From the NCBI RefSeq assembly GCF_000626635.1, contig NZ_CP007451.1, positions 3,295,501 to 3,359,500 on the forward strand: a stretch of DNA of 64,000 bases, read 5' to 3'. The notes beneath the pieces were generated by a model. That model saw only the letters and a program-made list of their open reading frames with translations. It was not told the origin of the DNA and made no database searches. Numbering within the stretch: position 1 is the first letter of the stretch; each line of letters begins with the position of its first letter. Made by a program: the position numbers and the translations under genes. Below are positions 1 to 64,000 of the stretch, one piece after another. Origin of the DNA: Draconibacterium orientale. Its GTDB lineage: Bacteria; Bacteroidota; Bacteroidia; Bacteroidales; Prolixibacteraceae.

Positions 1-232
1 TAATAAATTTGGCGCCGGATGCAATCATACAAAACTTGCCGATGATAAGTTTGTCGCCCACAAAATCGAAATGGTATTTCACATTTTTTTCAAAGTTGTT
101 TACATCTTCAAAATCGTCGTAATAGGTATAATCGCCCACAATAATATTCGGATTTTTGATGATGTTTTTCAGGAAACACAAGCGATTGTAGTGGGCGAGT
201 GGAAATGTTTTGTTTTTATCCGGGATATTCAT
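1..232 (-). CDS. Vat-type xenobiotic O-acetyltransferase, N-terminal part
   Basis: Only the first 77 codons are in the window; the gene runs off the left edge. The start is the ATG at 230-232. The translation opens MNIPDKNKTFPLAHYNRL and carries VGDYTYYDD and GDKLIIGKFCMIASGA, which closely resemble the start of the left-handed beta-helix acetyltransferases of the Vat/CatB group. These transfer acetyl from acetyl-CoA to streptogramin A, chloramphenicol or related hydroxyl substrates in the cytoplasm. The catalytic His and most hexapeptide repeats lie outside the window, so substrate and drug resistance cannot be judged. It is the last visible gene of a minus-strand run that begins at 4779. 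Confidence 0.8.
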   Translation of the reverse strand, partial: MNIPDKNKTFPLAHYNRLCFLKNIIKNPNIIVGDYTYYDDFEDVNNFEKNVKYHFDFVGDKLIIGKFCMIASGAKFI

Positions 233-258
233 AGTTGATGATTTTAAAGTTGAGGCAT

Positions 259-1108
259 CTACCTGACTGAAACATAAAAGCAATCAATAAGTTTATGTGT
301 GCCAAATTTTGGAGCAACCATGTTGAACCCCATGGCGGTTAGGAAAAACTCGACAGGGCCGTAAGTTTTTTGTGAGAAAAAGATACGCATACAGCGAATA
401 CCAGCTTTTCGTAAGATATCGGGGAGGTGCACGATTTTAATCTTTTTCCCGCTGGCATGTAAAGCCATTTCGGCAATTTGGTTGTGCGAATAGATTTCAG
501 GGCCACCAACTTCTAGTTCTGTTTTGTTTGCTTTTATGGCATTGAAACACACTTTTGCAAGATCGGCACCGTGTATTGGGTTTAGTTTTTTATTACCGTC
601 TCCAAAAAGGTAAACGCAGCCTTTTTTTTGCCATGTTCAGAAAGTCTTTCATATCCGAGAAAAATCCTGTGGGCCGGATAATGGTATAGTCAATTCCCGA
701 ATTTTTAAGCTCGTCAACAAATCGTTCCTTTGCTTCACAAATTTTCAGTTGCCGCATATTTTGTCCGTTCAGAACCGATATATAAATGAATTTCCTTACA
801 CCTGATTTTATTGCTTCAGTTAACAGGTTTTTGTTTGCCTGGTAGTCAACATTCATATAGGTAAGTCCATCTTTCTGGCGTGTTATTCCCACTGTTGAAA
901 TAACCGTATCAACTTCACTAAGCAACCCTTTTAACGATTCAGGCTGCGTAAATTCTGCTTTTACTTTCTGTAAGTACTCACTATTAAAAGCGGCCAGTTT
1001 TTCGGTGTTTCGTGCCAGTGCAATTCCTTCGGTATTTGATTCGATTAATTGCTCAACCAGAAATTTGCCCAAATATCCGGTAGCGCCGGCTATGGCTATT
1101 TTCTTCAT
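259..1108 (-). pseudogene. NAD(P)-binding SDR/NmrA-like protein, single-base frameshift
   Basis: Two reading frames together form one atypical short-chain dehydrogenase of about 282 residues. The N-terminal part (593-1108) starts MKKIAIAGATGYLGKFL, the GxxGxxG nucleotide-binding loop, and includes a YISV segment and TIIRPTGFFSDMKDF. The C-terminal part lies in another frame down to the stop at 259. The break is at a run of eight A on the coding strand (T at 622-629): removing one A joins the halves and reads AKKGCVYLFGDGNKKLNP, the expected family sequence. It may be a true pseudogene, a slippage-prone gene or a sequencing indel. It is 17 bp downstream of the neighbouring hydrolase gene and probably co-transcribed. 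Confidence 0.8.
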
Positions 1109-1125
1109 TTCTTTTGAGTGTTATT

Positions 1126-1926
1126 TTATAATTCATTTTTTAGAATGGTCTCGATAATCTTGTTTCGGGTTGTGCCGCTGTTATATATGTTGATGGCAGC
1201 TTTGGTTGTGCCTTCATTTAGAAGATGTACATCCTTTAAAGATCGGAATAATTTTTTTGCCCTTTTTCGTAATCGGTTTGCCGGGTAGAATTGATCATCT
1301 TCAGCAGTAAAAATGTACAATGGGGTTTGAATTTTCACGGCTTCAATTTCTGAAATTAAGGGGATTCGGAACATGTCCATAGTCAGCTTTTCTTTTCTGA
1401 GTATTCTGAATTTTATTACTGAAAAAAGCACTTTGGAAAAATACCTGAACCGACTGGGTTTAACGATTCCTGCCGGTGTAATTAAGAAGACCCGGGCAAT
1501 CCGTTTTTCGTCGAATGTTAGGGTTTTTAAAGCAATAAAACCACCAAACTCAATACCTGCCAAAACTGCATTATGTACATTTAAGCGTGATAAAATTTCG
1601 AACATCCATTCGCCATACGAGTCGTCTTCAAACTTCAATTGAAATTCTGTGCCCTGATTGGATCGTGGTGGAAAATCAATCCAATAAATCCGAAAATCAT
1701 TTGCCAGTTCTATGGTTATTGCCATTGTAAAAGAAATGACTGAATCAGTGCCGGCTGGAAGAACAAGCGCAGGTTTATTCGCTGAACCTGTTATAATAAT
1801 ATTCGTATCGCCGTAAGTGGTTTCAATTTGCATTAGCTCGTAACTAAAGGGCAGCTCGTCAAGCTTTTGCCTGTAATTTTCTGCTATTTTATTTTTTGCC
1901 TGCATGGTGCAAAAAGGTGCTTTCAT
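1126..1926 (-). CDS. Alpha/beta-hydrolase-fold protein lacking the catalytic Ser and His
   Basis: A 266-residue protein with the layout of an alpha/beta hydrolase: central strands around ALVLPAGTD and FRIYWIDFPP, a nucleophile-elbow region, a cap, and a late acid segment FTAEDDQFYP. At the elbow, where GxSxG is expected, the sequence is AGIEFGG, so Ser is replaced by Glu. The late His position (LLNEGTTKAA) also has no His. Only the acid Asp remains recognisable. It may be a non-catalytic binding protein or use other chemistry. Its ATG overlaps the stop of the upstream hydrolase gene by one base (TAATG), implying translational coupling. Fold assignment is fairly sure, function unknown. Confidence 0.7.
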   Translation of the reverse strand: MKAPFCTMQAKNKIAENYRQKLDELPFSYELMQIETTYGDTNIIITGSANKPALVLPAGTDSVISFTMAITIELANDFRIYWIDFPPRSNQGTEFQLKFEDDSYGEWMFEILSRLNVHNAVLAGIEFGGFIALKTLTFDEKRIARVFLITPAGIVKPSRFRYFSKVLFSVIKFRILRKEKLTMDMFRIPLISEIEAVKIQTPLYIFTAEDDQFYPANRLRKRAKKLFRSLKDVHLLNEGTTKAAINIYNSGTTRNKIIETILKNEL

Positions 1927-2924
1927 TACTTGTTTGTTCCGGAGAGATTCAACCGGGGAACAATGTCGCTGATGATTGTTTTCTGCATTTTATCGGTAGC
2001 AAATCCCGGAATGTTATGTCCCACATCCTCCAACCAAAAAAGCTTTTTTTCTGGTGCTTCGAGCTTGTAAAAATAGGATTCCGTAATTTTGAAGTAGGTA
2101 GTGAGATCTTTTTTACCTACAATAAAATATACGGGGCATTTAATGCTGCCTGATGAAGTTTCAAGGTCGCTTTTATACAATTCACTATAAAGCGGGAACC
2201 ACATTTTTTCCCAGTGTTGAAAATAGCCCAGGAGCTGATCAAACTGATCGTCTGACATTAGCTCTCCGTTATAAACCGATTCCCAGCGGTACTGAATAAG
2301 CATTTGCTCTGCACCGGAGTAAGGAACCTTTACAGCTGCAAGTTGTTGAATGGCTTTGCCGTTTTCCTGCATGTTAAAATAATGCTGCAACAGTTCCAAA
2401 GTAGTTTGCTGGCTTCTTAGGTTGCTTACCACCGGACTTACAGCAATTAATGCACGTATTTTTTCGGGGTAATACTGTGCCAGGTGAAGTGCCGGTAATG
2501 TTCCCCACGAGTTCGCCAGTACAATTATTTTGTCGGTAGTAAAGCGCTTGCAAATGAAGTGCAGGATCTCTTCTGCATCTTTGTTCATTTGATCAAAGGT
2601 TGGAGGAGGAGCTGTTTCATTCTGTTTTAATGTTTTTCCTGAACCTCGCTGATCCCAGTGAACCACTGTGAAATACTTTTCCAATTCTCCGGTAACAACA
2701 TCCTTATGTGCAGATACCGCAGTTCCCGGGCCGCCATGCAAATAGAACAAAACGGGTTTGCCGGGAGCTTCTCCGCTGATGGAAATGTACTGTTTAATTC
2801 CCCCTATTTCAATAATCTGAGTGGTGTCGGTTTCTGTGGCCGCAGTTTGGAGTTCTGCAAATACGAAACAAAGTATTGCGATGAGAATATACATTTTAAA
2901 TGTTGGTTTTAATTGTTTCTGCAT
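1926..2924 (-). CDS. Secreted alpha/beta hydrolase, proline iminopeptidase-like (S33)
   Basis: 332 residues with an N-terminal hydrophobic signal segment (about residues 11-29), so it is probably exported. Family S33 landmarks are present in order: oxyanion-hole HGGPG (about 64-68), WDQRGSG (about 94-100), nucleophile elbow ANSWG, acid in VGKKDLTT and His in DVGHNIPG. Relatives remove N-terminal proline or hydrolyse small esters and amides; the real substrate is unknown. The elbow has Ala instead of the usual first Gly, which is tolerated. It is followed with a one-base overlap by a second, catalytically incomplete alpha/beta hydrolase. Confidence 0.8.
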   Translation of the reverse strand: MQKQLKPTFKMYILIAILCFVFAELQTAATETDTTQIIEIGGIKQYISISGEAPGKPVLFYLHGGPGTAVSAHKDVVTGELEKYFTVVHWDQRGSGKTLKQNETAPPPTFDQMNKDAEEILHFICKRFTTDKIIVLANSWGTLPALHLAQYYPEKIRALIAVSPVVSNLRSQQTTLELLQHYFNMQENGKAIQQLAAVKVPYSGAEQMLIQYRWESVYNGELMSDDQFDQLLGYFQHWEKMWFPLYSELYKSDLETSSGSIKCPVYFIVGKKDLTTYFKITESYFYKLEAPEKKLFWLEDVGHNIPGFATDKMQKTIISDIVPRLNLSGTNK

Positions 2925-2936
2925 GGTTGTAATTGA

Positions 2937-4109
2937 TTAACTGATGTTTAAAATAAACGAAAGCACTTTTACCATTAGCACTACCGATTCTTTTACTTCC
3001 TCGGTTTGATTTAATGTGCCGGCGAGGTAAACGTCCAATTCCGGACAATAAAACATAAAGGAACCTGTGCTTCCGGAATGCCCGATAATGGTTAAATCCG
3101 GCAGTGTTGGAAACAGTTTTCTGAAAGCGATTTTTCGCAGGCCGAACCCATATTCCATGCCGCGTGTTTCCGGTGTCCAGTTTTGCATTGCCTGTAGTGT
3201 TTCGGCTGAAATAATTTTACCCGAAAAAAGTGCGTGCTGAAATTTTATCAAATCGTTGCCGGTAGAAACCAATCCGCCTCCTGCCCAATCTGCACTGAGA
3301 CTTTTAATTGTACTTACTTCAAAATCGCCGGCAAACGCTTCAGATAATTTTGGTGTTTTCTCCAATGGCTCCGATTGTAGGTGCATTGAAGTGTGATTCA
3401 TGTTCAGCGGCTTAAAAAAGTGCTCCTCAAAATAATTGTGCAAGTTTGTTCCACTCATTTTCTCTACGATTAAGCCAAGCAAAACATATTCCGTATCGGT
3501 GTAATTGTATCCGTTGCCGGGAACAAAAAGTGGCTCCATTTTCTGTTTAGCAAACTCAATAGTTTCCACTGGTTTCCATAATTTGTCCGGTTCGCTAAAC
3601 AGCAACTCCATCACATTGGCACTGCCGTCAATGGTTTTTCCTTCAAAATAATCGGGCAAGCCCGAAGTGTGTTGGAGTAAATGGGCAATCGTTATTTCAG
3701 CCGAGTAATCCAGTCCATTAAAAACATGAAGGCCGTGCATTATTGAATTGGGCAAATACATGTTTACCGGATCATTAAAATTCAGAGAACCTTGCTCAGC
3801 CAACTGCGCGATGGCAGTTGCAGTAAATGTTTTCCCAATGCTGGCCGTTAAAAACGGATGATCGGCAGTAACTTTTTGGCCGGTTTGAAATGTGCCGGCT
3901 GCAAAGTTCCAGTTGATAGAGCGCGATGGAGAATACACGCTCAAAAATGCATTTCGAATGTTGTTCTTCTTCAGTTGCTTTTGGAACAGTTTCTCCGTTT
4001 TTTGTTGTATGTCTGCAGTACTATTGTTTGAGCATTGCAGTACTATTGCCAGCAAGAAGAAAAGTACGACCACTCCGAATTTAGACTTATTAACGATGGA
4101 TAAATACAT
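2937..4109 (-). CDS. Lipoprotein serine hydrolase of the class C beta-lactamase/DD-peptidase family
   Basis: 390 residues. A signal segment ends in AIVLQC, a plausible lipobox, so the protein is likely membrane-anchored on the periplasmic or surface side. The penicillin-recognising fold is supported by the SxxK motif in TASIGKTFTAT (Ser nucleophile and Lys), the YxN-equivalent NYTDTEY and a late IGHSGSTGSF in the KTG/HxG position. Such proteins act as D-aminopeptidases, esterases or DD-peptidases; real beta-lactamase activity is not implied. It lies 12 bp upstream of the hydrolase gene and 13 bp downstream of the outer-membrane protein gene, so all belong to one minus-strand unit. Confidence 0.85.
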   Translation of the reverse strand: MYLSIVNKSKFGVVVLFFLLAIVLQCSNNSTADIQQKTEKLFQKQLKKNNIRNAFLSVYSPSRSINWNFAAGTFQTGQKVTADHPFLTASIGKTFTATAIAQLAEQGSLNFNDPVNMYLPNSIMHGLHVFNGLDYSAEITIAHLLQHTSGLPDYFEGKTIDGSANVMELLFSEPDKLWKPVETIEFAKQKMEPLFVPGNGYNYTDTEYVLLGLIVEKMSGTNLHNYFEEHFFKPLNMNHTSMHLQSEPLEKTPKLSEAFAGDFEVSTIKSLSADWAGGGLVSTGNDLIKFQHALFSGKIISAETLQAMQNWTPETRGMEYGFGLRKIAFRKLFPTLPDLTIIGHSGSTGSFMFYCPELDVYLAGTLNQTEEVKESVVLMVKVLSFILNIS

Positions 4110-4122
4110 TGTAGGAAATGAT

Positions 4123-4779
4123 TTAAAATGCGTAGCCGATTGAAAATTCGCCTAAAAATCCATTCATAAAGGTGTAGTCGTCGCGAAATACATCGATGGC
4201 ATCGATGGCCGCCTGGCTCGAATTATTCACTTTCAGCTCGTCGTAAGCATAGCCGTAACCCAATGCAAAGTTCAGCGAAAGTCCATTCTTCCATATCCAG
4301 CGTTTGCCAACGTTCAAGCCCAAAGTGCACTCGGGAAGTTTGAAATCAAAGTCTCCGTTTTCGAGCGAACCATCGCCTTTAATTTTGCGGTAACGCGCAT
4401 AAGCTCCTGCATAAAACGAGTTTAATCCTCCGCCAATGTGGTAGCGGTAGTTTAAAATCACTGCTTTTCCACTCGATTCAATATTGGCGTCAGAATAGGT
4501 GTCGGGAATCGTTTCCAGGTCGCCGCGTAAAACCAAACCGTGGTTCTCGCCAAAAAGATGCTCAACATTTGCCGAATAGAATCCAAAAGCAACTCCTCCC
4601 GGACAAACGTTTATTGCCGTGCGGGCCGGACTGATCCAACGCTCATCCTGTTTTTTCCTGTTTTCCTGGCTTTGGGCACTTGCATTTTCTACGAAAAAAA
4701 CTGTCATCAGCATTACTACTAAATAAGTCAATTTTCTTGTTTTTCTCCTCATTGTAATTTTTCTGAATTGTGTTTTCAT
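4123..4779 (-). CDS. Probable outer-membrane beta-barrel protein
   Basis: 218 residues beginning with a basic stretch and a signal peptide ending near ENASAQ. The mature part alternates polar and aromatic residues in short strands (VLRGDLETIP, VILNYRYHIG, SFYAGAYARYRK, SLNFALGYGYAYD) and ends in GYAF, a C-terminal aromatic typical of outer-membrane barrels. The length fits a small eight-stranded barrel of the DUF3575/OmpW sort, but no family motif is certain. An in-frame Met at residue 10 is an alternative start. It is the first gene of the minus-strand run down to the left edge. Function unknown. Confidence 0.7.
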   Translation of the reverse strand: MKTQFRKITMRRKTRKLTYLVVMLMTVFFVENASAQSQENRKKQDERWISPARTAINVCPGGVAFGFYSANVEHLFGENHGLVLRGDLETIPDTYSDANIESSGKAVILNYRYHIGGGLNSFYAGAYARYRKIKGDGSLENGDFDFKLPECTLGLNVGKRWIWKNGLSLNFALGYGYAYDELKVNNSSQAAIDAIDVFRDDYTFMNGFLGEFSIGYAF

Positions 4780-4942
4780 TTTAATTAAATTTTTGTTTTC
4801 TGTTTTTGAATTGTTTTACGCTACAAAGATGGAGCAGAAAAAAGAGTCAATCGTCCGAAAATGTAATTCCGCACTCATTGGTGAAAATCCGTACTTTGAG
4901 GAGATTTGGAACGTTGGGAATTTTTGGAGGCGAAGATAGGTG

Positions 4943-6733
4943 TTACACTTTGCTATTTTTTAGCCAGCTGCCGGGAGTGGTTCCTTCAGCTTTTTTAAAG
5001 TAAGCGTTAAATACGGTTTTCGAATTAAAGCCGCTTTCGTAAGCCAATCCCAGAATGGTGAGGTGTGCGTTTTTCGGATCGGCGGCCAGTTGTTTAAAAT
5101 GTACCAGACGGAATTGGTTTATAAACTCGTTAAAGTTCATTCCTGTTTTTTCATTGATCAGAAAGGAGAGTTTATTGGGGTGAAGATCGAGCATTTCGGC
5201 CAGCGTTCGTAAACTAAGTTGTGCATTCAGAAATGGTTGTTCCGATTCGATGAAATTAACCAGCTTTTTTAGTTGTTCATCTTGTGCCGTAAATTCTGAT
5301 TCTGTATTTTTTTCGTTGGCAGGGAGATGTTTTATTTCGTCTTCGAGTACAAAATTTGAAATGTGTAATTTCCAAAAGGCATCAAATTTATGAAGTGGTT
5401 CCAGCGATGGGTCTTGCCTGAAATTGATAATTTGACCACGTTTTTGAGTAATATATTTACTCAATAATTCGATGGCTTCCTGTTGGTGTTCGGTGTTGGC
5501 CAATATAAAAAGTTCGTACGGAACCATTTGTTGTTTGTCTTCGGCGGTTGATTTCCAGTTTTTTAGAGTTGCTTGGGGCAGCGTTTTAAGCCCTTTGTTT
5601 CGCACATTAAAATAAATTTGTTTTACTTCGGGATTAGGCGTGTTGGTTATGGCCTGTAAAAACTGATCTTCTTTGTTCAGCCAGATGAGGCACAAAATAC
5701 GCAGTTCCCATGCCAGCACAAAATCGGGATTAATTTCCAACGCCTTTTCAACAAGTTGCAGGGCAGTATCAAAATGGCGCTGGTAGTAATTTATGTGCGA
5801 AAGCGTGTAATAATGGTTGGCCGAAAGCGGATCTACTTTCATGGCTTTTCGAATATATTCTTCGGCTTCTTTAAAGTAGCCATGAGAAAGTAGCAGTTCG
5901 GCCATTGCCTCCAAACCGTCCGTAAATCGGGGGTGTTGACTCAATGTTTCAAGTAGTTGTTTGTAGGTGGCTTTAAAATCCCACTCCATCCAAAAAGTGC
6001 GGCCAACAAACGACTGGCCATATTCGGGAAGTGATTTATCAAGATCGCTGGCAATCATAAAATTTCTGATCGCTATTTCAAAACCTTCCTCAGCAGGCAT
6101 ATAACCCCAGGCGGCCAGCAAACCGTAACTTTGCACCAAACCGTAGTAGGCCCGTGCAAATTTTGGGTCGAGTTGCACGGCAGCCTCGTAATATTTTGTT
6201 GCTTCGGCTATCGAATCGGCGTCCCATTTCAACTGAAAAAAATGTCCCTTCAGGAAAAGCTCGTAAGCTTTCATATTTGTGGTTGGTTGGTTTACCAGCT
6301 GCTCCTGAATGTTAAAGTGCCCATAGTTTTCGCGAATCTGGTTGGCAATAAGTAAGCTTATCTCATCCTGAAGTGCAAAAATATCGTCAATCTCGCGATC
6401 GAAATTTTTCGACCAGAAATGTGTGCCGTCTGCTGCATTTATCAACTGAGCAGTAATACGAACGCGGCTTTGTACTTTTCGCACGCTGCCCTCAAGTACC
6501 GAGGAAACGTCCAATTGCCGGGCAATCTCGCGCACATCAATATGTTTGCCTTTAAAGGCAAACGACGAGGTTCGCGCAATAACTTTTAACCCGTCGATTT
6601 TGGTTAAAGCGTTAATAATTTCTTCGGTTATACCATCGCTGAAATACTCGTTGTCCGGATCGGAACTCATGTTCACGAAAGGGAGAACAACAATGGATTT
6701 ATCGGCATGTATATGGGACGTTTCTTCACCCAT
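4943..6733 (-). CDS. AraC-type regulator with TolB-like and TPR domains
   Basis: 596 residues in three parts. Residues about 10-145 (SIVVLPFVNMSSDPDNEYFS, VLEGSVRKVQSRVRITAQL) match the TolB-like domain often found beside signalling or TPR modules. Residues about 150-430 hold tetratricopeptide repeats (for example ATKYYEAAVQLDPKFARAYY, ALQLVEKALEINPDFVLAWE). The last about 100 residues (LSLRTLAEMLDLHPNKLSFL, FNSKTVFNAYFKK) are an AraC DNA-binding domain with two helix-turn-helix units. No transmembrane helix is visible, so it should be a cytoplasmic transcription factor that senses through the N-terminal modules. It is on the same strand as the symporter gene 85 bp upstream but is not tightly coupled to it. 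Confidence 0.85.
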   Translation of the reverse strand: MGEETSHIHADKSIVVLPFVNMSSDPDNEYFSDGITEEIINALTKIDGLKVIARTSSFAFKGKHIDVREIARQLDVSSVLEGSVRKVQSRVRITAQLINAADGTHFWSKNFDREIDDIFALQDEISLLIANQIRENYGHFNIQEQLVNQPTTNMKAYELFLKGHFFQLKWDADSIAEATKYYEAAVQLDPKFARAYYGLVQSYGLLAAWGYMPAEEGFEIAIRNFMIASDLDKSLPEYGQSFVGRTFWMEWDFKATYKQLLETLSQHPRFTDGLEAMAELLLSHGYFKEAEEYIRKAMKVDPLSANHYYTLSHINYYQRHFDTALQLVEKALEINPDFVLAWELRILCLIWLNKEDQFLQAITNTPNPEVKQIYFNVRNKGLKTLPQATLKNWKSTAEDKQQMVPYELFILANTEHQQEAIELLSKYITQKRGQIINFRQDPSLEPLHKFDAFWKLHISNFVLEDEIKHLPANEKNTESEFTAQDEQLKKLVNFIESEQPFLNAQLSLRTLAEMLDLHPNKLSFLINEKTGMNFNEFINQFRLVHFKQLAADPKNAHLTILGLAYESGFNSKTVFNAYFKKAEGTTPGSWLKNSKV

Positions 6734-6818
6734 TTGGTTGTTAGCTACTTGTTATTATGCTGTATCTAACAAAATAAGTGATTCTTGGTTGATAAGGCCT
6801 CAAAAAAAATGTAAATAA

Positions 6819-8237
6819 TTAAACCGTCAGCGTTTTCTGTTTTCTGACAGCGGCAACAAGGACATAAACCAATAGCGAACCTGCAATTCCAAAAATATTG
6901 GCATCCAGATCAAGCGGAAGGTCCAATCCCGAAAGAATGAGAAACAATGTTAATGAACCGCCGGTTAACATGGATAACAGTGCTGCTACCTTATTCGGGT
7001 TTTTGGAAAACAAAGCCGCCAACACCGGAATAATCATTCCTGAAACCATAAATGAGTAGGAGTGGAGCATCAGATCCAGAACACTGGTCATTTTTAAGGC
7101 CAGTAACAAGGCAATTGAACCAATTATCAAGGTTAATAACTGCGAAAGAAGTAAACTCCTTCTTCCGTTGTGCAGACGAAATACATCGGTTAACAAGTTG
7201 CCCGATGCCGCCATTAAACAGCTGTCGGCAGTTGACATGATGGCCGAAAAATAGGCCGACAAAACAATACCCAGAAAACCAACCGGAAGTATTGTTTTTA
7301 GCAATACCGGAAGTCCCATTTCGGCATCGAGGTTGGCAGCGTTATAGCCTGGTAGCAAATGATTCTCCATTGCCACACGTGCAAACATGCCTAAAACTAC
7401 TCCGATGAATGCCATTAACGGGTATTCAAACAGTCCGGCAATAAACCAGCCGCGTTGTGCTGTTTGTGTATTTTTTGCTGCGTAAATTCGTTGATAAAGT
7501 GTCATCCCGATAAACCAGATCGGAATAATGGTAAACATCCAGTTAACAATTTGCTGCCAGCTTACCGAACGCAGCGATAAAAAATCAGCCGGTAGTGTTG
7601 CCGAAATGGCTTCGTAACCGCCAATACTTGTATAGGCAAAGGGCAAACCAACAAATATCAGCCCGGCCATAAGAATGATCCACTGAATGGTATCGGTGTA
7701 AATTACCGCTTTTAAGCCTCCCAACACGGTGTAAACAATGGCAATCGTTCCCATAATCAGCAGTGCGTTGGTGATGGTAAGCCCATCAAAAGTTGAGGCG
7801 GCCAGTTTGGCACCAGCCAGAATTTGCGAACTGGTAAATCCCAGATAGCCGATGGCAGAAATCAGCCCGGCAATGAGGGCTACTCTTTTGTCGAAAACGT
7901 GTTCGAGGTACTGCGGAAAAGATAAAAATCCTTTACGGCGTGCCAGCCCCGAAACTTTTGGAATGAGCAGAACACCGCTAAGCCAGGCGCCCAGCAAACC
8001 GGTAAACAGCAGCCAGCTACCCGATAAGCCCATGGTAAAACCCAGTCCGCCCAGCCCGATGGAAAAACCACCGCCAACATCGGTAGCTACTACCGACAAG
8101 CCAATGTGAATACTACTGAGTTTACGTCCACCAACAAAATAGTCGTCTGTATTTTTATTTTTGCGCAGAAAATATACACCTACGCCAAGCATTGCCAGCA
8201 GGTACACGCAAAAAATAGAGAGATCGATCCACCCCAT
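6819..8237 (-). CDS. Sodium:solute symporter (SSS family)
   Basis: 472 residues and almost entirely membrane-embedded, as expected for LeuT-fold SSS transporters (PutP, PanF, SglT). Family landmarks include DYFVGGRKLSSIHIGLSVVA near the N terminus and GGLKAVIYTDTIQWIILMAG in the middle. Substrate cannot be read from sequence; the family carries proline, betaine, sugars and other solutes with Na+. Its ATG overlaps the stop of the small HTH gene by one base, placing it at the end of the ablA-ablB unit. That context suggests uptake of lysine, a beta-lysine derivative or another compatible solute, which is inference. Confidence 0.88.
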   Translation of the reverse strand: MGWIDLSIFCVYLLAMLGVGVYFLRKNKNTDDYFVGGRKLSSIHIGLSVVATDVGGGFSIGLGGLGFTMGLSGSWLLFTGLLGAWLSGVLLIPKVSGLARRKGFLSFPQYLEHVFDKRVALIAGLISAIGYLGFTSSQILAGAKLAASTFDGLTITNALLIMGTIAIVYTVLGGLKAVIYTDTIQWIILMAGLIFVGLPFAYTSIGGYEAISATLPADFLSLRSVSWQQIVNWMFTIIPIWFIGMTLYQRIYAAKNTQTAQRGWFIAGLFEYPLMAFIGVVLGMFARVAMENHLLPGYNAANLDAEMGLPVLLKTILPVGFLGIVLSAYFSAIMSTADSCLMAASGNLLTDVFRLHNGRRSLLLSQLLTLIIGSIALLLALKMTSVLDLMLHSYSFMVSGMIIPVLAALFSKNPNKVAALLSMLTGGSLTLFLILSGLDLPLDLDANIFGIAGSLLVYVLVAAVRKQKTLTV

Positions 8238-8461
8238 TAATTAATTTCAACATTTAGTTTGAGGTACGAAGTTTGATCAACACGCTTCACAAGGCCTTTG
8301 CTAATTAGTGAAGAGATTAACACCTGACCCTTCCTGGCCGACAGTTTAAGGTCTTTAATAATGTCGCCATAAACGTATTCCTCTTTTTCTTCTAAAAGTT
8401 TTAAAATGTCTTTTTCAAATTGATTACTGATTTCCTGAATGTCAATTGTTTTTTTACTCAT
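8237..8461 (-). CDS. Small HTH-like protein in the ablAB unit
   Basis: 74 residues. The helical N-terminal half (FEKDILKLLEEKEEYVYGDI) and the segment LSARKGQVLISSLISKGLVK followed by a short strand look like a small winged helix-turn-helix, as in MarR- or ArsR-type DNA-binding cores, but this was judged by eye. It could be a local regulator or a structural DNA-binding protein. It lies 13 bp after the Cys-rich gene and overlaps the symporter start by one base, so it is almost certainly co-transcribed with both. Family name not recognised. Confidence 0.6.
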   Translation of the reverse strand: MSKKTIDIQEISNQFEKDILKLLEEKEEYVYGDIIKDLKLSARKGQVLISSLISKGLVKRVDQTSYLKLNVEIN

Positions 8462-8474
8462 AAATTTTTTAAAC

Positions 8475-8657
8475 TCATTTTTCGTTCTGATTTTCCTCTT
8501 CAGTCAATTTGTTGAATCTGCTGCAGTTTTTCCATCCTTTCATTCCACGGTTACAAAACACGTTTCTAAAAAGTGGCAAAGGCATATCCTTCGCTTTCTC
8601 CTCTCCTTTATAAAGAGGGCAGGTTTTGGCAAAATGACATCGGTATCCCAGGTTCAT
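8475..8657 (-). CDS. 60-residue four-cysteine protein between ablB and the HTH gene
   Basis: A short reading frame with coding character. The four Cys sit at residues 7, 13, 35 and 45 in CHFAKTCPLYKG and VFCNRGMKGWKNCSRF, a pattern suited to binding zinc or a small Fe-S cluster. It starts two bases after the ablB stop codon begins (1-bp gap) and ends 13 bp before the HTH gene, so it fits the operon without wasted space. No signal peptide or membrane segment is visible. I do not recognise a named family. A partner or maturation role for the radical-SAM lysine aminomutase pathway is possible but only a guess from location. Confidence 0.6.
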   Translation of the reverse strand: MNLGYRCHFAKTCPLYKGEEKAKDMPLPLFRNVFCNRGMKGWKNCSRFNKLTEEENQNEK

Positions 8658-8658
8658 A

Positions 8659-9498
8659 TCAGATATGTTTATATAAAATGTTTAAACTTTCAATTTTTCC
8701 GGCAATATTCGTATTCTTTATCAGTGTTCCCGAATAACAATAATCCATTTTCAGGAAAGTTTTTGTCATGCCTATCGAATTTAGCCGGGCCATGGTATAT
8801 AAGGTTGTAATTCCCTGTTCTTTCATCGATTTTTCGAGTGCGTTTAATAGTAGCACCGACAGGTTTTTACCACGCTGGTCGGGTAGGGTGGCAAAATCGG
8901 TCATTTCGGCATTTTTGCCTTCTTCGTCAATCTCGGCCGATGCCAGAGCTACCAGTTTTCCATTCGATTCGGCTCCGAAATACTGTGTTCCATCCTGAAA
9001 TGTTTTTAGTACATATCCCGGATTATAGATCGGAAATGGATAAGTTACAAAAACTTCCCGATATATGTCGGTTATTTGCTCGTAGTCTTGTTTTTCCAGC
9101 TTGCGAACGCTTACATTCGAATAGTCTGTACCGTTGGGCGTAATCGAATCCTGTTTTTTCAACATCTGGCTAAGGTTATTCAGCTTTTCTGTTTCAATAT
9201 CTAAAAGCCTGTCGGAGTTTAGAAATTTCGAAACAAAAAACGCTGCTACATTGTCGTTGTAGAACGCCGGTATTTGCGCCTCGGCTAAAAAACCGTTTGA
9301 TAGAAATATCGGGGCGGCGTGCACCGGTACTTTACAAACTATTTTGCTGTACTTGTTTTCTCTTGCCAGTTTATTTATTTCTTCAACAATTTCCGACGGG
9401 CAATCCGTGCTACCCAATTTCATCAGGTAAACACGATCGTTTAATTGCCCGTGCTGAATTATGCTTCCGCTGCCTAGTTTTTCAATTTTATCCTGCAT
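8659..9498 (-). CDS. ablB: Beta-lysine N-epsilon-acetyltransferase
   Basis: 279 residues with a C-terminal GNAT acetyltransferase domain (about residues 130-270). The acetyl-CoA-binding loop region is [18 protein letters not shown], followed by [20 protein letters not shown] and the AblB-like ending [20 protein letters not shown]. AblB acetylates the epsilon-amino group of beta-lysine to give N-epsilon-acetyl-beta-lysine, a zwitterionic osmolyte known from methanogens and some bacteria. Its start overlaps the end of the lysine 2,3-aminomutase gene by 11 bp. The family is also annotated as putative beta-lysine N-acetyltransferase; the pairing with ablA makes the call strong. Confidence 0.92.
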
Positions 9499-10822
9499 CT
9501 TCTTCCCTTCTTATCATTCGTTCGTTGTCTTCGGGTATCAACGATATCGCATCGTCGGTATCCGATAATAATTTTTCAATTCCAATTGCGTCTTCTTCTT
9601 GCCCTTCCTGTATGGGTAAATCAAGTTTGCAATTCTCACAATCTCTGTCGCACATTTTTGCTTCGTACGAATCAGGTTCTTTGTAGGTTGTAATAACACC
9701 TTCGTAGTTGCGCAACACCACTTTGTTGGTCGACCATGAAATAATATAATTGGGCATTACCGGAATTTTACCTCCGCCGCCGGGTGCGTCAACTACATAG
9801 GTTGGGCGGGCAAAACCACTGGTGTGCCCGATAAGGCTTTCCATAATTTCAATACCCTTACCAATTGGTGTTCTGAAATGTGATAACCCTTCAGAAAGGT
9901 CGCACTGGTAGAGGTAATATGGTCGTACCCGGTTTTCCACCAATTTATGAAGCAGCGATTTCATAATCCTTGGGCAATCGTTTACATCGGCTAACAGCAC
10001 CGATTGGTTACCCAACGGAAATCCACCGTCGGCCAGTTTTGCCAATGCTTCTTTTGATGAAGCTGTAATTTCTTTCGGATGGTTAAAGTGGGTGTTGATC
10101 CAAAGCGGTTGGTATTTCTTTAAAATAGATACCAGCTTATCGGTAATCCGGTAAGGAAGTACCACGGGCATTCGTGTACCAATTCTTACAATCTCAACAT
10201 GTGGTATTTTGGTGATTTCCGACAAAAGCCAGTCGATTTTTTCATCGGGCAACATAAACGGGTCGCCTCCCGATAACAACACATCGCGCACATGCGGGTT
10301 GCCGGCAATATAGTCGAGCCCTTTTTGCAATTGCTCTTTTGACGGCACATAGTCGATATCGCCAACTTTACGTTTGCGCGTGCAGTGGCGGCAGTACATC
10401 GAGCAAATATTACTCACATGAAATAATACGCGGTCGGGATAACGATGCGTAATTCCTTCAACCGGGCTGTCGCTGTCTTCCGATAGCGGGTCTGCCAGTT
10501 CCGATTTTAAAGTAATAAGTTCTTCAACCTGCCCAAACGATTGTTTAAAAACCGGATCGTTTTTGAAATCTTTCTTATTAATTAGCGAAAGGTAATACGG
10601 CGTGATAGACAAGGGGAATTTGTCGAATGTTTCTTTTAGACCTTCCCGTTCTTCCTCATCAAATTTAACGCCCAATAGTTCTTCAAACTTTTCCAGGGTT
10701 TTTATGGAGTGCCGTAGCTGCCATCTCCAGTCTTTCCATTTCGAAAGTTGCGCTTCTGTTTCAATTTTGTGGGCAATTGTCTGCTGTCTGTTATTATAAA
10801 TCATAAATATATATTTACTCAA
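9488..10822 (-). CDS. ablA: Lysine 2,3-aminomutase (radical SAM)
   Basis: 444 residues. The radical-SAM cluster motif is [15 protein letters not shown] (CxxxCxxC), followed by [17 protein letters not shown], the PLP/substrate region and [22 protein letters not shown]-terminal Cys cluster MCDRDCENC matches the zinc-binding tail of the family. The enzyme converts L-alpha-lysine to L-beta-lysine using a 4Fe-4S cluster, S-adenosylmethionine and PLP in the cytoplasm. The symbol kamA is used in lysine fermentation; the ablB partner and lack of kamDE here favour osmolyte synthesis (ablA). An in-frame Met at codon 7 (10804) is an alternative start. It heads the five-gene minus-strand unit down to 6819. 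Confidence 0.94.
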
Positions 10823-10885
10823 AAAACCCTTTTTCTGAGCATGTTATGAACTAAAGTGATGAATCTATTTTCAAAGCGGGTTAAA

Positions 10886-11263
10886 TTAGTTTGGAACATA
10901 CATTAAGCTAACATTGCGGATGTCGTTCTCGACAATTACTTTCTCTGCTGCACTTAAGTTGGGCTCGGGCACAATAATGTGAAGTTTACCGTGTCGTTCT
11001 TTTGTAAAGTGCGCGAAAAAACTCCATTTTTCTGTGTTGATATTATTGTTCAGTTGAATTTCGTAAATGTTGGTTTCACCGTTTTTTTCGGTGGTAATAA
11101 TATCCGGAATAAAACCATTATCCTCCGTTTGCGTTGTAATAGGAGAAGAAGGGCTATAGTTTTTTAACAACCCGGTTTGTAACGACATTTCGTATGCCTG
11201 TTCTTCCAACTGGGGAACAATTGATTTTGCTACCTGCTTTTTTGTTAAAGAAGTTATATTCAT
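10886..11263 (-). CDS. Small protein with a PD-(D/E)xK-like core, function unknown
   Basis: 125 residues with no signal peptide or membrane segment. The stretch GFIPDIITTEKNGETNIYEI followed by Q resembles the strand-loop-strand core PD...(D/E)xK of restriction-endonuclease-fold proteins, with Gln in place of Lys, which some families allow. A helical N terminus (KKQVAKSIVPQLEEQAYEM) and a final strand (NVSLMYVPN) also fit a small alpha/beta protein. The nuclease relation is judged by eye only. It sits alone between ablA and the divergent trehalose gene, with its own good promoter match at 11288-11317. Confidence 0.6.
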   Translation of the reverse strand: MNITSLTKKQVAKSIVPQLEEQAYEMSLQTGLLKNYSPSSPITTQTEDNGFIPDIITTEKNGETNIYEIQLNNNINTEKWSFFAHFTKERHGKLHIIVPEPNLSAAEKVIVENDIRNVSLMYVPN

Positions 11264-11287
11264 TTGTGAAAATAGTTTCTATGCGAA

Positions 11288-11317
11288 CAAAAATACAAAA
11301 AAAAGCCGGCATGCAAA
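11288..11317 (-). promoter_or_regulatory. Bacteroidota-type promoter for the 10886-11263 gene
   Basis: On the minus strand, TTTG (11314-11317) is followed by an 18-base spacer and TATTTTTG (11288-11295). This matches the Bacteroidota housekeeping consensus TTTG, 19-21 bases, TAnnTTTG closely. The start codon follows about 25 bases downstream. Confidence 0.55.
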
Positions 11318-11389
11318 TTAGAGGCGGCATTAAATACATTGTTAATAATGTTTTTACATTGCTGAAATGTAAGTTGCTGCGGATAATAA

Positions 11390-11397
11390 TATATTTG
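11390..11397 (+). promoter_or_regulatory. Candidate -7 element of the trehalose operon
   Basis: TATATTTG matches TAnnTTTG exactly and lies 36 bases before the trehalose gene ATG. No convincing -33 TTTG sits at the usual distance, so confidence is limited. Confidence 0.4.
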
Positions 11398-11432
11398 TAA
11401 ATCAGAAATAATTTCTATAGAAATAAAACAAT

Positions 11433-13637
11433 ATGAGTAGATTAATAATTGCCTCAAACAGGTTACCTGTGATGATAAACAGAAGCGCAGACGGAATGAC
11501 AATAACTCCAAGTGCCGGAGGTTTAGCAACAGGATTAAAATCATATCACAAAGACAGCGACAGCGTATGGATAGGCTGGCCGGGTGTGATGCCCGAAACA
11601 AAAAAAGAAGAAAAGGAAGTTATTGGTTTGCTGGAAACCGAGCAGTGCCTGCCTGTATTTTTAAACGAAGAACTAATTAGTAATTACTACGATGGCTTTA
11701 GTAATGCAACGCTTTGGCCTTTGTTTCACTACTTTGCCGAGTTTACCGAGTTTAACGAATCGTATTGGGAGTCGTACTGCAAAGTAAATGAAATGTTTGC
11801 CGATGCCATTATTAAAAATGCAGAAGAAGGCGATGTGGTTTGGGTACACGATTATCAATTGTTGCTTTTGCCAAACATTCTTCGCGAAAGGCGCCCCGAT
11901 TTAACCATTGGATTCTTTTTGCACATACCGTTTCCATCGTACGAGTTAATACGAATACTGCCATGGCGCGAGCAAATTGTAAATGGCTTGCTGGGAGCCG
12001 ATTTGATTGGATTTCATACCTACGATTATGCCCGGCACTTTATTAGTTCGGTGAAACGCTTGCTGGGACACGAGGTTGATTTTAATCAGATAAAACTCGA
12101 AAACCGCCAGGTAATGATCGACGTATTTCCAATGGGAATCGATTATGAGAAGTTCGAATCGCATGCCCTGGAGATACAAAGCAAACCTATTCAGGACCGA
12201 TCGAAGGAGCACCAGGACATCGACCGTTTCCTGTTAAGTATGCCCAACCGTAAATTAATTCTGTCGATCGACCGTTTGGATTATACCAAAGGTATTCCGC
12301 AGCGACTAAATGCTTTCCGCGAATTTTTGGTGAAACATCCGGACTACCGCGAACAAGTTTCGTTGATTATGCTTACGGTTCCTTCGCGAACCGACGTAGA
12401 GCAATACCAAAACCTGAAAAACGAAATTGATGTGCTGGTGGGAAATATTAACGGCGAATTCGGAACGCTGAACTGGAACCCGGTAATTTATTTCTACCGT
12501 TCGGTTCCGTTCGAGAACCTGATTGAGTTGTACAGCTCGGCCGATGTGGCCTTGCTAACGCCGCTAAGAGATGGGATGAACCTGGTGGCCAAAGAGTATA
12601 TTGCATCGAAAGTCAACAAGAAAGGTGTGCTTATACTTAGTGAAATGGCCGGTGCATCGAAAGAGCTTGGTGAGGCCATTTCGGTAAACCCGAATAATAT
12701 TCCCGATACGGCCGATGCAATTTACAGGGCACTTACGAAGCCTGATAAAGAAATGGAGAAAGCAATATCGGCCATGCAACAGCGTATAAAACGTTACGAT
12801 ATTCATAAGTGGGCATCGGAGTTTATGAAAGCACTGAATAAAACCATTGAAAAACAATCGGAACATCATGCGCGAAAAATTACAGCCCAAATAAAGAATA
12901 AGATTTTCGCAGATTACCGGGAAAAACAGTCGAAAGTGCTGTTCCTGGATTACGACGGTACATTGCAACGTTTCTTTGCAAATCCGCAGGCCGCTAAACC
13001 CGACGAGGAATTGTATAAGTTGCTCGATAAACTGGCCGCTGAGAAAGATATAACGCTGACATTGGTAAGCGGGCGCGACAGAGAGACTTTCGACCGCTGG
13101 TTTGGGAACCGGAAATACAATTTAATTGCCGAACACGGAGCCTGGTTAAAAGAAGTTGGCAAAGGTTGGGTGGAACGTAAGCCGGTTCATTCCGAGTGGA
13201 AAGAGAGTATCCTGCCGGTGCTTGAATCGTATGTCGATCGTACTCCGGGGAGTTTAATTGAAGAGAAAACTTATTCGCTGGTTTGGCACTACCGCAAAGC
13301 CGATATTGAATTAGGCGTGTTGCGTGCCCTCGAATTGGTACATGATATTTCAAACCTGATATTTAACCAGGATTTGGAAATACTGGAAGGGAAGAAAGTT
13401 GTTGAAATAAAAGTTTCGGGAATTAATAAAGGAACGGCAGCAACCGAATTTTTGCATATGCATCCTGCTGATTTTGTGCTGGCTATGGGCGACGACTGGA
13501 CCGATGAATTCCTGTTTAAAGAGTTACCTGAGCAGGCTCACACCATAAAAGTAGGTACCGAGAATTCGGCCGCAAAATATTTCGTAAGCAACCACAAGGA
13601 GGTGCGAAGTTTTTTGAATGATCTTGTAAAATCATAG
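11433..13637 (+). CDS. Bifunctional trehalose-6-phosphate synthase/phosphatase
   Basis: 734 residues fusing two enzymes. Residues about 1-465 are a GT20 trehalose-6-phosphate synthase (OtsA type): LIIASNRLPVMI, VWIGWPG, VVWVHDYQLLLLPNILRERR, FFLHIPFPSYE and SIDRLDYTKGIPQRLNAF. Residues about 500-734 are a HAD-type trehalose-6-phosphate phosphatase (OtsB type): VLFLDYDGTLQRF, LVSGRDRETF and LAMGDDWTDEFLF. Together they turn UDP-glucose and glucose-6-phosphate into trehalose, an osmolyte and stress protectant. Both active sites look intact. The GH15 gene follows after 64 bp, probably in the same transcript. The fusion has no single standard bacterial symbol, so otsA/otsB is not assigned. Confidence 0.95.
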   Translation: MSRLIIASNRLPVMINRSADGMTITPSAGGLATGLKSYHKDSDSVWIGWPGVMPETKKEEKEVIGLLETEQCLPVFLNEELISNYYDGFSNATLWPLFHYFAEFTEFNESYWESYCKVNEMFADAIIKNAEEGDVVWVHDYQLLLLPNILRERRPDLTIGFFLHIPFPSYELIRILPWREQIVNGLLGADLIGFHTYDYARHFISSVKRLLGHEVDFNQIKLENRQVMIDVFPMGIDYEKFESHALEIQSKPIQDRSKEHQDIDRFLLSMPNRKLILSIDRLDYTKGIPQRLNAFREFLVKHPDYREQVSLIMLTVPSRTDVEQYQNLKNEIDVLVGNINGEFGTLNWNPVIYFYRSVPFENLIELYSSADVALLTPLRDGMNLVAKEYIASKVNKKGVLILSEMAGASKELGEAISVNPNNIPDTADAIYRALTKPDKEMEKAISAMQQRIKRYDIHKWASEFMKALNKTIEKQSEHHARKITAQIKNKIFADYREKQSKVLFLDYDGTLQRFFANPQAAKPDEELYKLLDKLAAEKDITLTLVSGRDRETFDRWFGNRKYNLIAEHGAWLKEVGKGWVERKPVHSEWKESILPVLESYVDRTPGSLIEEKTYSLVWHYRKADIELGVLRALELVHDISNLIFNQDLEILEGKKVVEIKVSGINKGTAATEFLHMHPADFVLAMGDDWTDEFLFKELPEQAHTIKVGTENSAAKYFVSNHKEVRSFLNDLVKS

Positions 13638-13701
13638 TTAAAAATACCTTCGTTTATAAGCTTTCTGTTAATACTAATTCAAAAATCATTAGGTTGCGGC
13701 C

Positions 13702-15507
13702 ATGGATAATTTGAACTACTCGATAATGGGAAATTGCAAAAGTGCTGCCTTAATTTCCGAAAAGGGATCGATTGATTGGTGTTGTTTGCCCGATTTTAAC
13801 TCATCGTCGGTGTTTGCAAAAATACTCGACGAAAAAAAAGGCGGGAGCATGGAGTTCCTGGTTGATGACAGTTACGAGATAAAGCAAACATACATCAGAA
13901 CAACCAATATTGTTTCTACATTCTTTCAGAATGAAGATTCGTGTTTTGAGGTTGTTGATTTTATGCCTCGTTATATTACAAAGGAGTTTGGATACTTTAC
14001 TCCGCCCGATATTATTCGGTATATAAAATACAAATGGGGCAAGCCCAAATTTAAGGTTCGGTACAACCCAAAAGTTGAATATGCACGTTTTAATACAAAA
14101 ACGATAGCCGACGAGGAATACATAAAGTGTTACACCACCGAAGGCGATTACGACTCGTTGTACTTATATACCGACCTCAACAAAGAAGATATTTTGCAGG
14201 AAAACGAAATTACCTTAACCGATAATGCGTTTATCCTTATTTCTTACGATCAGAAATTGCTGAACCAAACCCTGGAGCGGCAATACCTGAAACTTCAGAA
14301 AACAAAAGTGTACTGGCTGGAATGGGCTAACAAGCTAACATCGTTTAAAAAATACAACAACGAAATTGTTAGAAGTGCGCTTGTTCTGAAGTTGCTGAGT
14401 TACGATAAATCGGGAGCCGTTTTGGCGGCTGTCACCACTTCGTTGCCCGAAACAATTGGCGAAGAACGAAACTGGGATTATCGGTTTTGCTGGATCCGCG
14501 ACGCGTCGATGGTAATAAAAGTGATGTCGAGCCTCGGACATTTGAATACGGTAAAGCGTTTTATGAAGTTCATCATCGATATTATTCCCGATAAGGATGA
14601 AAAGATACAGATTATGTACGGCATAAATCGCGAGAAAGTGCTCGAAGAGGAGACGTTGGAGCATTTAAGCGGTTATAAAAATTCGTACCCGGTTCGTATT
14701 GGGAATGCTGCCTACATTCAAAAACAGAATGACATTTACGGAATTCTGATGGATGTGATCTTTCAGCAGTTTACCGAATTTAAAATTTCGTTGGAAGACA
14801 GTGAGTCGCTGTGGACCATCGTGCGTAGTATTGTAAAAACGGTAGCCAATAACTGGACGAAACCGGACAAAGGAATTTGGGAGATTCGGACCGATGACCG
14901 CCATTTTACCTTTTCGAAAGTGTTGTGCTGGGTGGCTATCGACAGGGCGGTTAAAATTGCCCGCTTTATTCACAAAGAAAGATATGTGGAGGAATGGCAA
15001 CCGCTGGCCGACACCATTAAAGAAGATATTTTCACCAATGCCTGGAACGAAGAAGTTGGCGCATTTACACAGTCGTACGGATCGAAAGACCTCGACGCTG
15101 CCACGCTGCTCATGCAATCGTACGGTTTTATTGATGGAAAGGACGAGCGTTTTGTAAAAACCGTGCTGGCCACCGAAAAAGAACTTTGCGAAGATGGATT
15201 AATGTACCGCTATAAAAACGAAGATGATTTTGGTTTGCCGAGTTCTTCGTTTACGATTTGTACTTTTTGGCTCATTAATTCATTATATGCCATTGGGAAG
15301 CGAAAAAGAGCAAAGAAATTATTCGATCAGCTGCTGTCGTACAGCAACCACGTGGGGCTTTTTAGCGAAGATATCGATTTTAATACCAAACGTTTGCTGG
15401 GGAATTTCCCACAGGCATATTCGCATTTGGCTTTAATCGAAACGGCTATAAACTTCTCGAAAGGAGAAACCACCGAGGACGAGCAAATACTGGATGCGAT
15501 TCATTAA
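13702..15507 (+). CDS. Glycoside hydrolase family 15 protein (glucoamylase/trehalase type)
   Basis: 601 residues. It opens with SIMGNCKSAALISEKGSIDW, the usual N-terminal beta-sandwich start of bacterial GH15 enzymes. The (alpha/alpha)6 catalytic part contains NWDYRFCWIRDAS, GIWEIRTDDRHFTFSKVLCW with a likely catalytic Glu, and a second Glu in GLFSEDID followed by LGNFPQAYSHLALI. There is no signal peptide, so it acts in the cytoplasm. GH15 enzymes release glucose from alpha-glucans; some split trehalose. Being directly downstream of the trehalose synthase/phosphatase supports a role in trehalose or storage-glucan turnover. The choice between trehalase and glucoamylase is not settled by sequence. 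Confidence 0.88.
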   Translation: MDNLNYSIMGNCKSAALISEKGSIDWCCLPDFNSSSVFAKILDEKKGGSMEFLVDDSYEIKQTYIRTTNIVSTFFQNEDSCFEVVDFMPRYITKEFGYFTPPDIIRYIKYKWGKPKFKVRYNPKVEYARFNTKTIADEEYIKCYTTEGDYDSLYLYTDLNKEDILQENEITLTDNAFILISYDQKLLNQTLERQYLKLQKTKVYWLEWANKLTSFKKYNNEIVRSALVLKLLSYDKSGAVLAAVTTSLPETIGEERNWDYRFCWIRDASMVIKVMSSLGHLNTVKRFMKFIIDIIPDKDEKIQIMYGINREKVLEEETLEHLSGYKNSYPVRIGNAAYIQKQNDIYGILMDVIFQQFTEFKISLEDSESLWTIVRSIVKTVANNWTKPDKGIWEIRTDDRHFTFSKVLCWVAIDRAVKIARFIHKERYVEEWQPLADTIKEDIFTNAWNEEVGAFTQSYGSKDLDAATLLMQSYGFIDGKDERFVKTVLATEKELCEDGLMYRYKNEDDFGLPSSSFTICTFWLINSLYAIGKRKRAKKLFDQLLSYSNHVGLFSEDIDFNTKRLLGNFPQAYSHLALIETAINFSKGETTEDEQILDAIH

Positions 15508-15514
15508 TGTTTGG

Positions 15515-15745
15515 GTTGAAGTAGTTATTGCTCAACTTCAAGTGCTCATTGCTTGAGTTAAAACTGGTATTGTTTCAGCTAAAGCTGCCATTGTTTCAGT
15601 CGGAATGGTCGTTGCTTTAGTTGAAATGGTCGTTGCTTTAGTTCAAGTGCTCAATGTTTTAATCGAAACGGTCGTTGCTTTAGTTCAAGTGCTCGTTGCT
15701 TGAATCGTAGTGTTTATTCTTTGAGGTGAAGCAGTTCTTGTTTGA
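15515..15745. repeat. 21-bp degenerate tandem array 1 (11 units)
   Basis: Eleven consecutive 21-base units without insertions fill the gap between the convergent GH15 and MarR genes, starting 8 bp after the GH15 stop. The best conserved part reads GTCGTTGCTTTAGTT with TGAAA or TCAAG just before it. Each unit is loosely palindromic (TCAAG, nine bases, CTTGA in the second unit). Stop codons interrupt the frame that could read it as heptapeptides, and no start or ribosome site is seen, so it is treated as non-coding. It differs in sequence from the other two 21-bp arrays in the window. Confidence 0.9.
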
Positions 15746-15794
15746 TGTTGGTTTAAAAAAACGTAACCAGGGAAATTATTGGCCAGGTTTAAAT

Positions 15795-16271
15795 TTATTC
15801 GCCTAAATCAGAGTCCGAAGTAATTAACGGCGAAGCTTGAATTTTTTCGATATCGAGAATTTGTATCAGTGTGTTTAATCCTGCTTCAACAACCTCTAAT
15901 TCCTTGTTGCTGAGTTGTGTGAGCTTTTCCGATAATTGTTCGTGCAACAACGATGGCATGGTGCTTAGCAATTGATCGCCCGACGAGGTAAGAGCAATAT
16001 TTACAACACGTTTATCACCCGATTTGGGAAGACGGGCCAGGTAGCCTTTCTTCTCAAGGCGGTTGATAATACCGCTAACTGTACTCGGATTCAGGTTTAA
16101 AAATTTCCGTAGCTCGCCCTGCGTTGTTTGGTAATTTTGTGATTCGCGCAGAAAGTTTAAACAAAGAACCTGCGGAATACTTACGCCATGTTCTTTCTGA
16201 ATTTTCTTTGATTCGATGTCAACCGACCGAACTATTTTGCGAATTTTAATTAGAATATCTCGTGTTTCCAT
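15795..16271 (-). CDS. MarR-family transcriptional regulator
   Basis: 158 residues with a winged helix-turn-helix in the MarR arrangement. The recognition region is LRKFLNLNPSTVSGIINRLE and the wing RLPKSGDKRVVNIALTSSGD carries the conserved D-R pair. Helices at both ends (ILIKIRKIVRSVDIESKKIQ and the Leu-rich C terminus) should form the dimer interface. Ligand unknown. Its start METRDILIKIRKIVRSVD reminds me of regulators beside compatible-solute genes, and it sits convergent to the trehalose operon, so a role in osmotic control is possible but unproven. It is transcribed divergently from dinB. Confidence 0.85.
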   Translation of the reverse strand: METRDILIKIRKIVRSVDIESKKIQKEHGVSIPQVLCLNFLRESQNYQTTQGELRKFLNLNPSTVSGIINRLEKKGYLARLPKSGDKRVVNIALTSSGDQLLSTMPSLLHEQLSEKLTQLSNKELEVVEAGLNTLIQILDIEKIQASPLITSDSDLGE

Positions 16272-16379
16272 TCCTTCCCCAACAAAAATTTTTGCTAATA
16301 TATTAAGAAAAATTTAGAGCCACTATTTCGGGGAACGACGATTGTAGGAATAAAGATTCAATTAATTCAGCGACTTCGT

Positions 16380-16388
16380 TATTTTCGC
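16380..16388 (+). promoter_or_regulatory. Candidate -7 element before dinB
   Basis: TATTTTCGC, one base off TAnnTTTGC, lies 29 bases upstream of the dinB ATG. The same nonamer at nearly the same distance precedes several other plus-strand genes here (27663 and 38179, for example). Confidence 0.35.
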
Positions 16389-16408
16389 ATTATATCAGTG
16401 AAAGCAAA

Positions 16409-17491
16409 ATGCCGACAGCAAAAAAACGTAAAATAATACATGTTGATATGGATGCATTTTTTGCGTCGGTAGAACAATTGGATCATCCCGAGCTGCGCGG
16501 AAAGCCTATCGCTGTTGGAGGAACCAGCGACCGGGGAGTTGTTGCTGCGGCCAGTTACGAGGCCCGAAAATTTGGCGTTCGGTCGGCCTTGTCGTCGAAA
16601 GTGGCAAAGCGCAAATGTCCGAACCTGATTTTTGTAAAACATCGTTTTGAGCGCTACAAGGAAATCTCGGCCCAAATACGAAGCATTTTCCTGGAATATA
16701 CCGATTTGGTTGAACCGCTTTCACTCGATGAGGCCTATCTTGATGTTACTTACGCCAAGAAAGGTTTGCCTTCAGCCACATTAATCGCCAAAGAAATCCG
16801 CCAGCGCATTCTGGAAGAAACCGGTTTAACTGCATCGGCAGGCGTTTCGTACAACAAATTTCTGGCAAAAGTGGCTTCCGATGTCAATAAACCCAACGGA
16901 ATGTTTGTGGTAACTCCCGATAAGGCACAGGATTTTATCGACCAGCTGGAGATCCGGAAATTTTTCGGAATAGGCAAAGTAACCGCTAAAAGGCTGAATG
17001 ATATTGGTGTGTGGTATGGCCGCGATTTGAAATTGATTGATAGGCTGGAACTCACGCGAATGTTTGGTAAAGCCGGCAATTACTATTACGATATTTGCAG
17101 AGGCATTGATAATCGCGAGGTGCAGCCATCGCGCGAACGGAAATCGGTTGGCGCTGAAAATACTTTTTTGCAGGATCTGTTTTTAGAAGATGAACTAAAA
17201 AAGGAATTATTGATAATTGCTGAAAAAGTTTGGGAGCGTGCCGACCGATCGGGAGTAAAAGCAAAAACGGTAACCTTGAAGTTTAAATATGCCGATTTTG
17301 AGCAACACACCCGAAGTAAAACAATGGAACCTTACATAAACACTAAAGAGCGGTTTGTTTACGAAAGCCTGAAACTAATGAAATCGGAAGGTGGGTTTTC
17401 GAAAGGAATCCGTTTACTGGGGCTTACACTCTCCAACTTTTTACACGAGCAAGCGTGCGAAATGGGTGTTCAGCTGGTGATTGAATTTTGA
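16409..17491 (+). CDS. dinB: DNA polymerase IV (Y family)
   Basis: 360 residues, the usual length. The catalytic palm motifs are intact: HVDMDAFFASVEQ near the N terminus and SLDEAYLDVT at about residue 105, supplying the metal-binding acids. Helix-hairpin-helix thumb sequence KFFGIGKVTAKRLNDIGV and the little-finger region follow. The enzyme copies past damaged template bases with low fidelity. There is no clear beta-clamp motif at the end that I can fix with certainty (the chain ends VQLVIEF). No LexA-type SOS box was recognised upstream. It is divergent from the MarR gene and about 130 bp upstream of a hydrolase gene. Confidence 0.95.
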   Translation: MPTAKKRKIIHVDMDAFFASVEQLDHPELRGKPIAVGGTSDRGVVAAASYEARKFGVRSALSSKVAKRKCPNLIFVKHRFERYKEISAQIRSIFLEYTDLVEPLSLDEAYLDVTYAKKGLPSATLIAKEIRQRILEETGLTASAGVSYNKFLAKVASDVNKPNGMFVVTPDKAQDFIDQLEIRKFFGIGKVTAKRLNDIGVWYGRDLKLIDRLELTRMFGKAGNYYYDICRGIDNREVQPSRERKSVGAENTFLQDLFLEDELKKELLIIAEKVWERADRSGVKAKTVTLKFKYADFEQHTRSKTMEPYINTKERFVYESLKLMKSEGGFSKGIRLLGLTLSNFLHEQACEMGVQLVIEF

Positions 17492-17617
17492 TAAAATTAT
17501 ATTCTGAATTACTTTATTTTCTTTAAGTCTTGTATCTTTCCGTTAAAATAAAAATGCAGCAGATTGTTTCGGGATAATACTTCCGGCTTCGGTCTGTGGT
17601 CTTCCTATTTTCTAAAT

Positions 17618-18625
17618 ATGAAACGAATAAAACGCTTTTTACTGATCGTGATTCTTTTGGCAGTTGTTGGTTACCTGTTGGGGCCAAAACCACCAAAACC
17701 GGAGTTGAATAAAGACCTGCCTTCGTTGTCGGCAAGTATTGCCAATATCGAGACTTTTGTGCAACGAAAAGAAGCAGCTTTTTCCATAAAACCCGATAAC
17801 GAAAGCCGCATTTTCTGGGCAAACGATTCGTTAAAAGAACGAACTGATTATTGTGTGTTGTACCTGCACGGATTCTCGGCATCGTGGTTCGAAGGGCACC
17901 CTGCACACGAGCGTTTTGCACAACATTTTGGCTGCAATTTGTACATTCCGCGTTTGCACGATCATGGATTGGTTACCGAAGATCCTCTGATTGATATGAC
18001 TCCCGATAAGTTATATGCATCGGCAAAAGAAGCCATGATGGTTGCCCGCAGCCTGGGCCGAAAAGTGATTGTAATGAGCACTTCAACAGGAGGAACACTG
18101 GGATTAAAACTGGCGGCTGATTTCCCTGAGTATGTTGACGGGCTGATTATGTATTCGCCAAATATAAAAGTAAAAAACAGCTCGATGGCTTTACTGTCGA
18201 AACCCTGGGGCCTGCAAATCGGACGAAAAGTAATTGGTGGTAAATATCGTGTTTCTGATGATGATCCGGAGTCGGAAGATTGTAAATACTGGAACTGCAA
18301 ATACCGGGTGGAGGCGCTGGTTTATTTGCAACAACTGCTTGATGCTACCATGACTAAGGAAACCTTTAACCGTGTAACCGTGCCGGTATTTCTGGGCTAC
18401 TATTACAAGGATGATGAGCATCAGGATCAAACAGTAAGTGTTGATGCCATGCTTGATATGTTCGATGAACTGGGAACCTTGCCCAATCAAAAGGTGAAAA
18501 AAGCCTTTCCTGAAGCCGGTGATCACGTTATTGCATGCGACCTTACTTCCGGTAGCGTGGAAGAGGTAATTGCCGAAACCATCCGTTTTGGAGAGGAGAT
18601 TTTGGGATTAAGCCCAAGCCGCTAG
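17618..18625 (+). CDS. Membrane-anchored or secreted alpha/beta hydrolase (carboxylesterase-like)
   Basis: 335 residues from the ATG at 17618, preferred because it puts a basic start and hydrophobic segment (KRFLLIVILLAVVGYLLG) at the N terminus; an in-frame ATG at 17564 lacks that logic. The hydrolase fold is supported by LYLHGFSASWFEGHP (oxyanion loop), the elbow MSTSTGG with Ser in place of the first Gly, an acid in YYKDDEHQDQ and His in EAGDHVIACDL. Family members are lipase or monoglyceride-type esterases; substrate unknown. Its TAG stop directly abuts the left arm of the GIY-YIG hairpin element. Confidence 0.8.
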   Translation: MKRIKRFLLIVILLAVVGYLLGPKPPKPELNKDLPSLSASIANIETFVQRKEAAFSIKPDNESRIFWANDSLKERTDYCVLYLHGFSASWFEGHPAHERFAQHFGCNLYIPRLHDHGLVTEDPLIDMTPDKLYASAKEAMMVARSLGRKVIVMSTSTGGTLGLKLAADFPEYVDGLIMYSPNIKVKNSSMALLSKPWGLQIGRKVIGGKYRVSDDDPESEDCKYWNCKYRVEALVYLQQLLDATMTKETFNRVTVPVFLGYYYKDDEHQDQTVSVDAMLDMFDELGTLPNQKVKKAFPEAGDHVIACDLTSGSVEEVIAETIRFGEEILGLSPSR

Positions 18626-19002
18626 CTGTCATTTCGAAGGAGGAACGACTGAGAAATCTGAAACCTATGAAAGACCACAATTATTTCGTATACATTGTTA
18701 CAAACAAAAATAAAACGGTTTTATATATAGGCGTTACGAATGATCTCCAAAGGCGGGTATTCGAACATGAAAATGGATTAATTCCCGGTTTCTCAAAAAA
18801 GTATAATTGTAATTACCTTGTTTTTTATGAGCATTTCCAAAATATTGAATATGCCATTGAGCGGGAGAAAGAAATAAAGAAATGGAGGAGAGAAAAGAAA
18901 AATAATTTGGTAAAAAACTTTAATCCAAGCTGGGAGTTTTTGAACCAAAAGATATATGCTTCATTGTAACAGATTTCTCCTCCTTCGTCGTCGAAATGAC
19001 AG
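18626..19002. mobile_element. Inverted-repeat element carrying a GIY-YIG gene
   Basis: Left arm 18626-18660 begins CTGTCATTTCGA and ends GAGAAATCTG. The right arm 18970-19002 is the inverted counterpart (CAGATTTCTC ... TCGAAATGACAG). The gene 18667-18969 sits between them with 6 bp on the left and none on the right. The left arm starts immediately after the hydrolase stop codon. A gene-less copy of the arms occurs at 36070-36148. Mobility is inferred from structure and recurrence; no target-site duplication was identified. Confidence 0.65.
18667..18969 (+). CDS. Single-domain GIY-YIG nuclease
   Basis: 100 residues forming one GIY-YIG domain of the UPF0213/YhbQ sort: FVYIVTN and VLYIGVTNDLQRRVFEH supply the two signature strands and the conserved Arg, and AIEREKEIKKW holds the likely catalytic Glu. 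Homing endonucleases and UvrC use this fold to cut DNA, but single-domain members have no settled function. The base composition is richer in A than neighbouring genes. It lies precisely inside inverted repeats, suggesting that nuclease and repeats move or persist together. No partner domain for DNA recognition is seen. Confidence 0.88.
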   Translation: MKDHNYFVYIVTNKNKTVLYIGVTNDLQRRVFEHENGLIPGFSKKYNCNYLVFYEHFQNIEYAIEREKEIKKWRREKKNNLVKNFNPSWEFLNQKIYASL

Positions 19003-19015
19003 CATTAGTCAATCT

Positions 19016-19747
19016 TTACTGAATTTGAGCAGCTGCCTCTTCGTCTAAAAACCAGGTTAAGATTCCGTTTGTAGGAGAAATATAGTAGGCCGGTAGCAAT
19101 TGTGCAGCATCATTATCATTCATAATTTCTGCAACCCGCAAGGCTTTATTCGATCCTGTTACCAGGAAAAATATCTGGTTGGCATTATTCAGCACATTTC
19201 CGGTAATGGTAATGCGTTTTTGCCCGCTTAGCGGATGAACAGCAACTGCACAGTTTTGCTCGTCTTCAAACAACTCCATCTGGTCGGGGAAAATTGATGC
19301 TGTGTGTCCGTCGTCGCCAAGCCCCAGAATGATTAAATCGAAAACCGGATCTTTACCACGCGAGTTCAGGCTTTTTTCCATCTCTTTCGAGTAGCGCAGT
19401 GCTTCCTGCTCCGGATCTTGCTCGCCTTTTATGCGGTGTATGTTTTCTTCGGGAATGGAAATATTTGATAGCAGGTAGTCAACCGTCATTTTATAGTTGC
19501 TTTGCTCGTCGGTTGGCGGCACACAGCGTTCGTCGCCCCACCACAAATGGATGCGCTCCCATGGAATTCGGTCGGCATATTTTTTACTGATCTTCTTAAA
19601 AAGTCCTTTGGGTGAATTTCCACCGGACAGTGCGATATCAAACACTTCCTGATTCGAATTTTGTACCATCTTAATAATTGCTTTCGCGATGGCTTTGTAA
19701 ACATCTTTTGGCTTCGAATAAATTTTTACTTCTGTAAAAGTTTCCAT
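19016..19747 (-). CDS. pgl: 6-phosphogluconolactonase
   Basis: 243 residues of the DevB/SOL type. Landmarks are IALSGGNSPKGLF near the N terminus, IHLWWGDERCVPPTDEQSNY and LIILGLGDDGHTASIFP, which carry the phosphate-binding and catalytic residues. It hydrolyses 6-phosphogluconolactone to 6-phosphogluconate in the oxidative pentose phosphate pathway. It follows zwf by 45 bp on the same strand, giving consecutive pathway steps. No gnd gene is in the window. It is convergent with the GIY-YIG element. Confidence 0.94.
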   Translation of the reverse strand: METFTEVKIYSKPKDVYKAIAKAIIKMVQNSNQEVFDIALSGGNSPKGLFKKISKKYADRIPWERIHLWWGDERCVPPTDEQSNYKMTVDYLLSNISIPEENIHRIKGEQDPEQEALRYSKEMEKSLNSRGKDPVFDLIILGLGDDGHTASIFPDQMELFEDEQNCAVAVHPLSGQKRITITGNVLNNANQIFFLVTGSNKALRVAEIMNDNDAAQLLPAYYISPTNGILTWFLDEEAAAQIQ

Positions 19748-19792
19748 GTCAGATCGTTTGTTGCTGTTAGTTAATACAATGCAATATGCAGA

Positions 19793-21286
19793 TTAAAGTT
19801 CACAATACAAGCCGTCGTTATGTAAATTTTTACAAGGGTAGCGCCAATCTCCGTTTACAATCAGTTTAGCCGATTCTTCGGGTCCCCAGCTTCCGGCCGG
19901 GTAGCCATAAATCGGAATTTCAGGATTGGTTTCCCAGGCGTTAATTATGGGCTGCACAAACTCCCACGCAGCTTCTACAGCGTCGCCGCGCGAATACAGT
20001 GTGGCATCGCCCTGCATGCAATCCAGCAAAAGGCGTTCGTAGGCTGTTGGCACTTTTTTGTCGGCCAGGTCAGAGTAATGGAAATCCATGTTTACCGTTT
20101 GCACTTTAAATCCGGCTCCCGGAGTTTTCATCCCAAATTTCAGTAAAATTCCCTCGTCGGGCTGAATTCGGATGATCAGCTGGTTGTTACTGTTGGAAGT
20201 GGCATTTCCAAACAAATGGTGTGGCACCTTTCTGAAATGGATAACAATTTCAGTTACGCGTGTCGGTAATTTTTTCCCGGTTCGAATATAAAATGGTACA
20301 CCGGCCCAGCGCCAGTTGTCGATAAAGAATTTAAGTGCAACAAAGGTTTCGGTGCGCGACAGCTTGTCCACGCCTGGCTCCTCGCGGTAGCCGGCAACTT
20401 TCTGGCCTCCAATGCTTGAGTTGGTATATTGGCCGCGAATAACGTAACGCGACACTTCATTTTCTTTAATTGGTCGTAATGACTGAAATACTTTTAGTGT
20501 TTCGTTTCTTATGGCATCGGCTTCCACCACAACCGGTGGTTCCATGGCTACAAAACCTGCTACCTGCAGCAGGTGGTTTTGCAACATGTCGCGCAAGGCT
20601 CCGGAGCTCTCGTAATATCCGCCACGTCCTTCTACACCCAGGCTTTCGGCCGAGGTTATTTCCACCCGCTCGATATAACGCCGATTCCAAAGCGGTTCAA
20701 AAATTCCGTTCGAAAAGCGTGTTACCAACATATTTTGTACCGTCTCTTTTCCCAGATAATGATCGATACGGTAAATCTGTTCCTCTTCGAAATAATGAAG
20801 CAGTTGTTTATTTAATTCTTTTGCCGATTTTAAATCGGTTCCGAACGGTTTCTCAACGATCAGTCGCCTAAAATTATTCTCCGATTTTGAAAGACCATTC
20901 AGGCAAAGCATTTTAGGAATTACCGGGTATAAGGACGGTGGAGTTGAAAGATAGAACACGTAATTCGGCTCAATTTCCAGTGAGCCGGAAAGCTCATCAA
21001 GTCGCTCTTTTAACGGAATAAAATCATCGGCCTCGTTATTCTGAACGGATTGATAAAACAATAGCTTTTTAAATTCTTCGCGTTTTTCATCGTCGGGAAT
21101 AAATTCATCAGCCCGGTTTCTGAATTCATCATCGGAAAGTGCCGAACGGGAAGCACCCAGCACCGCAAACTTCTGAGGTAACAGGTTTTGTTTGTAAAGA
21201 TCGAAAAGTGCGGGTATCAATTTACGTTTGGTGAGGTCGCCCGATGCGCCAAATATGATGAGAATTTGATCTTCTGCTTTCTTCAT
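19793..21286 (-). CDS. zwf: Glucose-6-phosphate 1-dehydrogenase
   Basis: 497 residues, a normal length. The NADP-binding loop is IFGASGDLTKRKLIPALFDL at the N terminus and the substrate/catalytic motif RIDHYLGKETVQN is at about residue 173. Further conserved stretches include RWAGVPFYIRTGKKLP. It oxidises glucose-6-phosphate to 6-phosphogluconolactone and makes NADPH, feeding the lactonase encoded next. It lies 9 bp after the phosphopantetheinyl transferase gene, at the end of the long mutY-ssb-gldE-gldD run, so expression may be tied to that unit. No defect seen. Confidence 0.96.
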   Translation of the reverse strand: MKKAEDQILIIFGASGDLTKRKLIPALFDLYKQNLLPQKFAVLGASRSALSDDEFRNRADEFIPDDEKREEFKKLLFYQSVQNNEADDFIPLKERLDELSGSLEIEPNYVFYLSTPPSLYPVIPKMLCLNGLSKSENNFRRLIVEKPFGTDLKSAKELNKQLLHYFEEEQIYRIDHYLGKETVQNMLVTRFSNGIFEPLWNRRYIERVEITSAESLGVEGRGGYYESSGALRDMLQNHLLQVAGFVAMEPPVVVEADAIRNETLKVFQSLRPIKENEVSRYVIRGQYTNSSIGGQKVAGYREEPGVDKLSRTETFVALKFFIDNWRWAGVPFYIRTGKKLPTRVTEIVIHFRKVPHHLFGNATSNSNNQLIIRIQPDEGILLKFGMKTPGAGFKVQTVNMDFHYSDLADKKVPTAYERLLLDCMQGDATLYSRGDAVEAAWEFVQPIINAWETNPEIPIYGYPAGSWGPEESAKLIVNGDWRYPCKNLHNDGLYCEL

Positions 21287-21295
21287 GGTGAAATT

Positions 21296-21931
21296 TTAGT
21301 GTTGAACGCAATAAACCAGAATATTGTTTTTAATTGTGCGAAAAAATAAATCGTAACCTATTTCCTTTTCTGGATGCTTTAAAGCCCCGGAGAAACTGGA
21401 ATGAACATGGTAATCGAAGGGTGTAATTTCAATTTGCCGGTTAAACTGAATGCCTTGAATTTCAGCGCATTTAAAAATAGCTTCTTTCGCCGCCCAAAGC
21501 AATATCTTTACGAATTGCGGATCCTTACTGTTTTCAATAAACTCTATTTCTTCAGGGCTTGCATAACGGGTAACAACTTTATCGATGTTACGATGGATTT
21601 GCTCAACATCGATTCCAATATTTTTATCGGATAGAATAATAGCTGCCAGATCGGCAGAGTGTGTGATGCTAATGTTCAAACCGGAATCCTTTAGCGATGG
21701 TTTGCCAAATTTATCGCGATAAACGATTTCAGGACACTCGGGCAACAGCTGTTGCAGCAATAATCTGCTGGCCAGAAATTCTTTTCGGCGTTTTTCGGCT
21801 TTAAAAGTTGCCAAACGCGCTGTTTCGACGGGAGTTAGTTTGACTTCTTTTAATAAATCATCAGCTGCTTCTTTCAGCTCCCAAATACCGATTGTGCTGT
21901 TTTGATTTTCTATTTTTTCAATCAGCGGCAT
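21296..21931 (-). CDS. 4'-phosphopantetheinyl transferase (Sfp/AcpT type)
   Basis: 211 residues. The two family motifs are present: KNIGIDVEQIHRN (metal-binding Asp and Glu) and LLWAAKEAIFKCAEI (W-x-x-KEA-x-K). SLKDSGLNISITHSADLAAI upstream matches the conserved NISITHS region. The enzyme moves phosphopantetheine from coenzyme A onto a carrier protein serine, activating acyl or peptidyl carrier proteins. Its ATG overlaps the gldD stop by one base. Which carrier protein it serves is unknown. The position between gldD and zwf is probably an operon convenience. Confidence 0.9.
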   Translation of the reverse strand: MPLIEKIENQNSTIGIWELKEAADDLLKEVKLTPVETARLATFKAEKRRKEFLASRLLLQQLLPECPEIVYRDKFGKPSLKDSGLNISITHSADLAAIILSDKNIGIDVEQIHRNIDKVVTRYASPEEIEFIENSKDPQFVKILLWAAKEAIFKCAEIQGIQFNRQIEITPFDYHVHSSFSGALKHPEKEIGYDLFFRTIKNNILVYCVQH

Positions 21932-22512
21932 TATTTCCAGCTTGTGGTTTCAATCATATGAATTATATCGGGTTCGATAAAGTTAATTACCGGTGTCAAG
22001 GAATCGATATCGGGAACTTCGCGAATGTAGAACGCGCCGCGTAAAAAATGTCGCGTACTGTCGGTTAAAAAAAATTGCATCGGCGAGGCGGCATTTCCTT
22101 CAATGGAATATATGGTTCCGTACACTTTCTTTGCATGATTCATAAATAAACGCTCTTCAATTGCATCAGCTTTTATGGAATGTTTGTAAGCCAGCGTGCG
22201 CGTCTCTTCCATTAACTCAGCCAAAAGGTTGTAGTCGTCTTTTTGGCTGTTCAGGTCGTAATACGAAATGTGTATTTCCACTTTATTTTCGGGCACAGCT
22301 ACGTTTATCCAGTAGGGTTCGTTGCGGTTTCTGGAGTCTTTTTCAACACGTGCATATTCCGGTATTTCAAAATCGTACGGAAATGTTCGGTTCAGATCAG
22401 TGTAGCTTTTTTCAGGAAAATCGATGCGGTAATAGCCTCGCGGTTTTGGGGTGTAGTCTTCTTTACATCCCCATAAAAATAGCAGTAAGAAAAGTATATA
22501 CGAGAATCTCAT
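21931..22512 (-). CDS. gldD: Gliding motility lipoprotein GldD
   Basis: 193 residues with a short signal segment ending LWGC, a lipobox, then KEDYTPKPRGYYRIDFPEK, the characteristic GldD start. GldD is an essential accessory lipoprotein of the Bacteroidota gliding/type IX secretion machinery, acting in the periplasm or membrane. Its usual partner gldE is directly upstream (22 bp gap). The presence of the pair does not prove gliding, because other gld and spr genes are not in the window and non-gliding Bacteroidota with type IX secretion also keep some of them. Confidence 0.92.
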   Translation of the reverse strand: MRFSYILFLLLFLWGCKEDYTPKPRGYYRIDFPEKSYTDLNRTFPYDFEIPEYARVEKDSRNRNEPYWINVAVPENKVEIHISYYDLNSQKDDYNLLAELMEETRTLAYKHSIKADAIEERLFMNHAKKVYGTIYSIEGNAASPMQFFLTDSTRHFLRGAFYIREVPDIDSLTPVINFIEPDIIHMIETTSWK

Positions 22513-22534
22513 TCCCTTAAATTTTAAGTCATAT

Positions 22535-23857
22535 TTATTTGTTAAGAACCACCTTTATCTGTTTGATACGGCGGTTATCAACCTCTTCAATGGTAAATGT
22601 GAACGGTTTACATTTTACCTCTTCCTTTAACGAAGGAATCTCGCCTTTTATTTCAAGAATAAGGCCGGCAAGCGTATCAGCATCACCTTTTACTTCGTCA
22701 AAAATAGTATCGTCGCAATTTATAACCCTGTAAAAGTCGCCCAGTAAAACCTTGGCGTCGAACAAGTAGGTGTTTTCTGATAGTTGGGTGAAGAAACTTT
22801 CTTCATCATCAAACTCATCGGTAATATCGCCAACAATTTCTTCCAGAATATCTTCCAGCGAAACGATCCCTGAAGTTCCTCCGTACTCATCAACCACAAT
22901 GGCAATGTGTACTTTGGTTTTCTGAAATTCTTCCAAAAGCGAACTGATCTTTTTGGTGTCGGGCACATAAAACGGTGGACGAATTAAAGTTTGCCATTTA
23001 AACGTTTTGTTTTTATGGCTGTGCTGAAGAATATCTTTAATGTATAACAGACCGCTAATTTCGTCGAATGAATCGATATAAACCGGAATTCGCGAGTAGC
23101 CCGAATCGTTTATAATTTCCAGAACCTCTTCAAAATTTGCTTTTATATCGATTGAGACCACATCAACGCGGGGAGTCATAATTTCTTCCACGCTTTTGTT
23201 TCCGAATTTTACAATTCCTTCGAGTATATCTTTCTCGTCCGAAAGTTCCTGGTCAGATGTTAATTCAAGCGCCTGCGAAATCTCATCCATCGAGATATTT
23301 TTTACATGCTTTTGTAGGCGGCGGTTTACAAATCCGGTTGAGTAGATCAATATTGCATTTATCGGGCGAAACAACTTTTCGAGCGTTTGCAATGGAAATG
23401 CCATAAAACGGGCAAAACGCAAAGTAAAGTGTGTTGCATAAACTTTCGGAAATATCTCGCCAAACAGCAACAGGAAAAAAGTTATGAGCACCACCTGGAA
23501 AACAAACTGCAATGTTGGTGCATTAACAAACGATACTAAATTGTTTGAAATAAAGGCCGTTAATATTACAATGCCAATATTTACAAAGTTATTTGTTACC
23601 AGTATGGTAGCCAGAAGCTTTTCCGGGCTTTCGAGGTTGTGTAATACGCGCTCGTTGTTTTTGCCTTTATGCCTCAGTTTGTGTTTGTCGCTGGCCGACA
23701 AAGAAAAGTAAGCCACCTCGGATCCACTTATCAGTGCCGAAGTAAATAGTAAAAACAATACGATAATAATTGAAACTATTATTCCGGGACTGATAGGGTG
23801 TAATTGAATTTGCCAGGAGCCGATAGCGGCTAAACTTAAAAGCGGTTCTGTTTCCAA
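22535..23857 (-). CDS. gldE: Gliding motility-associated protein GldE (CNNM/CorC family)
   Basis: 440 residues. An N-terminal DUF21/CNNM membrane domain (about residues 25-200, several hydrophobic helices) is followed by a CBS pair (IMTPRVDVVSIDIKANFEEV, then VHIAIVVDEYGGTSGIVSLE) and a CorC/HlyC C-terminal domain (about 350-435). The architecture is that of magnesium/cobalt exporters, but the position directly before gldD and after ssb identifies GldE, which is functionally linked with GldD in gliding. It is a cytoplasmic-membrane protein. Confidence 0.92.
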   Translation of the reverse strand: METEPLLSLAAIGSWQIQLHPISPGIIVSIIIVLFLLFTSALISGSEVAYFSLSASDKHKLRHKGKNNERVLHNLESPEKLLATILVTNNFVNIGIVILTAFISNNLVSFVNAPTLQFVFQVVLITFFLLLFGEIFPKVYATHFTLRFARFMAFPLQTLEKLFRPINAILIYSTGFVNRRLQKHVKNISMDEISQALELTSDQELSDEKDILEGIVKFGNKSVEEIMTPRVDVVSIDIKANFEEVLEIINDSGYSRIPVYIDSFDEISGLLYIKDILQHSHKNKTFKWQTLIRPPFYVPDTKKISSLLEEFQKTKVHIAIVVDEYGGTSGIVSLEDILEEIVGDITDEFDDEESFFTQLSENTYLFDAKVLLGDFYRVINCDDTIFDEVKGDADTLAGLILEIKGEIPSLKEEVKCKPFTFTIEEVDNRRIKQIKVVLNK

Positions 23858-23872
23858 ATTTAAAAGTTTTGG

Positions 23873-24322
23873 TTAGAATGGAAGATCCTCGTCTCCCTCC
23901 GGTTCTTCAATGTCGGGTTGCGAAACCTGCGGAGTGGATGTTGCACCTGAGTTTTGCATTGCACCGCCCTGATCTGGCGAGCTCTGGTTGTCGGCGCGGT
24001 TGCCAAGCATTGTCATCTGGTCGCCATAAATCTCGGTAACATAACGTTTATTGCCGTCTTTGTCGTCGTACGAGCGGGTTCTTATTCGTCCCTCGATGTA
24101 CAGCTGGCGACCTTTGGTAACATATTTTTCAGCCACTTCGGCCAGGCCTCTCCACAATACAATATTGTGCCACTCGGTTGTGGTAACTCGCTCACCGCTT
24201 TTCGAGTTATAACTCTCTGATGTTGCCAAAGGGAAATTAGCTACTGCAACACCCGAATCGAGGTGACGTACTTCAGGATCTTTTCCAACGTTTCCGATAA
24301 GAATTACTTTATTTACTGACAT
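23873..24322 (-). CDS. ssb: Single-stranded DNA-binding protein
   Basis: 149 residues. The OB fold starts MSVNKVILIGNVGKDPEVRH and includes TTEWHNIVLWRGLAEVAEKY and KGRQLYIEGRIRTRSYDDKD. A low-complexity linker rich in Ser, Gln and Pro leads to the acidic tip EGDEDLPF, the site where SSB recruits replication and repair partners. It coats single-stranded DNA during replication, recombination and repair. It is 68 bp after mutY and 15 bp before gldE, the order common in Bacteroidota. Confidence 0.96.
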   Translation of the reverse strand: MSVNKVILIGNVGKDPEVRHLDSGVAVANFPLATSESYNSKSGERVTTTEWHNIVLWRGLAEVAEKYVTKGRQLYIEGRIRTRSYDDKDGNKRYVTEIYGDQMTMLGNRADNQSSPDQGGAMQNSGATSTPQVSQPDIEEPEGDEDLPF

Positions 24323-24390
24323 AATCTAAAATTTATATGGTTAACATTTTCAGGTTGTTACTACGCTGCAATTATAAACCGGTTTTTTTA

Positions 24391-25440
24391 TTATTGTCCC
24401 AAACCGGCTTCCTGTAAAAACTGTTCAACCAGTCGGGATACAGCAAATTTAGAAATATCTTTTTTATTTACCCGAATAAGAGGCGACTGATTATTAAAAT
24501 TGCCCTGAACTTCAAGATATATCAATTTTGCGTGAATAATCTGGTGGCTCAAAACATGCTTTTTTTGCCCGCTTATACTTTTAACATTAACCTGCATCGT
24601 TTTTACCGGAAGATCTGCATGTAACAGTTCCGCATCAGAAAGTGCTTTTTCGCGCTCAATCAGTGGCAATTGATACAGGTTTTGCCAGATGTCGTTGCCC
24701 GATCTTTTATCCAGCAGAATTGAATCGCCCATATCATACATATAATAGTAGAAATAGCGGTGCCGCTGTTTGGTCTTTTTTTCTTTTACCGGGAGCTGCG
24801 CTACCAGCCCGTTTTTGTAGGTAAAGCAAGATTCAACAACCGGGCAGTTCTCACATTTCGGCGATTTTGGAACACATTGCAAAGCGCCAAATTCCATAAG
24901 CGCCTGGTTGTGCATGCCCGGATCCTGTCCCTGAATCAGTTCTTCGGCCAACTGCTGAAACTCTTTTTTGCCCGCCGACGAGTCAATCGGAGTCTCAATC
25001 CCATAATATCTCGACAGTACCCTATATATATTACCATCAACCGCAGGGTAGGGCAGGTTGAATGCAATGGATGCAACAGCAGCAGCCGTATAAGGGCCAA
25101 CCCCTTTTAGTGCTAAAATGCTTTTATAATCGTTGGGGAAAGTTCCGTTGTACTGCGATGCAATAATTTTTGCCGAAGCATGCAGGTTTCGGGCACGCGA
25201 ATAGTAACCCAGTCCCTGCCAGAGTTTTAGCACCTTGTCTTCGTGGGCATTGGCCAAATCATTTACCGTGGGATAATTCTCTACAAAGCGGTAAAAGTAG
25301 TTTTTGCCCTGCTCAACGCGCGTTTGCTGAAGTATAATCTCTGAAAGCCAAATCTTATAAGGATTTCGGTCTTTTCGCCACGGTAAATCACGCTTATTTA
25401 TGTTGTACCAATTGTAAATGTTGGTATGAAAATTGTCCAT
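24391..25440 (-). CDS. mutY: A/G-specific adenine DNA glycosylase
   Basis: 349 residues. The N-terminal catalytic domain shows WLSEIILQQTRVEQ, the helix-hairpin-helix LALKGVGPYTAAAVASIAFN and VDGNIYRVLSRY with the catalytic Asp. A 4Fe-4S loop follows with Cys in CVPKSPKCENCPVVESC. The C-terminal NUDIX-like domain (about residues 235-345) recognises 8-oxoguanine. The enzyme removes adenine mispaired with 8-oxoG. It is the first gene of the minus-strand run to pgl and is divergent from hup, sharing a 137-bp intergenic region with it. Confidence 0.95.
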   Translation of the reverse strand: MDNFHTNIYNWYNINKRDLPWRKDRNPYKIWLSEIILQQTRVEQGKNYFYRFVENYPTVNDLANAHEDKVLKLWQGLGYYSRARNLHASAKIIASQYNGTFPNDYKSILALKGVGPYTAAAVASIAFNLPYPAVDGNIYRVLSRYYGIETPIDSSAGKKEFQQLAEELIQGQDPGMHNQALMEFGALQCVPKSPKCENCPVVESCFTYKNGLVAQLPVKEKKTKQRHRYFYYYMYDMGDSILLDKRSGNDIWQNLYQLPLIEREKALSDAELLHADLPVKTMQVNVKSISGQKKHVLSHQIIHAKLIYLEVQGNFNNQSPLIRVNKKDISKFAVSRLVEQFLQEAGLGQ

Positions 25441-25519
25441 TCTACGCTAACTGGTTAAAAATCTTACAGAAAAACAAAAATAATTTATTTGAAATGCTTT
25501 CCGGTTTTATAATATTTTT

Positions 25520-25528
25520 TATTTTTGC
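25520..25528 (+). promoter_or_regulatory. Candidate -7 element of hup
   Basis: TATTTTTGC matches TAnnTTTG exactly, 58 bases before the hup ATG in the mutY-hup divergent region. No clear -33 TTTG at 19-21 bases. A reverse-oriented CAAAAATA at 25475-25482 could serve mutY. Confidence 0.4.
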
Positions 25529-25577
25529 ATCCTCGAATAAAAACGATTAATATATTGAAAATTAAATATTTTAAGAG

Positions 25578-25862
25578 ATGACTAAGGCAGATATTGTAAA
25601 TGAAATTTCGAAAGAAACGGGAATTGAAAAGGTAACTGTTCAGAAAACGGTGGAAGCTTTTATGGAAACTGTAAAAGATTCACTGGTTGATGGCAAAAAT
25701 GTTTATTTAAGAGGTTTTGGTAGTTTTGTTGTTAAGAAAAGAGCAGAAAAAACTGCCCGTAATATTTCTAAAAATACAACCATTATCATTCCTGCACACA
25801 ATATTCCTTCGTTTAAACCAGCGAAAACATTTGTATCAGAAGTTAAAAATCAAGTAAAATAA
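25578..25862 (+). CDS. hup: HU-family DNA-binding protein
   Basis: 94 residues starting MTKADIVNEISKETGIEKVT, with the DNA-binding beta-arm region GSFVVKKRAEKTARNISKNT and IIPAHNIPSFKPAKTFV. HU/IHF dimers bend DNA and organise the nucleoid. The arm lacks the classic RNPxT spelling and instead reads ARNISKNT, a common Bacteroidota variant. The tiny basic protein gene follows after 7 bp. The 21-bp-phased arrays in this window make a helix-phase-sensitive DNA bender worth noting, but no link is shown. Confidence 0.93.
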   Translation: MTKADIVNEISKETGIEKVTVQKTVEAFMETVKDSLVDGKNVYLRGFGSFVVKKRAEKTARNISKNTTIIIPAHNIPSFKPAKTFVSEVKNQVK

Positions 25863-25869
25863 TAGAGTT

Positions 25870-25977
25870 ATGCCAAGCGGAAAGAAAAGAAAGAGACACA
25901 AGATGGCCACTCATAAGCGCAAAAAAAGATTGCGTAAAAACAGGCACAAAAAGAAAAATAAGATTTTAATGATTTAA
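25870..25977 (+). CDS. 35-residue highly basic protein, AURKAIP1/COX24-like
   Basis: A short gene reading MPSGKKRKRHKMATHKRKKR followed by LRKNRHKKKNKILMI. The conserved KRKRHKMATHKRKKRLRKNR stretch is the small basic domain (AURKAIP1/COX24 C-terminal type) that Bacteroidota carry as a stand-alone protein. Related eukaryotic proteins are mitochondrial small-subunit ribosomal proteins, so ribosome binding is likely, though that is family inference. It starts 7 bp after hup and is followed by a strong terminator hairpin, so both share a transcript. It is easily missed because of its size. Confidence 0.85.
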   Translation: MPSGKKRKRHKMATHKRKKRLRKNRHKKKNKILMI

Positions 25978-25996
25978 TTTCTTATAGTTGATGATT

Positions 25997-26026
25997 AAAC
26001 CTAAAGCATTTTAATGCTTTAGGTTT
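25997..26026 (+). terminator. Hairpin terminator after hup and the small basic gene
   Basis: A perfect 14-bp stem, AAACCTAAAGCATT paired with AATGCTTTAGGTTT around a two-base centre. The T-rich tract after it is weak, so it may act mainly as a transcript-end hairpin. Confidence 0.7.
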
Positions 26027-26077
26027 AGTCTGTTATAACGATTAGTATTAACCAAAAGAAGTAGATGATTAAAGGTT

Positions 26078-27628
26078 GTGAGTAGCGATTTAATAATTGA
26101 TGTAACTCCATCCGAAATTGTTATTGCCTTACAGGAAAAGAAGAAGCTTGTAGAATTATCAAGAGAAAGAAGCGGGGCAAAATTTGCTGTCGGAGATATT
26201 TACCTCGGCAAAGTGAAGAAAATTATGCCCAGTTTAAATGCTGCTTTTATCGATGTAGGCTACAGTAAAGATGCTTTTTTACATTACCTCGACATGGGGC
26301 CACAATTCGCCACGCTAAACAAGTTCCTGCGAATTGCCTCATCACGAAAAAACAAAATTTCTTCTATCTCACGGATTCATTCCGAACCCGACATTAACAA
26401 AGAAGGTAAAGTAAACGAGCTGCTAAAAGTTGGTCAGAAAATTTTGGTTCAGGTAGCAAAAGAACCAATTAATACAAAAGGCCCGCGGTTAACTTCCGAA
26501 ATCTCCATTGCAGGGAGGAATTTAGTTTTAATGCCGTTTAGCGACAAAATATCAGTGTCGCAAAAAATCAGGTCAACCGAGGAGAAAAACAGGTTGAAAA
26601 AACTGATCCAAAGCATTAAACCGCGAAAATACGGAGTAATAATCCGCACTGTAGCAGAAGGAAAAAAAGTAGCAGAACTCGACAAAGAGCTTCGACGTTT
26701 GGTTGAAAAGTGGGAAACCACCTTTCAAAAGCTTAACAGAGCACAAGCACCATCGCTGATAATCGGCGAGATTGACAGAACAACAGCCCTGTTGCGCGAT
26801 ATTTATCATCCCGACTTCAACAGCATTATTGTAAACGACCAATCGGTAGCGTCAGAAATTGCCGATTACATAGGTAGCATTCAGGCCGACAAAAGAAAGA
26901 TAGTTAAATACTACAAAGGACGTCAGCCAATTTTCGAACATTACGGCATCGATAAACAAATAAAAGCCTCGTTCGGAAAAACCGTATCATTTAAAGATGG
27001 TGCCTATTTAATCGTAGAACATACCGAAGCGTTTCATGTAATTGATGTAAACAGCGGGAATCGCGCAAGGGCCGGAAACGACCAGGAGAAAAATGCCCTG
27101 GAAGTGAACCTGGCTGCCTGCGACGAAATAGCAAGACAATTACGGTTGCGAGACATGGGAGGAATCATTGTTATTGATTTCATCGACATGCATGTCGCGG
27201 CCAATCGCCAGAAAGTGAACGATCACATGAAGGAGATTATGGCCGACGACCGGACCAAGCACAACATTCTTCCACTGAGTAAGTTTTGCCTGATGCAAAT
27301 TACCAGGCAAAGAGTGCGTCCGGAAGAAAAAGTGGAGACTGCCGAGAGCTGTCCTACTTGTAAAGGAAGTGGAAAAGTTGTGCCTACAGTGTTATTTGCC
27401 GACGATATCGACGGTAAAGTAAACTACGCGCTAAAGGAATTGAACAAGAAGAAACTGAATCTGAAAGTTCATCCTTATACAGCTGCTTATCTCACCAAAG
27501 GTTGGAAAAGCCGGCAAAACAAGTGGTTTTTCAAGTACCTGAAATGGGTAAGCGTTGAAGCTGTAAATTCATATTCCTATCTGGAATATCATTTTTTTGA
27601 TGAGAATGAAGAAGAAATTATTTTATAA
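26078..27628 (+). CDS. rng: Ribonuclease E/G family protein
   Basis: 516 residues from a GTG start. The S1-like RNA-binding region is LVELSRERSGAKFAVGDIYL followed by VKKIMPSLNAAFIDVGYSKD, with an insertion typical of Bacteroidota. The catalytic DNase-I-like part contains FHVIDVNSGN and GGIIVIDFIDM, whose acids bind Mg2+. The zinc-link CPTCKGSGKVV follows, then a C-terminal domain. It cleaves single-stranded RNA 5'-end dependently, maturing 16S rRNA and starting mRNA decay. Length fits RNase G rather than full RNase E. Preceded by hup and followed by its own terminator. Confidence 0.93.
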   Translation: MSSDLIIDVTPSEIVIALQEKKKLVELSRERSGAKFAVGDIYLGKVKKIMPSLNAAFIDVGYSKDAFLHYLDMGPQFATLNKFLRIASSRKNKISSISRIHSEPDINKEGKVNELLKVGQKILVQVAKEPINTKGPRLTSEISIAGRNLVLMPFSDKISVSQKIRSTEEKNRLKKLIQSIKPRKYGVIIRTVAEGKKVAELDKELRRLVEKWETTFQKLNRAQAPSLIIGEIDRTTALLRDIYHPDFNSIIVNDQSVASEIADYIGSIQADKRKIVKYYKGRQPIFEHYGIDKQIKASFGKTVSFKDGAYLIVEHTEAFHVIDVNSGNRARAGNDQEKNALEVNLAACDEIARQLRLRDMGGIIVIDFIDMHVAANRQKVNDHMKEIMADDRTKHNILPLSKFCLMQITRQRVRPEEKVETAESCPTCKGSGKVVPTVLFADDIDGKVNYALKELNKKKLNLKVHPYTAAYLTKGWKSRQNKWFFKYLKWVSVEAVNSYSYLEYHFFDENEEEIIL

Positions 27629-27632
27629 AAGG

Positions 27633-27667
27633 AAAGCCGTTCATTATTGAGCGGCTTTTTTTTATTT
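27633..27667 (+). terminator. Rho-independent terminator of rng
   Basis: AAAGCCGTTCA and TGAGCGGCTTT form a stem with one G-T pair, followed by a run of T. The T run merges into the TATTTTCGC element of the next gene. Confidence 0.85.
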
Positions 27668-27671
27668 TCGC
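27663..27671 (+). promoter_or_regulatory. Candidate -7 element for the LuxR-type gene
   Basis: TATTTTCGC, 28 bases before the ATG, overlapping the end of the rng terminator T-tract. Confidence 0.35.
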
Positions 27672-27690
27672 AGTAAGCAAAGTAATTCTC

Positions 27691-28785
27691 ATGGCGTTTA
27701 AAAAACTGGTCTATATCATTCTTTCTCTTTTTATTGCAGGTTCTTCCAGTGCGTTGGAAATAAAAGGTACGATCGATTTGTCGGAGCAGTGGCAGCCAAA
27801 GGTTTTTCTGGCCTTGCTAAATACACCCAATGATATCTTTGTAGCCTCGCCCGATTTTATTATTGCCGAAACCTTTATAAATCCCGATGGTAGTTTTGAA
27901 ATCAGTACGCAGTCGGTTCCCGACGACGATCGTTTTTACCGCCTGTATCTGGTGCAGGGCGATAATGCCTCGGTAGAATTCAGTGCCACTCAAAACAAAA
28001 ACTATTTTCACTTGCTGTTAAACCGGCAATCGGAAATTGTGCTGAGCGCCACAACCCGCAATAATTCTCTGGAAGTAACAGCCTTGAATGGAAGCGATGA
28101 TACAAAGGCAATTTTTGATTTTGATGAAAAGTTTCAGGAACAAAGCAGCGAGTTAAGTGGCCAGTTGCCAAAAGCGCAAAGTACTTTCCTGTCGCAGGAG
28201 CTGGAAAACTTAATTCATGCTGTGGTTGCCGAGGCTAACAATCCATACGTCGGGCTTTATGCCTTGTATCACATCGAAGATAAAGAGACCGATTTTCTGC
28301 GGAACAGCGATTTCTATTTCAACTTTCAAAAGCGCCTGGAAGATGAACTTCCGGTAACGCCTTACACCGAAGCTTATTCTGCATTGTTGGATGAATTGAT
28401 CGGTTTTCGTGAATTTGTTTGCGAAATGCCGGGTGTACAACCTAAGTGGAAAGATTGGATGATGATAATTGAAGCGGTAATTATTCTCGTTCTTCTTGTT
28501 ATTTTGATCGGTTTATTCCAACAATTAAAGAAAATGCGTAAGCGGGAAAACGATCCGGCAAACAATTTGAAACCGCTTTATGAAGGATTAACCTTAAAAC
28601 AGCAGGAAATTCTGAGCCTTTTAGCTGCCGGAAAGACCAATAAAGAAATTGCGCAGGAACTTTTCGTAGAACTGAGTACGGTAAAAACGCACATTAATAA
28701 CATTTACAGGCAGTTGGGTGTGTCAACCCGCAAAGATGCTGTCGGCTTTTTCAACGCCGTAAAAAAGCAATACCAGGGGGTCTAG
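27691..28785 (+). CDS. Membrane-anchored LuxR-type transcription factor
   Basis: 364 residues. A signal segment (VYIILSLFIAGSSSA) leads into a periplasmic region of about 230 residues with beta-rich start (IKGTIDLSEQWQPKVFLALL) reminiscent of DUF4369-type domains. A single membrane helix at about 255-277 (AVIILVLLVILIGLF) follows. The cytoplasmic end has a LuxR helix-turn-helix: LTLKQQEILSLLAAGKTNKE and LSTVKTHINNIYRQLGVSTR. The layout implies direct signalling from periplasm to DNA without phosphorelay. Signal and targets are unknown; dsbD lies downstream on the same strand and is a candidate. Confidence 0.85.
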   Translation: MAFKKLVYIILSLFIAGSSSALEIKGTIDLSEQWQPKVFLALLNTPNDIFVASPDFIIAETFINPDGSFEISTQSVPDDDRFYRLYLVQGDNASVEFSATQNKNYFHLLLNRQSEIVLSATTRNNSLEVTALNGSDDTKAIFDFDEKFQEQSSELSGQLPKAQSTFLSQELENLIHAVVAEANNPYVGLYALYHIEDKETDFLRNSDFYFNFQKRLEDELPVTPYTEAYSALLDELIGFREFVCEMPGVQPKWKDWMMIIEAVIILVLLVILIGLFQQLKKMRKRENDPANNLKPLYEGLTLKQQEILSLLAAGKTNKEIAQELFVELSTVKTHINNIYRQLGVSTRKDAVGFFNAVKKQYQGV

Positions 28786-28853
28786 ACCCTATTTCAAACC
28801 CCGACTATACTCTTTTTGTTAAACAGGTTGAGTCATTTTGTTGTTTTCCATCA

Positions 28854-28861
28854 TAAATTTG
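28854..28861 (+). promoter_or_regulatory. Candidate -7 element of dsbD
   Basis: TAAATTTG matches TAnnTTTG exactly, 105 bases before the preferred dsbD start. The spacing to a -33 TTTG is not ideal. Confidence 0.35.
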
Positions 28862-28958
28862 TGCTATTCGTAAAAACGCAGGAGTCGTGATAAGCGATTC
28901 GAACGTAAAACACAATTTAGAAAGTAAATCGAAGTTTATTTATAAAACCACAAAAAGA

Positions 28959-30887
28959 ATGAAACGCATACTGTTTAGTGTCTTTTTACTTACAACAGCT
29001 TTACTGGCCTCCTCGCAAATTGTTGAGCCGGTTAAATGGAACTTTTCGCAAAATAAAATTTCTGACAATGAGTTTGAACTGGTTTTTACTGCCATCATTG
29101 AAGAAGGTTGGCACATGTATTCAACCGATTTGCCGGAAGGTGGCCCGATTAAAACCAGCTTTTATTTCGAGAATGTAGAGAATGCTGAATTAGCAGGAGA
29201 GCCAACACCGAATAAAGAAGTTGTTGAAGAATTTGATAACTCCTTTCAGATGGATTTGCGGTGGTTTGAAGAAGAAGTAAGCTTTACGCAAAAAGTAAAA
29301 GTTACGGGAACAGGAACAGTAGTCGGTTACGTGGAGTTTATGAGTTGTGACGACGAAACCTGTACACCTCCGATGGAAGCAGAATTTTCGTTTGAATTAA
29401 CCGGAGGAGCACAACAAACTGCAGCTGCCGAAACCACGGACGATAGCAGTAACAGAAATTACTGGAGCATTTTCTTTCTGGCATTTTTAGGTGGTTTTGC
29501 AGCTTTGCTAACGCCATGCGTTTTCCCGATGATACCAATGACGGTAAGCTTTTTTACCAAACAAAGTAAAACCAAAGCCAAAGGAATCCGAAACGGAATT
29601 TGGTACGGAATATCAATCATACTTATATATGTAATTCTCGGAACAGTGGTAACGGCCGTATTTGGAGCTGAGAGTTTGAACAGTCTTTCTACCAACCCGT
29701 GGTTTAACCTGTTTTTCGCCTTGCTGCTTTTTGTATTTGCCTTCTCGTTTATGGGGGCGTTCGAAATTGTATTGCCCAGCAGCTGGGTAAATGCGGTGGA
29801 TAAAAAAGCCGACAAAGGTGGTTTACTGGGCATATTCTTTATGGCCTTTGCTTTGGCACTGGTTTCATTTTCGTGTACCGGACCAATTGTTGGAGCCCTA
29901 ATTGTTGAAGCTGCCAGAAGTGGTGGTTTGGCACCGGTTGTTGGAATGTTGGGGTTCTCGCTGGCACTGGCCATTCCTTTTGCCTTGTTTGCGGCTTTCC
30001 CGGGCTGGTTGAACTCACTGCCAAAATCAGGTGGTTGGTTAAATTCGGTGAAAGTAGTGTTGGGTTTCCTTGAGTTCGCTTTTGCGTTCAAATTCCTGTC
30101 GATTGCCGATATGGTTCTTGATTTACATATTTTGGAACGTGAGGTTTACATTGCCATTTGGATTGCCATTTTTATGGGACTGGCGCTGTACTTGTGGGGC
30201 AAAATAAAATTACCACACGATTCGCCAACTACACATTTGCCGGTTTCGCGCTTTGTGTTGGGAACCATGGTATTTGCCTTCGTAATTTATATGATTCCGG
30301 GATTGTGGGGCGCACCGGTGAAACTGATCAGTGGTTTTCCGCCGCCGGTTGATTATGCCGAATCGCCACTGGGTGTTGGACGCACACAACCTGCCGGAGC
30401 TGTTGCTACAGGACATTCATCGGGAACAATGGCATCGGGAATGCACATTGGCCCGCACGGAATTCCTTTGTTCGACGATTACGACAAAGCTTTGGCGCAT
30501 GCCCGCGAAACGGGAAAACCGTTACTGATTGATTTTACGGGAAAAGGTTGTACCAACTGCCGGAAAATGGAGGACAACGTATGGGTAAAACAGGAAGTAA
30601 AAAACAAGTTCCTGGAAGATTATGTGGTGGTATCGTTGTATGTTGATTTAAAAACAAAATTACCGGAAGAGGAACAATATGTTTCGGAAACAACCGGAAG
30701 AAAAGTGAGATCTGTAGGAAATAAATGGACGGATTTTCAGATATCGAGATTTCATCGAAATACGCAGCCCTATTACGTTATATTGGACGAAAACGAAAAT
30801 CAGATAGGAGAGGGATACAGTTATGATCCGGATCCGGAAGATTTTATTGAGTGGCTAAACGAAGGATTAACAAAATTCAAAAAATAA
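28959..30887 (+). CDS. dsbD: Thiol:disulfide interchange protein DsbD
   Basis: 642 residues from the ATG at 28959, chosen because it begins with a signal peptide (MKRILFSVFLLTTALLASSQ); an in-frame ATG at 28887 adds 24 implausible residues. Domains: N-terminal periplasmic DsbD-alpha part with MSCDDETCTPPME (Cys pair); a membrane core of eight or so helices starting FLAFLGGFAALLTPCVFPMI with Cys in TPC and in FSCTGPI; and a C-terminal thioredoxin-like domain with GKGCTNCRKMEDNVW. It carries electrons from cytoplasmic thioredoxin to periplasmic substrates. A lone copy of the alpha domain follows after 4 bp. Confidence 0.93.
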   Translation: MKRILFSVFLLTTALLASSQIVEPVKWNFSQNKISDNEFELVFTAIIEEGWHMYSTDLPEGGPIKTSFYFENVENAELAGEPTPNKEVVEEFDNSFQMDLRWFEEEVSFTQKVKVTGTGTVVGYVEFMSCDDETCTPPMEAEFSFELTGGAQQTAAAETTDDSSNRNYWSIFFLAFLGGFAALLTPCVFPMIPMTVSFFTKQSKTKAKGIRNGIWYGISIILIYVILGTVVTAVFGAESLNSLSTNPWFNLFFALLLFVFAFSFMGAFEIVLPSSWVNAVDKKADKGGLLGIFFMAFALALVSFSCTGPIVGALIVEAARSGGLAPVVGMLGFSLALAIPFALFAAFPGWLNSLPKSGGWLNSVKVVLGFLEFAFAFKFLSIADMVLDLHILEREVYIAIWIAIFMGLALYLWGKIKLPHDSPTTHLPVSRFVLGTMVFAFVIYMIPGLWGAPVKLISGFPPPVDYAESPLGVGRTQPAGAVATGHSSGTMASGMHIGPHGIPLFDDYDKALAHARETGKPLLIDFTGKGCTNCRKMEDNVWVKQEVKNKFLEDYVVVSLYVDLKTKLPEEEQYVSETTGRKVRSVGNKWTDFQISRFHRNTQPYYVILDENENQIGEGYSYDPDPEDFIEWLNEGLTKFKK

Positions 30888-30891
30888 ACAG

Positions 30892-31344
30892 ATGAAGAAG
30901 CTAATTTTCGCACTGGGATTTATTGCTATTGCAGCCTTTGCTCAGGCGCAAATGATAGTGCCTGTAAAATGGGACGTTGAAATTAAACCGTTAAAAGGTG
31001 GTAATCAGTATGAGATTGTTGCTACGGCAAAAATCGATATGGGTTTTAAACTCTATGGCGTAAACATGGAAGATGGCGGCCCGGTAAAAACCTCGTTTAA
31101 TTTCGAGACATTGGAGAACTGCAAGGATTTTGGAAAGGCTGTTGAAGTGACACCATCGCAAACCATGCACGACAAAATTTTTGATATGGAGGTAACTTAT
31201 TTTAAAGACAAGGCGGTTATTTCGCACAAAGTGTGGGTAACAGAAAAGCCTGCCAAGGTTGCCGGTTATATTCAATGGATGAGCTGTAACGACGAAATGT
31301 GCACGCCTCCAACCGATGAAGAATTTGAGTTTGTGATCGAGTAA
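30892..31344 (+). CDS. Stand-alone DsbD N-terminal-type domain protein
   Basis: 150 residues with a signal peptide (LIFALGFIAIAAFAQAQ). The mature protein parallels the first domain of the preceding DsbD: IVPVKWDVEI against IVEPVKWNFS, EDGGPVKTSFNFE against PEGGPIKTSFYFE, and WMSCNDEMCTPPTDEEFEF against FMSCDDETCTPPMEAEFSF. Both Cys are kept. It is probably a soluble periplasmic electron carrier or reductant acceptor for DsbD and looks like a tandem domain duplication. It is co-transcribed with dsbD (4-bp gap) and ends at a terminator. Confidence 0.88.
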   Translation: MKKLIFALGFIAIAAFAQAQMIVPVKWDVEIKPLKGGNQYEIVATAKIDMGFKLYGVNMEDGGPVKTSFNFETLENCKDFGKAVEVTPSQTMHDKIFDMEVTYFKDKAVISHKVWVTEKPAKVAGYIQWMSCNDEMCTPPTDEEFEFVIE

Positions 31345-31383
31345 TCGATCGCTATTCAGATAGTTAAAAGTAAAAACTGCACT

Positions 31384-31415
31384 AAAGCCGGGAGCGAAAG
31401 TTTCCGGCTTTTTTT
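31384..31415 (+). terminator. Terminator of the dsbD transcript
   Basis: AAAGCCGG and CCGGCTTT pair over a 12-base loop and run into seven T. Confidence 0.85.
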
Positions 31416-31925
31416 CTGAAAGTCACCTTGGTAAAAACAAAAAAGTTCACGCAGAGTAGATCACTAAGTTTTCGCAAAGCACGCAAAACAGATTCTATAC
31501 CTTTGCGCTTCTTCTTTTTCTTTGCGTGAAACAATATTGATGTCCTTTCATCCCTGTTGGTGATTCCCGGGAATCATGAATGTTCTATGGCGGACGTCAA
31601 TTTAAAACACTACCCCTTTGTCTGTTGACATTTCCCCTCACGAGGGGAAACAGCTGCGATGTTTAATCCGAAGGCTTCGATGTAATACTAGGAACTCCAT
31701 TAATGCGTGCTCCCCTCAGGAGGGAAGTTTTTTCTAAAAGTCCAATAACAATTTGACGCAAAATGTGGTTGAAAACCTATTGACTCACCTTGATTATGCC
31801 TTCAACACAATCGTCCCTTTATGCAAGAAGATAAGGAGTGAGGGAGATTCAGTTGAATATCGTTTTTCTTTCAGCCCTTTTGATAATTTCAGAACATATA
31901 AATATTTTTTTACGTCGGAGGGCTT
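31416..31925. other. Non-coding gap with several degenerate repeats
   Basis: No gene is supported here. It contains a palindrome-rich stretch near 31440-31535 (TTCGCAAAGCACGCAAAA facing TTTCTTTGCGTG) and a pair of near-complementary CCCCTC blocks at about 31630-31725 (CCCCTCACGAGGGG and CTCCCCTCAGGAGGGAAG). Both look like remnants of dispersed intergenic repeats. Confidence 0.5.
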
Positions 31926-32153
31926 AAACTAAAGTTTATGAACAGAAAGTTTGTCCCGACGGTGTTTAAACGAACTTTTAAGCCGCGAAAGTTCGTCCCG
32001 AAGCGTTTAAACTAAAGTTTAAGGCGTGAAATTTTGTCCCGGCAGTGCTTAAGCAAAAGTTTAAAGGTAAAACGGAAGCCCGAACGCGTTTAAACAAAAG
32101 TTTAAGGCCTCAACGGAAGGCCGGAGGCATTTAAACAAACTTTTAAGCCTCGG
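31926..32153. repeat. 21-bp array 2, alternating A/B half-units
   Basis: Eleven consecutive blocks of 20-21 bases alternate between an A type (AAACAAAAGTTTAAGGC...) and a B type (AAGTTCGTCCCGAAGCGTTT), a 41-42 bp composite. Palindromic GTTTAAAC or TTTAAAC falls at most B/A junctions. The B type drifts to ACGGAAGCCCG toward the right. Weaker related sequence extends a few tens of bases on both sides. It lies in the convergent gap between the dsbD operon and the M16 peptidase gene and does not encode a credible protein. Confidence 0.88.
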
Positions 32154-32379
32154 AAATGTTTTTTGCTTTAAACTTTCCGAAAATATATTTGGCAATTTTT
32201 TCCTTAAAAATTTAACTCACCTCTTTTCTGTCTTTCCCTTTGCAGCAGGAGACGATTGGCTTCAAAAAGTTAGGAGGAATTAGAAATTCTGATTGGATTA
32301 TTTTTTGAAATATGAGGGTGTCGTCCTTCCTTGGATGCAGGGAAGGAAAAGAGGATGGGTATATTTTTATTGTATGAGT
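32154..32379. other. AT-rich remainder of the 31.3-32.4 kb gap
   Basis: A 66-codon minus-strand frame exists at 32212-32412 but has no coding character. I see no RNA gene or promoter. Confidence 0.4.
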
Positions 32380-32420
32380 TGGCAATAAAAAAGTCCATGA
32401 TTTTAAAACCATGGACTTTC
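32380..32420 (-). terminator. Terminator of the M16 peptidase gene
   Basis: Read on the minus strand, AAAGTCCATG pairs with CATGGACTTT across a short AT loop and is followed by a T-rich tract. Confidence 0.8.
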
Positions 32421-32442
32421 TTCTATCGTTGATATGACTTAT

Positions 32443-35256
32443 TTATTCTGCTTTTTTCGGTAGAAATACCACATCTACAACATCGGCATCGGTATAAAAT
32501 GCTTTTGCGAATTCTTGAATTTGAGAAGTAGTTAAACCGTCTAAAATATCATCGAAATTTTCTGCGGCATCAGGATTAAAGCCGTGGTAATAGTCGTTAT
32601 AAAGCGCATTCATCCAGTAATTGTTGTGCTCTTTAGCTTGTGCACGGTCTTTTTTCATGTTCAATATAACCTTATCCAGATCTTCCTGCGTTGGGCCATC
32701 GGTAACAATTTTGTCAATCTCGCGGAAGATAATCGATTTCAGATGATCGGCTTTTTCCGGGTCGGTATCAAAATTGATTTGCAAGGTTTTGCGTTCGTAT
32801 GGGTATTGGTTCGATGATGATCCAACGCCAACTCCGTACGTACCTCCTTCTTTTTCACGTACTTCTTCGGTATAACGTAAACGAAGAATGGCATTTAGCA
32901 CTTCCAGCTCAACATTGCTTTGTGGAGTGTAAGCCATTTCTTTGCGAACTAGAATGTTAACTGTTCCTTTTTCGGTTTGTAAAGGCACCTCAATTTTCTT
33001 TTCGGTGGTTCCTTTTGGCATTCTTACTTTGTGGTCAACCCACTGCTCTTCGCCCGGAAGGTCTTTTAACGAACCGATGTATTTAACGGCCATTTCTTTT
33101 GCTACAGCCTCATCGATATTACCAACAATAAAGAAGGTGAAATCGCCCGCATCTTTAAAACGGTCGGTATAAAGTTGTTCCATTTGAGCAAAATCAATTT
33201 CATCGAACATGGATGCCGACATTAGTTTAGTGCGCTCGTTGTAGTTGGTTGCAATTAACGAAAGTGAGTCGCTCATAATCTTTTGTGGATTATTGGCCAT
33301 GTTTTGCAAGAATGCTACGTAGCGGCTTTTTAATGCTTCATAAGCTTCTTTATCGAAACGCGGATTGCTGAATTGCAGGTAAAGCAACTGCATCATTGTC
33401 TCAAAATCTTTTGGCGTACTGCTGCCGTTAAATCCTTCGGTAAGATCTCCCAGGCTGGTAGCTACTGCTGCCGTTTTCCCGGTTAATACTTTGCGTAAGG
33501 CAATGGCATCGAAATCGCCAACACCAAACGAACCAATAAACTGAGGAAGCATTGCGGCAGCCTGAAGATCGTTGGTACCCAGCAGTGAGTTTCCTCCCGG
33601 ACTGTAAGCACGCAGTGAAACTTCATCTTTTTCGTAATCGGCATGTTTAAACACCACGGTGGCATTATTGCTCAGTCTCCATTCTACGGCGTCAAGGTCT
33701 TCCAGTTTTTTTGTTGAAACAACTTCAGCTCCCGGCAATTCATCTTCAACCAGCGATGCAGCTTCAGCTGTATCTTCATACGGATCGATAGTTGAATTTT
33801 CAACCTCGGCCAAAATCGCAAAAGCTTCGTCCTGGGTAAGGTGTTTTACGTCGCTGTTTGGCCCCGTGATTACGATTACACGGTTTTTGTCAACGAACAT
33901 ATCGGTGGCCATCTTGTTTACATCGGCCAGCGTAATGGTTTCCAGAATTGCCTGCCCGAATTGCCAGTCGAATTCGGCATCGGTAACCGGTTCGCCTTCC
34001 AGAAAATAGTCTTGAATGCCTCGTACATATTGATCGTTACTGATTTTATCGCGTTGTTTATAGGCACTTTCCATTGAGGTAAGCAGGTTTACTTTGGCGC
34101 GGTTCAATTCGCCCTCGGTAAAACCATGGCGAACGATTCGTTGCGCTTCGGTGTAAATTGCTTTCAGGCCTTCGTCTTCTTTATTAGGGTTGGCTGTGGC
34201 CGAAATAAACGCTGCATCGTAACCTCTCACAAAACCTCCAACCTGAACACCTCCGGAAATAAAAGGAGGATTTCCTTTTTGTAGCAGTTCCGAAATACGT
34301 TCGCCGCTCATTTGATTCAGAAGAGTCTCGATATAATCTTCGCGCAGGTAACCAATGTTTTTGTCTTCGCGCGGAGTAGCTTTGTGTTTAATATAAATTG
34401 AAATGCTTGAGTTGGTAGCTTCTTCGTCGGTTGCCAAAACAAACTTTGTTTCATCGTGCTCCGGAATTTCAAATTGCGGACGTGGTTGCGGATTCTCAAC
34501 GGCAGGAATCTTCGAGAATAACTCTTTTACTTTTACTTCTACCTGGTCAACATCGATATCGCCAACAATGGCAATGGCCTGCAAATCGGTACGGTACCAG
34601 TCGTGGTAAAAACTGCGTAAAGTTTCGGGCTCGAAGTTTTTAATAATGTCCAAATCGCCAATTATATCGCGTTCGGCCCATTTCGATCCTTCAAAAACAA
34701 CAGGAAACCACTGGTTGCGCATTCTGAAACTTGCGTTGCGTCGTGTTCTCCACTCTTCGGAAATAACACCGCGTTCCAGGTCGATTTCTTCCTCGGTTAG
34801 CAACAGGTAGTTCGACCAGTCGTTAAGCACCAAAAGGCACGAGTCGATCAATCCTTCGCGGGTAGCAGGTACATCGCTCAGGTTATAAACCGTTTCGTTA
34901 AATGCCGTGTACGCGTTAATGTTACGACCAAAAGCCACGCCGTTTTTTTCCAGGTAATCCAGGAATCCTTTTCCCGGATAATGCTCGGTGCCGTTAAAGG
35001 CCATGTGCTCGAGAAAGTGCGCCAGGCCGTTTTGGTTGTCGTTTTCAAGCAGGGCACCTACATTTTGTATCATGTAAAAACTTACCCGTTCTTTTGGCTC
35101 CTGGTTGTGACGGATAAAATAGGTCATTCCGTTTTCCAGTTTCCCGGTTCTAATGGCGGGATCAACCGGAACTGCTTGTTTGAGCATGTCTTGTGCCGAC
35201 ACAAAAAATGGGGCAATTACTAAAAATGCCAGCATTGATAAAACAAATTTCTTCAT
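32443..35256 (-). CDS. Secreted M16-family zinc peptidase (pitrilysin-like, two-domain)
   Basis: 937 residues with a signal peptide ending near FFVSAQ. The first half has the inverse zinc motif in GLAHFLEHMAFNGTEHYPGK (HxxEH), and SEEWRTRRNASFRMRNQ holds the distal zinc-binding Glu region. The second half repeats the fold without the zinc motif, as expected for the clam-shell M16 family. Such periplasmic or surface enzymes degrade small peptides and unfolded fragments. It stands alone with its own terminator. Substrate unknown. Confidence 0.92.
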   Translation of the reverse strand: MKKFVLSMLAFLVIAPFFVSAQDMLKQAVPVDPAIRTGKLENGMTYFIRHNQEPKERVSFYMIQNVGALLENDNQNGLAHFLEHMAFNGTEHYPGKGFLDYLEKNGVAFGRNINAYTAFNETVYNLSDVPATREGLIDSCLLVLNDWSNYLLLTEEEIDLERGVISEEWRTRRNASFRMRNQWFPVVFEGSKWAERDIIGDLDIIKNFEPETLRSFYHDWYRTDLQAIAIVGDIDVDQVEVKVKELFSKIPAVENPQPRPQFEIPEHDETKFVLATDEEATNSSISIYIKHKATPREDKNIGYLREDYIETLLNQMSGERISELLQKGNPPFISGGVQVGGFVRGYDAAFISATANPNKEDEGLKAIYTEAQRIVRHGFTEGELNRAKVNLLTSMESAYKQRDKISNDQYVRGIQDYFLEGEPVTDAEFDWQFGQAILETITLADVNKMATDMFVDKNRVIVITGPNSDVKHLTQDEAFAILAEVENSTIDPYEDTAEAASLVEDELPGAEVVSTKKLEDLDAVEWRLSNNATVVFKHADYEKDEVSLRAYSPGGNSLLGTNDLQAAAMLPQFIGSFGVGDFDAIALRKVLTGKTAAVATSLGDLTEGFNGSSTPKDFETMMQLLYLQFSNPRFDKEAYEALKSRYVAFLQNMANNPQKIMSDSLSLIATNYNERTKLMSASMFDEIDFAQMEQLYTDRFKDAGDFTFFIVGNIDEAVAKEMAVKYIGSLKDLPGEEQWVDHKVRMPKGTTEKKIEVPLQTEKGTVNILVRKEMAYTPQSNVELEVLNAILRLRYTEEVREKEGGTYGVGVGSSSNQYPYERKTLQINFDTDPEKADHLKSIIFREIDKIVTDGPTQEDLDKVILNMKKDRAQAKEHNNYWMNALYNDYYHGFNPDAAENFDDILDGLTTSQIQEFAKAFYTDADVVDVVFLPKKAE

Positions 35257-35444
35257 ATTTTCTTTTTTGTAGTTCGTTGATGAACTGTGTTTGAATTTAA
35301 GTATTACTATGTGAGTATAGTATTAACAGCTGAAATTACAGAAAGGATGAAAATAGTAATTATTTTTTTGTTTTTGTACTTTTAGAGAATTGAAACGGAG
35401 AAGTTGATGAATGGATTGAACGCCGAATTTAAACCACAGCGAAA

Positions 35445-36068
35445 ATGGAAAACGAGAAACTTATTTTTTGGAACGTTGATACGCAGATAGATTTTGTAGA
35501 ACCCCAGGGGAAATTATATGTTGAAGGGGCTGAAAAGATAAAACCTTTGTGGCAAAAAATCACTGCTTTTGCCAAACAGAAAAATATACGGGTGGTAAAC
35601 ACGGCTGATTACCATTATCCGGAATCGGCAGAGCTTGCTGATGAACCGGACTTTGTAAATACCTTTCCGCAGCATTGTATGGCCAACACTCTGGGAGCAG
35701 AATATGTTGCTGAAACGCAACCTGAAAATGCAGTAGAGTTTGACTGGGACAAAGACTATGATGCTTTTGATGCCGTTGAATCAGTAAGAAATATTGTTAT
35801 TCGGAAAGATGCTTTTGATGTATTTGCCGGAAATCCTTATACCGATAATATTTTGCAGATGTTCAGTCCCGAAACCGTTGTGGTTTATGGGGTAACAACC
35901 AATGTTTGTGTAAACGATGCAGTTGTTGGTTTATCGAAAAGGGTAAAGCGTGTTATTGTTTTGCAGGATGCAATAAAGGAACTACCGAACATTCCTTTGC
36001 CTTTTGACGAGTGGGAAAAACTGGGCGTTGAAATGATAGCTTTCGAGGATTTAGCAGCTAAACTTTAA
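35445..36068 (+). CDS. Nicotinamidase/isochorismatase-family hydrolase
   Basis: 207 residues. The triad can be placed at Asp12 (FWNVDTQIDF), Lys in VIRKDAFDVFAGNP and Cys in VYGVTTNVCVNDAVVGL. Metal-site and substrate regions show NTADYHYP and TFPQHCMANTLGAEYV, close to nicotinamidase (TQDWHP and PDHC in PncA) but with Tyr for Trp. It most likely deamidates nicotinamide to nicotinate for NAD salvage; related amidohydrolases remain possible. The gene stop is one base from the left arm of the hairpin element at 36070. Confidence 0.85.
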   Translation: MENEKLIFWNVDTQIDFVEPQGKLYVEGAEKIKPLWQKITAFAKQKNIRVVNTADYHYPESAELADEPDFVNTFPQHCMANTLGAEYVAETQPENAVEFDWDKDYDAFDAVESVRNIVIRKDAFDVFAGNPYTDNILQMFSPETVVVYGVTTNVCVNDAVVGLSKRVKRVIVLQDAIKELPNIPLPFDEWEKLGVEMIAFEDLAAKL

Positions 36069-36069
36069 A

Positions 36070-36148
36070 CTGTCATTTCGAAGGAGGAACGACTGAGAAA
36101 TCTGTCTGATAAAAAAGATACAGATTTCTCACTTTGTTCGAAATGACA
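36070..36148. repeat. Gene-less copy of the CTGTCATTTCGA hairpin element
   Basis: Left arm 36070-36104 is identical in text to the left arm at 18626-18660. The right arm 36121-36148 is its inverted partner (CAGATTTCTC ... TCGAAATGACA), separated by 16 bases. It starts one base after a stop codon, as the GIY-YIG copy starts directly after one. Confidence 0.8.
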
Positions 36149-36150
36149 AT

Positions 36151-36187
36151 AAAAAAGAGCCGCTTCTCGAAAAAAAAACGGCTCTTT
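36151..36187 (-). terminator. Terminator of the aminotransferase gene
   Basis: On the minus strand AAAGAGCCG pairs with CGGCTCTTT over an A/T-rich loop and is followed by T6. It may also serve the convergent plus-strand gene. Confidence 0.8.
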
Positions 36188-36217
36188 CTCAGTTAACTAA
36201 AACTGTGTGCAATATTT

Positions 36218-37510
36218 TTATTTCTTGCAGTCTTTACAAGCGTTGTAAATACCGTCGAATAATTCTTTTACGTCGGAAGCAGCTACTGCCGCGAAGGCCA
36301 CTCGTAATACGTTACCCAAAGCAATTACTCCGATTCCGTATTTTGTAATCAGTAACTGGCGAACTTCGTCTCCAACCAAACCTTCTGCCAACTGAACACA
36401 CATAAAATAGCCCGAGTTGTATGGAATAGCTTCAAAACACTCTTTGTATTTTTCTTCGGTTAAAGCTTTTTTTACCGCATCGTAACGTTTTTGCATAATG
36501 TGGTATTTTGCTTCTTTTTGCTGTGCATATTCTTCACTTTCGAAAGCCGAAAGCAGTAACGATTGCGAAATATTGGCTGCGTTGGAAATGTTTCCACGAA
36601 TGGCTCCGGCTGTTTTCGATTCCAGTGCGCTGTATAATTCGGCATCGCCACCTTTAATTCCGTAGGTGATGAATCCAACGCGGAATCCCCAAACGTAATC
36701 TTCTTTTGTCGCACCATCAACTTTTACGGCCAACACATTTTCGTGTAACTGGCTCAATGGTGCGAAAATACTTTCGGTAGCAATTCCTTCTTCGTAAACC
36801 AAACCGAAGTAAGCATCGTCGGTAATGGTAACAATTTTATTACCGGCATCAGCAGCTTTTTTTATGACGGCAACAATGGCATCCTGCTCTTCAACGGTTG
36901 GTGTATAGCCCGATGGATTATTCGGGAAATTCAGAATAACTATTTTTTTACCGATTCCACCTTCGTTTAATTTGGTTTCAAACGATTCCAAATCGAAACC
37001 TCCATCTTTAAAAAGGTTGAATTTGCCCAGCGAACAACCGTAAGCATTGGTAAGCGTCAGGTTGTAGTTTCCCCAGAAAAGGTCGGGAACAATAATTTCG
37101 TCTTGAGCATCGGCAAACATATAACCTGCCATGCTTATACCATGCGTAAGAGCGTTGGTAACTACCGGCAAACTCAGTTCAACTCCGGCAATTGACGGGT
37201 TTTTCTCGTAGATCATGCTTTTCCATTTTGCCCTGATATCGGGGCGGCCAAAACTTGGTGCATACGGAAAAACCAGCGATGGATCCATATTGATCTTTGA
37301 AGCCACAGCTTCCAGGCGCATAGGTGTTCCGTCGTCCTCAATTGCGGCTCCAATGGTTGCATTAATCTTTGTTCCTTTAGCTTCAGCTGTTTGTCCCAGA
37401 ATTCCTTTTTTAGGGAAGAAAATATTCTTTCCTCTTTCAGAAAGCAGTTCAAAAACGGGTGTGCTTTTTGCTTGAATTACGCTGTTAAGTTCAGCAGCCT
37501 GTGGATTCAT
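36218..37510 (-). CDS. PLP-dependent aminotransferase, class I/II fold
   Basis: 430 residues from the ATG at 37508-37510 (MNPQAAELNSVIQAKSTPVF); the frame is open another 36 codons upstream but that part lacks protein character. Fold-type I landmarks are VVTNALTHGISMAGYMFAD, ILNFPNNPSGYTPT (Asn for PLP), TITDDAYFGLVYEE (Asp/Tyr) and DGATKEDYVWGFRVGF with the Schiff-base Lys. The Arg that binds the substrate carboxylate is in LGNVLRVAFAA. The amino donor is unknown; relatives act on aromatic or branched-chain amino acids. It stands alone on the minus strand. Confidence 0.88.
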   Translation of the reverse strand: MNPQAAELNSVIQAKSTPVFELLSERGKNIFFPKKGILGQTAEAKGTKINATIGAAIEDDGTPMRLEAVASKINMDPSLVFPYAPSFGRPDIRAKWKSMIYEKNPSIAGVELSLPVVTNALTHGISMAGYMFADAQDEIIVPDLFWGNYNLTLTNAYGCSLGKFNLFKDGGFDLESFETKLNEGGIGKKIVILNFPNNPSGYTPTVEEQDAIVAVIKKAADAGNKIVTITDDAYFGLVYEEGIATESIFAPLSQLHENVLAVKVDGATKEDYVWGFRVGFITYGIKGGDAELYSALESKTAGAIRGNISNAANISQSLLLSAFESEEYAQQKEAKYHIMQKRYDAVKKALTEEKYKECFEAIPYNSGYFMCVQLAEGLVGDEVRQLLITKYGIGVIALGNVLRVAFAAVAASDVKELFDGIYNACKDCKK

Positions 37511-37677
37511 AATCAATAATATTTGTCTGTTATAATTTTGGTGCAAGATAGGAAAACCCTTAGTGAAATACGTAGTTTTTTTAACAAGTTGAATTGATTT
37601 TTTATAAATAGCTAACATTTTGAAAGTGCAGGCTTGGGGAATATTTGGAATATGTAGGAACTAGTAGCTTAACGAAA

Positions 37678-38097
37678 CTATACCGAACGTACGGCGCCAA
37701 CAACGATAAAAAAGCCAAGTAAAGCCACCAAACCTGCCAGAACGGTGAATAAACGATATTGTTTTTTATTCAGCCAGTCGAGTACCAAAGCCACCAGTGC
37801 CAATACGGCCGAACCAATAAAGCTCAGGTAGGCGGGCAAAAGCTGTGCTTCAATGGGTGCTTCATTAATAATTTCGTCGTTTAATTCTTCGTGCATTATC
37901 TCTTCGGGAGTTAAAAGTTGTCCGGGGGCAAGGTAGTCGCCCAGAAAAACATATACCGAAAACAAGCCCAAAGCAATAAACGCTGCCAGGCCAACTAAGC
38001 GAAAGGCTTTTTTGTTTTCAACCCAGCCGTAAATTATGCCAAACAATGCGGCGAAAACGATCCACTGAGGAAAGGTGTAAAGAAATACTTCTGTCAT
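37678..38097 (-). CDS. Small integral membrane protein, function unknown
   Basis: 139 residues with four hydrophobic segments: about 10-26 (WIVFAALFGIIYGW), 33-52 (LVGLAAFIALGLFSVYVF), 88-107 (YLSFIGSAVLALVALVL) and 117-136. An acidic loop (TPEEIMHEELNDEIINEAPI) separates the second and third. No family was recognised. It sits between the aminotransferase gene and the divergent HAD phosphatase gene with no obvious operon partner. Confidence 0.7.
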   Translation of the reverse strand: MTEVFLYTFPQWIVFAALFGIIYGWVENKKAFRLVGLAAFIALGLFSVYVFLGDYLAPGQLLTPEEIMHEELNDEIINEAPIEAQLLPAYLSFIGSAVLALVALVLDWLNKKQYRLFTVLAGLVALLGFFIVVGAVRSV

Positions 38098-38178
38098 TGA
38101 TTATTAAATTAGCGGAAACAAAGGTTAAAATTTTTCTTAAATGTAAAAAGCCTTTCGTGCTAACAAGTAGTAAAACCT

Positions 38179-38187
38179 TATTTTCGC
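38179..38187 (+). promoter_or_regulatory. Candidate -7 element for the HAD gene
   Basis: TATTTTCGC lies 28 bases before the ATG, with a weak TTCG at 38154-38157 (21-base spacer). Confidence 0.35.
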
Positions 38188-38206
38188 CTGAAATAATTGG
38201 AAAACA

Positions 38207-38806
38207 ATGCAAAAATTAGAAATAGATCCGAAAGCAAAAGGTTTAATATTTGATTTAGACGGCACACTGGCTGATACTATGCCCGTACATTTTGTTGCTT
38301 ACCAGAAAATCCTTAAAAAGTATGGTATTGATTATTCAGCAAAAATGTTTTTGGCACTGGCAGGTGTTCCGGTTGTGGAAACCATTATTAAAATTAACGA
38401 GGTTTATGGTTCGTCGCTCGATCCGGAGCAAGTGGGGAATGAAAAGGAGGCCGAATACGAACGTATGATGCACAAGGTTAAACCAATTAATCCGGTAATT
38501 GATTTGGTAAAACAATACCACGGAAAGCTGCCAATTGCAGTGGGAACCGGCGGTTATACCCGCCTTTCGTGGAAAACACTGGAAATTGTCGGGTTAAAAG
38601 ATTATATCGAAATTCTGGTTTCTGCCAACGATGTGCAAAACCCAAAACCACACCCCGAAACATTTTTACGTTGCGCCGAACAGATGGGCGTAAAACCCGA
38701 AGACTGCCAGGTTTTTGAGGACGGCGAGCCGGGAATGCAAGCCGCACATGCCGCCGGAATGATGGCCACACTGGTAACCGATTATTACGATGTTTTTAAA
38801 GCATAA
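38207..38806 (+). CDS. HAD-superfamily hydrolase, beta-phosphoglucomutase/YqaB-like
   Basis: 199 residues. The HAD motifs are GLIFDLDGTLADTMPVHF (nucleophile and acid Asp), the Thr region PIAVGTGGYTRLSWKTL, Lys in NPKPHPETFL and the acid pair in VFEDGEPGMQAAHAAGM. The alpha-helical cap between motifs I and II marks subclass IA, and the PVHF stretch resembles fructose-1-phosphatase YqaB and beta-phosphoglucomutase. It should dephosphorylate or isomerise a small sugar phosphate. The usual DS/DG in motif IV reads EDGEPG, a common variant. Confidence 0.85.
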   Translation: MQKLEIDPKAKGLIFDLDGTLADTMPVHFVAYQKILKKYGIDYSAKMFLALAGVPVVETIIKINEVYGSSLDPEQVGNEKEAEYERMMHKVKPINPVIDLVKQYHGKLPIAVGTGGYTRLSWKTLEIVGLKDYIEILVSANDVQNPKPHPETFLRCAEQMGVKPEDCQVFEDGEPGMQAAHAAGMMATLVTDYYDVFKA

Positions 38807-38932
38807 CAAATTGTGATGGCCACGAAGCAATTCACCTTCCGACAAAATAATTGTGTGCAAAAATCGGGAGAAAGAATATGCCGGTCGTTTTTTTACGACT
38901 AAATTTGGAGGGAATAATACTTAAAAAGGCGC

Positions 38933-40965
38933 ATGGATTTTAACGTAGTATCAGATTATAAACCTACCGGAGACCAGCCCGAGGCGATAAAGCAACTTGT
39001 TGAAGGAATTGAGAACGGAGAGCGTTTTCAAACCTTGCTTGGGGTAACCGGCTCGGGAAAAACCTTTACTATGGCCAACGTAATAAAAGAGGTGCAGCGC
39101 CCCACTTTGTTGTTGAGCCATAACAAAACGCTGGCGGCCCAGTTGTATAGCGAAATGAAACAGTTTTTCCCGAATAACGCTGTGGAATATTTTGTTTCGT
39201 ATTACGATTATTACCAGCCCGAAGCCTATTTGCCCACTACCGGTACTTATATCGAAAAAGACTTATCGATTAACAAAGACATTGAAAAACTCCGGCTGAG
39301 TGCCACTTCGGCTTTACTGTCGGGAAGGCGCGATGTAGTGGTCGTTTCGTCGGTTTCCTGTTTGTACGGAATTGGTAACCCAAAGGATTTTCACGAAAAT
39401 GTAACTAAAATTAAAATGGGCGACGAAGTGTCGCGCAATGGGTTGTTGTATCAGTTTGTAGAGGCCATGTACAACAGGAGTGAGGTGGAGTTTGAACGAG
39501 GTAATTTCAGGGTGAAAGGCGACACCGTTGATATTTTTCCGGCCTATGCCGATGTGGCTTACCGCATAACATTTTGGGGCGATGAGATTGAAGAATTGTC
39601 AAGTTTTGATCCTGAAGACGGACTTACAATCGAAACGCTGGATGAGATTGTTATTTACCCGGCCAATATTTTCGTTACCACAAAAGACAGCATGAAAACG
39701 GCCATTCATCAAATTCAGGATGATTTGGTGAAGCAGGTGGCGTTTTTTAAAGAAATTGGCAAACCACTGGAGGCAAAACGCCTGTTGGAACGTACTGAAT
39801 ACGATATGGAAATGATGCGGGAACTGGGCTATTGCCCGGGAGTGGAGAACTACTCGCGTTATTTCGACGGGCGCGCACCCGGAACAAGGCCATTCTGTTT
39901 GATGGATTATTTCCCCGATGATTTTCTGGTGGTAATCGACGAAAGCCATGTTACCATTCCTCAAATACGAGCCATGTATGGCGGCGATAATTCGAGGAAA
40001 GTAAATTTGGTGGAATACGGTTTTCGTTTGCCTGCAGCCATTGATAACCGCCCGCTAAAATTTGAAGAATTTGAGCAGCTGGTAAACCAGGTGGTGTATG
40101 TAAGTGCTACACCTGCCGACTACGAGCTGACAAAAAGCGAAGGTGTTGTGGTGGAGCAGATCATTCGGCCAACAGGTTTGCTGGATCCGATAATTGATGT
40201 GCGGCCAAGTACCAATCAGATTGATGATTTGCTGCACGAAATTCATGTCCGGATAGATAAAAACGAGCGGGTATTGGTTACTACGCTCACCAAAAGAATG
40301 GCCGAAGAACTGTCGAAATACCTGGTGAATATGGGCGTTAAAACCCGCTACATTCACTCCGATGTTGATACGATGGAACGTATTGAAATAATGGAGCAGC
40401 TGCGAAAAGGGGAGTTTGATGTACTGGTGGGGATTAACCTGCTGCGTGAAGGACTGGATTTGCCCGAAGTTTCGTTGGTTGCGATTTTGGATGCGGATAA
40501 GGAAGGCTTTTTGCGTTCTGAACGATCGCTGACACAGACAGCAGGACGTGCTGCGCGTAACCTGAACGGCATGGTAATTATGTATGCCGATAAAGTTACC
40601 GACTCTATGCAAAAGACCATCGACTCGACCAACTACCGCCGCGAAAAACAATTGAAGTACAACGAAGAAAATAACATTGTACCAAAAGCGATTGTAAAAC
40701 CAACGCGCGAAATTATTGGCTACGAGTACCGGAGCGGCAAAACTCAGGAATACGAAGGAGGAATGGGACAGCTCGATATTGCTGCCGACCCGGTGGTGCA
40801 GTACATGAGTGTTGAAGGTCTGGAAAAAGCAGTTGAGAAAACCAAAAACAAATGCAGGCATCAGCTAAGGACCTTGACTTTATTGAGGCTGCCCGTTTAC
40901 GCGACGAGATGTTTGCCTTGCAGGCATTAATTCAGGAGCGTAAACAAGGAAAAACGAAGAAGTAA
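38933..40965 (+). CDS. uvrB: Excinuclease ABC subunit B, with a 3'-terminal frameshift
   Basis: The main frame (38933-40930) gives a complete UvrB helicase core: [15 protein letters not shown] (Walker A), the beta-hairpin [27 protein letters not shown] (Walker B) and [13 protein letters not shown] (motif VI). After EKAVEKTKN the frame changes: five A at 40844-40848 appear one short. Inserting one A restores [20 protein letters not shown] and a stop at 40963-40965, the normal UVR domain that contacts UvrC. As read, the protein ends in an unrelated tail and lacks this domain. Because uvrB is rarely lost, a sequencing indel is the likely cause. Confidence 0.9.
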
Positions 40966-41006
40966 AGCAAGTTCCTGGTTATGAGTTACGAGCTGCGAAT
41001 TACGAA

Positions 41007-41076
41007 TATCCAGTATCCAGTATCCAGTATCCAGTATCCAGAATCCAGAATCTAGTATCCAGTATCCAGAATGCGG
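41007..41076. repeat. 7-bp microsatellite, ten units
   Basis: Ten consecutive heptamers: TATCCAG five times, AATCCAG, AATCTAG, TATCCAG twice, AATGCGG. No gene here. Confidence 0.9.
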
Positions 41077-41155
41077 TATCTATGAATAAAGTTCATATTT
41101 TCAATTTTTAAATGGCGAGCAAAGGTGCAGAAATAGCATGTTCTTTAAAAAAGTG

Positions 41156-41164
41156 TATTTTTGC
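41156..41164 (+). promoter_or_regulatory. Candidate -7 element before the Yip1-like gene
   Basis: TATTTTTGC matches TAnnTTTG exactly and lies 25 bases before the ATG. Confidence 0.4.
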
Positions 41165-41180
41165 CGCAAAATTGTGAGGG

Positions 41181-41744
41181 ATGGAGTTTTCATTTTCAAA
41201 ATTGATGAGCGACGTTAAGCTGGTACTTGTAAATCCGAATGGATTTTGGGTGGAGCAAAAAGAAACTGCCGATAGTAAAAGATTGTGGCTGACTTACCTG
41301 TTGCCGATAGCATTGGCCGGAGCAGTTGCTGTTTTTATTGGCGAGTTTTTTAAACGCACCGACTTTTTTATCCAGTTCCCCTTGTTAAAAGCTGCACGCG
41401 AGGTTTCACTTTTTGTTTTGCAATACTTTATCAGTGTGTTTTTTACCAAAGAGCTGATGAAGACTTTTGGCGCAGAAAAGAATATTGAACTGGCGCGTAA
41501 ACTGGTTGTCTATTCTATGACTCCGATGCTTTTGGTTTCGGTAATTACCGGATTGTTCCCGTTTTTATACGTGGTTGATATTTTTGGAATTTACAGCTTT
41601 TACCTGTTTTGGATTGGTGCAAAAGAGTTGCTAACTTTTCCTGAAAATAAGGAGCACAGTTATATTATTCTTACAATTGTGGTTAACTTTTTTATTTTTA
41701 GTTTTTTAAGTGTATTCTTGTCGAAAGTGCTACTGATTTTTTAA
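41181..41744 (+). CDS. Yip1-domain-like integral membrane protein
   Basis: 187 residues. After a soluble start (LMSDVKLVLVNPNGFWVEQK) there are about five hydrophobic helices (YLLPIALAGAVAVFIGEFF, VSLFVLQYFISVFFTKELM, MTPMLLVSVITGLFPFLYVV, IFGIYSFYLFWIGAKELLTF and a final VVNFFIFSFLSVFLSKVLL). The NP-x-x-FW start and helix pattern fit the Yip1/YIPF-like family in bacteria, which has no firm function. It lies 16 bp upstream of smpB and probably shares its transcript. Confidence 0.75.
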   Translation: MEFSFSKLMSDVKLVLVNPNGFWVEQKETADSKRLWLTYLLPIALAGAVAVFIGEFFKRTDFFIQFPLLKAAREVSLFVLQYFISVFFTKELMKTFGAEKNIELARKLVVYSMTPMLLVSVITGLFPFLYVVDIFGIYSFYLFWIGAKELLTFPENKEHSYIILTIVVNFFIFSFLSVFLSKVLLIF

Positions 41745-41760
41745 TATAAACACCGGAAAT

Positions 41761-42222
41761 ATGTCACATAAGCCACAACAAAATATTAGCATAAAGAACC
41801 GTAAAGCCTCGTTTAATTATGAACTTATCGAGCGTTTTGTGGCCGGACTTAAGTTGGTTGGAACCGAGATAAAATCTATCCGCAACGGGAAAGTAAATCT
41901 CACCGATGCCTACTGTACGCTTATCCGGGGTGAGATGTATGTGATCAATTTACACATTGCCGAATACGAACTGGGTACCATTAATAATCATATTGCCAAG
42001 CGCGACCGAAAATTATTGCTGAATAAAAAGGAAATTGAAAAGCTGGATAAAAAGGTAAAAGAATCGGGACTTACAATTGTTCCTATAAAACTGTTTGTTA
42101 ACGACCGTGGCCTGGCAAAACTCGAGATTGCACTGGCGCGTGGTAAAAAAACATACGATAAGCGCGAAACTTTAAAAAGCAAAGATGCTAAACGCGACAT
42201 CGACCGGGCAATGAAGTTTTAG
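41761..42222 (+). CDS. smpB: SsrA-binding protein
   Basis: 153 residues. Core OB-fold motifs are ISIKNRKASFNYELIERFVA, GLKLVGTEIKSIRNGKVNLT and YELGTINNHIAKRDRKLLLN, and the C-terminal tail ends GKKTYDKRETLKSKDAKRDI, which enters the decoding centre. SmpB brings tmRNA to stalled ribosomes for trans-translation. The ssrA gene itself was not found in this window. Length and sequence are normal. Confidence 0.96.
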   Translation: MSHKPQQNISIKNRKASFNYELIERFVAGLKLVGTEIKSIRNGKVNLTDAYCTLIRGEMYVINLHIAEYELGTINNHIAKRDRKLLLNKKEIEKLDKKVKESGLTIVPIKLFVNDRGLAKLEIALARGKKTYDKRETLKSKDAKRDIDRAMKF

Positions 42223-42678
42223 CTTTCGAGAATCCAAAATCAAGTATCCAGCTGCGAGCCACTAGCTACAAGTATCATTCAGCATCCAGTATCCAAACAA
42301 TTTGTCAGTTTCCAATCTTTCAAAAAAAGAGTTAACCACAAAGTTGCCCAAAGGAGGCACAGAGTTTCACAAAGTCGTTGCTCATTTAAGCATTAAAGCA
42401 TTAACGCATTTCAATCCTTCAATCCCTCAGTCCATCGCGAGGCAAAAGTAAAAAGTAAAAAGGCAAAAGTAGCCACTAGTTTCTGGTTACTAGCCGCGTG
42501 TTCTCATTAAAGCATTTAAGCATTATTGCATTCAAGCATTTCAATCCCTCAATCCCTCACTTAAAAGAGTTAACCACAAAGTTGCACAAAGGATGCACTG
42601 AGTTTCACAAAGTCGTTGCTCATTTAAGCATTAAAGCATTAAAGCATTTCAATCCTTCAATCCTTCAGTCCCTCACTC
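42223..42678. repeat. Repeat-filled convergent gap with two ~105-bp direct copies
   Basis: Copies at about 42327-42433 and 42563-42677 share GAGTTAACCACAAAGTTGC, a GTTTCACAAAGTCGTTGCTC block and a run of 7-8 bp words (AAGCATT, TCAATCC). A shorter piece lies at about 42503-42558. An inverted copy occurs at about 50511-50631. GGCAAAAG/AAAGTAAAAAG near 42440-42475 mirrors CTTTTTACTTTTGCC near 49115-49140. A 120-codon plus-strand frame across this stretch (42498-42860) is made mainly of these words and is not a gene. Confidence 0.8.
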
Positions 42679-43401
42679 CTAAACGCTTTCCAGATTCTCA
42701 AAAGGAATTATCTTATCGCCTTTGTATTTTAACAGCAGGTTGGCAACGGCCATTGTATCTTTTTCGCAGTATTTTACAATGCGGTCGATATCTTTTTCTT
42801 CCCAGTAAACTTTTGCCACCTGGCTGCCGTCGATGTCATCTTTTGGCGTTGGAATATTGAATAATTCGCACAACAGGGATAACGATGTGTAATGTTTGTA
42901 ATCGCCAAATTTCCAGAGTTGCAAGGTGTCTATCAGAATATCTTTTACTTCCCATGGTTTTGCACCGGCAATGTCGAGTACTTTCGGAAGCGTTAAATTG
43001 TTCACCAAAGCTCTTCTCGAAATGTAAGGGAAATCAAATTCCTGACCGTTATGCGCACAAAGCCGGCGTTTACCGGCGCGTGCAAAGCTATCCAATGCAT
43101 TAAAGAAATTCTGGATCAGCTTTTTCTCGTCGTCATCATAAAACGATTTTACCCGAAAATAGGGTTCGCCTTTTTTCTGAACAACGTAACCGGCCGAAAT
43201 ACAGGCAATCTTACCAAACTCGGCATAAATTCCTGCGCGCTCGTATAGCTCGTGCGGTAATTTGCCATCGTTAATCTGGAACTGCATTTTGCGCTCCCAC
43301 AGTTGTTGCCATTTTTCGTTTAGCACAGTATATTCCGGTGCCAGCGGAACCGTTTCAATATCAAGAAAAAGAATCTCTTCGATGTTTAAATTTTTAAGCA
43401 T
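42679..43401 (-). CDS. Predicted 3'-5' exonuclease, PolB-like DEDD superfamily
   Basis: 240 residues. The three exonuclease motifs are visible: ILFLDIETVPL (Exo I), LCAHNGQEFDFPYISRRAL (Exo II) and IVKYCEKDTMAVANLLLKY (Exo III, DEDDy-type Tyr). The domain is the stand-alone predicted 3'-5' exonuclease related to the proofreading part of B-family polymerases. Probable substrate is single-stranded DNA or RNA. Its ATG overlaps the udk stop by one base, so the two are co-translated. Confidence 0.88.
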   Translation of the reverse strand: MLKNLNIEEILFLDIETVPLAPEYTVLNEKWQQLWERKMQFQINDGKLPHELYERAGIYAEFGKIACISAGYVVQKKGEPYFRVKSFYDDDEKKLIQNFFNALDSFARAGKRRLCAHNGQEFDFPYISRRALVNNLTLPKVLDIAGAKPWEVKDILIDTLQLWKFGDYKHYTSLSLLCELFNIPTPKDDIDGSQVAKVYWEEKDIDRIVKYCEKDTMAVANLLLKYKGDKIIPFENLESV

Positions 43402-44015
43402 CAGGTTTTGTTTAAAGTTTGTAGTATGTGGTTGGTTAATATCTGGATGGCAATTTTGTTATTTCCACCCTGTGGTACAATAATATCGGCGTAACGTTTT
43501 GTTGGCTCTATAAACTGGATGTGGCTTGGGCGAACTGTTTGTTTGTAGCGTTTAAGTACCTGTTCAACATCGCGGCCACGCTCCTGAATGTCGCGCTGTA
43601 TTACGCGTGTCAGCCGAACATCCGAGTCGCAATCAACATAAACTTTTATGTCCATTAAGTTGCGTAGTTCAGCATTTGTCAGGCATAAAATCCCCTCAAT
43701 TATTAATACTTGTTTGGGCTCAACAATATTTGTTGCTTCTTGCCTGGTGCAGCTGATAAAGGAATAAACCGGTTCTTTAATCGATAAACCTTGTTTTAGC
43801 TTTTTTACATGATCGATCATCAGATCGAACTCAATGGAGTCGGGGTGGTCGAAGTTTTTTTGCCTCCGTTCTTCCAGCGAAAGGTGGCTGTTGTCGTAGT
43901 AATACGAGTCGTGCGAAAGTATTGCCACTTCGTTATCGCAGAACTTTTCTCTGATTTTTTTTACAACTGTAGTTTTTCCCGAACCGGTGCCACCTGCAAT
44001 GCCAATTACCAGCAT
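43401..44015 (-). CDS. udk: Uridine kinase
   Basis: 204 residues starting MLVIGIAGGTGSGKTTVVKK, with a canonical P-loop. LSHDSYYYDNSHLSLEERRQ and NFDHPDSIEFDLMIDHV carry the nucleoside-binding Asp, and VYVDCDSDVRLTRVIQRDI is the lid region. The enzyme phosphorylates uridine and cytidine with GTP or ATP in pyrimidine salvage. It is the first gene of a two-gene unit with the exonuclease. Confidence 0.95.
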   Translation of the reverse strand: MLVIGIAGGTGSGKTTVVKKIREKFCDNEVAILSHDSYYYDNSHLSLEERRQKNFDHPDSIEFDLMIDHVKKLKQGLSIKEPVYSFISCTRQEATNIVEPKQVLIIEGILCLTNAELRNLMDIKVYVDCDSDVRLTRVIQRDIQERGRDVEQVLKRYKQTVRPSHIQFIEPTKRYADIIVPQGGNNKIAIQILTNHILQTLNKT

Positions 44016-44075
44016 ATTCTTCTATTTATTTGTTAAATGATAATTGAAGATTAAAATTAAACGCTAAGAAAACAC

Positions 44076-44084
44076 TATTTTCGC
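44076..44084 (+). promoter_or_regulatory. Candidate -7 element before the Dabb gene
   Basis: TATTTTCGC, 45 bases before the ATG, in the udk-Dabb divergent region. Confidence 0.3.
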
Positions 44085-44120
44085 AGCCAGAAAAGCACAA
44101 GTTACAAAAAATAGACAGCA

Positions 44121-44420
44121 ATGATTAATCACGTCGTTCTTTTTAAATTGAAGGATTATCCGGCCGAAGAGAAATTGGCAATAATTGCCGAACTAAAAGC
44201 TATGCTTTTAGGTTTAAAAGATAAAATTGCCGAACTGAAGCATATTGAGGTGGGCGAAAATTACGAGTTAAACTCAAAAAGTTACGATATGGCCTTGCTT
44301 TCGCATTTCGAAAGTGTTGCAGATCTGGATGTTTACCGCGTGCATCCCGAGCATTTAAAAGTGGTAAAACGTATTGGCGAAACCACTGAAGCACGCGCTG
44401 CTGTTGACTTTAACTTTTAA
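44121..44420 (+). CDS. Stress-responsive alpha-beta barrel (Dabb) domain protein
   Basis: 99 residues. MINHVVLFKLKDYPAEEKLA, IKHIEVG-like IAELKHIEVGENYEL and ALLSHFESVADLDVYRVHPE followed by HLKVV are typical of the dimeric A/B barrel (Dabb) family, in which two small chains make one ferredoxin-like barrel. Function is usually unknown; homologues range from stress proteins to olivetolic-acid-cyclase-like enzymes. It precedes manA by 31 bp on the same strand. Confidence 0.88.
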   Translation: MINHVVLFKLKDYPAEEKLAIIAELKAMLLGLKDKIAELKHIEVGENYELNSKSYDMALLSHFESVADLDVYRVHPEHLKVVKRIGETTEARAAVDFNF

Positions 44421-44451
44421 TTTTAGTATTTAAAGATAATCCGAAGGAATT

Positions 44452-45435
44452 ATGAGTAATCTGTATCCCATAAAATTCAACCCAATTTTTCACGAGAAAA
44501 TCTGGGGTGGAAACCGAATGAGAACCATCCTTAACAAAGATTTTGGCAACCTGCCCAATTGTGGCGAAAGCTGGGAGCTCTCGGGTGTTAACGGAAATAT
44601 TTCGGTGGTAAGTAATGGCTTTTTGGCCGGCAACGACCTGAACGAGTTGATTGAAATATACATGGGAGATTTGGTAGGCGACAAGGTTTATGAAAAGTTT
44701 GGAAACGAATTTCCGCTGCTCATTAAATTTATCGACGCGCAAGACGATCTTTCCATTCAGGTTCATCCCAACGATAAATTGTCGAAAGAGCGACACAATG
44801 CCTACGGTAAAACCGAAATGTGGTATGTGGCCGGAGCCGAAAAAGGAGCACTCATTAATTCGGGATTTAACCAGGAAGTAGATCGCGAAAAATACCTGGA
44901 ATATATCAACTCGGGCAAATTAACCGATTTGCTGCATTACGATGAGGCCGAAGTGGGCGATGTTTTCTTTATTCCGGCAGGGCGTGTTCATGCCATTGGT
45001 AAAGGCTGTTTGGTAGCCGAAATTCAGCAAACATCGGATGTAACATATCGTATTTTCGATTACAACCGCAAAGACGATAAAGGAAACGAACGCGAATTAC
45101 ATACCGATCTGGCATTGGATGCCATCGATTTTTCGTATTCGAGGCAGTATAAAACAGATTACAAAACCGAGGAAAACAAAGCGGTAGAAATTGTAAGCTG
45201 CCCATATTTCACTACAAATATCATCGAATTCAACAAAGAGCAGGATAAAGATTACAACCAGCTCGATTCGTTTGTTATTTATATGACGTTGGAAGGCGAT
45301 TTTGAAATTATTACCGAAGGCGGATCAGAAACAGTGGCGATGGGAGAGACCGTTCTTTTACCGGCCAGCCTCGAGTCGGTTCAGTTGAAGCCAAAAAGCG
45401 AATCGGTAAAAATCCTCGAGGTTTATATCAAATAG
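44452..45435 (+). CDS. manA: Mannose-6-phosphate isomerase, class I
   Basis: 327 residues. Zinc-site and active-site motifs are [12 protein letters not shown] (Gln, His), [14 protein letters not shown] (Glu), and [20 protein letters not shown] (His), followed by [12 protein letters not shown] with the catalytic Arg. The shorter length is normal for the Bacteroidota/Firmicutes form. It interconverts mannose-6-phosphate and fructose-6-phosphate, linking central metabolism to polysaccharide precursors. Neighbours are unrelated housekeeping genes. Confidence 0.93.
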
Positions 45436-45481
45436 AAGAATATTTCTTAACTTAAGAAATCATTCAAAAAAAACACCTTTT

Positions 45482-46078
45482 ATGGAGATAAAAGAAGCTC
45501 AGTTTGTGATGAGCAATACTGCAGTTGACAAATGTCCGGCACCCGATCGGCCGGAGTACGCTTTTATAGGCCGGTCGAATGTGGGCAAGTCATCGTTAAT
45601 AAATATGCTTACCAACAAAAGATCGTTGGCAAAAATTTCAGGCAAGCCCGGAAAAACGAGGTTGATCAATCATTTTCTTATCAATAAAGAATGGTACCTG
45701 GTTGATTTGCCCGGCTACGGTTATGCGCAGGTACCAAAAGCCGAGCGCCTGAAATGGGAGAAAATGCTCAAAAATTATATCCTGAAACGGGAAAATCTGT
45801 ATTGCCTGTTTGTATTGATCGACTCGCGCCACGAGGCACAAAAAGTGGATATTGAATTTATGGAATGGCTGGGCATTAGCGAAATTCCTTTCAATATAAT
45901 TTTTACCAAAACCGATAAGCTGAAGCCTCAGGAGCTGGAAAACAATTTGAAAGCCTACGAGGAAAAGATGTTTGAAATATGGGAAACAATGCCCGGGTAT
46001 TTTATATCATCGGCTGAAAAGGGACTTGGAAAAGACGAAATTCTGGGATTGATAGACGAGGTGAATAAAGCCCACTAG
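45482..46078 (+). CDS. engB: Ribosome biogenesis GTPase EngB/YsxC/YihA
   Basis: 198 residues. GTPase motifs in order: [19 protein letters not shown] (G1), [13 protein letters not shown] (G2), [14 protein letters not shown] (G3), [11 protein letters not shown] (G4) and [14 protein letters not shown] (G5). The protein helps assemble the large ribosomal subunit and is essential in many bacteria. It follows manA by 46 bp. Nothing odd in the sequence. Confidence 0.95.
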
Positions 46079-46174
46079 ATTTTCGTTGAACTGAACAAAC
46101 TAAATAAGCGTACTATTATTTTAGAAACATGTAAAGTTGTTAACTTTGCTCAATCTTTACTATTTAAAGAAATC

Positions 46175-46279
46175 ATGATGGCGAAACAAAAAGTAATGAT
46201 GAATTTTACTTCTGAAATGAGGTCATACAAGCCCGCCATATCTACTCCAACACAATTTGTTGAAACAAAAAATCATTAA
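46175..46279 (+). CDS. Possible 34-residue peptide upstream of prs
   Basis: An open frame starts MMAKQKVMMNFTSEMRSYKP and ends four bases before the prs ATG. In favour: it fits the gap to prs closely and has no rare codon run. Against: no recognised homology and A-rich low complexity. It may instead be a leader peptide or simply the prs 5' untranslated region. Confidence 0.3.
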   Translation: MMAKQKVMMNFTSEMRSYKPAISTPTQFVETKNH

Positions 46280-46283
46280 ATAA

Positions 46284-47225
46284 ATGGAGATGAAAACTCA
46301 CCCACTGAAAATTTTTACCGGACGAGCAACCCGACATTTAACTGAAAAAATTTGCGATAGTCTGGACGTTGATTTGGGGCATTCGTCGTGCCCGGTTTTT
46401 GCCGACGGCGAATTTGAACCCTGCTACGAAGAGACGATTCGTGGCTCGCATATTTTTATCGTGCAGTCGACACCACCAACTGCCGATAACCTGTTGGAGC
46501 TGTTGTTAATGGTTGATGCCGCAAAACGTGCAAGTGCCTACAAGGTAATTGCAGTAGTGCCTTATTTTGGTTATGCGCGCCAGGACCGTAAAGACAAACC
46601 AAGGGTTTCTATCGGTGCAAAACTGGTGGCCGACTTGCTTACCGTTTCCGGAGTCGACAGGCTGATTACAATGGATTTGCATGCCGACCAGATTCAGGGA
46701 TTTTTTAATGTACCGGTAGATCATTTATACGCATCAACGCTTTTTGTTCCGTTTATCGAAAAAATGGGCCTTGATAATGTAATTATCGCATCGCCGGATG
46801 TGGGGGGTACAAAGCGTGCCAATACCTATGCAAAAATGTTGAACACCGGTATCGTAATTTGTCACAAAACAAGGGCACGCCCGAACGAAGTGGGGAATAT
46901 GACTGTTATTGGTGAAGTTGAAAACAAAGATGTGATTATTGTTGACGACATGATCGACACTGCAGGAACAATTACCAAAGCAGCCAACCTGATGAAGAAA
47001 AAAGGTGCCAGAAGCGTTCGTGCTTTTGCAGCACACGGAGTACTGTCGGGGCCGGCCCTGGAACGAATTGAAAAATCGGAGCTGGAAGAAGTGTATTTTA
47101 CCGATTCGATTAAACCAAAAACAGGCTGCGATAAAATTAAATACATCTCTACCGCCGAGGCTTTTGGAGAAGCTATTCGCAGGGTTTATAAAAATCAGTC
47201 AATAAGTTCGTTATATTACAAATAA
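46284..47225 (+). CDS. prs: Ribose-phosphate pyrophosphokinase
   Basis: 313 residues. Conserved parts are IFTGRATRHLTEKICDSLDV, YFGYARQDRKDKPRVSIGAK (ATP-binding Arg and flexible loop), ITMDLHADQIQGFFNVPVDH (metal-binding His/Asp) and VIIVDDMIDTAGTITKAANL (PRPP loop). It makes PRPP from ribose-5-phosphate and ATP for nucleotide, histidine and NAD synthesis. The start MEMKTHPLK matches family N termini. Upstream is a possible small peptide frame and downstream the rplY promoter. Confidence 0.96.
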   Translation: MEMKTHPLKIFTGRATRHLTEKICDSLDVDLGHSSCPVFADGEFEPCYEETIRGSHIFIVQSTPPTADNLLELLLMVDAAKRASAYKVIAVVPYFGYARQDRKDKPRVSIGAKLVADLLTVSGVDRLITMDLHADQIQGFFNVPVDHLYASTLFVPFIEKMGLDNVIIASPDVGGTKRANTYAKMLNTGIVICHKTRARPNEVGNMTVIGEVENKDVIIVDDMIDTAGTITKAANLMKKKGARSVRAFAAHGVLSGPALERIEKSELEEVYFTDSIKPKTGCDKIKYISTAEAFGEAIRRVYKNQSISSLYYK

Positions 47226-47238
47226 TTTCTATTTTTGC
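47206..47238 (+). promoter_or_regulatory. Promoter of rplY
   Basis: TATTTTTGC at 47230-47238 is an exact -7 match, with TTCG at 47207-47210 about 19 bases upstream (one mismatch to TTTG). It overlaps the end of prs and leaves a leader of roughly 100 bases. Confidence 0.5.
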
Positions 47239-47254
47239 ACCGCTTTTTCCATAA

Positions 47255-47286
47255 GCAGACGCATTAATGATGTGTATGCTGTTTGC
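47255..47286 (+). promoter_or_regulatory. Possible structured leader of rplY
   Basis: GCAGACGCAT can pair with ATGC-T-GTTTGC (one bulged T, one G-U pair) around an 11-base loop in the ~100-base leader. A role in r-protein autoregulation is speculative. Confidence 0.3.
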
Positions 47287-47342
47287 CCGACCCACAGGAA
47301 GGGAGGACTGAGTACCATATTTATTAACGTAAATTATTTAAA

Positions 47343-47972
47343 ATGAAATCAGTAGTAGTTAAAGGAGAATTAAGAAGTTCTCTTGGAAAGAAAGACGCAA
47401 AAAAACTTCGTGCAGAAGAGAAAGCTCCTGCAGTATTGTACGGTGGCGATCAGCCAATTCACTTCGCAGTTTCTTTTGCCGAGTTAAGACAATTGGTTTA
47501 TACACCAAGCGTATATCTTATCGACCTTGACATTGACGGTACTGTGCATAAAGCAATTATGCAAGACATTCAGTGGCATCCGGTTGAGGAGTTGGTACTT
47601 CACGTTGATTTTCTTGAAATTAAAGATGACAAACCAGTAAAAATTAACATTCCTGTTAAAATTGAAGGTTTTGCGAAAGGTTTAAGAAAAGGTGGTAAAT
47701 TAAACAGCACTCTGCGTCGTTTGAGCGTAAGAGCATTAGCTGCCAACTTGCCTGATACGATCAATATTGATGTTACAAAACTTGATATCGGCCAAAGTAT
47801 TAAAGTGGCTGACCTGGATATTCCTGGAATCGAGCTGTTAGATCCTAAATCGAACGTAATCGTTGGTGTTGGTATTACAAGGGCTGCAAGATCGGCTGCC
47901 GGTGCAATGGTTGACGACGAAGAAGAAGAATCAGCAGAAGGAGCAGAAGCTTCAGAAGCATCAGAAGAATAA
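47343..47972 (+). CDS. rplY: 50S ribosomal protein L25/general stress protein Ctc
   Basis: 209 residues, the long Ctc form. The 5S-rRNA-binding N domain has VKGELRSSLGKKDAKKLRAE and VLYGGDQPIHFAVSFAELRQ, and DIQWHPVEELVLHVDFLEIK marks the end of the L25 domain. A TL5-type C-terminal beta domain follows (IPVKIEGFAKGLRKGGKLNS). The chain ends in an acidic low-complexity tail (EEEESAEGAEASEASEE), common in Bacteroidota. It binds 5S rRNA on the ribosome. pth follows after 66 bp, a frequent pairing. Confidence 0.95.
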   Translation: MKSVVVKGELRSSLGKKDAKKLRAEEKAPAVLYGGDQPIHFAVSFAELRQLVYTPSVYLIDLDIDGTVHKAIMQDIQWHPVEELVLHVDFLEIKDDKPVKINIPVKIEGFAKGLRKGGKLNSTLRRLSVRALAANLPDTINIDVTKLDIGQSIKVADLDIPGIELLDPKSNVIVGVGITRAARSAAGAMVDDEEEESAEGAEASEASEE

Positions 47973-48038
47973 ATTATATTCAAGTGAAACACGTCTTGTT
48001 TAGTCAAGGCGAATCATCTGAAATAAAACGAAAAACAG

Positions 48039-48602
48039 ATGAAGTACTTAATTGCCGGACTCGGTAATATAGGACCAGAATATAAAAATACTCGCCATAA
48101 TATTGGCTTTCAAATATTGGACGCACTCGCTGAGGCGTCCAATATTAGTTTTAACGATAAGCGTTACGGTTTTGTGGCTGAATATAAGTTCAAAGGCCGA
48201 ACGTTTATTTTGTTAAAGCCAACCACCTACATGAACCTGAGTGGGCGGGCAGTAAGTTACTGGTTACAAAAAGAGAAGATCGATATAAAAAACATGCTGG
48301 TGCTGGTTGATGATCTGGCACTGCCTTTTGGTACGCTGCGAGTGCGCGCAAAAGGCGGAGCCGGCGGCCACAACGGGCTCGAAAACATTAACCAGGTACT
48401 GGGACGAAACGATTATGCCCGTTTGCGTTTTGGTATTGGCGACGATTTCCATAAAGGCCACCAGGTAAACTACGTGTTAGGCGAGTGGTCGAAAGATGAG
48501 CAAAAAGAATTGCCCTTTAAAATCGACGATTCCATTGAAATAATAAAAAACTTCGGAACAATTGGAGTCGAACGAACAATGAATTTTCATAACAAAAAAT
48601 AA
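48039..48602 (+). CDS. pth: Peptidyl-tRNA hydrolase
   Basis: 187 residues. LIAGLGNIGPEYKNTRHNIG supplies the catalytic His and Asn, VLVDDLALPFGTLRVRAKGG the catalytic Asp, and GAGGHNGLENINQVLGRNDY the tRNA-binding loop. It recycles peptidyl-tRNAs released from ribosomes. The Hsp15-like gene starts immediately after its stop codon, so the two are coupled. Confidence 0.96.
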   Translation: MKYLIAGLGNIGPEYKNTRHNIGFQILDALAEASNISFNDKRYGFVAEYKFKGRTFILLKPTTYMNLSGRAVSYWLQKEKIDIKNMLVLVDDLALPFGTLRVRAKGGAGGHNGLENINQVLGRNDYARLRFGIGDDFHKGHQVNYVLGEWSKDEQKELPFKIDDSIEIIKNFGTIGVERTMNFHNKK

Positions 48603-48980
48603 ATGGCTGAAGGAGTTCGCATAGATAAATGGTTGTGGGCCGTGCGGATTTTTAAAACCCGCAGTCAGGCTACTGAAGCTTGTAAAAAAGGCCATGTAAC
48701 AATTGGTGATTCGGTAATAAAAGCCTCGCGCGAAGTACATGTGGGCGAGGTAATAAAGGTGCGAAAATCGCCCATTACCAAAAGTTTTAAAGTGCTGGCA
48801 CTTTCGGGAAAAAGAATGGGAGCCAAACTGGTTACCGATTTTGCTGAGGATGTAACGCCGCCCGAGGAAATAGAATTGCTCGAGATGCAAAAAAACATGC
48901 GCTGGAGTGTTCGTGAAAAAGGCACCGGACGACCAACTAAAAAGGATCGCCGCGATTTGGATGACTTTTTTGAGTGGTAA
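48603..48980 (+). CDS. S4-domain RNA-binding protein, Hsp15 (HslR)-like
   Basis: 125 residues. The S4 domain is RIDKWLWAVRIFKTRSQATE followed by ACKKGHVTIGDSVIKASREV, then a basic C-terminal part (GTGRPTKKDRRDLDDFFEW) as in Hsp15. Hsp15 binds free 50S subunits carrying nascent chains and helps free the tRNA, which suits its position right after pth. No gap separates the two genes. Confidence 0.9.
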   Translation: MAEGVRIDKWLWAVRIFKTRSQATEACKKGHVTIGDSVIKASREVHVGEVIKVRKSPITKSFKVLALSGKRMGAKLVTDFAEDVTPPEEIELLEMQKNMRWSVREKGTGRPTKKDRRDLDDFFEW

Positions 48981-49030
48981 GGGGTTGAAGGACTGAAGGA
49001 TTGAAGGGATGATACTCGATAATTGATTCT

Positions 49031-49093
49031 GGATATTGGATATTGGATATTGGATATTGGATTCTTGATACTTGGTACTTGATACTTGCACTT
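49031..49093. repeat. 7-bp microsatellite, nine units
   Basis: GGATATT four times, then GGATTCT, TGATACT, TGGTACT, TGATACT and TGCACTT in exact 7-base register. It lies between the Hsp15-like gene and the DUF4924 gene. Confidence 0.85.
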
Positions 49094-49175
49094 GCAACTG
49101 ATTTTCACAACTTTTGCCTTTTTACTTTTGCCTTTTACCTTTTAGTTAAATCATCGAAACATAAAACAAAAAGAA

Positions 49176-49715
49176 ATGCTTGTAGCAAAACAAAAACGAA
49201 AAGAGAATATAGCCGAATACATCCTGTATTTGTATCAGATTGAAGACATGATCAGAGCTTTTAAACTGGATATGAAGCTTATTGAGGAGCGTTTGGTAGC
49301 CAATTACAAAGCCGACGATAAAACAAAAGCAGCCATTACCGACTGGTATGCCAATTTGGTGCTGATGATGGATAAAGAGAAGATCAGGGAGAAAGGGCAT
49401 TTTCAGTTTCTTACCAACCTGGTTTCGGATGTAAACGATTTCCATTTAAAGCTTATGGAAACCTCGAAAGACGGTATGTATGTGCAAACCTACAAAACTG
49501 TTGCGGGGCTGGTTTCGGAGCTGAAAGAGAAAAACCCGGAGGCCAAAAACGATGTTGACCTGGGAATTACCGCTGTTTATGGTTTTCTGCTGCTTAAAAT
49601 GCAACAAAAAGATATTTCAATTGATACGCTGGAAGCCATAAAACGCATCAGTAAATGGCTGGGTGATCTGTCGAAATTATACCGCGATTTCGAAAACGGC
49701 GATTTCGATTTCTAA
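49176..49715 (+). CDS. DUF4924-family protein
   Basis: 179 residues, all-helical by appearance, no signal peptide. The start MLVAKQKRKENIAEYILYLY followed by QIEDMIRAF is characteristic of the Bacteroidota DUF4924 family, whose function is unknown. The later part is rich in Lys/Asp/Leu helices and ends SKLYRDFENGDFDF. It stands alone between repeat-rich gaps and is convergent with the DCC-type oxidoreductase. Confidence 0.85.
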   Translation: MLVAKQKRKENIAEYILYLYQIEDMIRAFKLDMKLIEERLVANYKADDKTKAAITDWYANLVLMMDKEKIREKGHFQFLTNLVSDVNDFHLKLMETSKDGMYVQTYKTVAGLVSELKEKNPEAKNDVDLGITAVYGFLLLKMQQKDISIDTLEAIKRISKWLGDLSKLYRDFENGDFDF

Positions 49716-49796
49716 ACAAGCTTTTCGTTCATTCCCCCGACACATAGTAGCCAATCTCTTTTGATTTTCAGATACTCCTGCTATAAAAACAGGGCT

Positions 49797-50021
49797 GCGA
49801 GCCAGTAAAAATGCCTTGCGAGTATAAAATATAAGCTCGCGAGGTACAAATAATAGCGTGCGAGCAATAAATAAACACATGCGAGCTGCAATAAAACGGT
49901 AGCGAGCTATACTCGCACGGTAATATTATTAGCTCGCACACTTGTATTTATGGCTCGCATGGCGATAATAATAGCTCGCGCCTTAATATTTAAAGCTCGC
50001 ATTATATTTTTATCTACTCGC
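49797..50021. repeat. 21-bp array 3, dyad-symmetric (6 + 6)
   Basis: GCGAG occurs at 49797, 49818, 49839, 49860, 49881 and 49902, exactly 21 apart, followed by its reverse complement CTCGC at 49912, 49933, 49954, 49975, 49996 and 50017, again exactly 21 apart. The centre is GCGAG-CTATA-CTCGC. The 16 bases between motifs are AT-rich and variable. Most motifs extend to GCGAGC/GCTCGC. It occupies the convergent gap between the DUF4924 gene and the DCC gene and has no coding potential. Confidence 0.95.
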
Positions 50022-50056
50022 AGGGTAATAATAGATGCAGGGAAGGAGTTTATGCG

Positions 50057-50428
50057 TTAGAAACTACGGCAGCTGGTTCGTTTTCCAAACCATTTGTAGC
50101 GGTTGTTGGCTACGAAACGATATAAATTGTCGCGCCAGCTTTTGGGCAGTAGCTTAAATGCAGTCAGCCAGCTCCAGGGAGCTTTAAGGTGCTTGCAGAT
50201 TTCAATTACCGCATCCGATTCGGAAAATACCTGGTTGTTTTGAATTAGCACTACGGTGTTAATTTCAAGCGGTAACTTAAACTCCTTTAATAGTGGTTGT
50301 CCTTCTTCCGATTGTAGCGCAACAAGCTTAAAATCGTCCTCCTGCGCTTTTTTTAGAATTAAATCGACTGCAGAATTACAAAGATTACAAACGCCGTCGA
50401 AAAGTAGTATCATTTGTTTTTGCTTCAC
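50057..50428 (-). CDS. DCC1-like thiol-disulfide oxidoreductase family protein (DUF393)
   Basis: 123 residues beginning with MILLFDGVCNLCNSAVDLIL, the FDGVCxLC signature with a CxxC pair in a thioredoxin-like fold. The later segment NQVFSESDAVIEICKHLKAP is also typical. DCC-family proteins are predicted redox enzymes of unknown partner. Cytoplasmic by appearance. It is isolated between array 3 and a repeat-rich gap. Confidence 0.88.
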   Translation of the reverse strand: MKQKQMILLFDGVCNLCNSAVDLILKKAQEDDFKLVALQSEEGQPLLKEFKLPLEINTVVLIQNNQVFSESDAVIEICKHLKAPWSWLTAFKLLPKSWRDNLYRFVANNRYKWFGKRTSCRSF

Positions 50429-50730
50429 ACTAGCATAACAACGTGTAATCGTTTAGGTTGAAGGAAGGATTAAGGATTAAGGATTGAGGGATTGAGGGAC
50501 TGAAAAACTGAAGGATTGAAATGTTTGAATGCTGAATGCAATAATGCTTGAATGCGTAAATGCTTAAATGAACAACGACTTTGGGTAACTCCGTGCCTCC
50601 TTTGAGCAATTTTGTGGTTAACTCTTTTTTTGAAAAATTGTAAGATTGCCTGTCGCTATTTTGCGTCAGCTAGTGACTAATGACCAATGACCAATGACTA
50701 ATGACCAATGACCAATTGACTGGCAGCCCT
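50429..50730. repeat. Repeat-filled gap between the DCC and amidase genes
   Basis: It contains AAGGATT-type words (about 50465-50518), an inverted copy of the 42.3/42.6 kb repeat (about 50511-50631, ending near GTGGTTAACTC) and a 7-bp microsatellite at 50672-50720 (AATGACC and variants, seven units). No gene. Confidence 0.8.
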
Positions 50731-51816
50731 CTACTTATTGGTTTTATAGTCGGTTATTAACCCCAATGTTAACCAGTTGGCCACTGCCTGGCGGTTATCG
50801 GGAATAACCAAACGTTTAACATCGCGCTGGTGGTTCATGTTGCCAAGCTCAATAAAAATGGCTGTAGGCCACGTACTTCTCACAACGTATAAATTTCTGT
50901 TCGATACCGTGCCGGTGTAACCCCGGTTAGGCTGATGTTCGTGGTATTTCTTTTCAATCGTGTCGCGAAGAATTTTACATGCTTTTTCTCCTGTTTCGCT
51001 GCGTTTATCGTGATAGAAAAAGATATCGATGTTTTCGCTTCTTGATCTTGAATCCACGTGTACGGCAATCATACGCTGAAAGGACCCCTTGTGTTTTTTA
51101 TAAAGCTGGTTGACCGCATCAGTTCGTTGACGCAGTCGCTTGGTTTGGTTCAACGGAATTTTTAAGTTCGGATAACAAACTTCGTCTTTATCCGCTTTCA
51201 GGCTGTATTCATCACGTATTCCGTCGTTTTTGTCGCGGGTGATCATATACACTGTAGCGCCATTTTCAATAAGCTTTCGTGCCAGGCGTAAAGTAACATC
51301 GTAAGCGTATTCATCTTCATAAACATGGTAGCCATTGTATTTTCCAACAGCGCCGGGATCGGGGCCTCCATGGCCTCCTACCAGGTAATAAACAGCTCCT
51401 TTCAGGTCGTTACTTAAAATCTCAACATCGGCATACTTACTGCCAAAAATATCGTAGTGTACCATTTTGCCGGTTCCTTTTGAAGGAGTGGTACTTGCAG
51501 CAGGCGTTGCCGGCAATTTTGCCGTATCAGGAAGTTTGTATTTTACGCCGGCAAATAGGGTATTATTTTGCCCCAGGTTGCTTTTGTTTAAGGCAATAAA
51601 ATCATCCATATATTCTACTGATGATAAACCATACCTGGTAAGCAAACGGTAAATGCCATCGCCTTTTAGTGCAACAACTTCTTTGGTTTGCGACTGGCTG
51701 TTTAAGGGAAGTAGAAATATTGCCAGAAATAAGATGAAAAGTATTTTGGTAACTGAATTTATATGTAAGTTTGACCCGAACATGTTTACTACTATTTTGT
51801 TTCCTTTGAACAACAT
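50731..51816 (-). CDS. N-acetylmuramoyl-L-alanine amidase (Amidase_3)
   Basis: 361 residues. A signal segment (ILFILFLAIFLLPLNSQSQ) is followed by an N-terminal LysM-like stretch (ALKGDGIYRLLTRYGLSSVE), then the zinc amidase domain from about residue 135: LVGGHGGPDPGAVG (zinc His), EDEYAYDVTLRLARKL (Glu), MIAVHVDSRSR (His) and AIFIELGNMNH (catalytic Glu). The first motif reads VGGHGG rather than DPGHGG. It cleaves the glycan-peptide bond of murein during division or recycling. An in-frame Met at 51783 is an alternative start. It is divergent from the nucleotidase pair. Confidence 0.9.
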   Translation of the reverse strand: MLFKGNKIVVNMFGSNLHINSVTKILFILFLAIFLLPLNSQSQTKEVVALKGDGIYRLLTRYGLSSVEYMDDFIALNKSNLGQNNTLFAGVKYKLPDTAKLPATPAASTTPSKGTGKMVHYDIFGSKYADVEILSNDLKGAVYYLVGGHGGPDPGAVGKYNGYHVYEDEYAYDVTLRLARKLIENGATVYMITRDKNDGIRDEYSLKADKDEVCYPNLKIPLNQTKRLRQRTDAVNQLYKKHKGSFQRMIAVHVDSRSRSENIDIFFYHDKRSETGEKACKILRDTIEKKYHEHQPNRGYTGTVSNRNLYVVRSTWPTAIFIELGNMNHQRDVKRLVIPDNRQAVANWLTLGLITDYKTNK

Positions 51817-51859
51817 TTAATGCTAAAATAGAATTAACGAAAAAAACTATAATTTATTT

Positions 51860-52618
51860 ATGCGACAAACTATCAGCTATCTGTTGTTAATAACTTGCCT
51901 GTTGTTCACTTTTTCGTGTAAAACACAGTATGTTCAAAAAAGTTATGAAGTCGGTAATATTTCTGTGTCAGAGGAAGTTGGAACAATGGACAGTACTATT
52001 GTTCAGCTTTATGCGCCCTACAAAATCATTCTTGAAAAAGATATGAACCGGGTGTTAGCCATCTCTGAAAATGAATTGGTTAAAGGCAAGCCTGAAAGCC
52101 TGCTCACAAACTTTCTGGCCGATTTACTACTTGCACAGGGAGCAGTGGTGGCCAACAATCAGCAACTGAATATTACTCCTGCCGTATCGTTTTTTAATTA
52201 TGGCGGTATTCGGTCAACGCTCCCCAAAGGTGAAATAACCGTGGGGAATATCTTTGAGTTAATGCCTTTTGAGAATGAATTGGTTTTATTGGAATTAAAA
52301 GGCGACAAAATGCAGGCCTTTCTGGATTATATTGCCGATCATGGAGGTGGAAGTGTTGGCGGTGTGGAAATGATTATTGCCAATGATAAAGCTACTGATG
52401 TGAAAATTCAGGGCGAGAAAATAGATTTCAATAAAAGTTACTGGTTGGCAACTAACGATTATGTAGCTGCCGGTGGCGATGGACTGGAAATGCTGGCCGA
52501 AAATGAGCAGTTTATAAACAGTGGCGAAAAAATACGTGATCTGATAATTAATTACCTGGAAGAATTGAGCGGTAATAATAAGCATGTTAACCCAAAGCTG
52601 GATGGGAGGATAAAATAA
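51860..52618 (+). CDS. Lipoprotein with 5'-nucleotidase C-terminal domain
   Basis: 252 residues with a lipobox (LLFTFSC), so anchored outside the cytoplasm. The body is the C-terminal, substrate-binding domain of 5'-nucleotidases: NFLADLLLAQGA, FFNYGGIRSTLPKGEITVGN, IFELMPFENELVLLELKG and NDYVAAGGDGLEML, with the aromatic stacking region near the end. The metal-binding catalytic domain is absent and encoded by the next gene, which overlaps by one base (TAATG). Together they form one enzyme split in two, in reversed order. Confidence 0.9.
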   Translation: MRQTISYLLLITCLLFTFSCKTQYVQKSYEVGNISVSEEVGTMDSTIVQLYAPYKIILEKDMNRVLAISENELVKGKPESLLTNFLADLLLAQGAVVANNQQLNITPAVSFFNYGGIRSTLPKGEITVGNIFELMPFENELVLLELKGDKMQAFLDYIADHGGGSVGGVEMIIANDKATDVKIQGEKIDFNKSYWLATNDYVAAGGDGLEMLAENEQFINSGEKIRDLIINYLEELSGNNKHVNPKLDGRIK

Positions 52619-53526
52619 TGGATAGAAGAAGATTTATAAGAAATGTGGCCGCCGGAACAGCCGGAATTACTTTAGGAGCGGTACCTTACGAATTGTTTGC
52701 TCACGAAGATTTTACCACGATATCGATACTGCACACCAACGATATTCACTGTCATATCGAACCATTTACAGGAAGTAACGAACGATATGCCAACAAAGGC
52801 GGTTTAGCACGAATTGCCAAACTGGCTGCGCTTGAGCGTCAAAAAAATCCGAATACCCTGTTGCTCGATGCCGGCGATATGTTTCAGGGAACGCCTTACT
52901 TTAACTACTTTAAAGGCGAGTTGATGTTAAAGGTGATGAGCGAGGCCGGTTACGATGCAAGTACAATTGGTAACCACGAATTTGATAACGGATTACAGGG
53001 AATAAAAGATCCGCTGCCCAATGCCGAATTCCCCATCATTTCTTCGAATTACGATTTCTCGGACACCATATTATCGGGAAGTTTCCCCGAGTATAAGATT
53101 TTTAGGCGCGATGGCGTAAAAATCGGAATTTACGGGGTCGGTATCGAGTTGGAAAACCTGGTTGGGAAGAAAAATTACGGAGCAACCGTTTATAACGATC
53201 CGGTGGTTGTTGCACAGCGAATGGAAAGTTTCCTGAAAAATGAAAAGAAATGCGATTTGGTAATCTGTCTTTCGCATATCGGATTACGTTACCGCGACAA
53301 CAAGGTAAGCGATATGGTTCTTGCTGCCGAAACATCATTTACCGATTTAATTATTGGCGGACACACACACTCGTACCTTGAAAAACCACTGGAAGAAAAG
53401 AACAAACTCGGACAGACTGTAATTGTAAACCAAGCCTGGTGGGGTGGTCTTGTGGTTGGAAAAATAGATTTTGTTTTCGAAAAATCAAAAAGGAATAAAA
53501 AAGCAGTTTATTCCGATCTGCTATAA
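52618..53526 (+). CDS. 5'-nucleotidase catalytic (metallophosphatase) domain protein
   Basis: 302 residues. The start MDRRRFIRNVAAGTAGITLG is a Tat-type signal with twin Arg. Metallophosphatase motifs are LHTNDIHCHIEPF, LLDAGDMFQGTPYF, IGNHEFDNGLQG, CLSHIGLRYRD and IIGGHTHSYLEKPL, binding two metal ions. It should hydrolyse extracytoplasmic nucleotides or related phosphate esters with the partner lipoprotein supplying the C domain. Export folded through Tat fits a metal enzyme. lnt follows after 14 bp. Confidence 0.92.
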   Translation: MDRRRFIRNVAAGTAGITLGAVPYELFAHEDFTTISILHTNDIHCHIEPFTGSNERYANKGGLARIAKLAALERQKNPNTLLLDAGDMFQGTPYFNYFKGELMLKVMSEAGYDASTIGNHEFDNGLQGIKDPLPNAEFPIISSNYDFSDTILSGSFPEYKIFRRDGVKIGIYGVGIELENLVGKKNYGATVYNDPVVVAQRMESFLKNEKKCDLVICLSHIGLRYRDNKVSDMVLAAETSFTDLIIGGHTHSYLEKPLEEKNKLGQTVIVNQAWWGGLVVGKIDFVFEKSKRNKKAVYSDLL

Positions 53527-53540
53527 AAATTCAGCTGCCG

Positions 53541-55127
53541 ATGCAACGATTTCACAGGCTATTGCTTTCTGCTGGTACCGGTGTATTGTTAAGTCTGCCC
53601 TGGCTGGGATTTCCCGGCTGGGTACTTTTTATTGCATTGGTTCCGCTGCTTTTTCTCGAACATTTCTTTTATAAGTTTAAAGAAGGTTTTCCCCCGGTTT
53701 CGCTGTGGGGGCATGTTTTTCTGGCAGCCTTGATTTGGAATATTCTGGCTTCGTGGTGGATGGCAAAAGTTTCGCTGGCAGGAGTGGGGTCGGCCATGAT
53801 TTTCAATGCCTTTCTGCTGTCGTTCGTTTGGTGGGGAGCGCATTCCATTCACCGAAAATTATCATCGCCACTGGGCTATATTTCGTTGGTTGTTTTTTGG
53901 ATTTCGCTGGAGTACCTGCAGTTTAAATGGGATATTGAATGGCCTTGCCTGCAACTGGGGAGTGTGTTAGCCACCGATGTAAAAATCATTCAGTGGTACG
54001 AATATACCGGAACTTTTGGCGGATCGCTGTGGATTTTGCTTGTGAATTTATTTCTCTTTCAGCTAATTCGGAATATTCAGCTGAAAAGTTCATTAAAAAA
54101 GACCGTTACAAGTTCAACTGCAATGCTGCTTTTGCTGGTCGTTCCGTTAATCATTTCTTTTCGGATGTACGCTTCATACCGGGAAACGGAAAATCCCATA
54201 AACATTGCCATTGTTCAACCCAACGTCGATCCGTATAGCGAAAGGTTCGACATGGAAGCAGAAACGCAAAAACTGGATGATTTTCTGCGGTTGGCCGCCG
54301 AAGTTACAAGCGATAGTGCCGACTTTATTGTTGGCCCGGAAACTTTGTTTGAACATCAAACCCTTTGGAATGAAGCAACTTTTGATTCGAATGCATTTTT
54401 AAACCGTTTACACAACTTTCTTCAGCAGTATAACCAGGCGGAACTGGTGTTTGGCGTTTCGTCTTACGAAGTGTACGAAAACAAAGAGGATATTACATAC
54501 ACCGCACAGCAAAACGATGGCGTAACTTACGATCGCTACAACACGGCAATGCTTTTTACCAAAGCCGGTGAGATACAGATTTACCATAAATCGAAACTGG
54601 TGGCCGGAGTTGAAAAGGTACCTTTCCAAAAATATCTTTCCTTCCTTAAGAACAACTACATTGATTTGGGAGGGGCTTCCGGTTCGCTGGGAAGCCAAAA
54701 AGAATCCTCAAACCTGGTAGCCGAAAAAGCTGTTATTGCACCCGTAATTTGTTTCGAGTCAGTATTTGGTGACTATGTGACCGGTTACATTAAAAAAGGA
54801 GCTGAAGTAATTTTTGTTATCACCAACGATGGATGGTGGAAAAACTCGCGCGGATACAAGCAACACCTTCTGTTTTCGCAGTTGCGGGCCGTTGAAACGC
54901 GGCGAAGCATCGCTCGGTCGGCAAACACCGGAACCTCGTGTTTTATTAACCAGCGTGGCGATGTTTTGCAGGCTACAAACTGGTGGCAGCAAACGACTAT
55001 TGCCGGAACAATCAACAAAAATCAAGCACTGACTTTTTACGTGGAACATGGCGATTTTATCGCCCGTACTTCGGTGTTTATAAGCGTATTAATGGTGTTG
55101 CTGGTGTTGGTGAGAAGGTTCGCGTAA
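53541..55127 (+). CDS. lnt: Apolipoprotein N-acyltransferase
   Basis: 528 residues. Six or so N-terminal membrane helices precede a nitrilase-fold domain facing the periplasm. The triad is seen in DFIVGPETLFEHQ (Glu), YHKSKLVAGVEKVPF (Lys) and APVICFESVFGDY (Cys); ITNDGWWKNSRGYKQHL is a conserved loop. It adds the third acyl chain to lipoproteins, which suits the many lipoproteins in this window. It ends the nucleotidase-lnt unit. No defect seen. Confidence 0.93.
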   Translation: MQRFHRLLLSAGTGVLLSLPWLGFPGWVLFIALVPLLFLEHFFYKFKEGFPPVSLWGHVFLAALIWNILASWWMAKVSLAGVGSAMIFNAFLLSFVWWGAHSIHRKLSSPLGYISLVVFWISLEYLQFKWDIEWPCLQLGSVLATDVKIIQWYEYTGTFGGSLWILLVNLFLFQLIRNIQLKSSLKKTVTSSTAMLLLLVVPLIISFRMYASYRETENPINIAIVQPNVDPYSERFDMEAETQKLDDFLRLAAEVTSDSADFIVGPETLFEHQTLWNEATFDSNAFLNRLHNFLQQYNQAELVFGVSSYEVYENKEDITYTAQQNDGVTYDRYNTAMLFTKAGEIQIYHKSKLVAGVEKVPFQKYLSFLKNNYIDLGGASGSLGSQKESSNLVAEKAVIAPVICFESVFGDYVTGYIKKGAEVIFVITNDGWWKNSRGYKQHLLFSQLRAVETRRSIARSANTGTSCFINQRGDVLQATNWWQQTTIAGTINKNQALTFYVEHGDFIARTSVFISVLMVLLVLVRRFA

Positions 55128-56050
55128 AGACAAAAAAAATCCGCACTAATCCATTGTGTATAACCCCTGTATAACAGGATTTGAGCGCCCGGCTGATCAA
55201 ACTTCCATCGGTCCGAAGACTCACCCCGATAAATCGGGACTACAAGGCCTGCTTTTACAACCATAAAGAGCTTACTCGGTTTAATTTTTTCTGTTGAGTT
55301 TACCAATTTATAGATTAATGCGGAAAATATTTTTTCTCTCTCAAAGAACTCGTTTTCTATACTTCAAATGTAGGCGTAAGCTTTGGTATATGCAAATTTT
55401 GGAGGTTAATTTTAATGAATGAAAAGGTAATGTGTTGTTGGATAGTTTATTAAATCGTAACGATTTTTATGAAACTTTTATCGTATTATGTGAGTTGTTT
55501 TACCGCGTAGATGTTTATGATATGTTATCGTAAATTCCGAACTCCATTATTCGATTTTACGCGAACAAAATGTAATGCTTAAAATAATAGGGTGGAGTAA
55601 TACAGGAGCTTTATTATATCGTATTTATGCGGTAACAAACAGTAATTTTTCACTAACGTAATAAGTAGGCCTTGATTTTTTACGCATTTATTTAACGGCC
55701 ATCCCTATTAATTACTACGCGTTGTTGGATTTATTTCCTGCTTCCTCACACCAATAATTATCGGTAAAAAAAAGCAAAACCTTTATCCTGAATTCTCGCC
55801 TCAATGGTAATCCGTGGTACATGTGGAAACACCCTTTTTTTCGCATGTTACTCGCTCTTTTTGTGGCACTTAAATCAGCCGGTTTACGAATTCGTAACGA
55901 AACTATTGTATTAAAAAGTCGTGTATAACAGAATAATTTATAACATAAAAATAAATGTTGTTTATAGGCTCAGCGAAGCTTTTAAAATAATTGGCACAGA
56001 AGGTAAAATACACAAAAAAACGTATGCAATAGATCTCTTTCCGATTGTAA
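55128..56050. other. Long AT-rich gap between lnt and the TonB receptor
   Basis: No gene or RNA gene is supported. A short hairpin CCCGAT-AA-ATCGGG is at 55225-55238. ATCCCTATTAAT occurs near 55699-55710, half of the palindrome at 56051. Short open frames lack start context and coding character. The upstream part may hold the lnt transcript end. Confidence 0.5.
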
Positions 56051-56070
56051 AATCCCTATTAATAGGGATT
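56051..56070. promoter_or_regulatory. Perfect 20-bp palindrome at the -33 region of the iron locus
   Basis: AATCCCTATTAATAGGGATT is its own reverse complement. It overlaps the first bases of the -33 element (ATTG 56068-56071), so it is a candidate operator for a dimeric regulator. Confidence 0.55.
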
Positions 56071-56099
56071 GCCGGCGGGTACTCAAAAATTTAATTTTG
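56068..56099 (+). promoter_or_regulatory. Promoter of the TonB-receptor operon
   Basis: ATTG (56068-56071), 20-base spacer, TAATTTTG (56092-56099): a close match to the Bacteroidota TTTG-N19-21-TAnnTTTG promoter. The transcript would start near 56105, giving a leader of about 210 bases. Confidence 0.6.
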
Positions 56100-56103
56100 C
56101 CCT

Positions 56104-56122
56104 CATAATGATAATGATTCGG
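56104..56122 (+). promoter_or_regulatory. Candidate Fur box
   Basis: CATAATGATAATGATTCGG resembles the Fur consensus GATAATGATAATCATTATC, with the left part nearly exact and the right arm degenerate. It lies just after the -7 element, over the expected transcription start, a good place for iron-dependent repression. Confidence 0.6.
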
Positions 56123-56317
56123 AGTGAAAACAATTATTACTGTAAAACAATAAAAGAATTGGGAAGAGACAGATGACTATAAGAATAATTACAGTAATAA
56201 GTGAAAACATAGCACCGTCGAAGTCCGGAGAGAATAGCATTACCAGTACTGATTGATTTTTTTTAGTCACTCATTTATATCAAATCTTAATAAAAATAAA
56301 AATTTAAAATACCTGTA

Positions 56318-58735
56318 ATGGGCAAATATTTCCTCATCTTATTCTTTATGGCCGTAATGTCGGTTTCTGGGCAAAACACCAACCACAGTTCGGTTTATGG
56401 CAAAATAATTTCGGATGATGGCAGCCCGCTGGTATTTGCATCGGTGGTAATTAATGGCACTGCACAAGGTACGCTTACCAACGAGAAAGGTGAATTCGAA
56501 ATTCATGTCCCATATGGAAAACACAAAGTTTCGGTTTCGTTTATAGGCTACGGCAAAGCTTCAAAAACTATTGAAACAAGTGCCGCAAACCGGCGGGCGA
56601 AACTCGATTTTGTGCTAAAAGAAAGCGCTGAAACCATAAATGAAGTTATTGTTAGCGGAAAATCCAGGAAAACAGAGCTGGAGACCCAGGGCTTTGCCAT
56701 GAGTGCTGTTGAAACCGAAGAAATAAGTTTGCGCAGTGTTCAGGCTAACGAATTGTTAAACACAACCGCAGGCGTAAAAATACGTCAAAACGGAGGCTTG
56801 GGCTCCAACGTGGAATATTCGCTAAACGGTTTATCCGGAAGCGCTGTTCGAATTTTTATCGATGGTATTCCCATTTCAACCTACGGATCTTCGTTTAACC
56901 TAAGTAGCATTCCGCCGTCAATGATTAAGCAAATTGAGGTTTATAAAGGTGTGGTTCCGGGGCATTTAGCTGACGATGCTTTGGGTGGCGCCATTAACAT
57001 TCAGCTTCATAAAAAGGCCAGAACCAGTTTCAATGCCTCCGTTTCGTACGGATCTTTCAACACTTTTCAAACAAGTGCTAACGGCACTTACCGCTTCGAT
57101 AAATCGGGTTTAACCGTTAAAACATCGCTGTTCCATAATTATTCCGACAACGATTACAAAGTGTCGGGCCGAAGTGTTGTGGTTACCGGTTTGGGCGGTG
57201 TGCAAACTCCTGTTACTGCCCGGCGGTTTAACGATGCCTATCGCTCTACCGGCGGTATGGTGCAAATTGGTTTTATCGACGTAAAATGGGCCGATCAGTT
57301 TTTTGTTGGCGTTACCGGCTCCGACGACTATAAAGAAATTCAGCACGGCGCTTTTCTTACCATTACCCCTTACAAGGACCGGTTTATGGAATCGGATGCG
57401 CTGCTGGCCAACCTGAGTTATCAGAAAACAGATCTTTTTATCCGCGGATTGGACTTGAATGTGAACGGTTTGTACGGCAAACGTAATCGCGCCCTGGTTG
57501 ATACGCTAGCCTGGGCTTACAGCTGGAATGGCGAGCGGGCCATCGATTTCAGAGGCAACGAATACCGGTATTCATGGGGATCGCAGCAGGAAGGTGGGCC
57601 AACGCTATCTGAAATTAACCGAAACGTATCGTCTATCCGAACAGGCCTTTCCTACACCATCAATCCCAATCACCGGATTTTGCTGAACCACGTTTTCAGC
57701 GGAATAGACCGGGAGGACAGTGATGAAATGCGATCGGTAATGGAAAATACCTTTAGCGGAACACGAGACTTGCGTAAAAACATATATTCTTTTACCTATG
57801 AATTTAATGCCTTCGACAACCGCTTAAAAACCAATGTGTTTGGAAAGCATTATCAGCAAAAAACAATTAGTGTCGATCCGGCCATTGAAACCGATGCCGA
57901 CGGAAAAGATCAGATTGTTGACGAAGTGGTAAGCAGCAACAAAGAGCACAACGGATATGGTTTTGCCTTGTCTTACGCACTGATTTCTAAGGTTACGGTG
58001 TTAACATCGGCCGAAAAAGCAATACGCCTTCCTAACGAAACCGAAATATTTGGTAACGACGGGGATAACGTAGTGGCCAATTCAAGCATCAATCCCGAGC
58101 AAAGCAACAACTATAATGTGGGATTTCGCCTGGGAACTTTTTCGCTACGAAAGCATAATTTTGGACTTTCGGCTAACTTTTTCACCCGAAACATAAAAGA
58201 CCGCATTGGCCTTCCCATCGAAACATCGCTCAATGTAAATGATGAACTCATTTTGTATGTAAATCAGGGAAGTGGCTCTTCAAAAGGCGTTGATGCTCAG
58301 CTGGATTACAATTACAATCGTAATTTCGGGCTTAACTTTAATATCTCGCGCTTTAACCTTACGGTTGAAAACAGGGGTGTGGAAATTGATGTTCCGAACA
58401 CGCCATTTTTTACCATGAACGGAAGCCTGCGATACACTTTCAATAATTGGATACAAAATAACAGCCGGTTGAACCTCTTCTGCTCATTCTATTTTACCGA
58501 AGAGTTTTCGTACCTAGTTCCGCAGGGATCGAACACCGTTGGCGACGACTTTTTTAAAGTGCCCGAACAATTTACCCACGATGCCGGGCTGAGTTATACA
58601 TTCCCAAACAAGGCATTTACTATGAGTTGCGATGTGAAAAATATTTTCGACAAACCGGTGTACGACAACTTATCGGTACAAAAAGCCGGTAGGGCGGTGT
58701 ACCTGAAATTAAATTATACAATAAACTCTTTTTAA
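56318..58735 (+). CDS. TonB-dependent outer-membrane receptor, xenosiderophore/iron type
   Basis: 805 residues with a signal peptide (FLILFFMAVMSVSG). Order of domains: carboxypeptidase-regulatory-like domain (about 25-110, SVYGKIISDDGSPLVFASVV), plug (about 125-235, with VRIFIDGIPISTYGSSF and DDALGGAINIQ), then the 22-strand barrel ending LKLNYTINSF with terminal Phe. It imports a ligand using TonB energy. The Fur box and the DUF4374 and PepSY-reductase partners point to ferric-siderophore uptake, resembling the XusA-XusB-XusC set described in Bacteroides. It is the first gene of the operon. Confidence 0.88.
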   Translation: MGKYFLILFFMAVMSVSGQNTNHSSVYGKIISDDGSPLVFASVVINGTAQGTLTNEKGEFEIHVPYGKHKVSVSFIGYGKASKTIETSAANRRAKLDFVLKESAETINEVIVSGKSRKTELETQGFAMSAVETEEISLRSVQANELLNTTAGVKIRQNGGLGSNVEYSLNGLSGSAVRIFIDGIPISTYGSSFNLSSIPPSMIKQIEVYKGVVPGHLADDALGGAINIQLHKKARTSFNASVSYGSFNTFQTSANGTYRFDKSGLTVKTSLFHNYSDNDYKVSGRSVVVTGLGGVQTPVTARRFNDAYRSTGGMVQIGFIDVKWADQFFVGVTGSDDYKEIQHGAFLTITPYKDRFMESDALLANLSYQKTDLFIRGLDLNVNGLYGKRNRALVDTLAWAYSWNGERAIDFRGNEYRYSWGSQQEGGPTLSEINRNVSSIRTGLSYTINPNHRILLNHVFSGIDREDSDEMRSVMENTFSGTRDLRKNIYSFTYEFNAFDNRLKTNVFGKHYQQKTISVDPAIETDADGKDQIVDEVVSSNKEHNGYGFALSYALISKVTVLTSAEKAIRLPNETEIFGNDGDNVVANSSINPEQSNNYNVGFRLGTFSLRKHNFGLSANFFTRNIKDRIGLPIETSLNVNDELILYVNQGSGSSKGVDAQLDYNYNRNFGLNFNISRFNLTVENRGVEIDVPNTPFFTMNGSLRYTFNNWIQNNSRLNLFCSFYFTEEFSYLVPQGSNTVGDDFFKVPEQFTHDAGLSYTFPNKAFTMSCDVKNIFDKPVYDNLSVQKAGRAVYLKLNYTINSF

Positions 58736-58754
58736 CTACTAAAAATTTTATACG

Positions 58755-60089
58755 ATGAAATGTAATTTTTTAAATACCAGAATTTTAGCTTTTGTTCTTG
58801 TTCTTGGCGGATTACTGGCTTCGTGCAGTAGCGATGACGACGAATTAATTCCAACACCTGATCCGACAGAAACAAGATGGATTACTGTGGCTGCAGCCCG
58901 AATGGGCGAAAACCCCGGAGATGGGAACGGCGGAACATTAATTTATGCGATTAATAGCGAAGAAGCGAAAGACCCAACAGTGTCAGTCGATCCTTTCGAA
59001 AACGGATTTATCGTTCCATCGAACAGAACGGCCAGGTTGCAATCTTCAGAAGATGGCAATACCATTTTCAACATCAGTTATGCCGGCGATACAGGCGGAA
59101 ACTACACGAAATACACCGTTGAAGGTGGCCAAAACTTTACACAAAGCGGAACTTCAATCAGTATTGCGCCTTACGTTGGTTCTGCTCCCCGCTGGATAAA
59201 ACTTTTTGATGGCGACCAAACCGGCGCCGCCGTATATGTTTCTACCGAGCATCAGTTCGACGAAAACGAGAATTACGTTCGAACCGAAGCTACCATGGGC
59301 GTTTTAACACTGGATTTGGCAAATTCTCAAATTAAAGAATTTCAGGAGCACAGCATCGCATTAAGTGCCGAAGAAGAAGCCGAAGGTTATTACATTTCCA
59401 GAATAGATATGCCCGTGTTGAACGCTGCCGGCGATAAACTTTATATCGGAGTGCGTTTGAGCAAGGTTGACCCTGCAACTGCTGAAAGCGAGAGTAACTT
59501 TGAAATTTTAGGCTCAAAAACCATTGTTCTGGATTACCCGTCTTTACTGAATCCTTCGGTTATCACTTCTTCAGTGGGTCACGGCAATACCAATGGTTAC
59601 CGCAGTATCAACGCATTTTTGTATAACGGAAGCGTTTACCAGGCCAACCAGGCCGATCCGGATGGTTCGCATATTCTGAAAATTGATGCAAACAACGAAT
59701 ATGACGATAGTTACGATTTTAATTTAGACGAAGCGTTAGGTATCGAAGATGCTTATATTCTTGCCTGGCGACCAGTTTCAAACGGTAAAGCTGTTTTGGC
59801 TTACCGCCATGCAGGCTCGGTAGAAGGAGTTGCCGGAGCGCAGGGATTTTTTGCCCTGGTTGATTTAGAAGCGAAAACTGCCGTAAAAATCGATGACATT
59901 CCTTACGACCCCGATTTTTATTTGTTCCAATACCAGGGTTTTGCTGTTGACGGAACAGAGGTTTACGTTACTCAGGCCCCGGTAGGCGAAAACGGAAACA
60001 TTTATGTAATTGATACCGAAACCGGTGAAGTAACAAAAGGAGCTGAAATGGTTAATGCCGAAGGAAGCCACTTTATCGGAACATTCTAG
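58755..60089 (+). CDS. DUF4374-like surface lipoprotein (XusB-like)
   Basis: 444 residues with lipobox LLASCSSDDDE followed by an acidic stretch that favours surface display. The mature part (TETRWITVAAARMGENPG, LYIGVRLSK, KIDANNEYDDSYDF, AWRPVSNGKAVLAYRH) is beta-rich with repeated blades, resembling the DUF4374 beta-propeller lipoproteins. In Bacteroides the XusB protein of this kind captures ferric siderophores for its TonB receptor; that is family knowledge applied by context. It follows the receptor by 19 bp. Confidence 0.8.
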   Translation: MKCNFLNTRILAFVLVLGGLLASCSSDDDELIPTPDPTETRWITVAAARMGENPGDGNGGTLIYAINSEEAKDPTVSVDPFENGFIVPSNRTARLQSSEDGNTIFNISYAGDTGGNYTKYTVEGGQNFTQSGTSISIAPYVGSAPRWIKLFDGDQTGAAVYVSTEHQFDENENYVRTEATMGVLTLDLANSQIKEFQEHSIALSAEEEAEGYYISRIDMPVLNAAGDKLYIGVRLSKVDPATAESESNFEILGSKTIVLDYPSLLNPSVITSSVGHGNTNGYRSINAFLYNGSVYQANQADPDGSHILKIDANNEYDDSYDFNLDEALGIEDAYILAWRPVSNGKAVLAYRHAGSVEGVAGAQGFFALVDLEAKTAVKIDDIPYDPDFYLFQYQGFAVDGTEVYVTQAPVGENGNIYVIDTETGEVTKGAEMVNAEGSHFIGTF

Positions 60090-60114
60090 TCTTTTTAAAT
60101 TACAAGTTGAATGA

Positions 60115-60149
60115 AAAGCGCTGTGGGATATTTTGCTCCACAGCGCTTT
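60115..60149 (+). other. Strong intra-operon hairpin
   Basis: A perfect 12-bp stem, AAAGCGCTGTGG with CCACAGCGCTTT, over an 11-base loop. The following bases (ACTCAC) have no T run, so it is more likely an mRNA-processing or stability element than a full terminator. Confidence 0.65.
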
Positions 60150-60189
60150 ACTCACAAAATATCTTTCAAAAATTTAAATTGAATCAATA

Positions 60190-61695
60190 ATGAAAACACA
60201 AACTTTAAGGTTTTTCTTTTTCGGAATATTCGCCTTACTAACGGCTTTTACAAGTATGGCGCAGCGCGGCAGTCAGAATCCGTTTCTGGACAGAGAGTAC
60301 TGGGCTGCACATCCCGATCTTAACGATATTGAAGCCAAAGTTGCCGAGGGACATTCGCTTACCGAGGCCAACGGCGCCGGATACGACCCTACCACTTTTG
60401 CTATTTTTGGCGGAAACCCGGTAGCTACCATCAATTATCTTATTGAAAAAGGCAACGATGTAAACCGTCGTACACACGATTCGCGTACTTATATTTTTTG
60501 GGCCGCTTCCCGTGGAAATCTCGAGCTGGTGCAATATCTGGTGGGAAAAGGGGCCCGAATTGATTTAAAAGATTCGCATGGCTATTCTGCAACGCAGTTT
60601 ACGGCTGCTTCGGGCCAAAGCAACACGAAGATTTACGATTTCCTGATTGAAAGCGGGGCCGATTTAAAGAACGAAAAAGACCACGACGGACGCGATGTGC
60701 TTTTGGTAGCCGCGCCAAGGGTGAAAAATCTGGATTTAATTGATTATTTCATCAGCAAAGGGCTACGTTTAAATACAAGCGACAACCATGGTAACGGATT
60801 GTTTAATATTGCTGCTCAGGGAGGAAATATCGATGTGCTGAAGGCTTTGGTTGCCCGAGGAGTTACAATCGATAAAAATACCAACACCAACGAAAATGCC
60901 ATCTTGTTTGCCAGTCGTGGCGGAAGAGGCAGCAGCAACAGTTTGGCTGTTTTTCAATATTTGGAAGGATTAGGACTTGAGCCGAATATTACTTCAAACG
61001 ATGGAGTAACGCCGCTGCACAATCTTTCGCGCTCTGCCAGCGACCTGGCAATTTTCCGGTATTTTATCGCTAAAGGAGTAAATCCAAATTCGGCAGATAA
61101 AGACGGAAACACACCGCTTTTGAATGCCGTATCGCGCAACAAACAAGAGGTGATTAGCTTTTTGGCCGAACATACAAGCGATATCAACCAAACGAATAAC
61201 GAGGGGCACTCTGCCTTAACGCTTGCCATTCAGACTAACAGTGCTTCGGTAGTTGCTTATCTGCTTGAAAAAGGTGCGCAAACGAATATTCTGGATAAAA
61301 AGGGAAATAATCTGGCCTATTATCTTTTTGAAACTCGTGGCAATCCGCGCGATTTCGACGAGAAAGTGGCAGCACTACGCAAAGCCGGTTTCGATTTCAA
61401 AAAACGACAAGCCGACAACAGTACCATGTGGCATTTGGCCATTTCAAAAAACAATTTGGAGCTGCTGATAAAAGTTCAGGCTTTTGATGCCGATATCAAT
61501 GCAAAAGACGACCAGGGAAACACTGTTTTGCACTATGCGGCCATGAAATCGAGTGATGCAGAAATACTTAAGTTTTTGGTGGCCAACGGTGCCGATATTA
61601 ACGCAACAACTGAGTTTGGCGAGACCGCTTACGACCTGGCTCAGGAAAATGAATTGCTGAGTGAAAACAATGTGAGTTTAGAATTTTTGAAATAA
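60190..61695 (+). CDS. Secreted ankyrin-repeat protein
   Basis: 501 residues with a signal peptide (FFFFGIFALLTAFTSMAQ), so periplasmic or exported. About a dozen 33-residue ankyrin repeats follow, for example DGNTPLLNAVSRNKQEVISF, EGHSALTLAIQTNSASVVAY and QGNTVLHYAAMKSSDAEILK. Such repeats bind other proteins. Exported ankyrin proteins often sit with oxidative-stress or metal genes. Being inside the iron operon, it may scaffold the reductase or the receptor partner. No catalytic domain is visible. Confidence 0.88.
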   Translation: MKTQTLRFFFFGIFALLTAFTSMAQRGSQNPFLDREYWAAHPDLNDIEAKVAEGHSLTEANGAGYDPTTFAIFGGNPVATINYLIEKGNDVNRRTHDSRTYIFWAASRGNLELVQYLVGKGARIDLKDSHGYSATQFTAASGQSNTKIYDFLIESGADLKNEKDHDGRDVLLVAAPRVKNLDLIDYFISKGLRLNTSDNHGNGLFNIAAQGGNIDVLKALVARGVTIDKNTNTNENAILFASRGGRGSSNSLAVFQYLEGLGLEPNITSNDGVTPLHNLSRSASDLAIFRYFIAKGVNPNSADKDGNTPLLNAVSRNKQEVISFLAEHTSDINQTNNEGHSALTLAIQTNSASVVAYLLEKGAQTNILDKKGNNLAYYLFETRGNPRDFDEKVAALRKAGFDFKKRQADNSTMWHLAISKNNLELLIKVQAFDADINAKDDQGNTVLHYAAMKSSDAEILKFLVANGADINATTEFGETAYDLAQENELLSENNVSLEFLK

Positions 61696-61704
61696 TTGAA
61701 CACA

Positions 61705-62202
61705 ATGAGTAGAATAATAAAACGGGCCTTATCAGTTATCGTACTTGCCCAGCTTTTCTTTTTACCTTCTTTTGCGCAGGCACCGGCTACGGTGTCGTAC
61801 AAGTGTATGATACAAATGGCAAACTATACGGGCGAATATGCCTATGTGGTGGTGTCGTTAATGAATCCCGATGGCGATTATGTAAAAACCCTGTACATGC
61901 AGGGCGATGACCCGGAATGGTATCCCGACCTTAAAGATTGGTGGGCATTCAGCCACGCTGAAAACGAGAATATTGATGCTGTTACCGGAGCAACAGTTGG
62001 TAATGGCGAACGCAATATTATCGCTTTGGTACTTGATGCTTCACAAATAGACAGCGGCTATAAAATACGCTTCGAGTCGGCTGTCGAAAATCAGGAGTAT
62101 CATAAGGTTGATGCTGAAATAGAGCTGAATTCGGCCACCATCAGAAACAAAGTTGACGGGAAAGGTTATATCCGTTATATCCGCATGATGCCAAATTCGT
62201 AA
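61705..62202 (+). CDS. DUF2271 protein with a possible flavinylation motif
   Basis: 165 residues from the ATG at 61705; a TTG three codons earlier is also in frame but less likely. A signal peptide ends near FLPSFAQA. The mature domain (VSYKCMIQMANYTGEYAYVV, WWAFSHAENENIDAVTGATV) matches DUF2271, which often precedes PepSY membrane proteins. The stretch DAVTGAT fits the ApbE flavin-transfer pattern D-x-x-(S/T)-G-A-(S/T), so Thr97 may carry covalent FMN; this is inference and no apbE gene is in view. It lies 3 bp before the reductase gene. Confidence 0.8.
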   Translation: MSRIIKRALSVIVLAQLFFLPSFAQAPATVSYKCMIQMANYTGEYAYVVVSLMNPDGDYVKTLYMQGDDPEWYPDLKDWWAFSHAENENIDAVTGATVGNGERNIIALVLDASQIDSGYKIRFESAVENQEYHKVDAEIELNSATIRNKVDGKGYIRYIRMMPNS

Positions 62203-62205
62203 GTT

Positions 62206-64000
62206 ATGGTTTTTTCGATATGGCGTATCAGCCACTTATTGCTTGCAGTAGTAGCCTCCCTGTTTTTATTGGTGGCTTCGGTTACCGGTGTAATTCTGGC
62301 TGTTGAGCCGATAACGAATAAAATACGTCCCTACAATATCGAACAGGCCGATGAACTTACACTTGCCGAGACATTAACAAACCTGAATGCGCGATACGAC
62401 GAAATTCTTTCCATCTCACGCGACCGCAACGGGTTTGTTAGCGTTCAGGCTATTATTGACGGAGAAAATGAGCAGTTTTATGTAAATCCATTTAACGGAG
62501 AGAAACTGGGGCCAGCGATTGAAAAGGCTCCCATTTTTCAGTTCAGTACCAGTTTGCACAGGTCGTTGTTTCTTAAAGCTCCCGGTCGTTTTCTGATTGG
62601 CCTGGCAGCCTTTTTACTTTTTCTGATTGCCGTATCGGGTATTGTGCTTATTGCCAAACGCCAGGGCGGGATGCGCTATTTCTTTGCGCCGGTGGTTCGC
62701 GAAAACTTTTCGCAGTTTAACCACGTTGTTTATGCCCGGATGACCTTATTACCCATTATTGTTTTATCGCTAAGCGGTTCGTACCTGTCGTTACTGCGAT
62801 TTAATCTCATTCCCGGGGAACAGATTATTCACGAAGTGGATTATGAAACGCTGACCGATGAACCGAAGCTTCCGCTGCATACTTTCGAATTCTTGAATAC
62901 TACTACTCTGGGAGACCTTAGAAAAGTGGAGTATCCTTTTTCCGATTTTGTTGAAGATTATTATACCATCAGTTTAAAAGACCGCGAGGTGTTGTTAAAC
63001 CAGTTTAACGGGCAGATTATTACCGAAAAGAAATTCCCTTGGGTTAGTGTGGCATCATCGTGGGCCACTGTAATACATACCGGCGAAGGAAGTATTGTTT
63101 GGAGTGTAATTTTGGCAGCCGGAAGCCTGGCCATTCTTTTTTTAATGCTTACAGGTTTCGTTATTTATTTTAAACGGCCGCGGATTCAGATTAAAAACAA
63201 CTATTCGCGAAACGATTGCAGCCATATTGTATTGGTAGGTACCGAAGGAGCTACCACCCTGCAATTCGCTCACGAATTTCACCGGCAATTGCTAAAGGCC
63301 GGCATTAAAAGTTATTTAGGATTGATGAACGATTATGGGCCGTTCAGAAACATGAAACAGCTCATTATTTTTACCGCTACTTACGGGCAGGGAGAACCAC
63401 CAGCCAGTGCCAGTCGCTTCAGGGAGCTGGCAACAAAATACCACCAAAAACAGCCATTCGCTTTTTCTGTTGTGGGATTTGGCTCTACTGCCTATCCGAA
63501 TTATTGCCGCTTTGCCTACGAGGTTTTTGATTTACTGAAAAATCTTCCCAATGCTAATAGTTTAGGTGAAGTACACACTGTAAACAGTCATTCTTTTGAA
63601 GCGTTATCAAGGTGGGTAACGCATTGGGCCGAAGCAATGCAACTGACTCTTCAACTCGAGAAACCCAAACTAAAACTTTCTAAAAATCCGGTTTCCGATT
63701 TTGAAGTGATCGACCGTGTTGAAAATGAAAAAGAGAATACTTTTTTACTTACGCTAAAAAATACGAAAGGCGCAAAAGTTGTTTCGGGCGATCTTTTATC
63801 GGTTATTCCCGAGGACGATCCGCGAGAGCGGCTTTATTCCGTCGGAAACCTGGGAAATAATACTTTGGCCATAAGCGTAAAAAAATACCCCAATGGAATT
63901 TGCTCAACAATGTTGAGCCAACTGGAAAAAGGAGAAGTATTATCGGCTGAGGTAGTCAGAAATCTGAACTTTTATCTTCCGAAAAATACAAAAGAGGTGG
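62206..64000 (+). CDS. PepSY-TM/flavodoxin/FNR-type ferric reductase, partial at the right edge
   Basis: 598 codons are visible and the frame is open to the end of the window. The first about 330 residues are a PepSY membrane region (FSIWRISHLLLAVVASLFLL, LIGLAAFLLFLIAVSGIVLI, VIYARMTLLPIIVLSLSGSY-like helices). Next is a flavodoxin domain (IIFTATYGQGEPPASASRFR, VVGFGSTAYPNYCRFAYEVF). An FAD-binding FNR-like part begins at about residue 490 (DRVENEKENTFLLTLKNTKG). Such proteins pass electrons from NAD(P)H across the membrane to reduce ferric iron or a periplasmic flavoprotein. This is the XusC-like position of the operon. Confidence 0.85.
   Translation, partial: MVFSIWRISHLLLAVVASLFLLVASVTGVILAVEPITNKIRPYNIEQADELTLAETLTNLNARYDEILSISRDRNGFVSVQAIIDGENEQFYVNPFNGEKLGPAIEKAPIFQFSTSLHRSLFLKAPGRFLIGLAAFLLFLIAVSGIVLIAKRQGGMRYFFAPVVRENFSQFNHVVYARMTLLPIIVLSLSGSYLSLLRFNLIPGEQIIHEVDYETLTDEPKLPLHTFEFLNTTTLGDLRKVEYPFSDFVEDYYTISLKDREVLLNQFNGQIITEKKFPWVSVASSWATVIHTGEGSIVWSVILAAGSLAILFLMLTGFVIYFKRPRIQIKNNYSRNDCSHIVLVGTEGATTLQFAHEFHRQLLKAGIKSYLGLMNDYGPFRNMKQLIIFTATYGQGEPPASASRFRELATKYHQKQPFAFSVVGFGSTAYPNYCRFAYEVFDLLKNLPNANSLGEVHTVNSHSFEALSRWVTHWAEAMQLTLQLEKPKLKLSKNPVSDFEVIDRVENEKENTFLLTLKNTKGAKVVSGDLLSVIPEDDPRERLYSVGNLGNNTLAISVKKYPNGICSTMLSQLEKGEVLSAEVVRNLNFYLPKNTKEV

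Follow-up and report, generated by a model that had tools for sequence, protein, structure and literature searches.

Intergenic repeat arrays in Draconibacterium orientale share a two- or four-turn step across varied sequences

The window analysed, a 64,000-nucleotide stretch of the Draconibacterium orientale chromosome (contig NZ_CP007451.1), contains three tandem-repeat arrays, each lying where two genes end tail to tail. The arrays and their neighbours are given below; array edges, unit registers, and unit counts at each locus were judged by eye here and throughout.

13702..15507, + strand: GH15/trehalase-like gene, whose stop (15507) adjoins array 1
15508..15760, no strand: array 1, 12 units of 21 bp with a core like TTGCTTTAGTTCAAGTG; direct repeats with a weak within-unit dyad
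15795..16271, − strand: MarR-family gene, tail facing array 1
30892..31344, + strand: DsbD_N-domain gene, tail facing array 2
31384..31416, + strand: terminator-like hairpin and T-run of the DsbD_N gene, ahead of array 2 (edges by eye)
31919..32163, no strand: array 2, five to six units of 41–42 bp each with a palindromic core like TTTAAACAAAAGTTTAA
32386..32421, − strand: terminator-like hairpin of the M16 gene, on the far side of array 2 (edges by eye)
32443..35256, − strand: M16 peptidase gene, tail facing array 2
49176..49715, + strand: DUF4924 gene, tail facing array 3
49797..49906, + strand: left arm of array 3, six GCGAG cores at 21-bp spacing
49902..49916, no strand: dyad centre of array 3, GCGAGCTATACTCGC, whose two core starts are 10 bp apart
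49912..50021, − strand: right arm of array 3, six CTCGC cores at 21-bp spacing, mirroring the left arm
50057..50428, − strand: DCC1-like gene, tail 17–36 bp away from array 3

An earlier sequence-only reading had placed the arrays at 15515–15745, 31926–32153, and 49797–50021, with lengths of about 230 bp and a common 21-bp period. The lag identity confirmed the places, the lengths were close to those proposed (225–260 bp), and the stops of the flanking genes agreed with the tail-to-tail position. In array 1, identity was 0.65 at lag 21, 0.64 at lag 42, and 0.66 at lag 63, and in array 3 it was 0.58 at lag 21 and 0.55 at lag 42. The best lags of array 2 were 41 (0.60) and 42 (0.53), and lag 21 was outside its top eight; its unit is therefore 41–42 bp, and the common 21-bp period holds for arrays 1 and 3 but not for array 2. 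A coding origin was rejected, as the longest open runs covered 48 of 84, 43 of 81, and 56 of 87 codons in arrays 1, 2, and 3, and units of 41 bp also occur. An Rfam scan of the window returned no family over the three arrays, and only Bacteroidales-1 (55133–55322) passed the gathering score. The 937-aa gene had been considered as UvrA, which was rejected because Pfam assigned it to the M16 peptidases.

A lag scan of 1.264 Mb of the 5.13-Mb chromosome at z ≥ 7 yielded 35 intergenic detections; a masked stretch in L057 and detections with z < 7 (including L026, L049, L020:587, and L066) had been dropped before counting. Fifteen were excluded from the class: eleven at lag 14 and one each at lags 13, 16, and 24 (the lag-13, lag-16, and most lag-14 rows by lag alone), and one CRISPR-like detection at lag 66 (L062:7777). 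The remaining 20 had lags of 20, 21 (four), 41 (four), 42 (five), 63, 81, 82, 83, and 84 (two), that is, steps of 20–21 or 41–42 bp or multiples of these. None lies in a called gene, their spans were 165–325 bp, and the unit sequences varied from locus to locus. A class of arrays with a shared step and varied sequence thus recurs genome-wide, together with frequent dyads, as had been supposed, whereas a strict 21-bp period does not, since steps of 20, 21, 41, and 42 bp all occur. The 16–18-kb spacing seen between the arrays of the window is not general, as 20 arrays in 1.264 Mb correspond to about one per 63 kb. A CRISPR reading of the class was rejected, because steps of 20–42 bp with short cores differ from a constant repeat with unique spacers and a step of about 60–70 bp.

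In a single dinucleotide-shuffled copy of the 1.264-Mb sample, there was no finite match at z > 6; its 10 matches all had infinite z, as expected from a masked N run. In a comparison set of 80 loci surrounding one gene (737 kb, mostly Bacteroidota), no array was detected at lags 20–22 or 40–43. Four of these loci gave lag 81; with open frames of 119–120 of 120 codons in three and 82 in one, they were left out as either coding or ambiguous. In 200 kb of E. coli K-12, two weak matches were obtained, at lags 18 and 48. All examples of the class so far come from this genome or from close relatives.

The distribution of the arrays among gap types was then compared, using gene contexts from our own gene finder, which overlooked the DCC1-like gene at 50057–50428. 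With the window included, arrays occupied 6/59 convergent, 13/275 tandem, and 1/97 divergent gaps (convergent versus the rest, p = 0.042); the window had been picked for its convergent arrays and supplied half of the convergent cases in this genome. With the window left out, the counts were 3/54, 13/262, and 1/94 (p = 0.48). Adding the related genome G048 to the full set gave 8/70 convergent, 15/350 tandem, and 1/130 divergent gaps (p = 0.006 and 0.024), which at first seemed to support the convergent link, but the excess was lost upon removal of the window (p = 0.16). For G048, contexts came from four of the six intergenic detections at lags besides 14, including two with z of 6.2–6.3; the two left out were L250:2029 (lag 59) and L250:3153 (at lag 63, in a tandem gap). 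The idea that such arrays belong in convergent gaps as a rule therefore fails outside the window. The one location preference that persists there is a slight shortage of arrays in divergent gaps (p = 0.14 against the rest with the window left out; p = 0.036 with G048 added). The nearest gene end was a 3′ end for 11 of the 20 arrays.

Inverted symmetry beyond that of tandem repetition was found in 14 of 23 arrays (column-permutation control, p ≤ 0.05), and the other nine had no significant dyads. The test set comprised 19 of the 20 arrays of this genome (L042:2866 omitted) and four from relatives; the Fisher-combined p was about 7e-15, with related arrays counted as independent. Array 3 forms one large mirror repeat (p = 0.005) and array 2 consists of palindromic units (p = 0.010), whereas array 1 was not significant (p = 0.065), so that dyads, claimed for all three, stand for two.

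The same architecture with different sequence, which the sequence-only reading had proposed, found support in related species. In the strongest comparison, an array next to one orthologous thioredoxin-like gene repeats every 41 bp in this genome, and so do the arrays at that gene in two related species, but the latter are unrelated to it in sequence; the best match between the two consensus units was 15/41, with shuffles averaging 17.4. An equal step with unrelated sequence in one gene neighbourhood amounts to a natural experiment on whether geometry is selected or two-turn mutational copying is at work, and either outcome would be informative. Across six species, the 5-bp cores of array 3 were 0.83–1.00 identical and the spacers 0.49–0.95; all six had 6 + 6 units, spaced by 21 bp throughout save one 20-bp unit. 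The case for core selection comes from this one orthologous set, because uneven column conservation within single arrays was found in only 7 of 13 sets and was non-significant for array 3 in its own genome. A search of 37 genomes for three CGAGC copies at free spacing, with a motif picked after array 3 had been seen and with overlapping matches, gave 17 of 113 matches with both spacings exactly 21, and seven of the 17 came from four loci outside array 3. The reversed control was void because CGAGC is identical when read backwards.

We tentatively favour the reading that the arrays are a class of DNA-level intergenic elements in which selection sees the core, the phase, and the symmetry, not one shared sequence. 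Such an element would measure about 250 bp, with some 8–15 steps of 20–21 bp (two turns) or 4–7 units of 41–42 bp (four turns), and would often carry inverted symmetry as palindromic units or as two arms mirrored around a centre. It may start as a local palindrome present once or twice, or return at several places as a small family; the unit number would then shift, and selection on core, phase, and symmetry would keep the array. Its likeliest use would be as a platform that sets many equal sites on one helix face for an oligomeric chromatin or topology protein reading dyads or shape; alternatively, the dyads themselves might extrude. From these patterns we infer that selection underlies the shared step and that the arrays are read as DNA, and also the protein and any topological role. 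Against this stands the variation of cores between loci, which is incompatible with one sequence-specific protein; we assume a shape-reading protein. The nine arrays with no significant dyads, the near lack of a location preference outside the window, the clean absence of array 3 from two relatives, and the mutational turnover described below also speak against it. The shared step and frequent mirror symmetry of arrays that differ in sequence suggest that geometry may matter more than the letters. The convergent-gene link was left out of this explanation because it is absent outside the window. A rather doubtful extension is a geometry code, in which sequence-free elements (two-turn step plus dyads) would be rebuilt from local palindromes and act as docking or torsion-buffer arrays.

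A purely mutational origin is a serious if somewhat unlikely rival, in which template switching at palindromes or topoisomerase-made breaks would add DNA in two-turn steps with no function. Mutational turnover is strong, as seen from shifting unit numbers and from motifs that change in concert: the units counted by eye at one locus numbered one in G032, two in G047, G048, and G002, at least four in G009, and five in G000 (direction not known), and array 2 underwent concerted motif change, with arrays varying in presence or absence between species. Outside the arrays, TRF gave 49 intergenic rows with a period of at least 15, among which 21 was the commonest single period (7/49, partly 7-bp arrays); this leaves room for a milder duplication bias at 21 bp. 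However, none of these rows had a period of 40–43, compared with 21 rows of period 41–42 inside the arrays, and in array 3 the cores stay as the spacers drift and 6 + 6 units persist in six species.

An RNA element is unlikely; the transcribed arrays would fold into chains of hairpins, terminating transcription or shielding transcripts in the manner supposed for REP/BIME elements. The dyads and the scarcity of arrays in divergent gaps agree with this, and so do strong folds for array 3, L011:14395, L032, L062, L014, and L015, but the fold z was positive for L007, L020, and L042:2866 and weak for array 2 and L011:8966. A long hairpin was considered for array 3, as shuffled spacers reached the native energy in 0–3% of 100 trials, yet native arm pairs (mean −80.0 kcal/mol) were no better than cross-species pairs (−83.0 kcal/mol), and the arms do not covary. 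The DNA-level element is preferred to an RNA hairpin because array 3 keeps its cores and its 21-bp spacing without arm covariation. Separate terminators occurred at 8/23 array-facing 3′ ends versus 126/496 other ends (p = 0.33). The suggested bidirectional RNA terminators are thus disfavoured by uneven folds and the lack of covariation, although array 1, L012, and L032 lie within 40 bp of gene ends where no other terminator was found.

Least probable is a mobile origin, with MITE-like insertions as in BrickBuilt whose bodies are the arrays. Small families occur in this genome (A at five places; B at four, one a short relic; C at five, one an end piece only, its copies having a ~30-bp end in common by eye), CGAGC arrays lie at four places besides array 3, and array 3 is cleanly absent from G012 and G048, with a possible TAAA duplication (by eye). 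On the other side, a non-systematic look across the arrays revealed no shared terminal repeats or transposase, and array 3 occurs just once in its genome. Array 1, with related arrays in G002 and G009 and none in 13 other matching genomes, retains about one unit at two of three close empty sites. Of 12 Y1 transposase matches in the genome, eight were checked with 1.5-kb flanks, and none had an array at lag 20–22 or 41–42. As none of 55 dyads in the 20 arrays had a GTAG or CGTC tag within 6 nt of a stem either, a RAYT/REP identity was rejected.

To our knowledge, bacterial repeat families are all defined by sequence, unlike these arrays, whose common properties are step length and, often, symmetry. 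Iterons and phased operator arrays have short cores about two turns apart on the same helix face, with one motif per protein; the spacing is alike here, but each locus has its own motif. The closest described relative that we saw is the 23-nt BrickBuilt minisatellite of Porphyromonas gingivalis, which belongs to the order Bacteroidales. BrickBuilt is described as a minisatellite-MITE with 19 copies in one family and with leader, tail, and terminal repeats (PMC4596501). That text likewise reports intergenic tandem repeats in which some positions are conserved and others are not, with long stem-loops predicted and a repeat number that differs among strains, but in one family with a 23-nt step, compared with steps of 20–21 or 41–42 bp, many unrelated sequences, and often mirror symmetry here (PMC4596501). 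REP/BIME elements are also small intergenic palindromes, chiefly in convergent or same-direction gaps, but they fall into families defined by sequence and marked by a GTAG or CGTC tag, the GTAG ones being tied to RAYT genes (PMC3733652), whereas the present arrays lack the tag and have a step fixed at two or four turns. Judged by titles and abstract openings, searches of open-licence papers turned up no description of such a class. The TAACTGA direct repeats of Beggiatoaceae likewise form many intergenic arrays per genome, but with a period of 7 bp, and are another class (PMC4679880). A separate class of 7-bp repeat arrays is also carried by the D. orientale genome.

The three arrays of the window gave its highest identities in a lag scan from 8 to 60, and gene calls with Pfam domains confirmed that all three lie between genes ending tail to tail, as the sequence-only reading had claimed.

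15508-15760: array 1, between a GH15/trehalase-like gene and a MarR gene
31919-32163: array 2, between a DsbD_N gene and an M16 peptidase gene
49797-50021: array 3, between a DUF4924 gene and a DCC1-like gene; six plus six mirrored 5-bp cores every 21 bp (left arm GCGAG, right arm CTCGC)

The 21-bp period proposed for all three holds for arrays 1 and 3 (lag-21 identity of 0.65 and 0.58), but not for array 2, which has a unit of 41-42 bp (lag identity of 0.60 at 41 bp and 0.53 at 42 bp, with lag 21 outside its eight best lags).

The single-contig chromosome (5.13 Mb) was sampled as the window plus 60 evenly spaced 20-kb stretches (1.264 Mb). At z ≥ 7, 35 intergenic detections were obtained: 11 at lag 14, most known from the lag score alone, and one each at lags 13, 16, 24 (coding-like) and 66 (CRISPR-like; L062:7709-8000, with a repeat of ~35 nt, GTTGTGGTTTGATGTAAA...). 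Every one of the remaining 20 had a lag of 20-21, 41-42 or a near multiple (63, 81-84), indicating that a class with a common step exists beyond the window. Called genes gave no detection at z ≥ 7, and no finite score above z = 6 came from one shuffled copy of the sample; infinite scores mark a masked (N) stretch at L057:4971-7545. Array spans averaged 249 bp (s.d. 40, range 165-325, edges set by eye). In 400 kb of the relative G048, arrays were found at lags 41, 42, 42 and 21 (detections at lags 59 and 63 were left out), and 400 kb of the more distant G031 held no gap array at z ≥ 7. Named loci totalling 737 kb, mostly from Bacteroidota, yielded no match at lags 20-22 or 40-43, and four lag-81 matches all lay in open or partly open frames. 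E. coli K-12 (200 kb) gave only two weak matches, at lags 18 and 48. A small genome of the same genus (G043) carries a 22-bp tandem, CGAGCCCTCTTGTGGTGTATGC, on C116 and C69.

The arrays had also been proposed to prefer convergent gaps. Among gaps ≥150 bp from our own gene calls, the share holding one of the 20 D. orientale arrays was 6/59 for convergent, 13/275 for tandem and 1/97 for divergent gaps (convergent versus rest, p = 0.042, window included), but three of the six convergent cases came from the window, itself picked for those arrays. With the window excluded, the counts were 3/54, 13/262 and 1/94 (p = 0.48); the convergent preference is therefore unsupported. The sole remaining location signal is a weak avoidance of divergent gaps (p = 0.14 without the window, 0.036 once G048 was added). 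The closest gene end was a 3' end for 11 of the 20 arrays and for 4/4 G048 arrays used; the L013 and L015 arrays lie 15 and 44 bp upstream of a gene start.

Dyad symmetry was assessed against a control in which columns were permuted within units, so that repetition was kept and dyads were destroyed. Fourteen of 23 arrays (19 own and 4 from relatives) reached p ≤ 0.05, and the combined p was ~7e-15 with related arrays counted as independent. Two designs were seen. In one (array 2, L011:14395, L013 and L032), palindromic units have a 41-42-bp step; in the other, two arms built from 20-21-bp units mirror each other, as in array 3 and in the following.

L016, L031, L062: family A, D. orientale
L224:3496-3726: mirrored-arm array of G006

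The arrays are plainly remodelled by mutation. Among 16 genomes carrying the GH15 gene, the array 1 gap holds a related but reshuffled array in G002 and G009 and no array in the other 13, with a single unit-like stretch left in G007 and G005. Array 2 units are TTAAACTTTTGTTTAA or near it in D. orientale and G012 and TTAAACGTTTGGTTAA throughout in G044 and G003, where the gene neighbourhood is as in D. orientale; the units have thus changed in concert. A diverged form is present in G002 and G009; G032 has about three units and G048 about two, and the lag peak was absent from the site in G047, G046, G007, G005 and G013. The strongest between-species comparison is at L032, where the gap separates a urocanase gene from one encoding a thioredoxin-like protein. 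D. orientale has six 41-bp units around CGTACTGAGTACG, and G002 has approximately seven 41-bp units around TTTTGCCCGCGGCAA at the common thioredoxin-side flank; their consensus units share at most 15/41 matches in any rotation or strand (shuffled mean 17.4). G009 carries the G002-type array at this flank, separated from urocanase by an extra gene, and G046 and G047 retain ~100 bp resembling the G002 unit; the other 15 of 19 scanned loci showed no array within the first 900 bp behind the thioredoxin-like gene. A count by eye of the palindromes at L011:14395, which lie 3' of a terminator-like hairpin, gave five for D. orientale, at least four for G009, two each for G047, G048 and G002, and one for G032.

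Array 3 was compared at loci from 30 of the 35 genomes having the flanking gene. The full 6+6 array is present in D. orientale, G002, G009, G047, G005 and G007; G046 has 4+5 units, G013 a decaying 7+6 and G032 a remnant, and lag scores and motif counts found none at the other 21 loci. G012 and G048, which lack it, nest within the array-bearing group in a four-gene tree, so a single origin requires a minimum of two events, each a clean loss or a replacement of the allele. No second copy was found in the D. orientale genome. Core identity between species was 0.97-1.00 in the left arm and 0.83-1.00 in the right (the 0.83 stems from one 20-bp unit in G009), while spacer identity was 0.65-0.95 and 0.49-0.80. 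Between D. orientale and G047 (L181 versus L186), left-arm spacers are 95% identical and right-arm spacers 59%, which points to exchange or rewriting of a single arm that left step and core intact.

Because array 3 cores and spacing persist while spacers drift, and because a 41-42-bp period occurs in none of 49 other low-copy intergenic repeats, we favour selection of the step at the DNA level. Against this, 21 bp is the most frequent single period among those repeats (7/49, partly 7-bp arrays), and uneven conservation within single arrays was significant in only 7 of 13 sets. Two turns of B-DNA span 21 bp, and the core starts on either side of the array 3 centre are separated by 10 bp, so its cores would face one side of the helix. 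The missing shared motif speaks against a single sequence-specific protein; a protein sensing dyads or shape would be a candidate reader. A function as RNA hairpins is less likely, given that several arrays lack a fold, the array 3 arms lack covariation and 8 of 23 array-facing gene ends have a separate terminator (elsewhere 126/496).

Some units recur within the D. orientale genome: family A at five places, family B at four (one a short relic) and family C at five (one merely an end piece). Three CGAGC motifs at an exact 21 + 21 spacing were also seen at four loci besides array 3, in G002, G009 and G006 (17 of 113 matches in total, with a post hoc motif, overlapping matches and a void reversed control). 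REP tags and RAYT links were absent where tested, and REP/BIME membership was rejected. Y1 transposase genes at L302, L304 and L305 have palindromes such as GGGCTAAAGCCC or GCGCCAAAGGTGC next to them, which look like ordinary REP-type families. In a search of open-licence literature, no listed paper described such a step-defined class. The nearest described element found was BrickBuilt, which is one family of 23-nt repeats, unlike the arrays here (PMC4596501); its step is shared by a 23-bp-step array at L162:8067 in a named Bacteroidales MAG (z 8.2, outside a long open frame). Intergenic 7-bp arrays form a separate class, to which the 11 lag-14 detections of the sample would belong. The window contains three of them (TATCCAG, TGATACT and TGACCAA; 41007-41080, 49010-49088 and 50674-50721), as well as a 116-bp compound repeat present three times (42325-42677, subrepeats of 7 to 10 bp) and, on the minus strand at 55133-55322, a Bacteroidales-1 (6S-like) RNA (Rfam RF01693).
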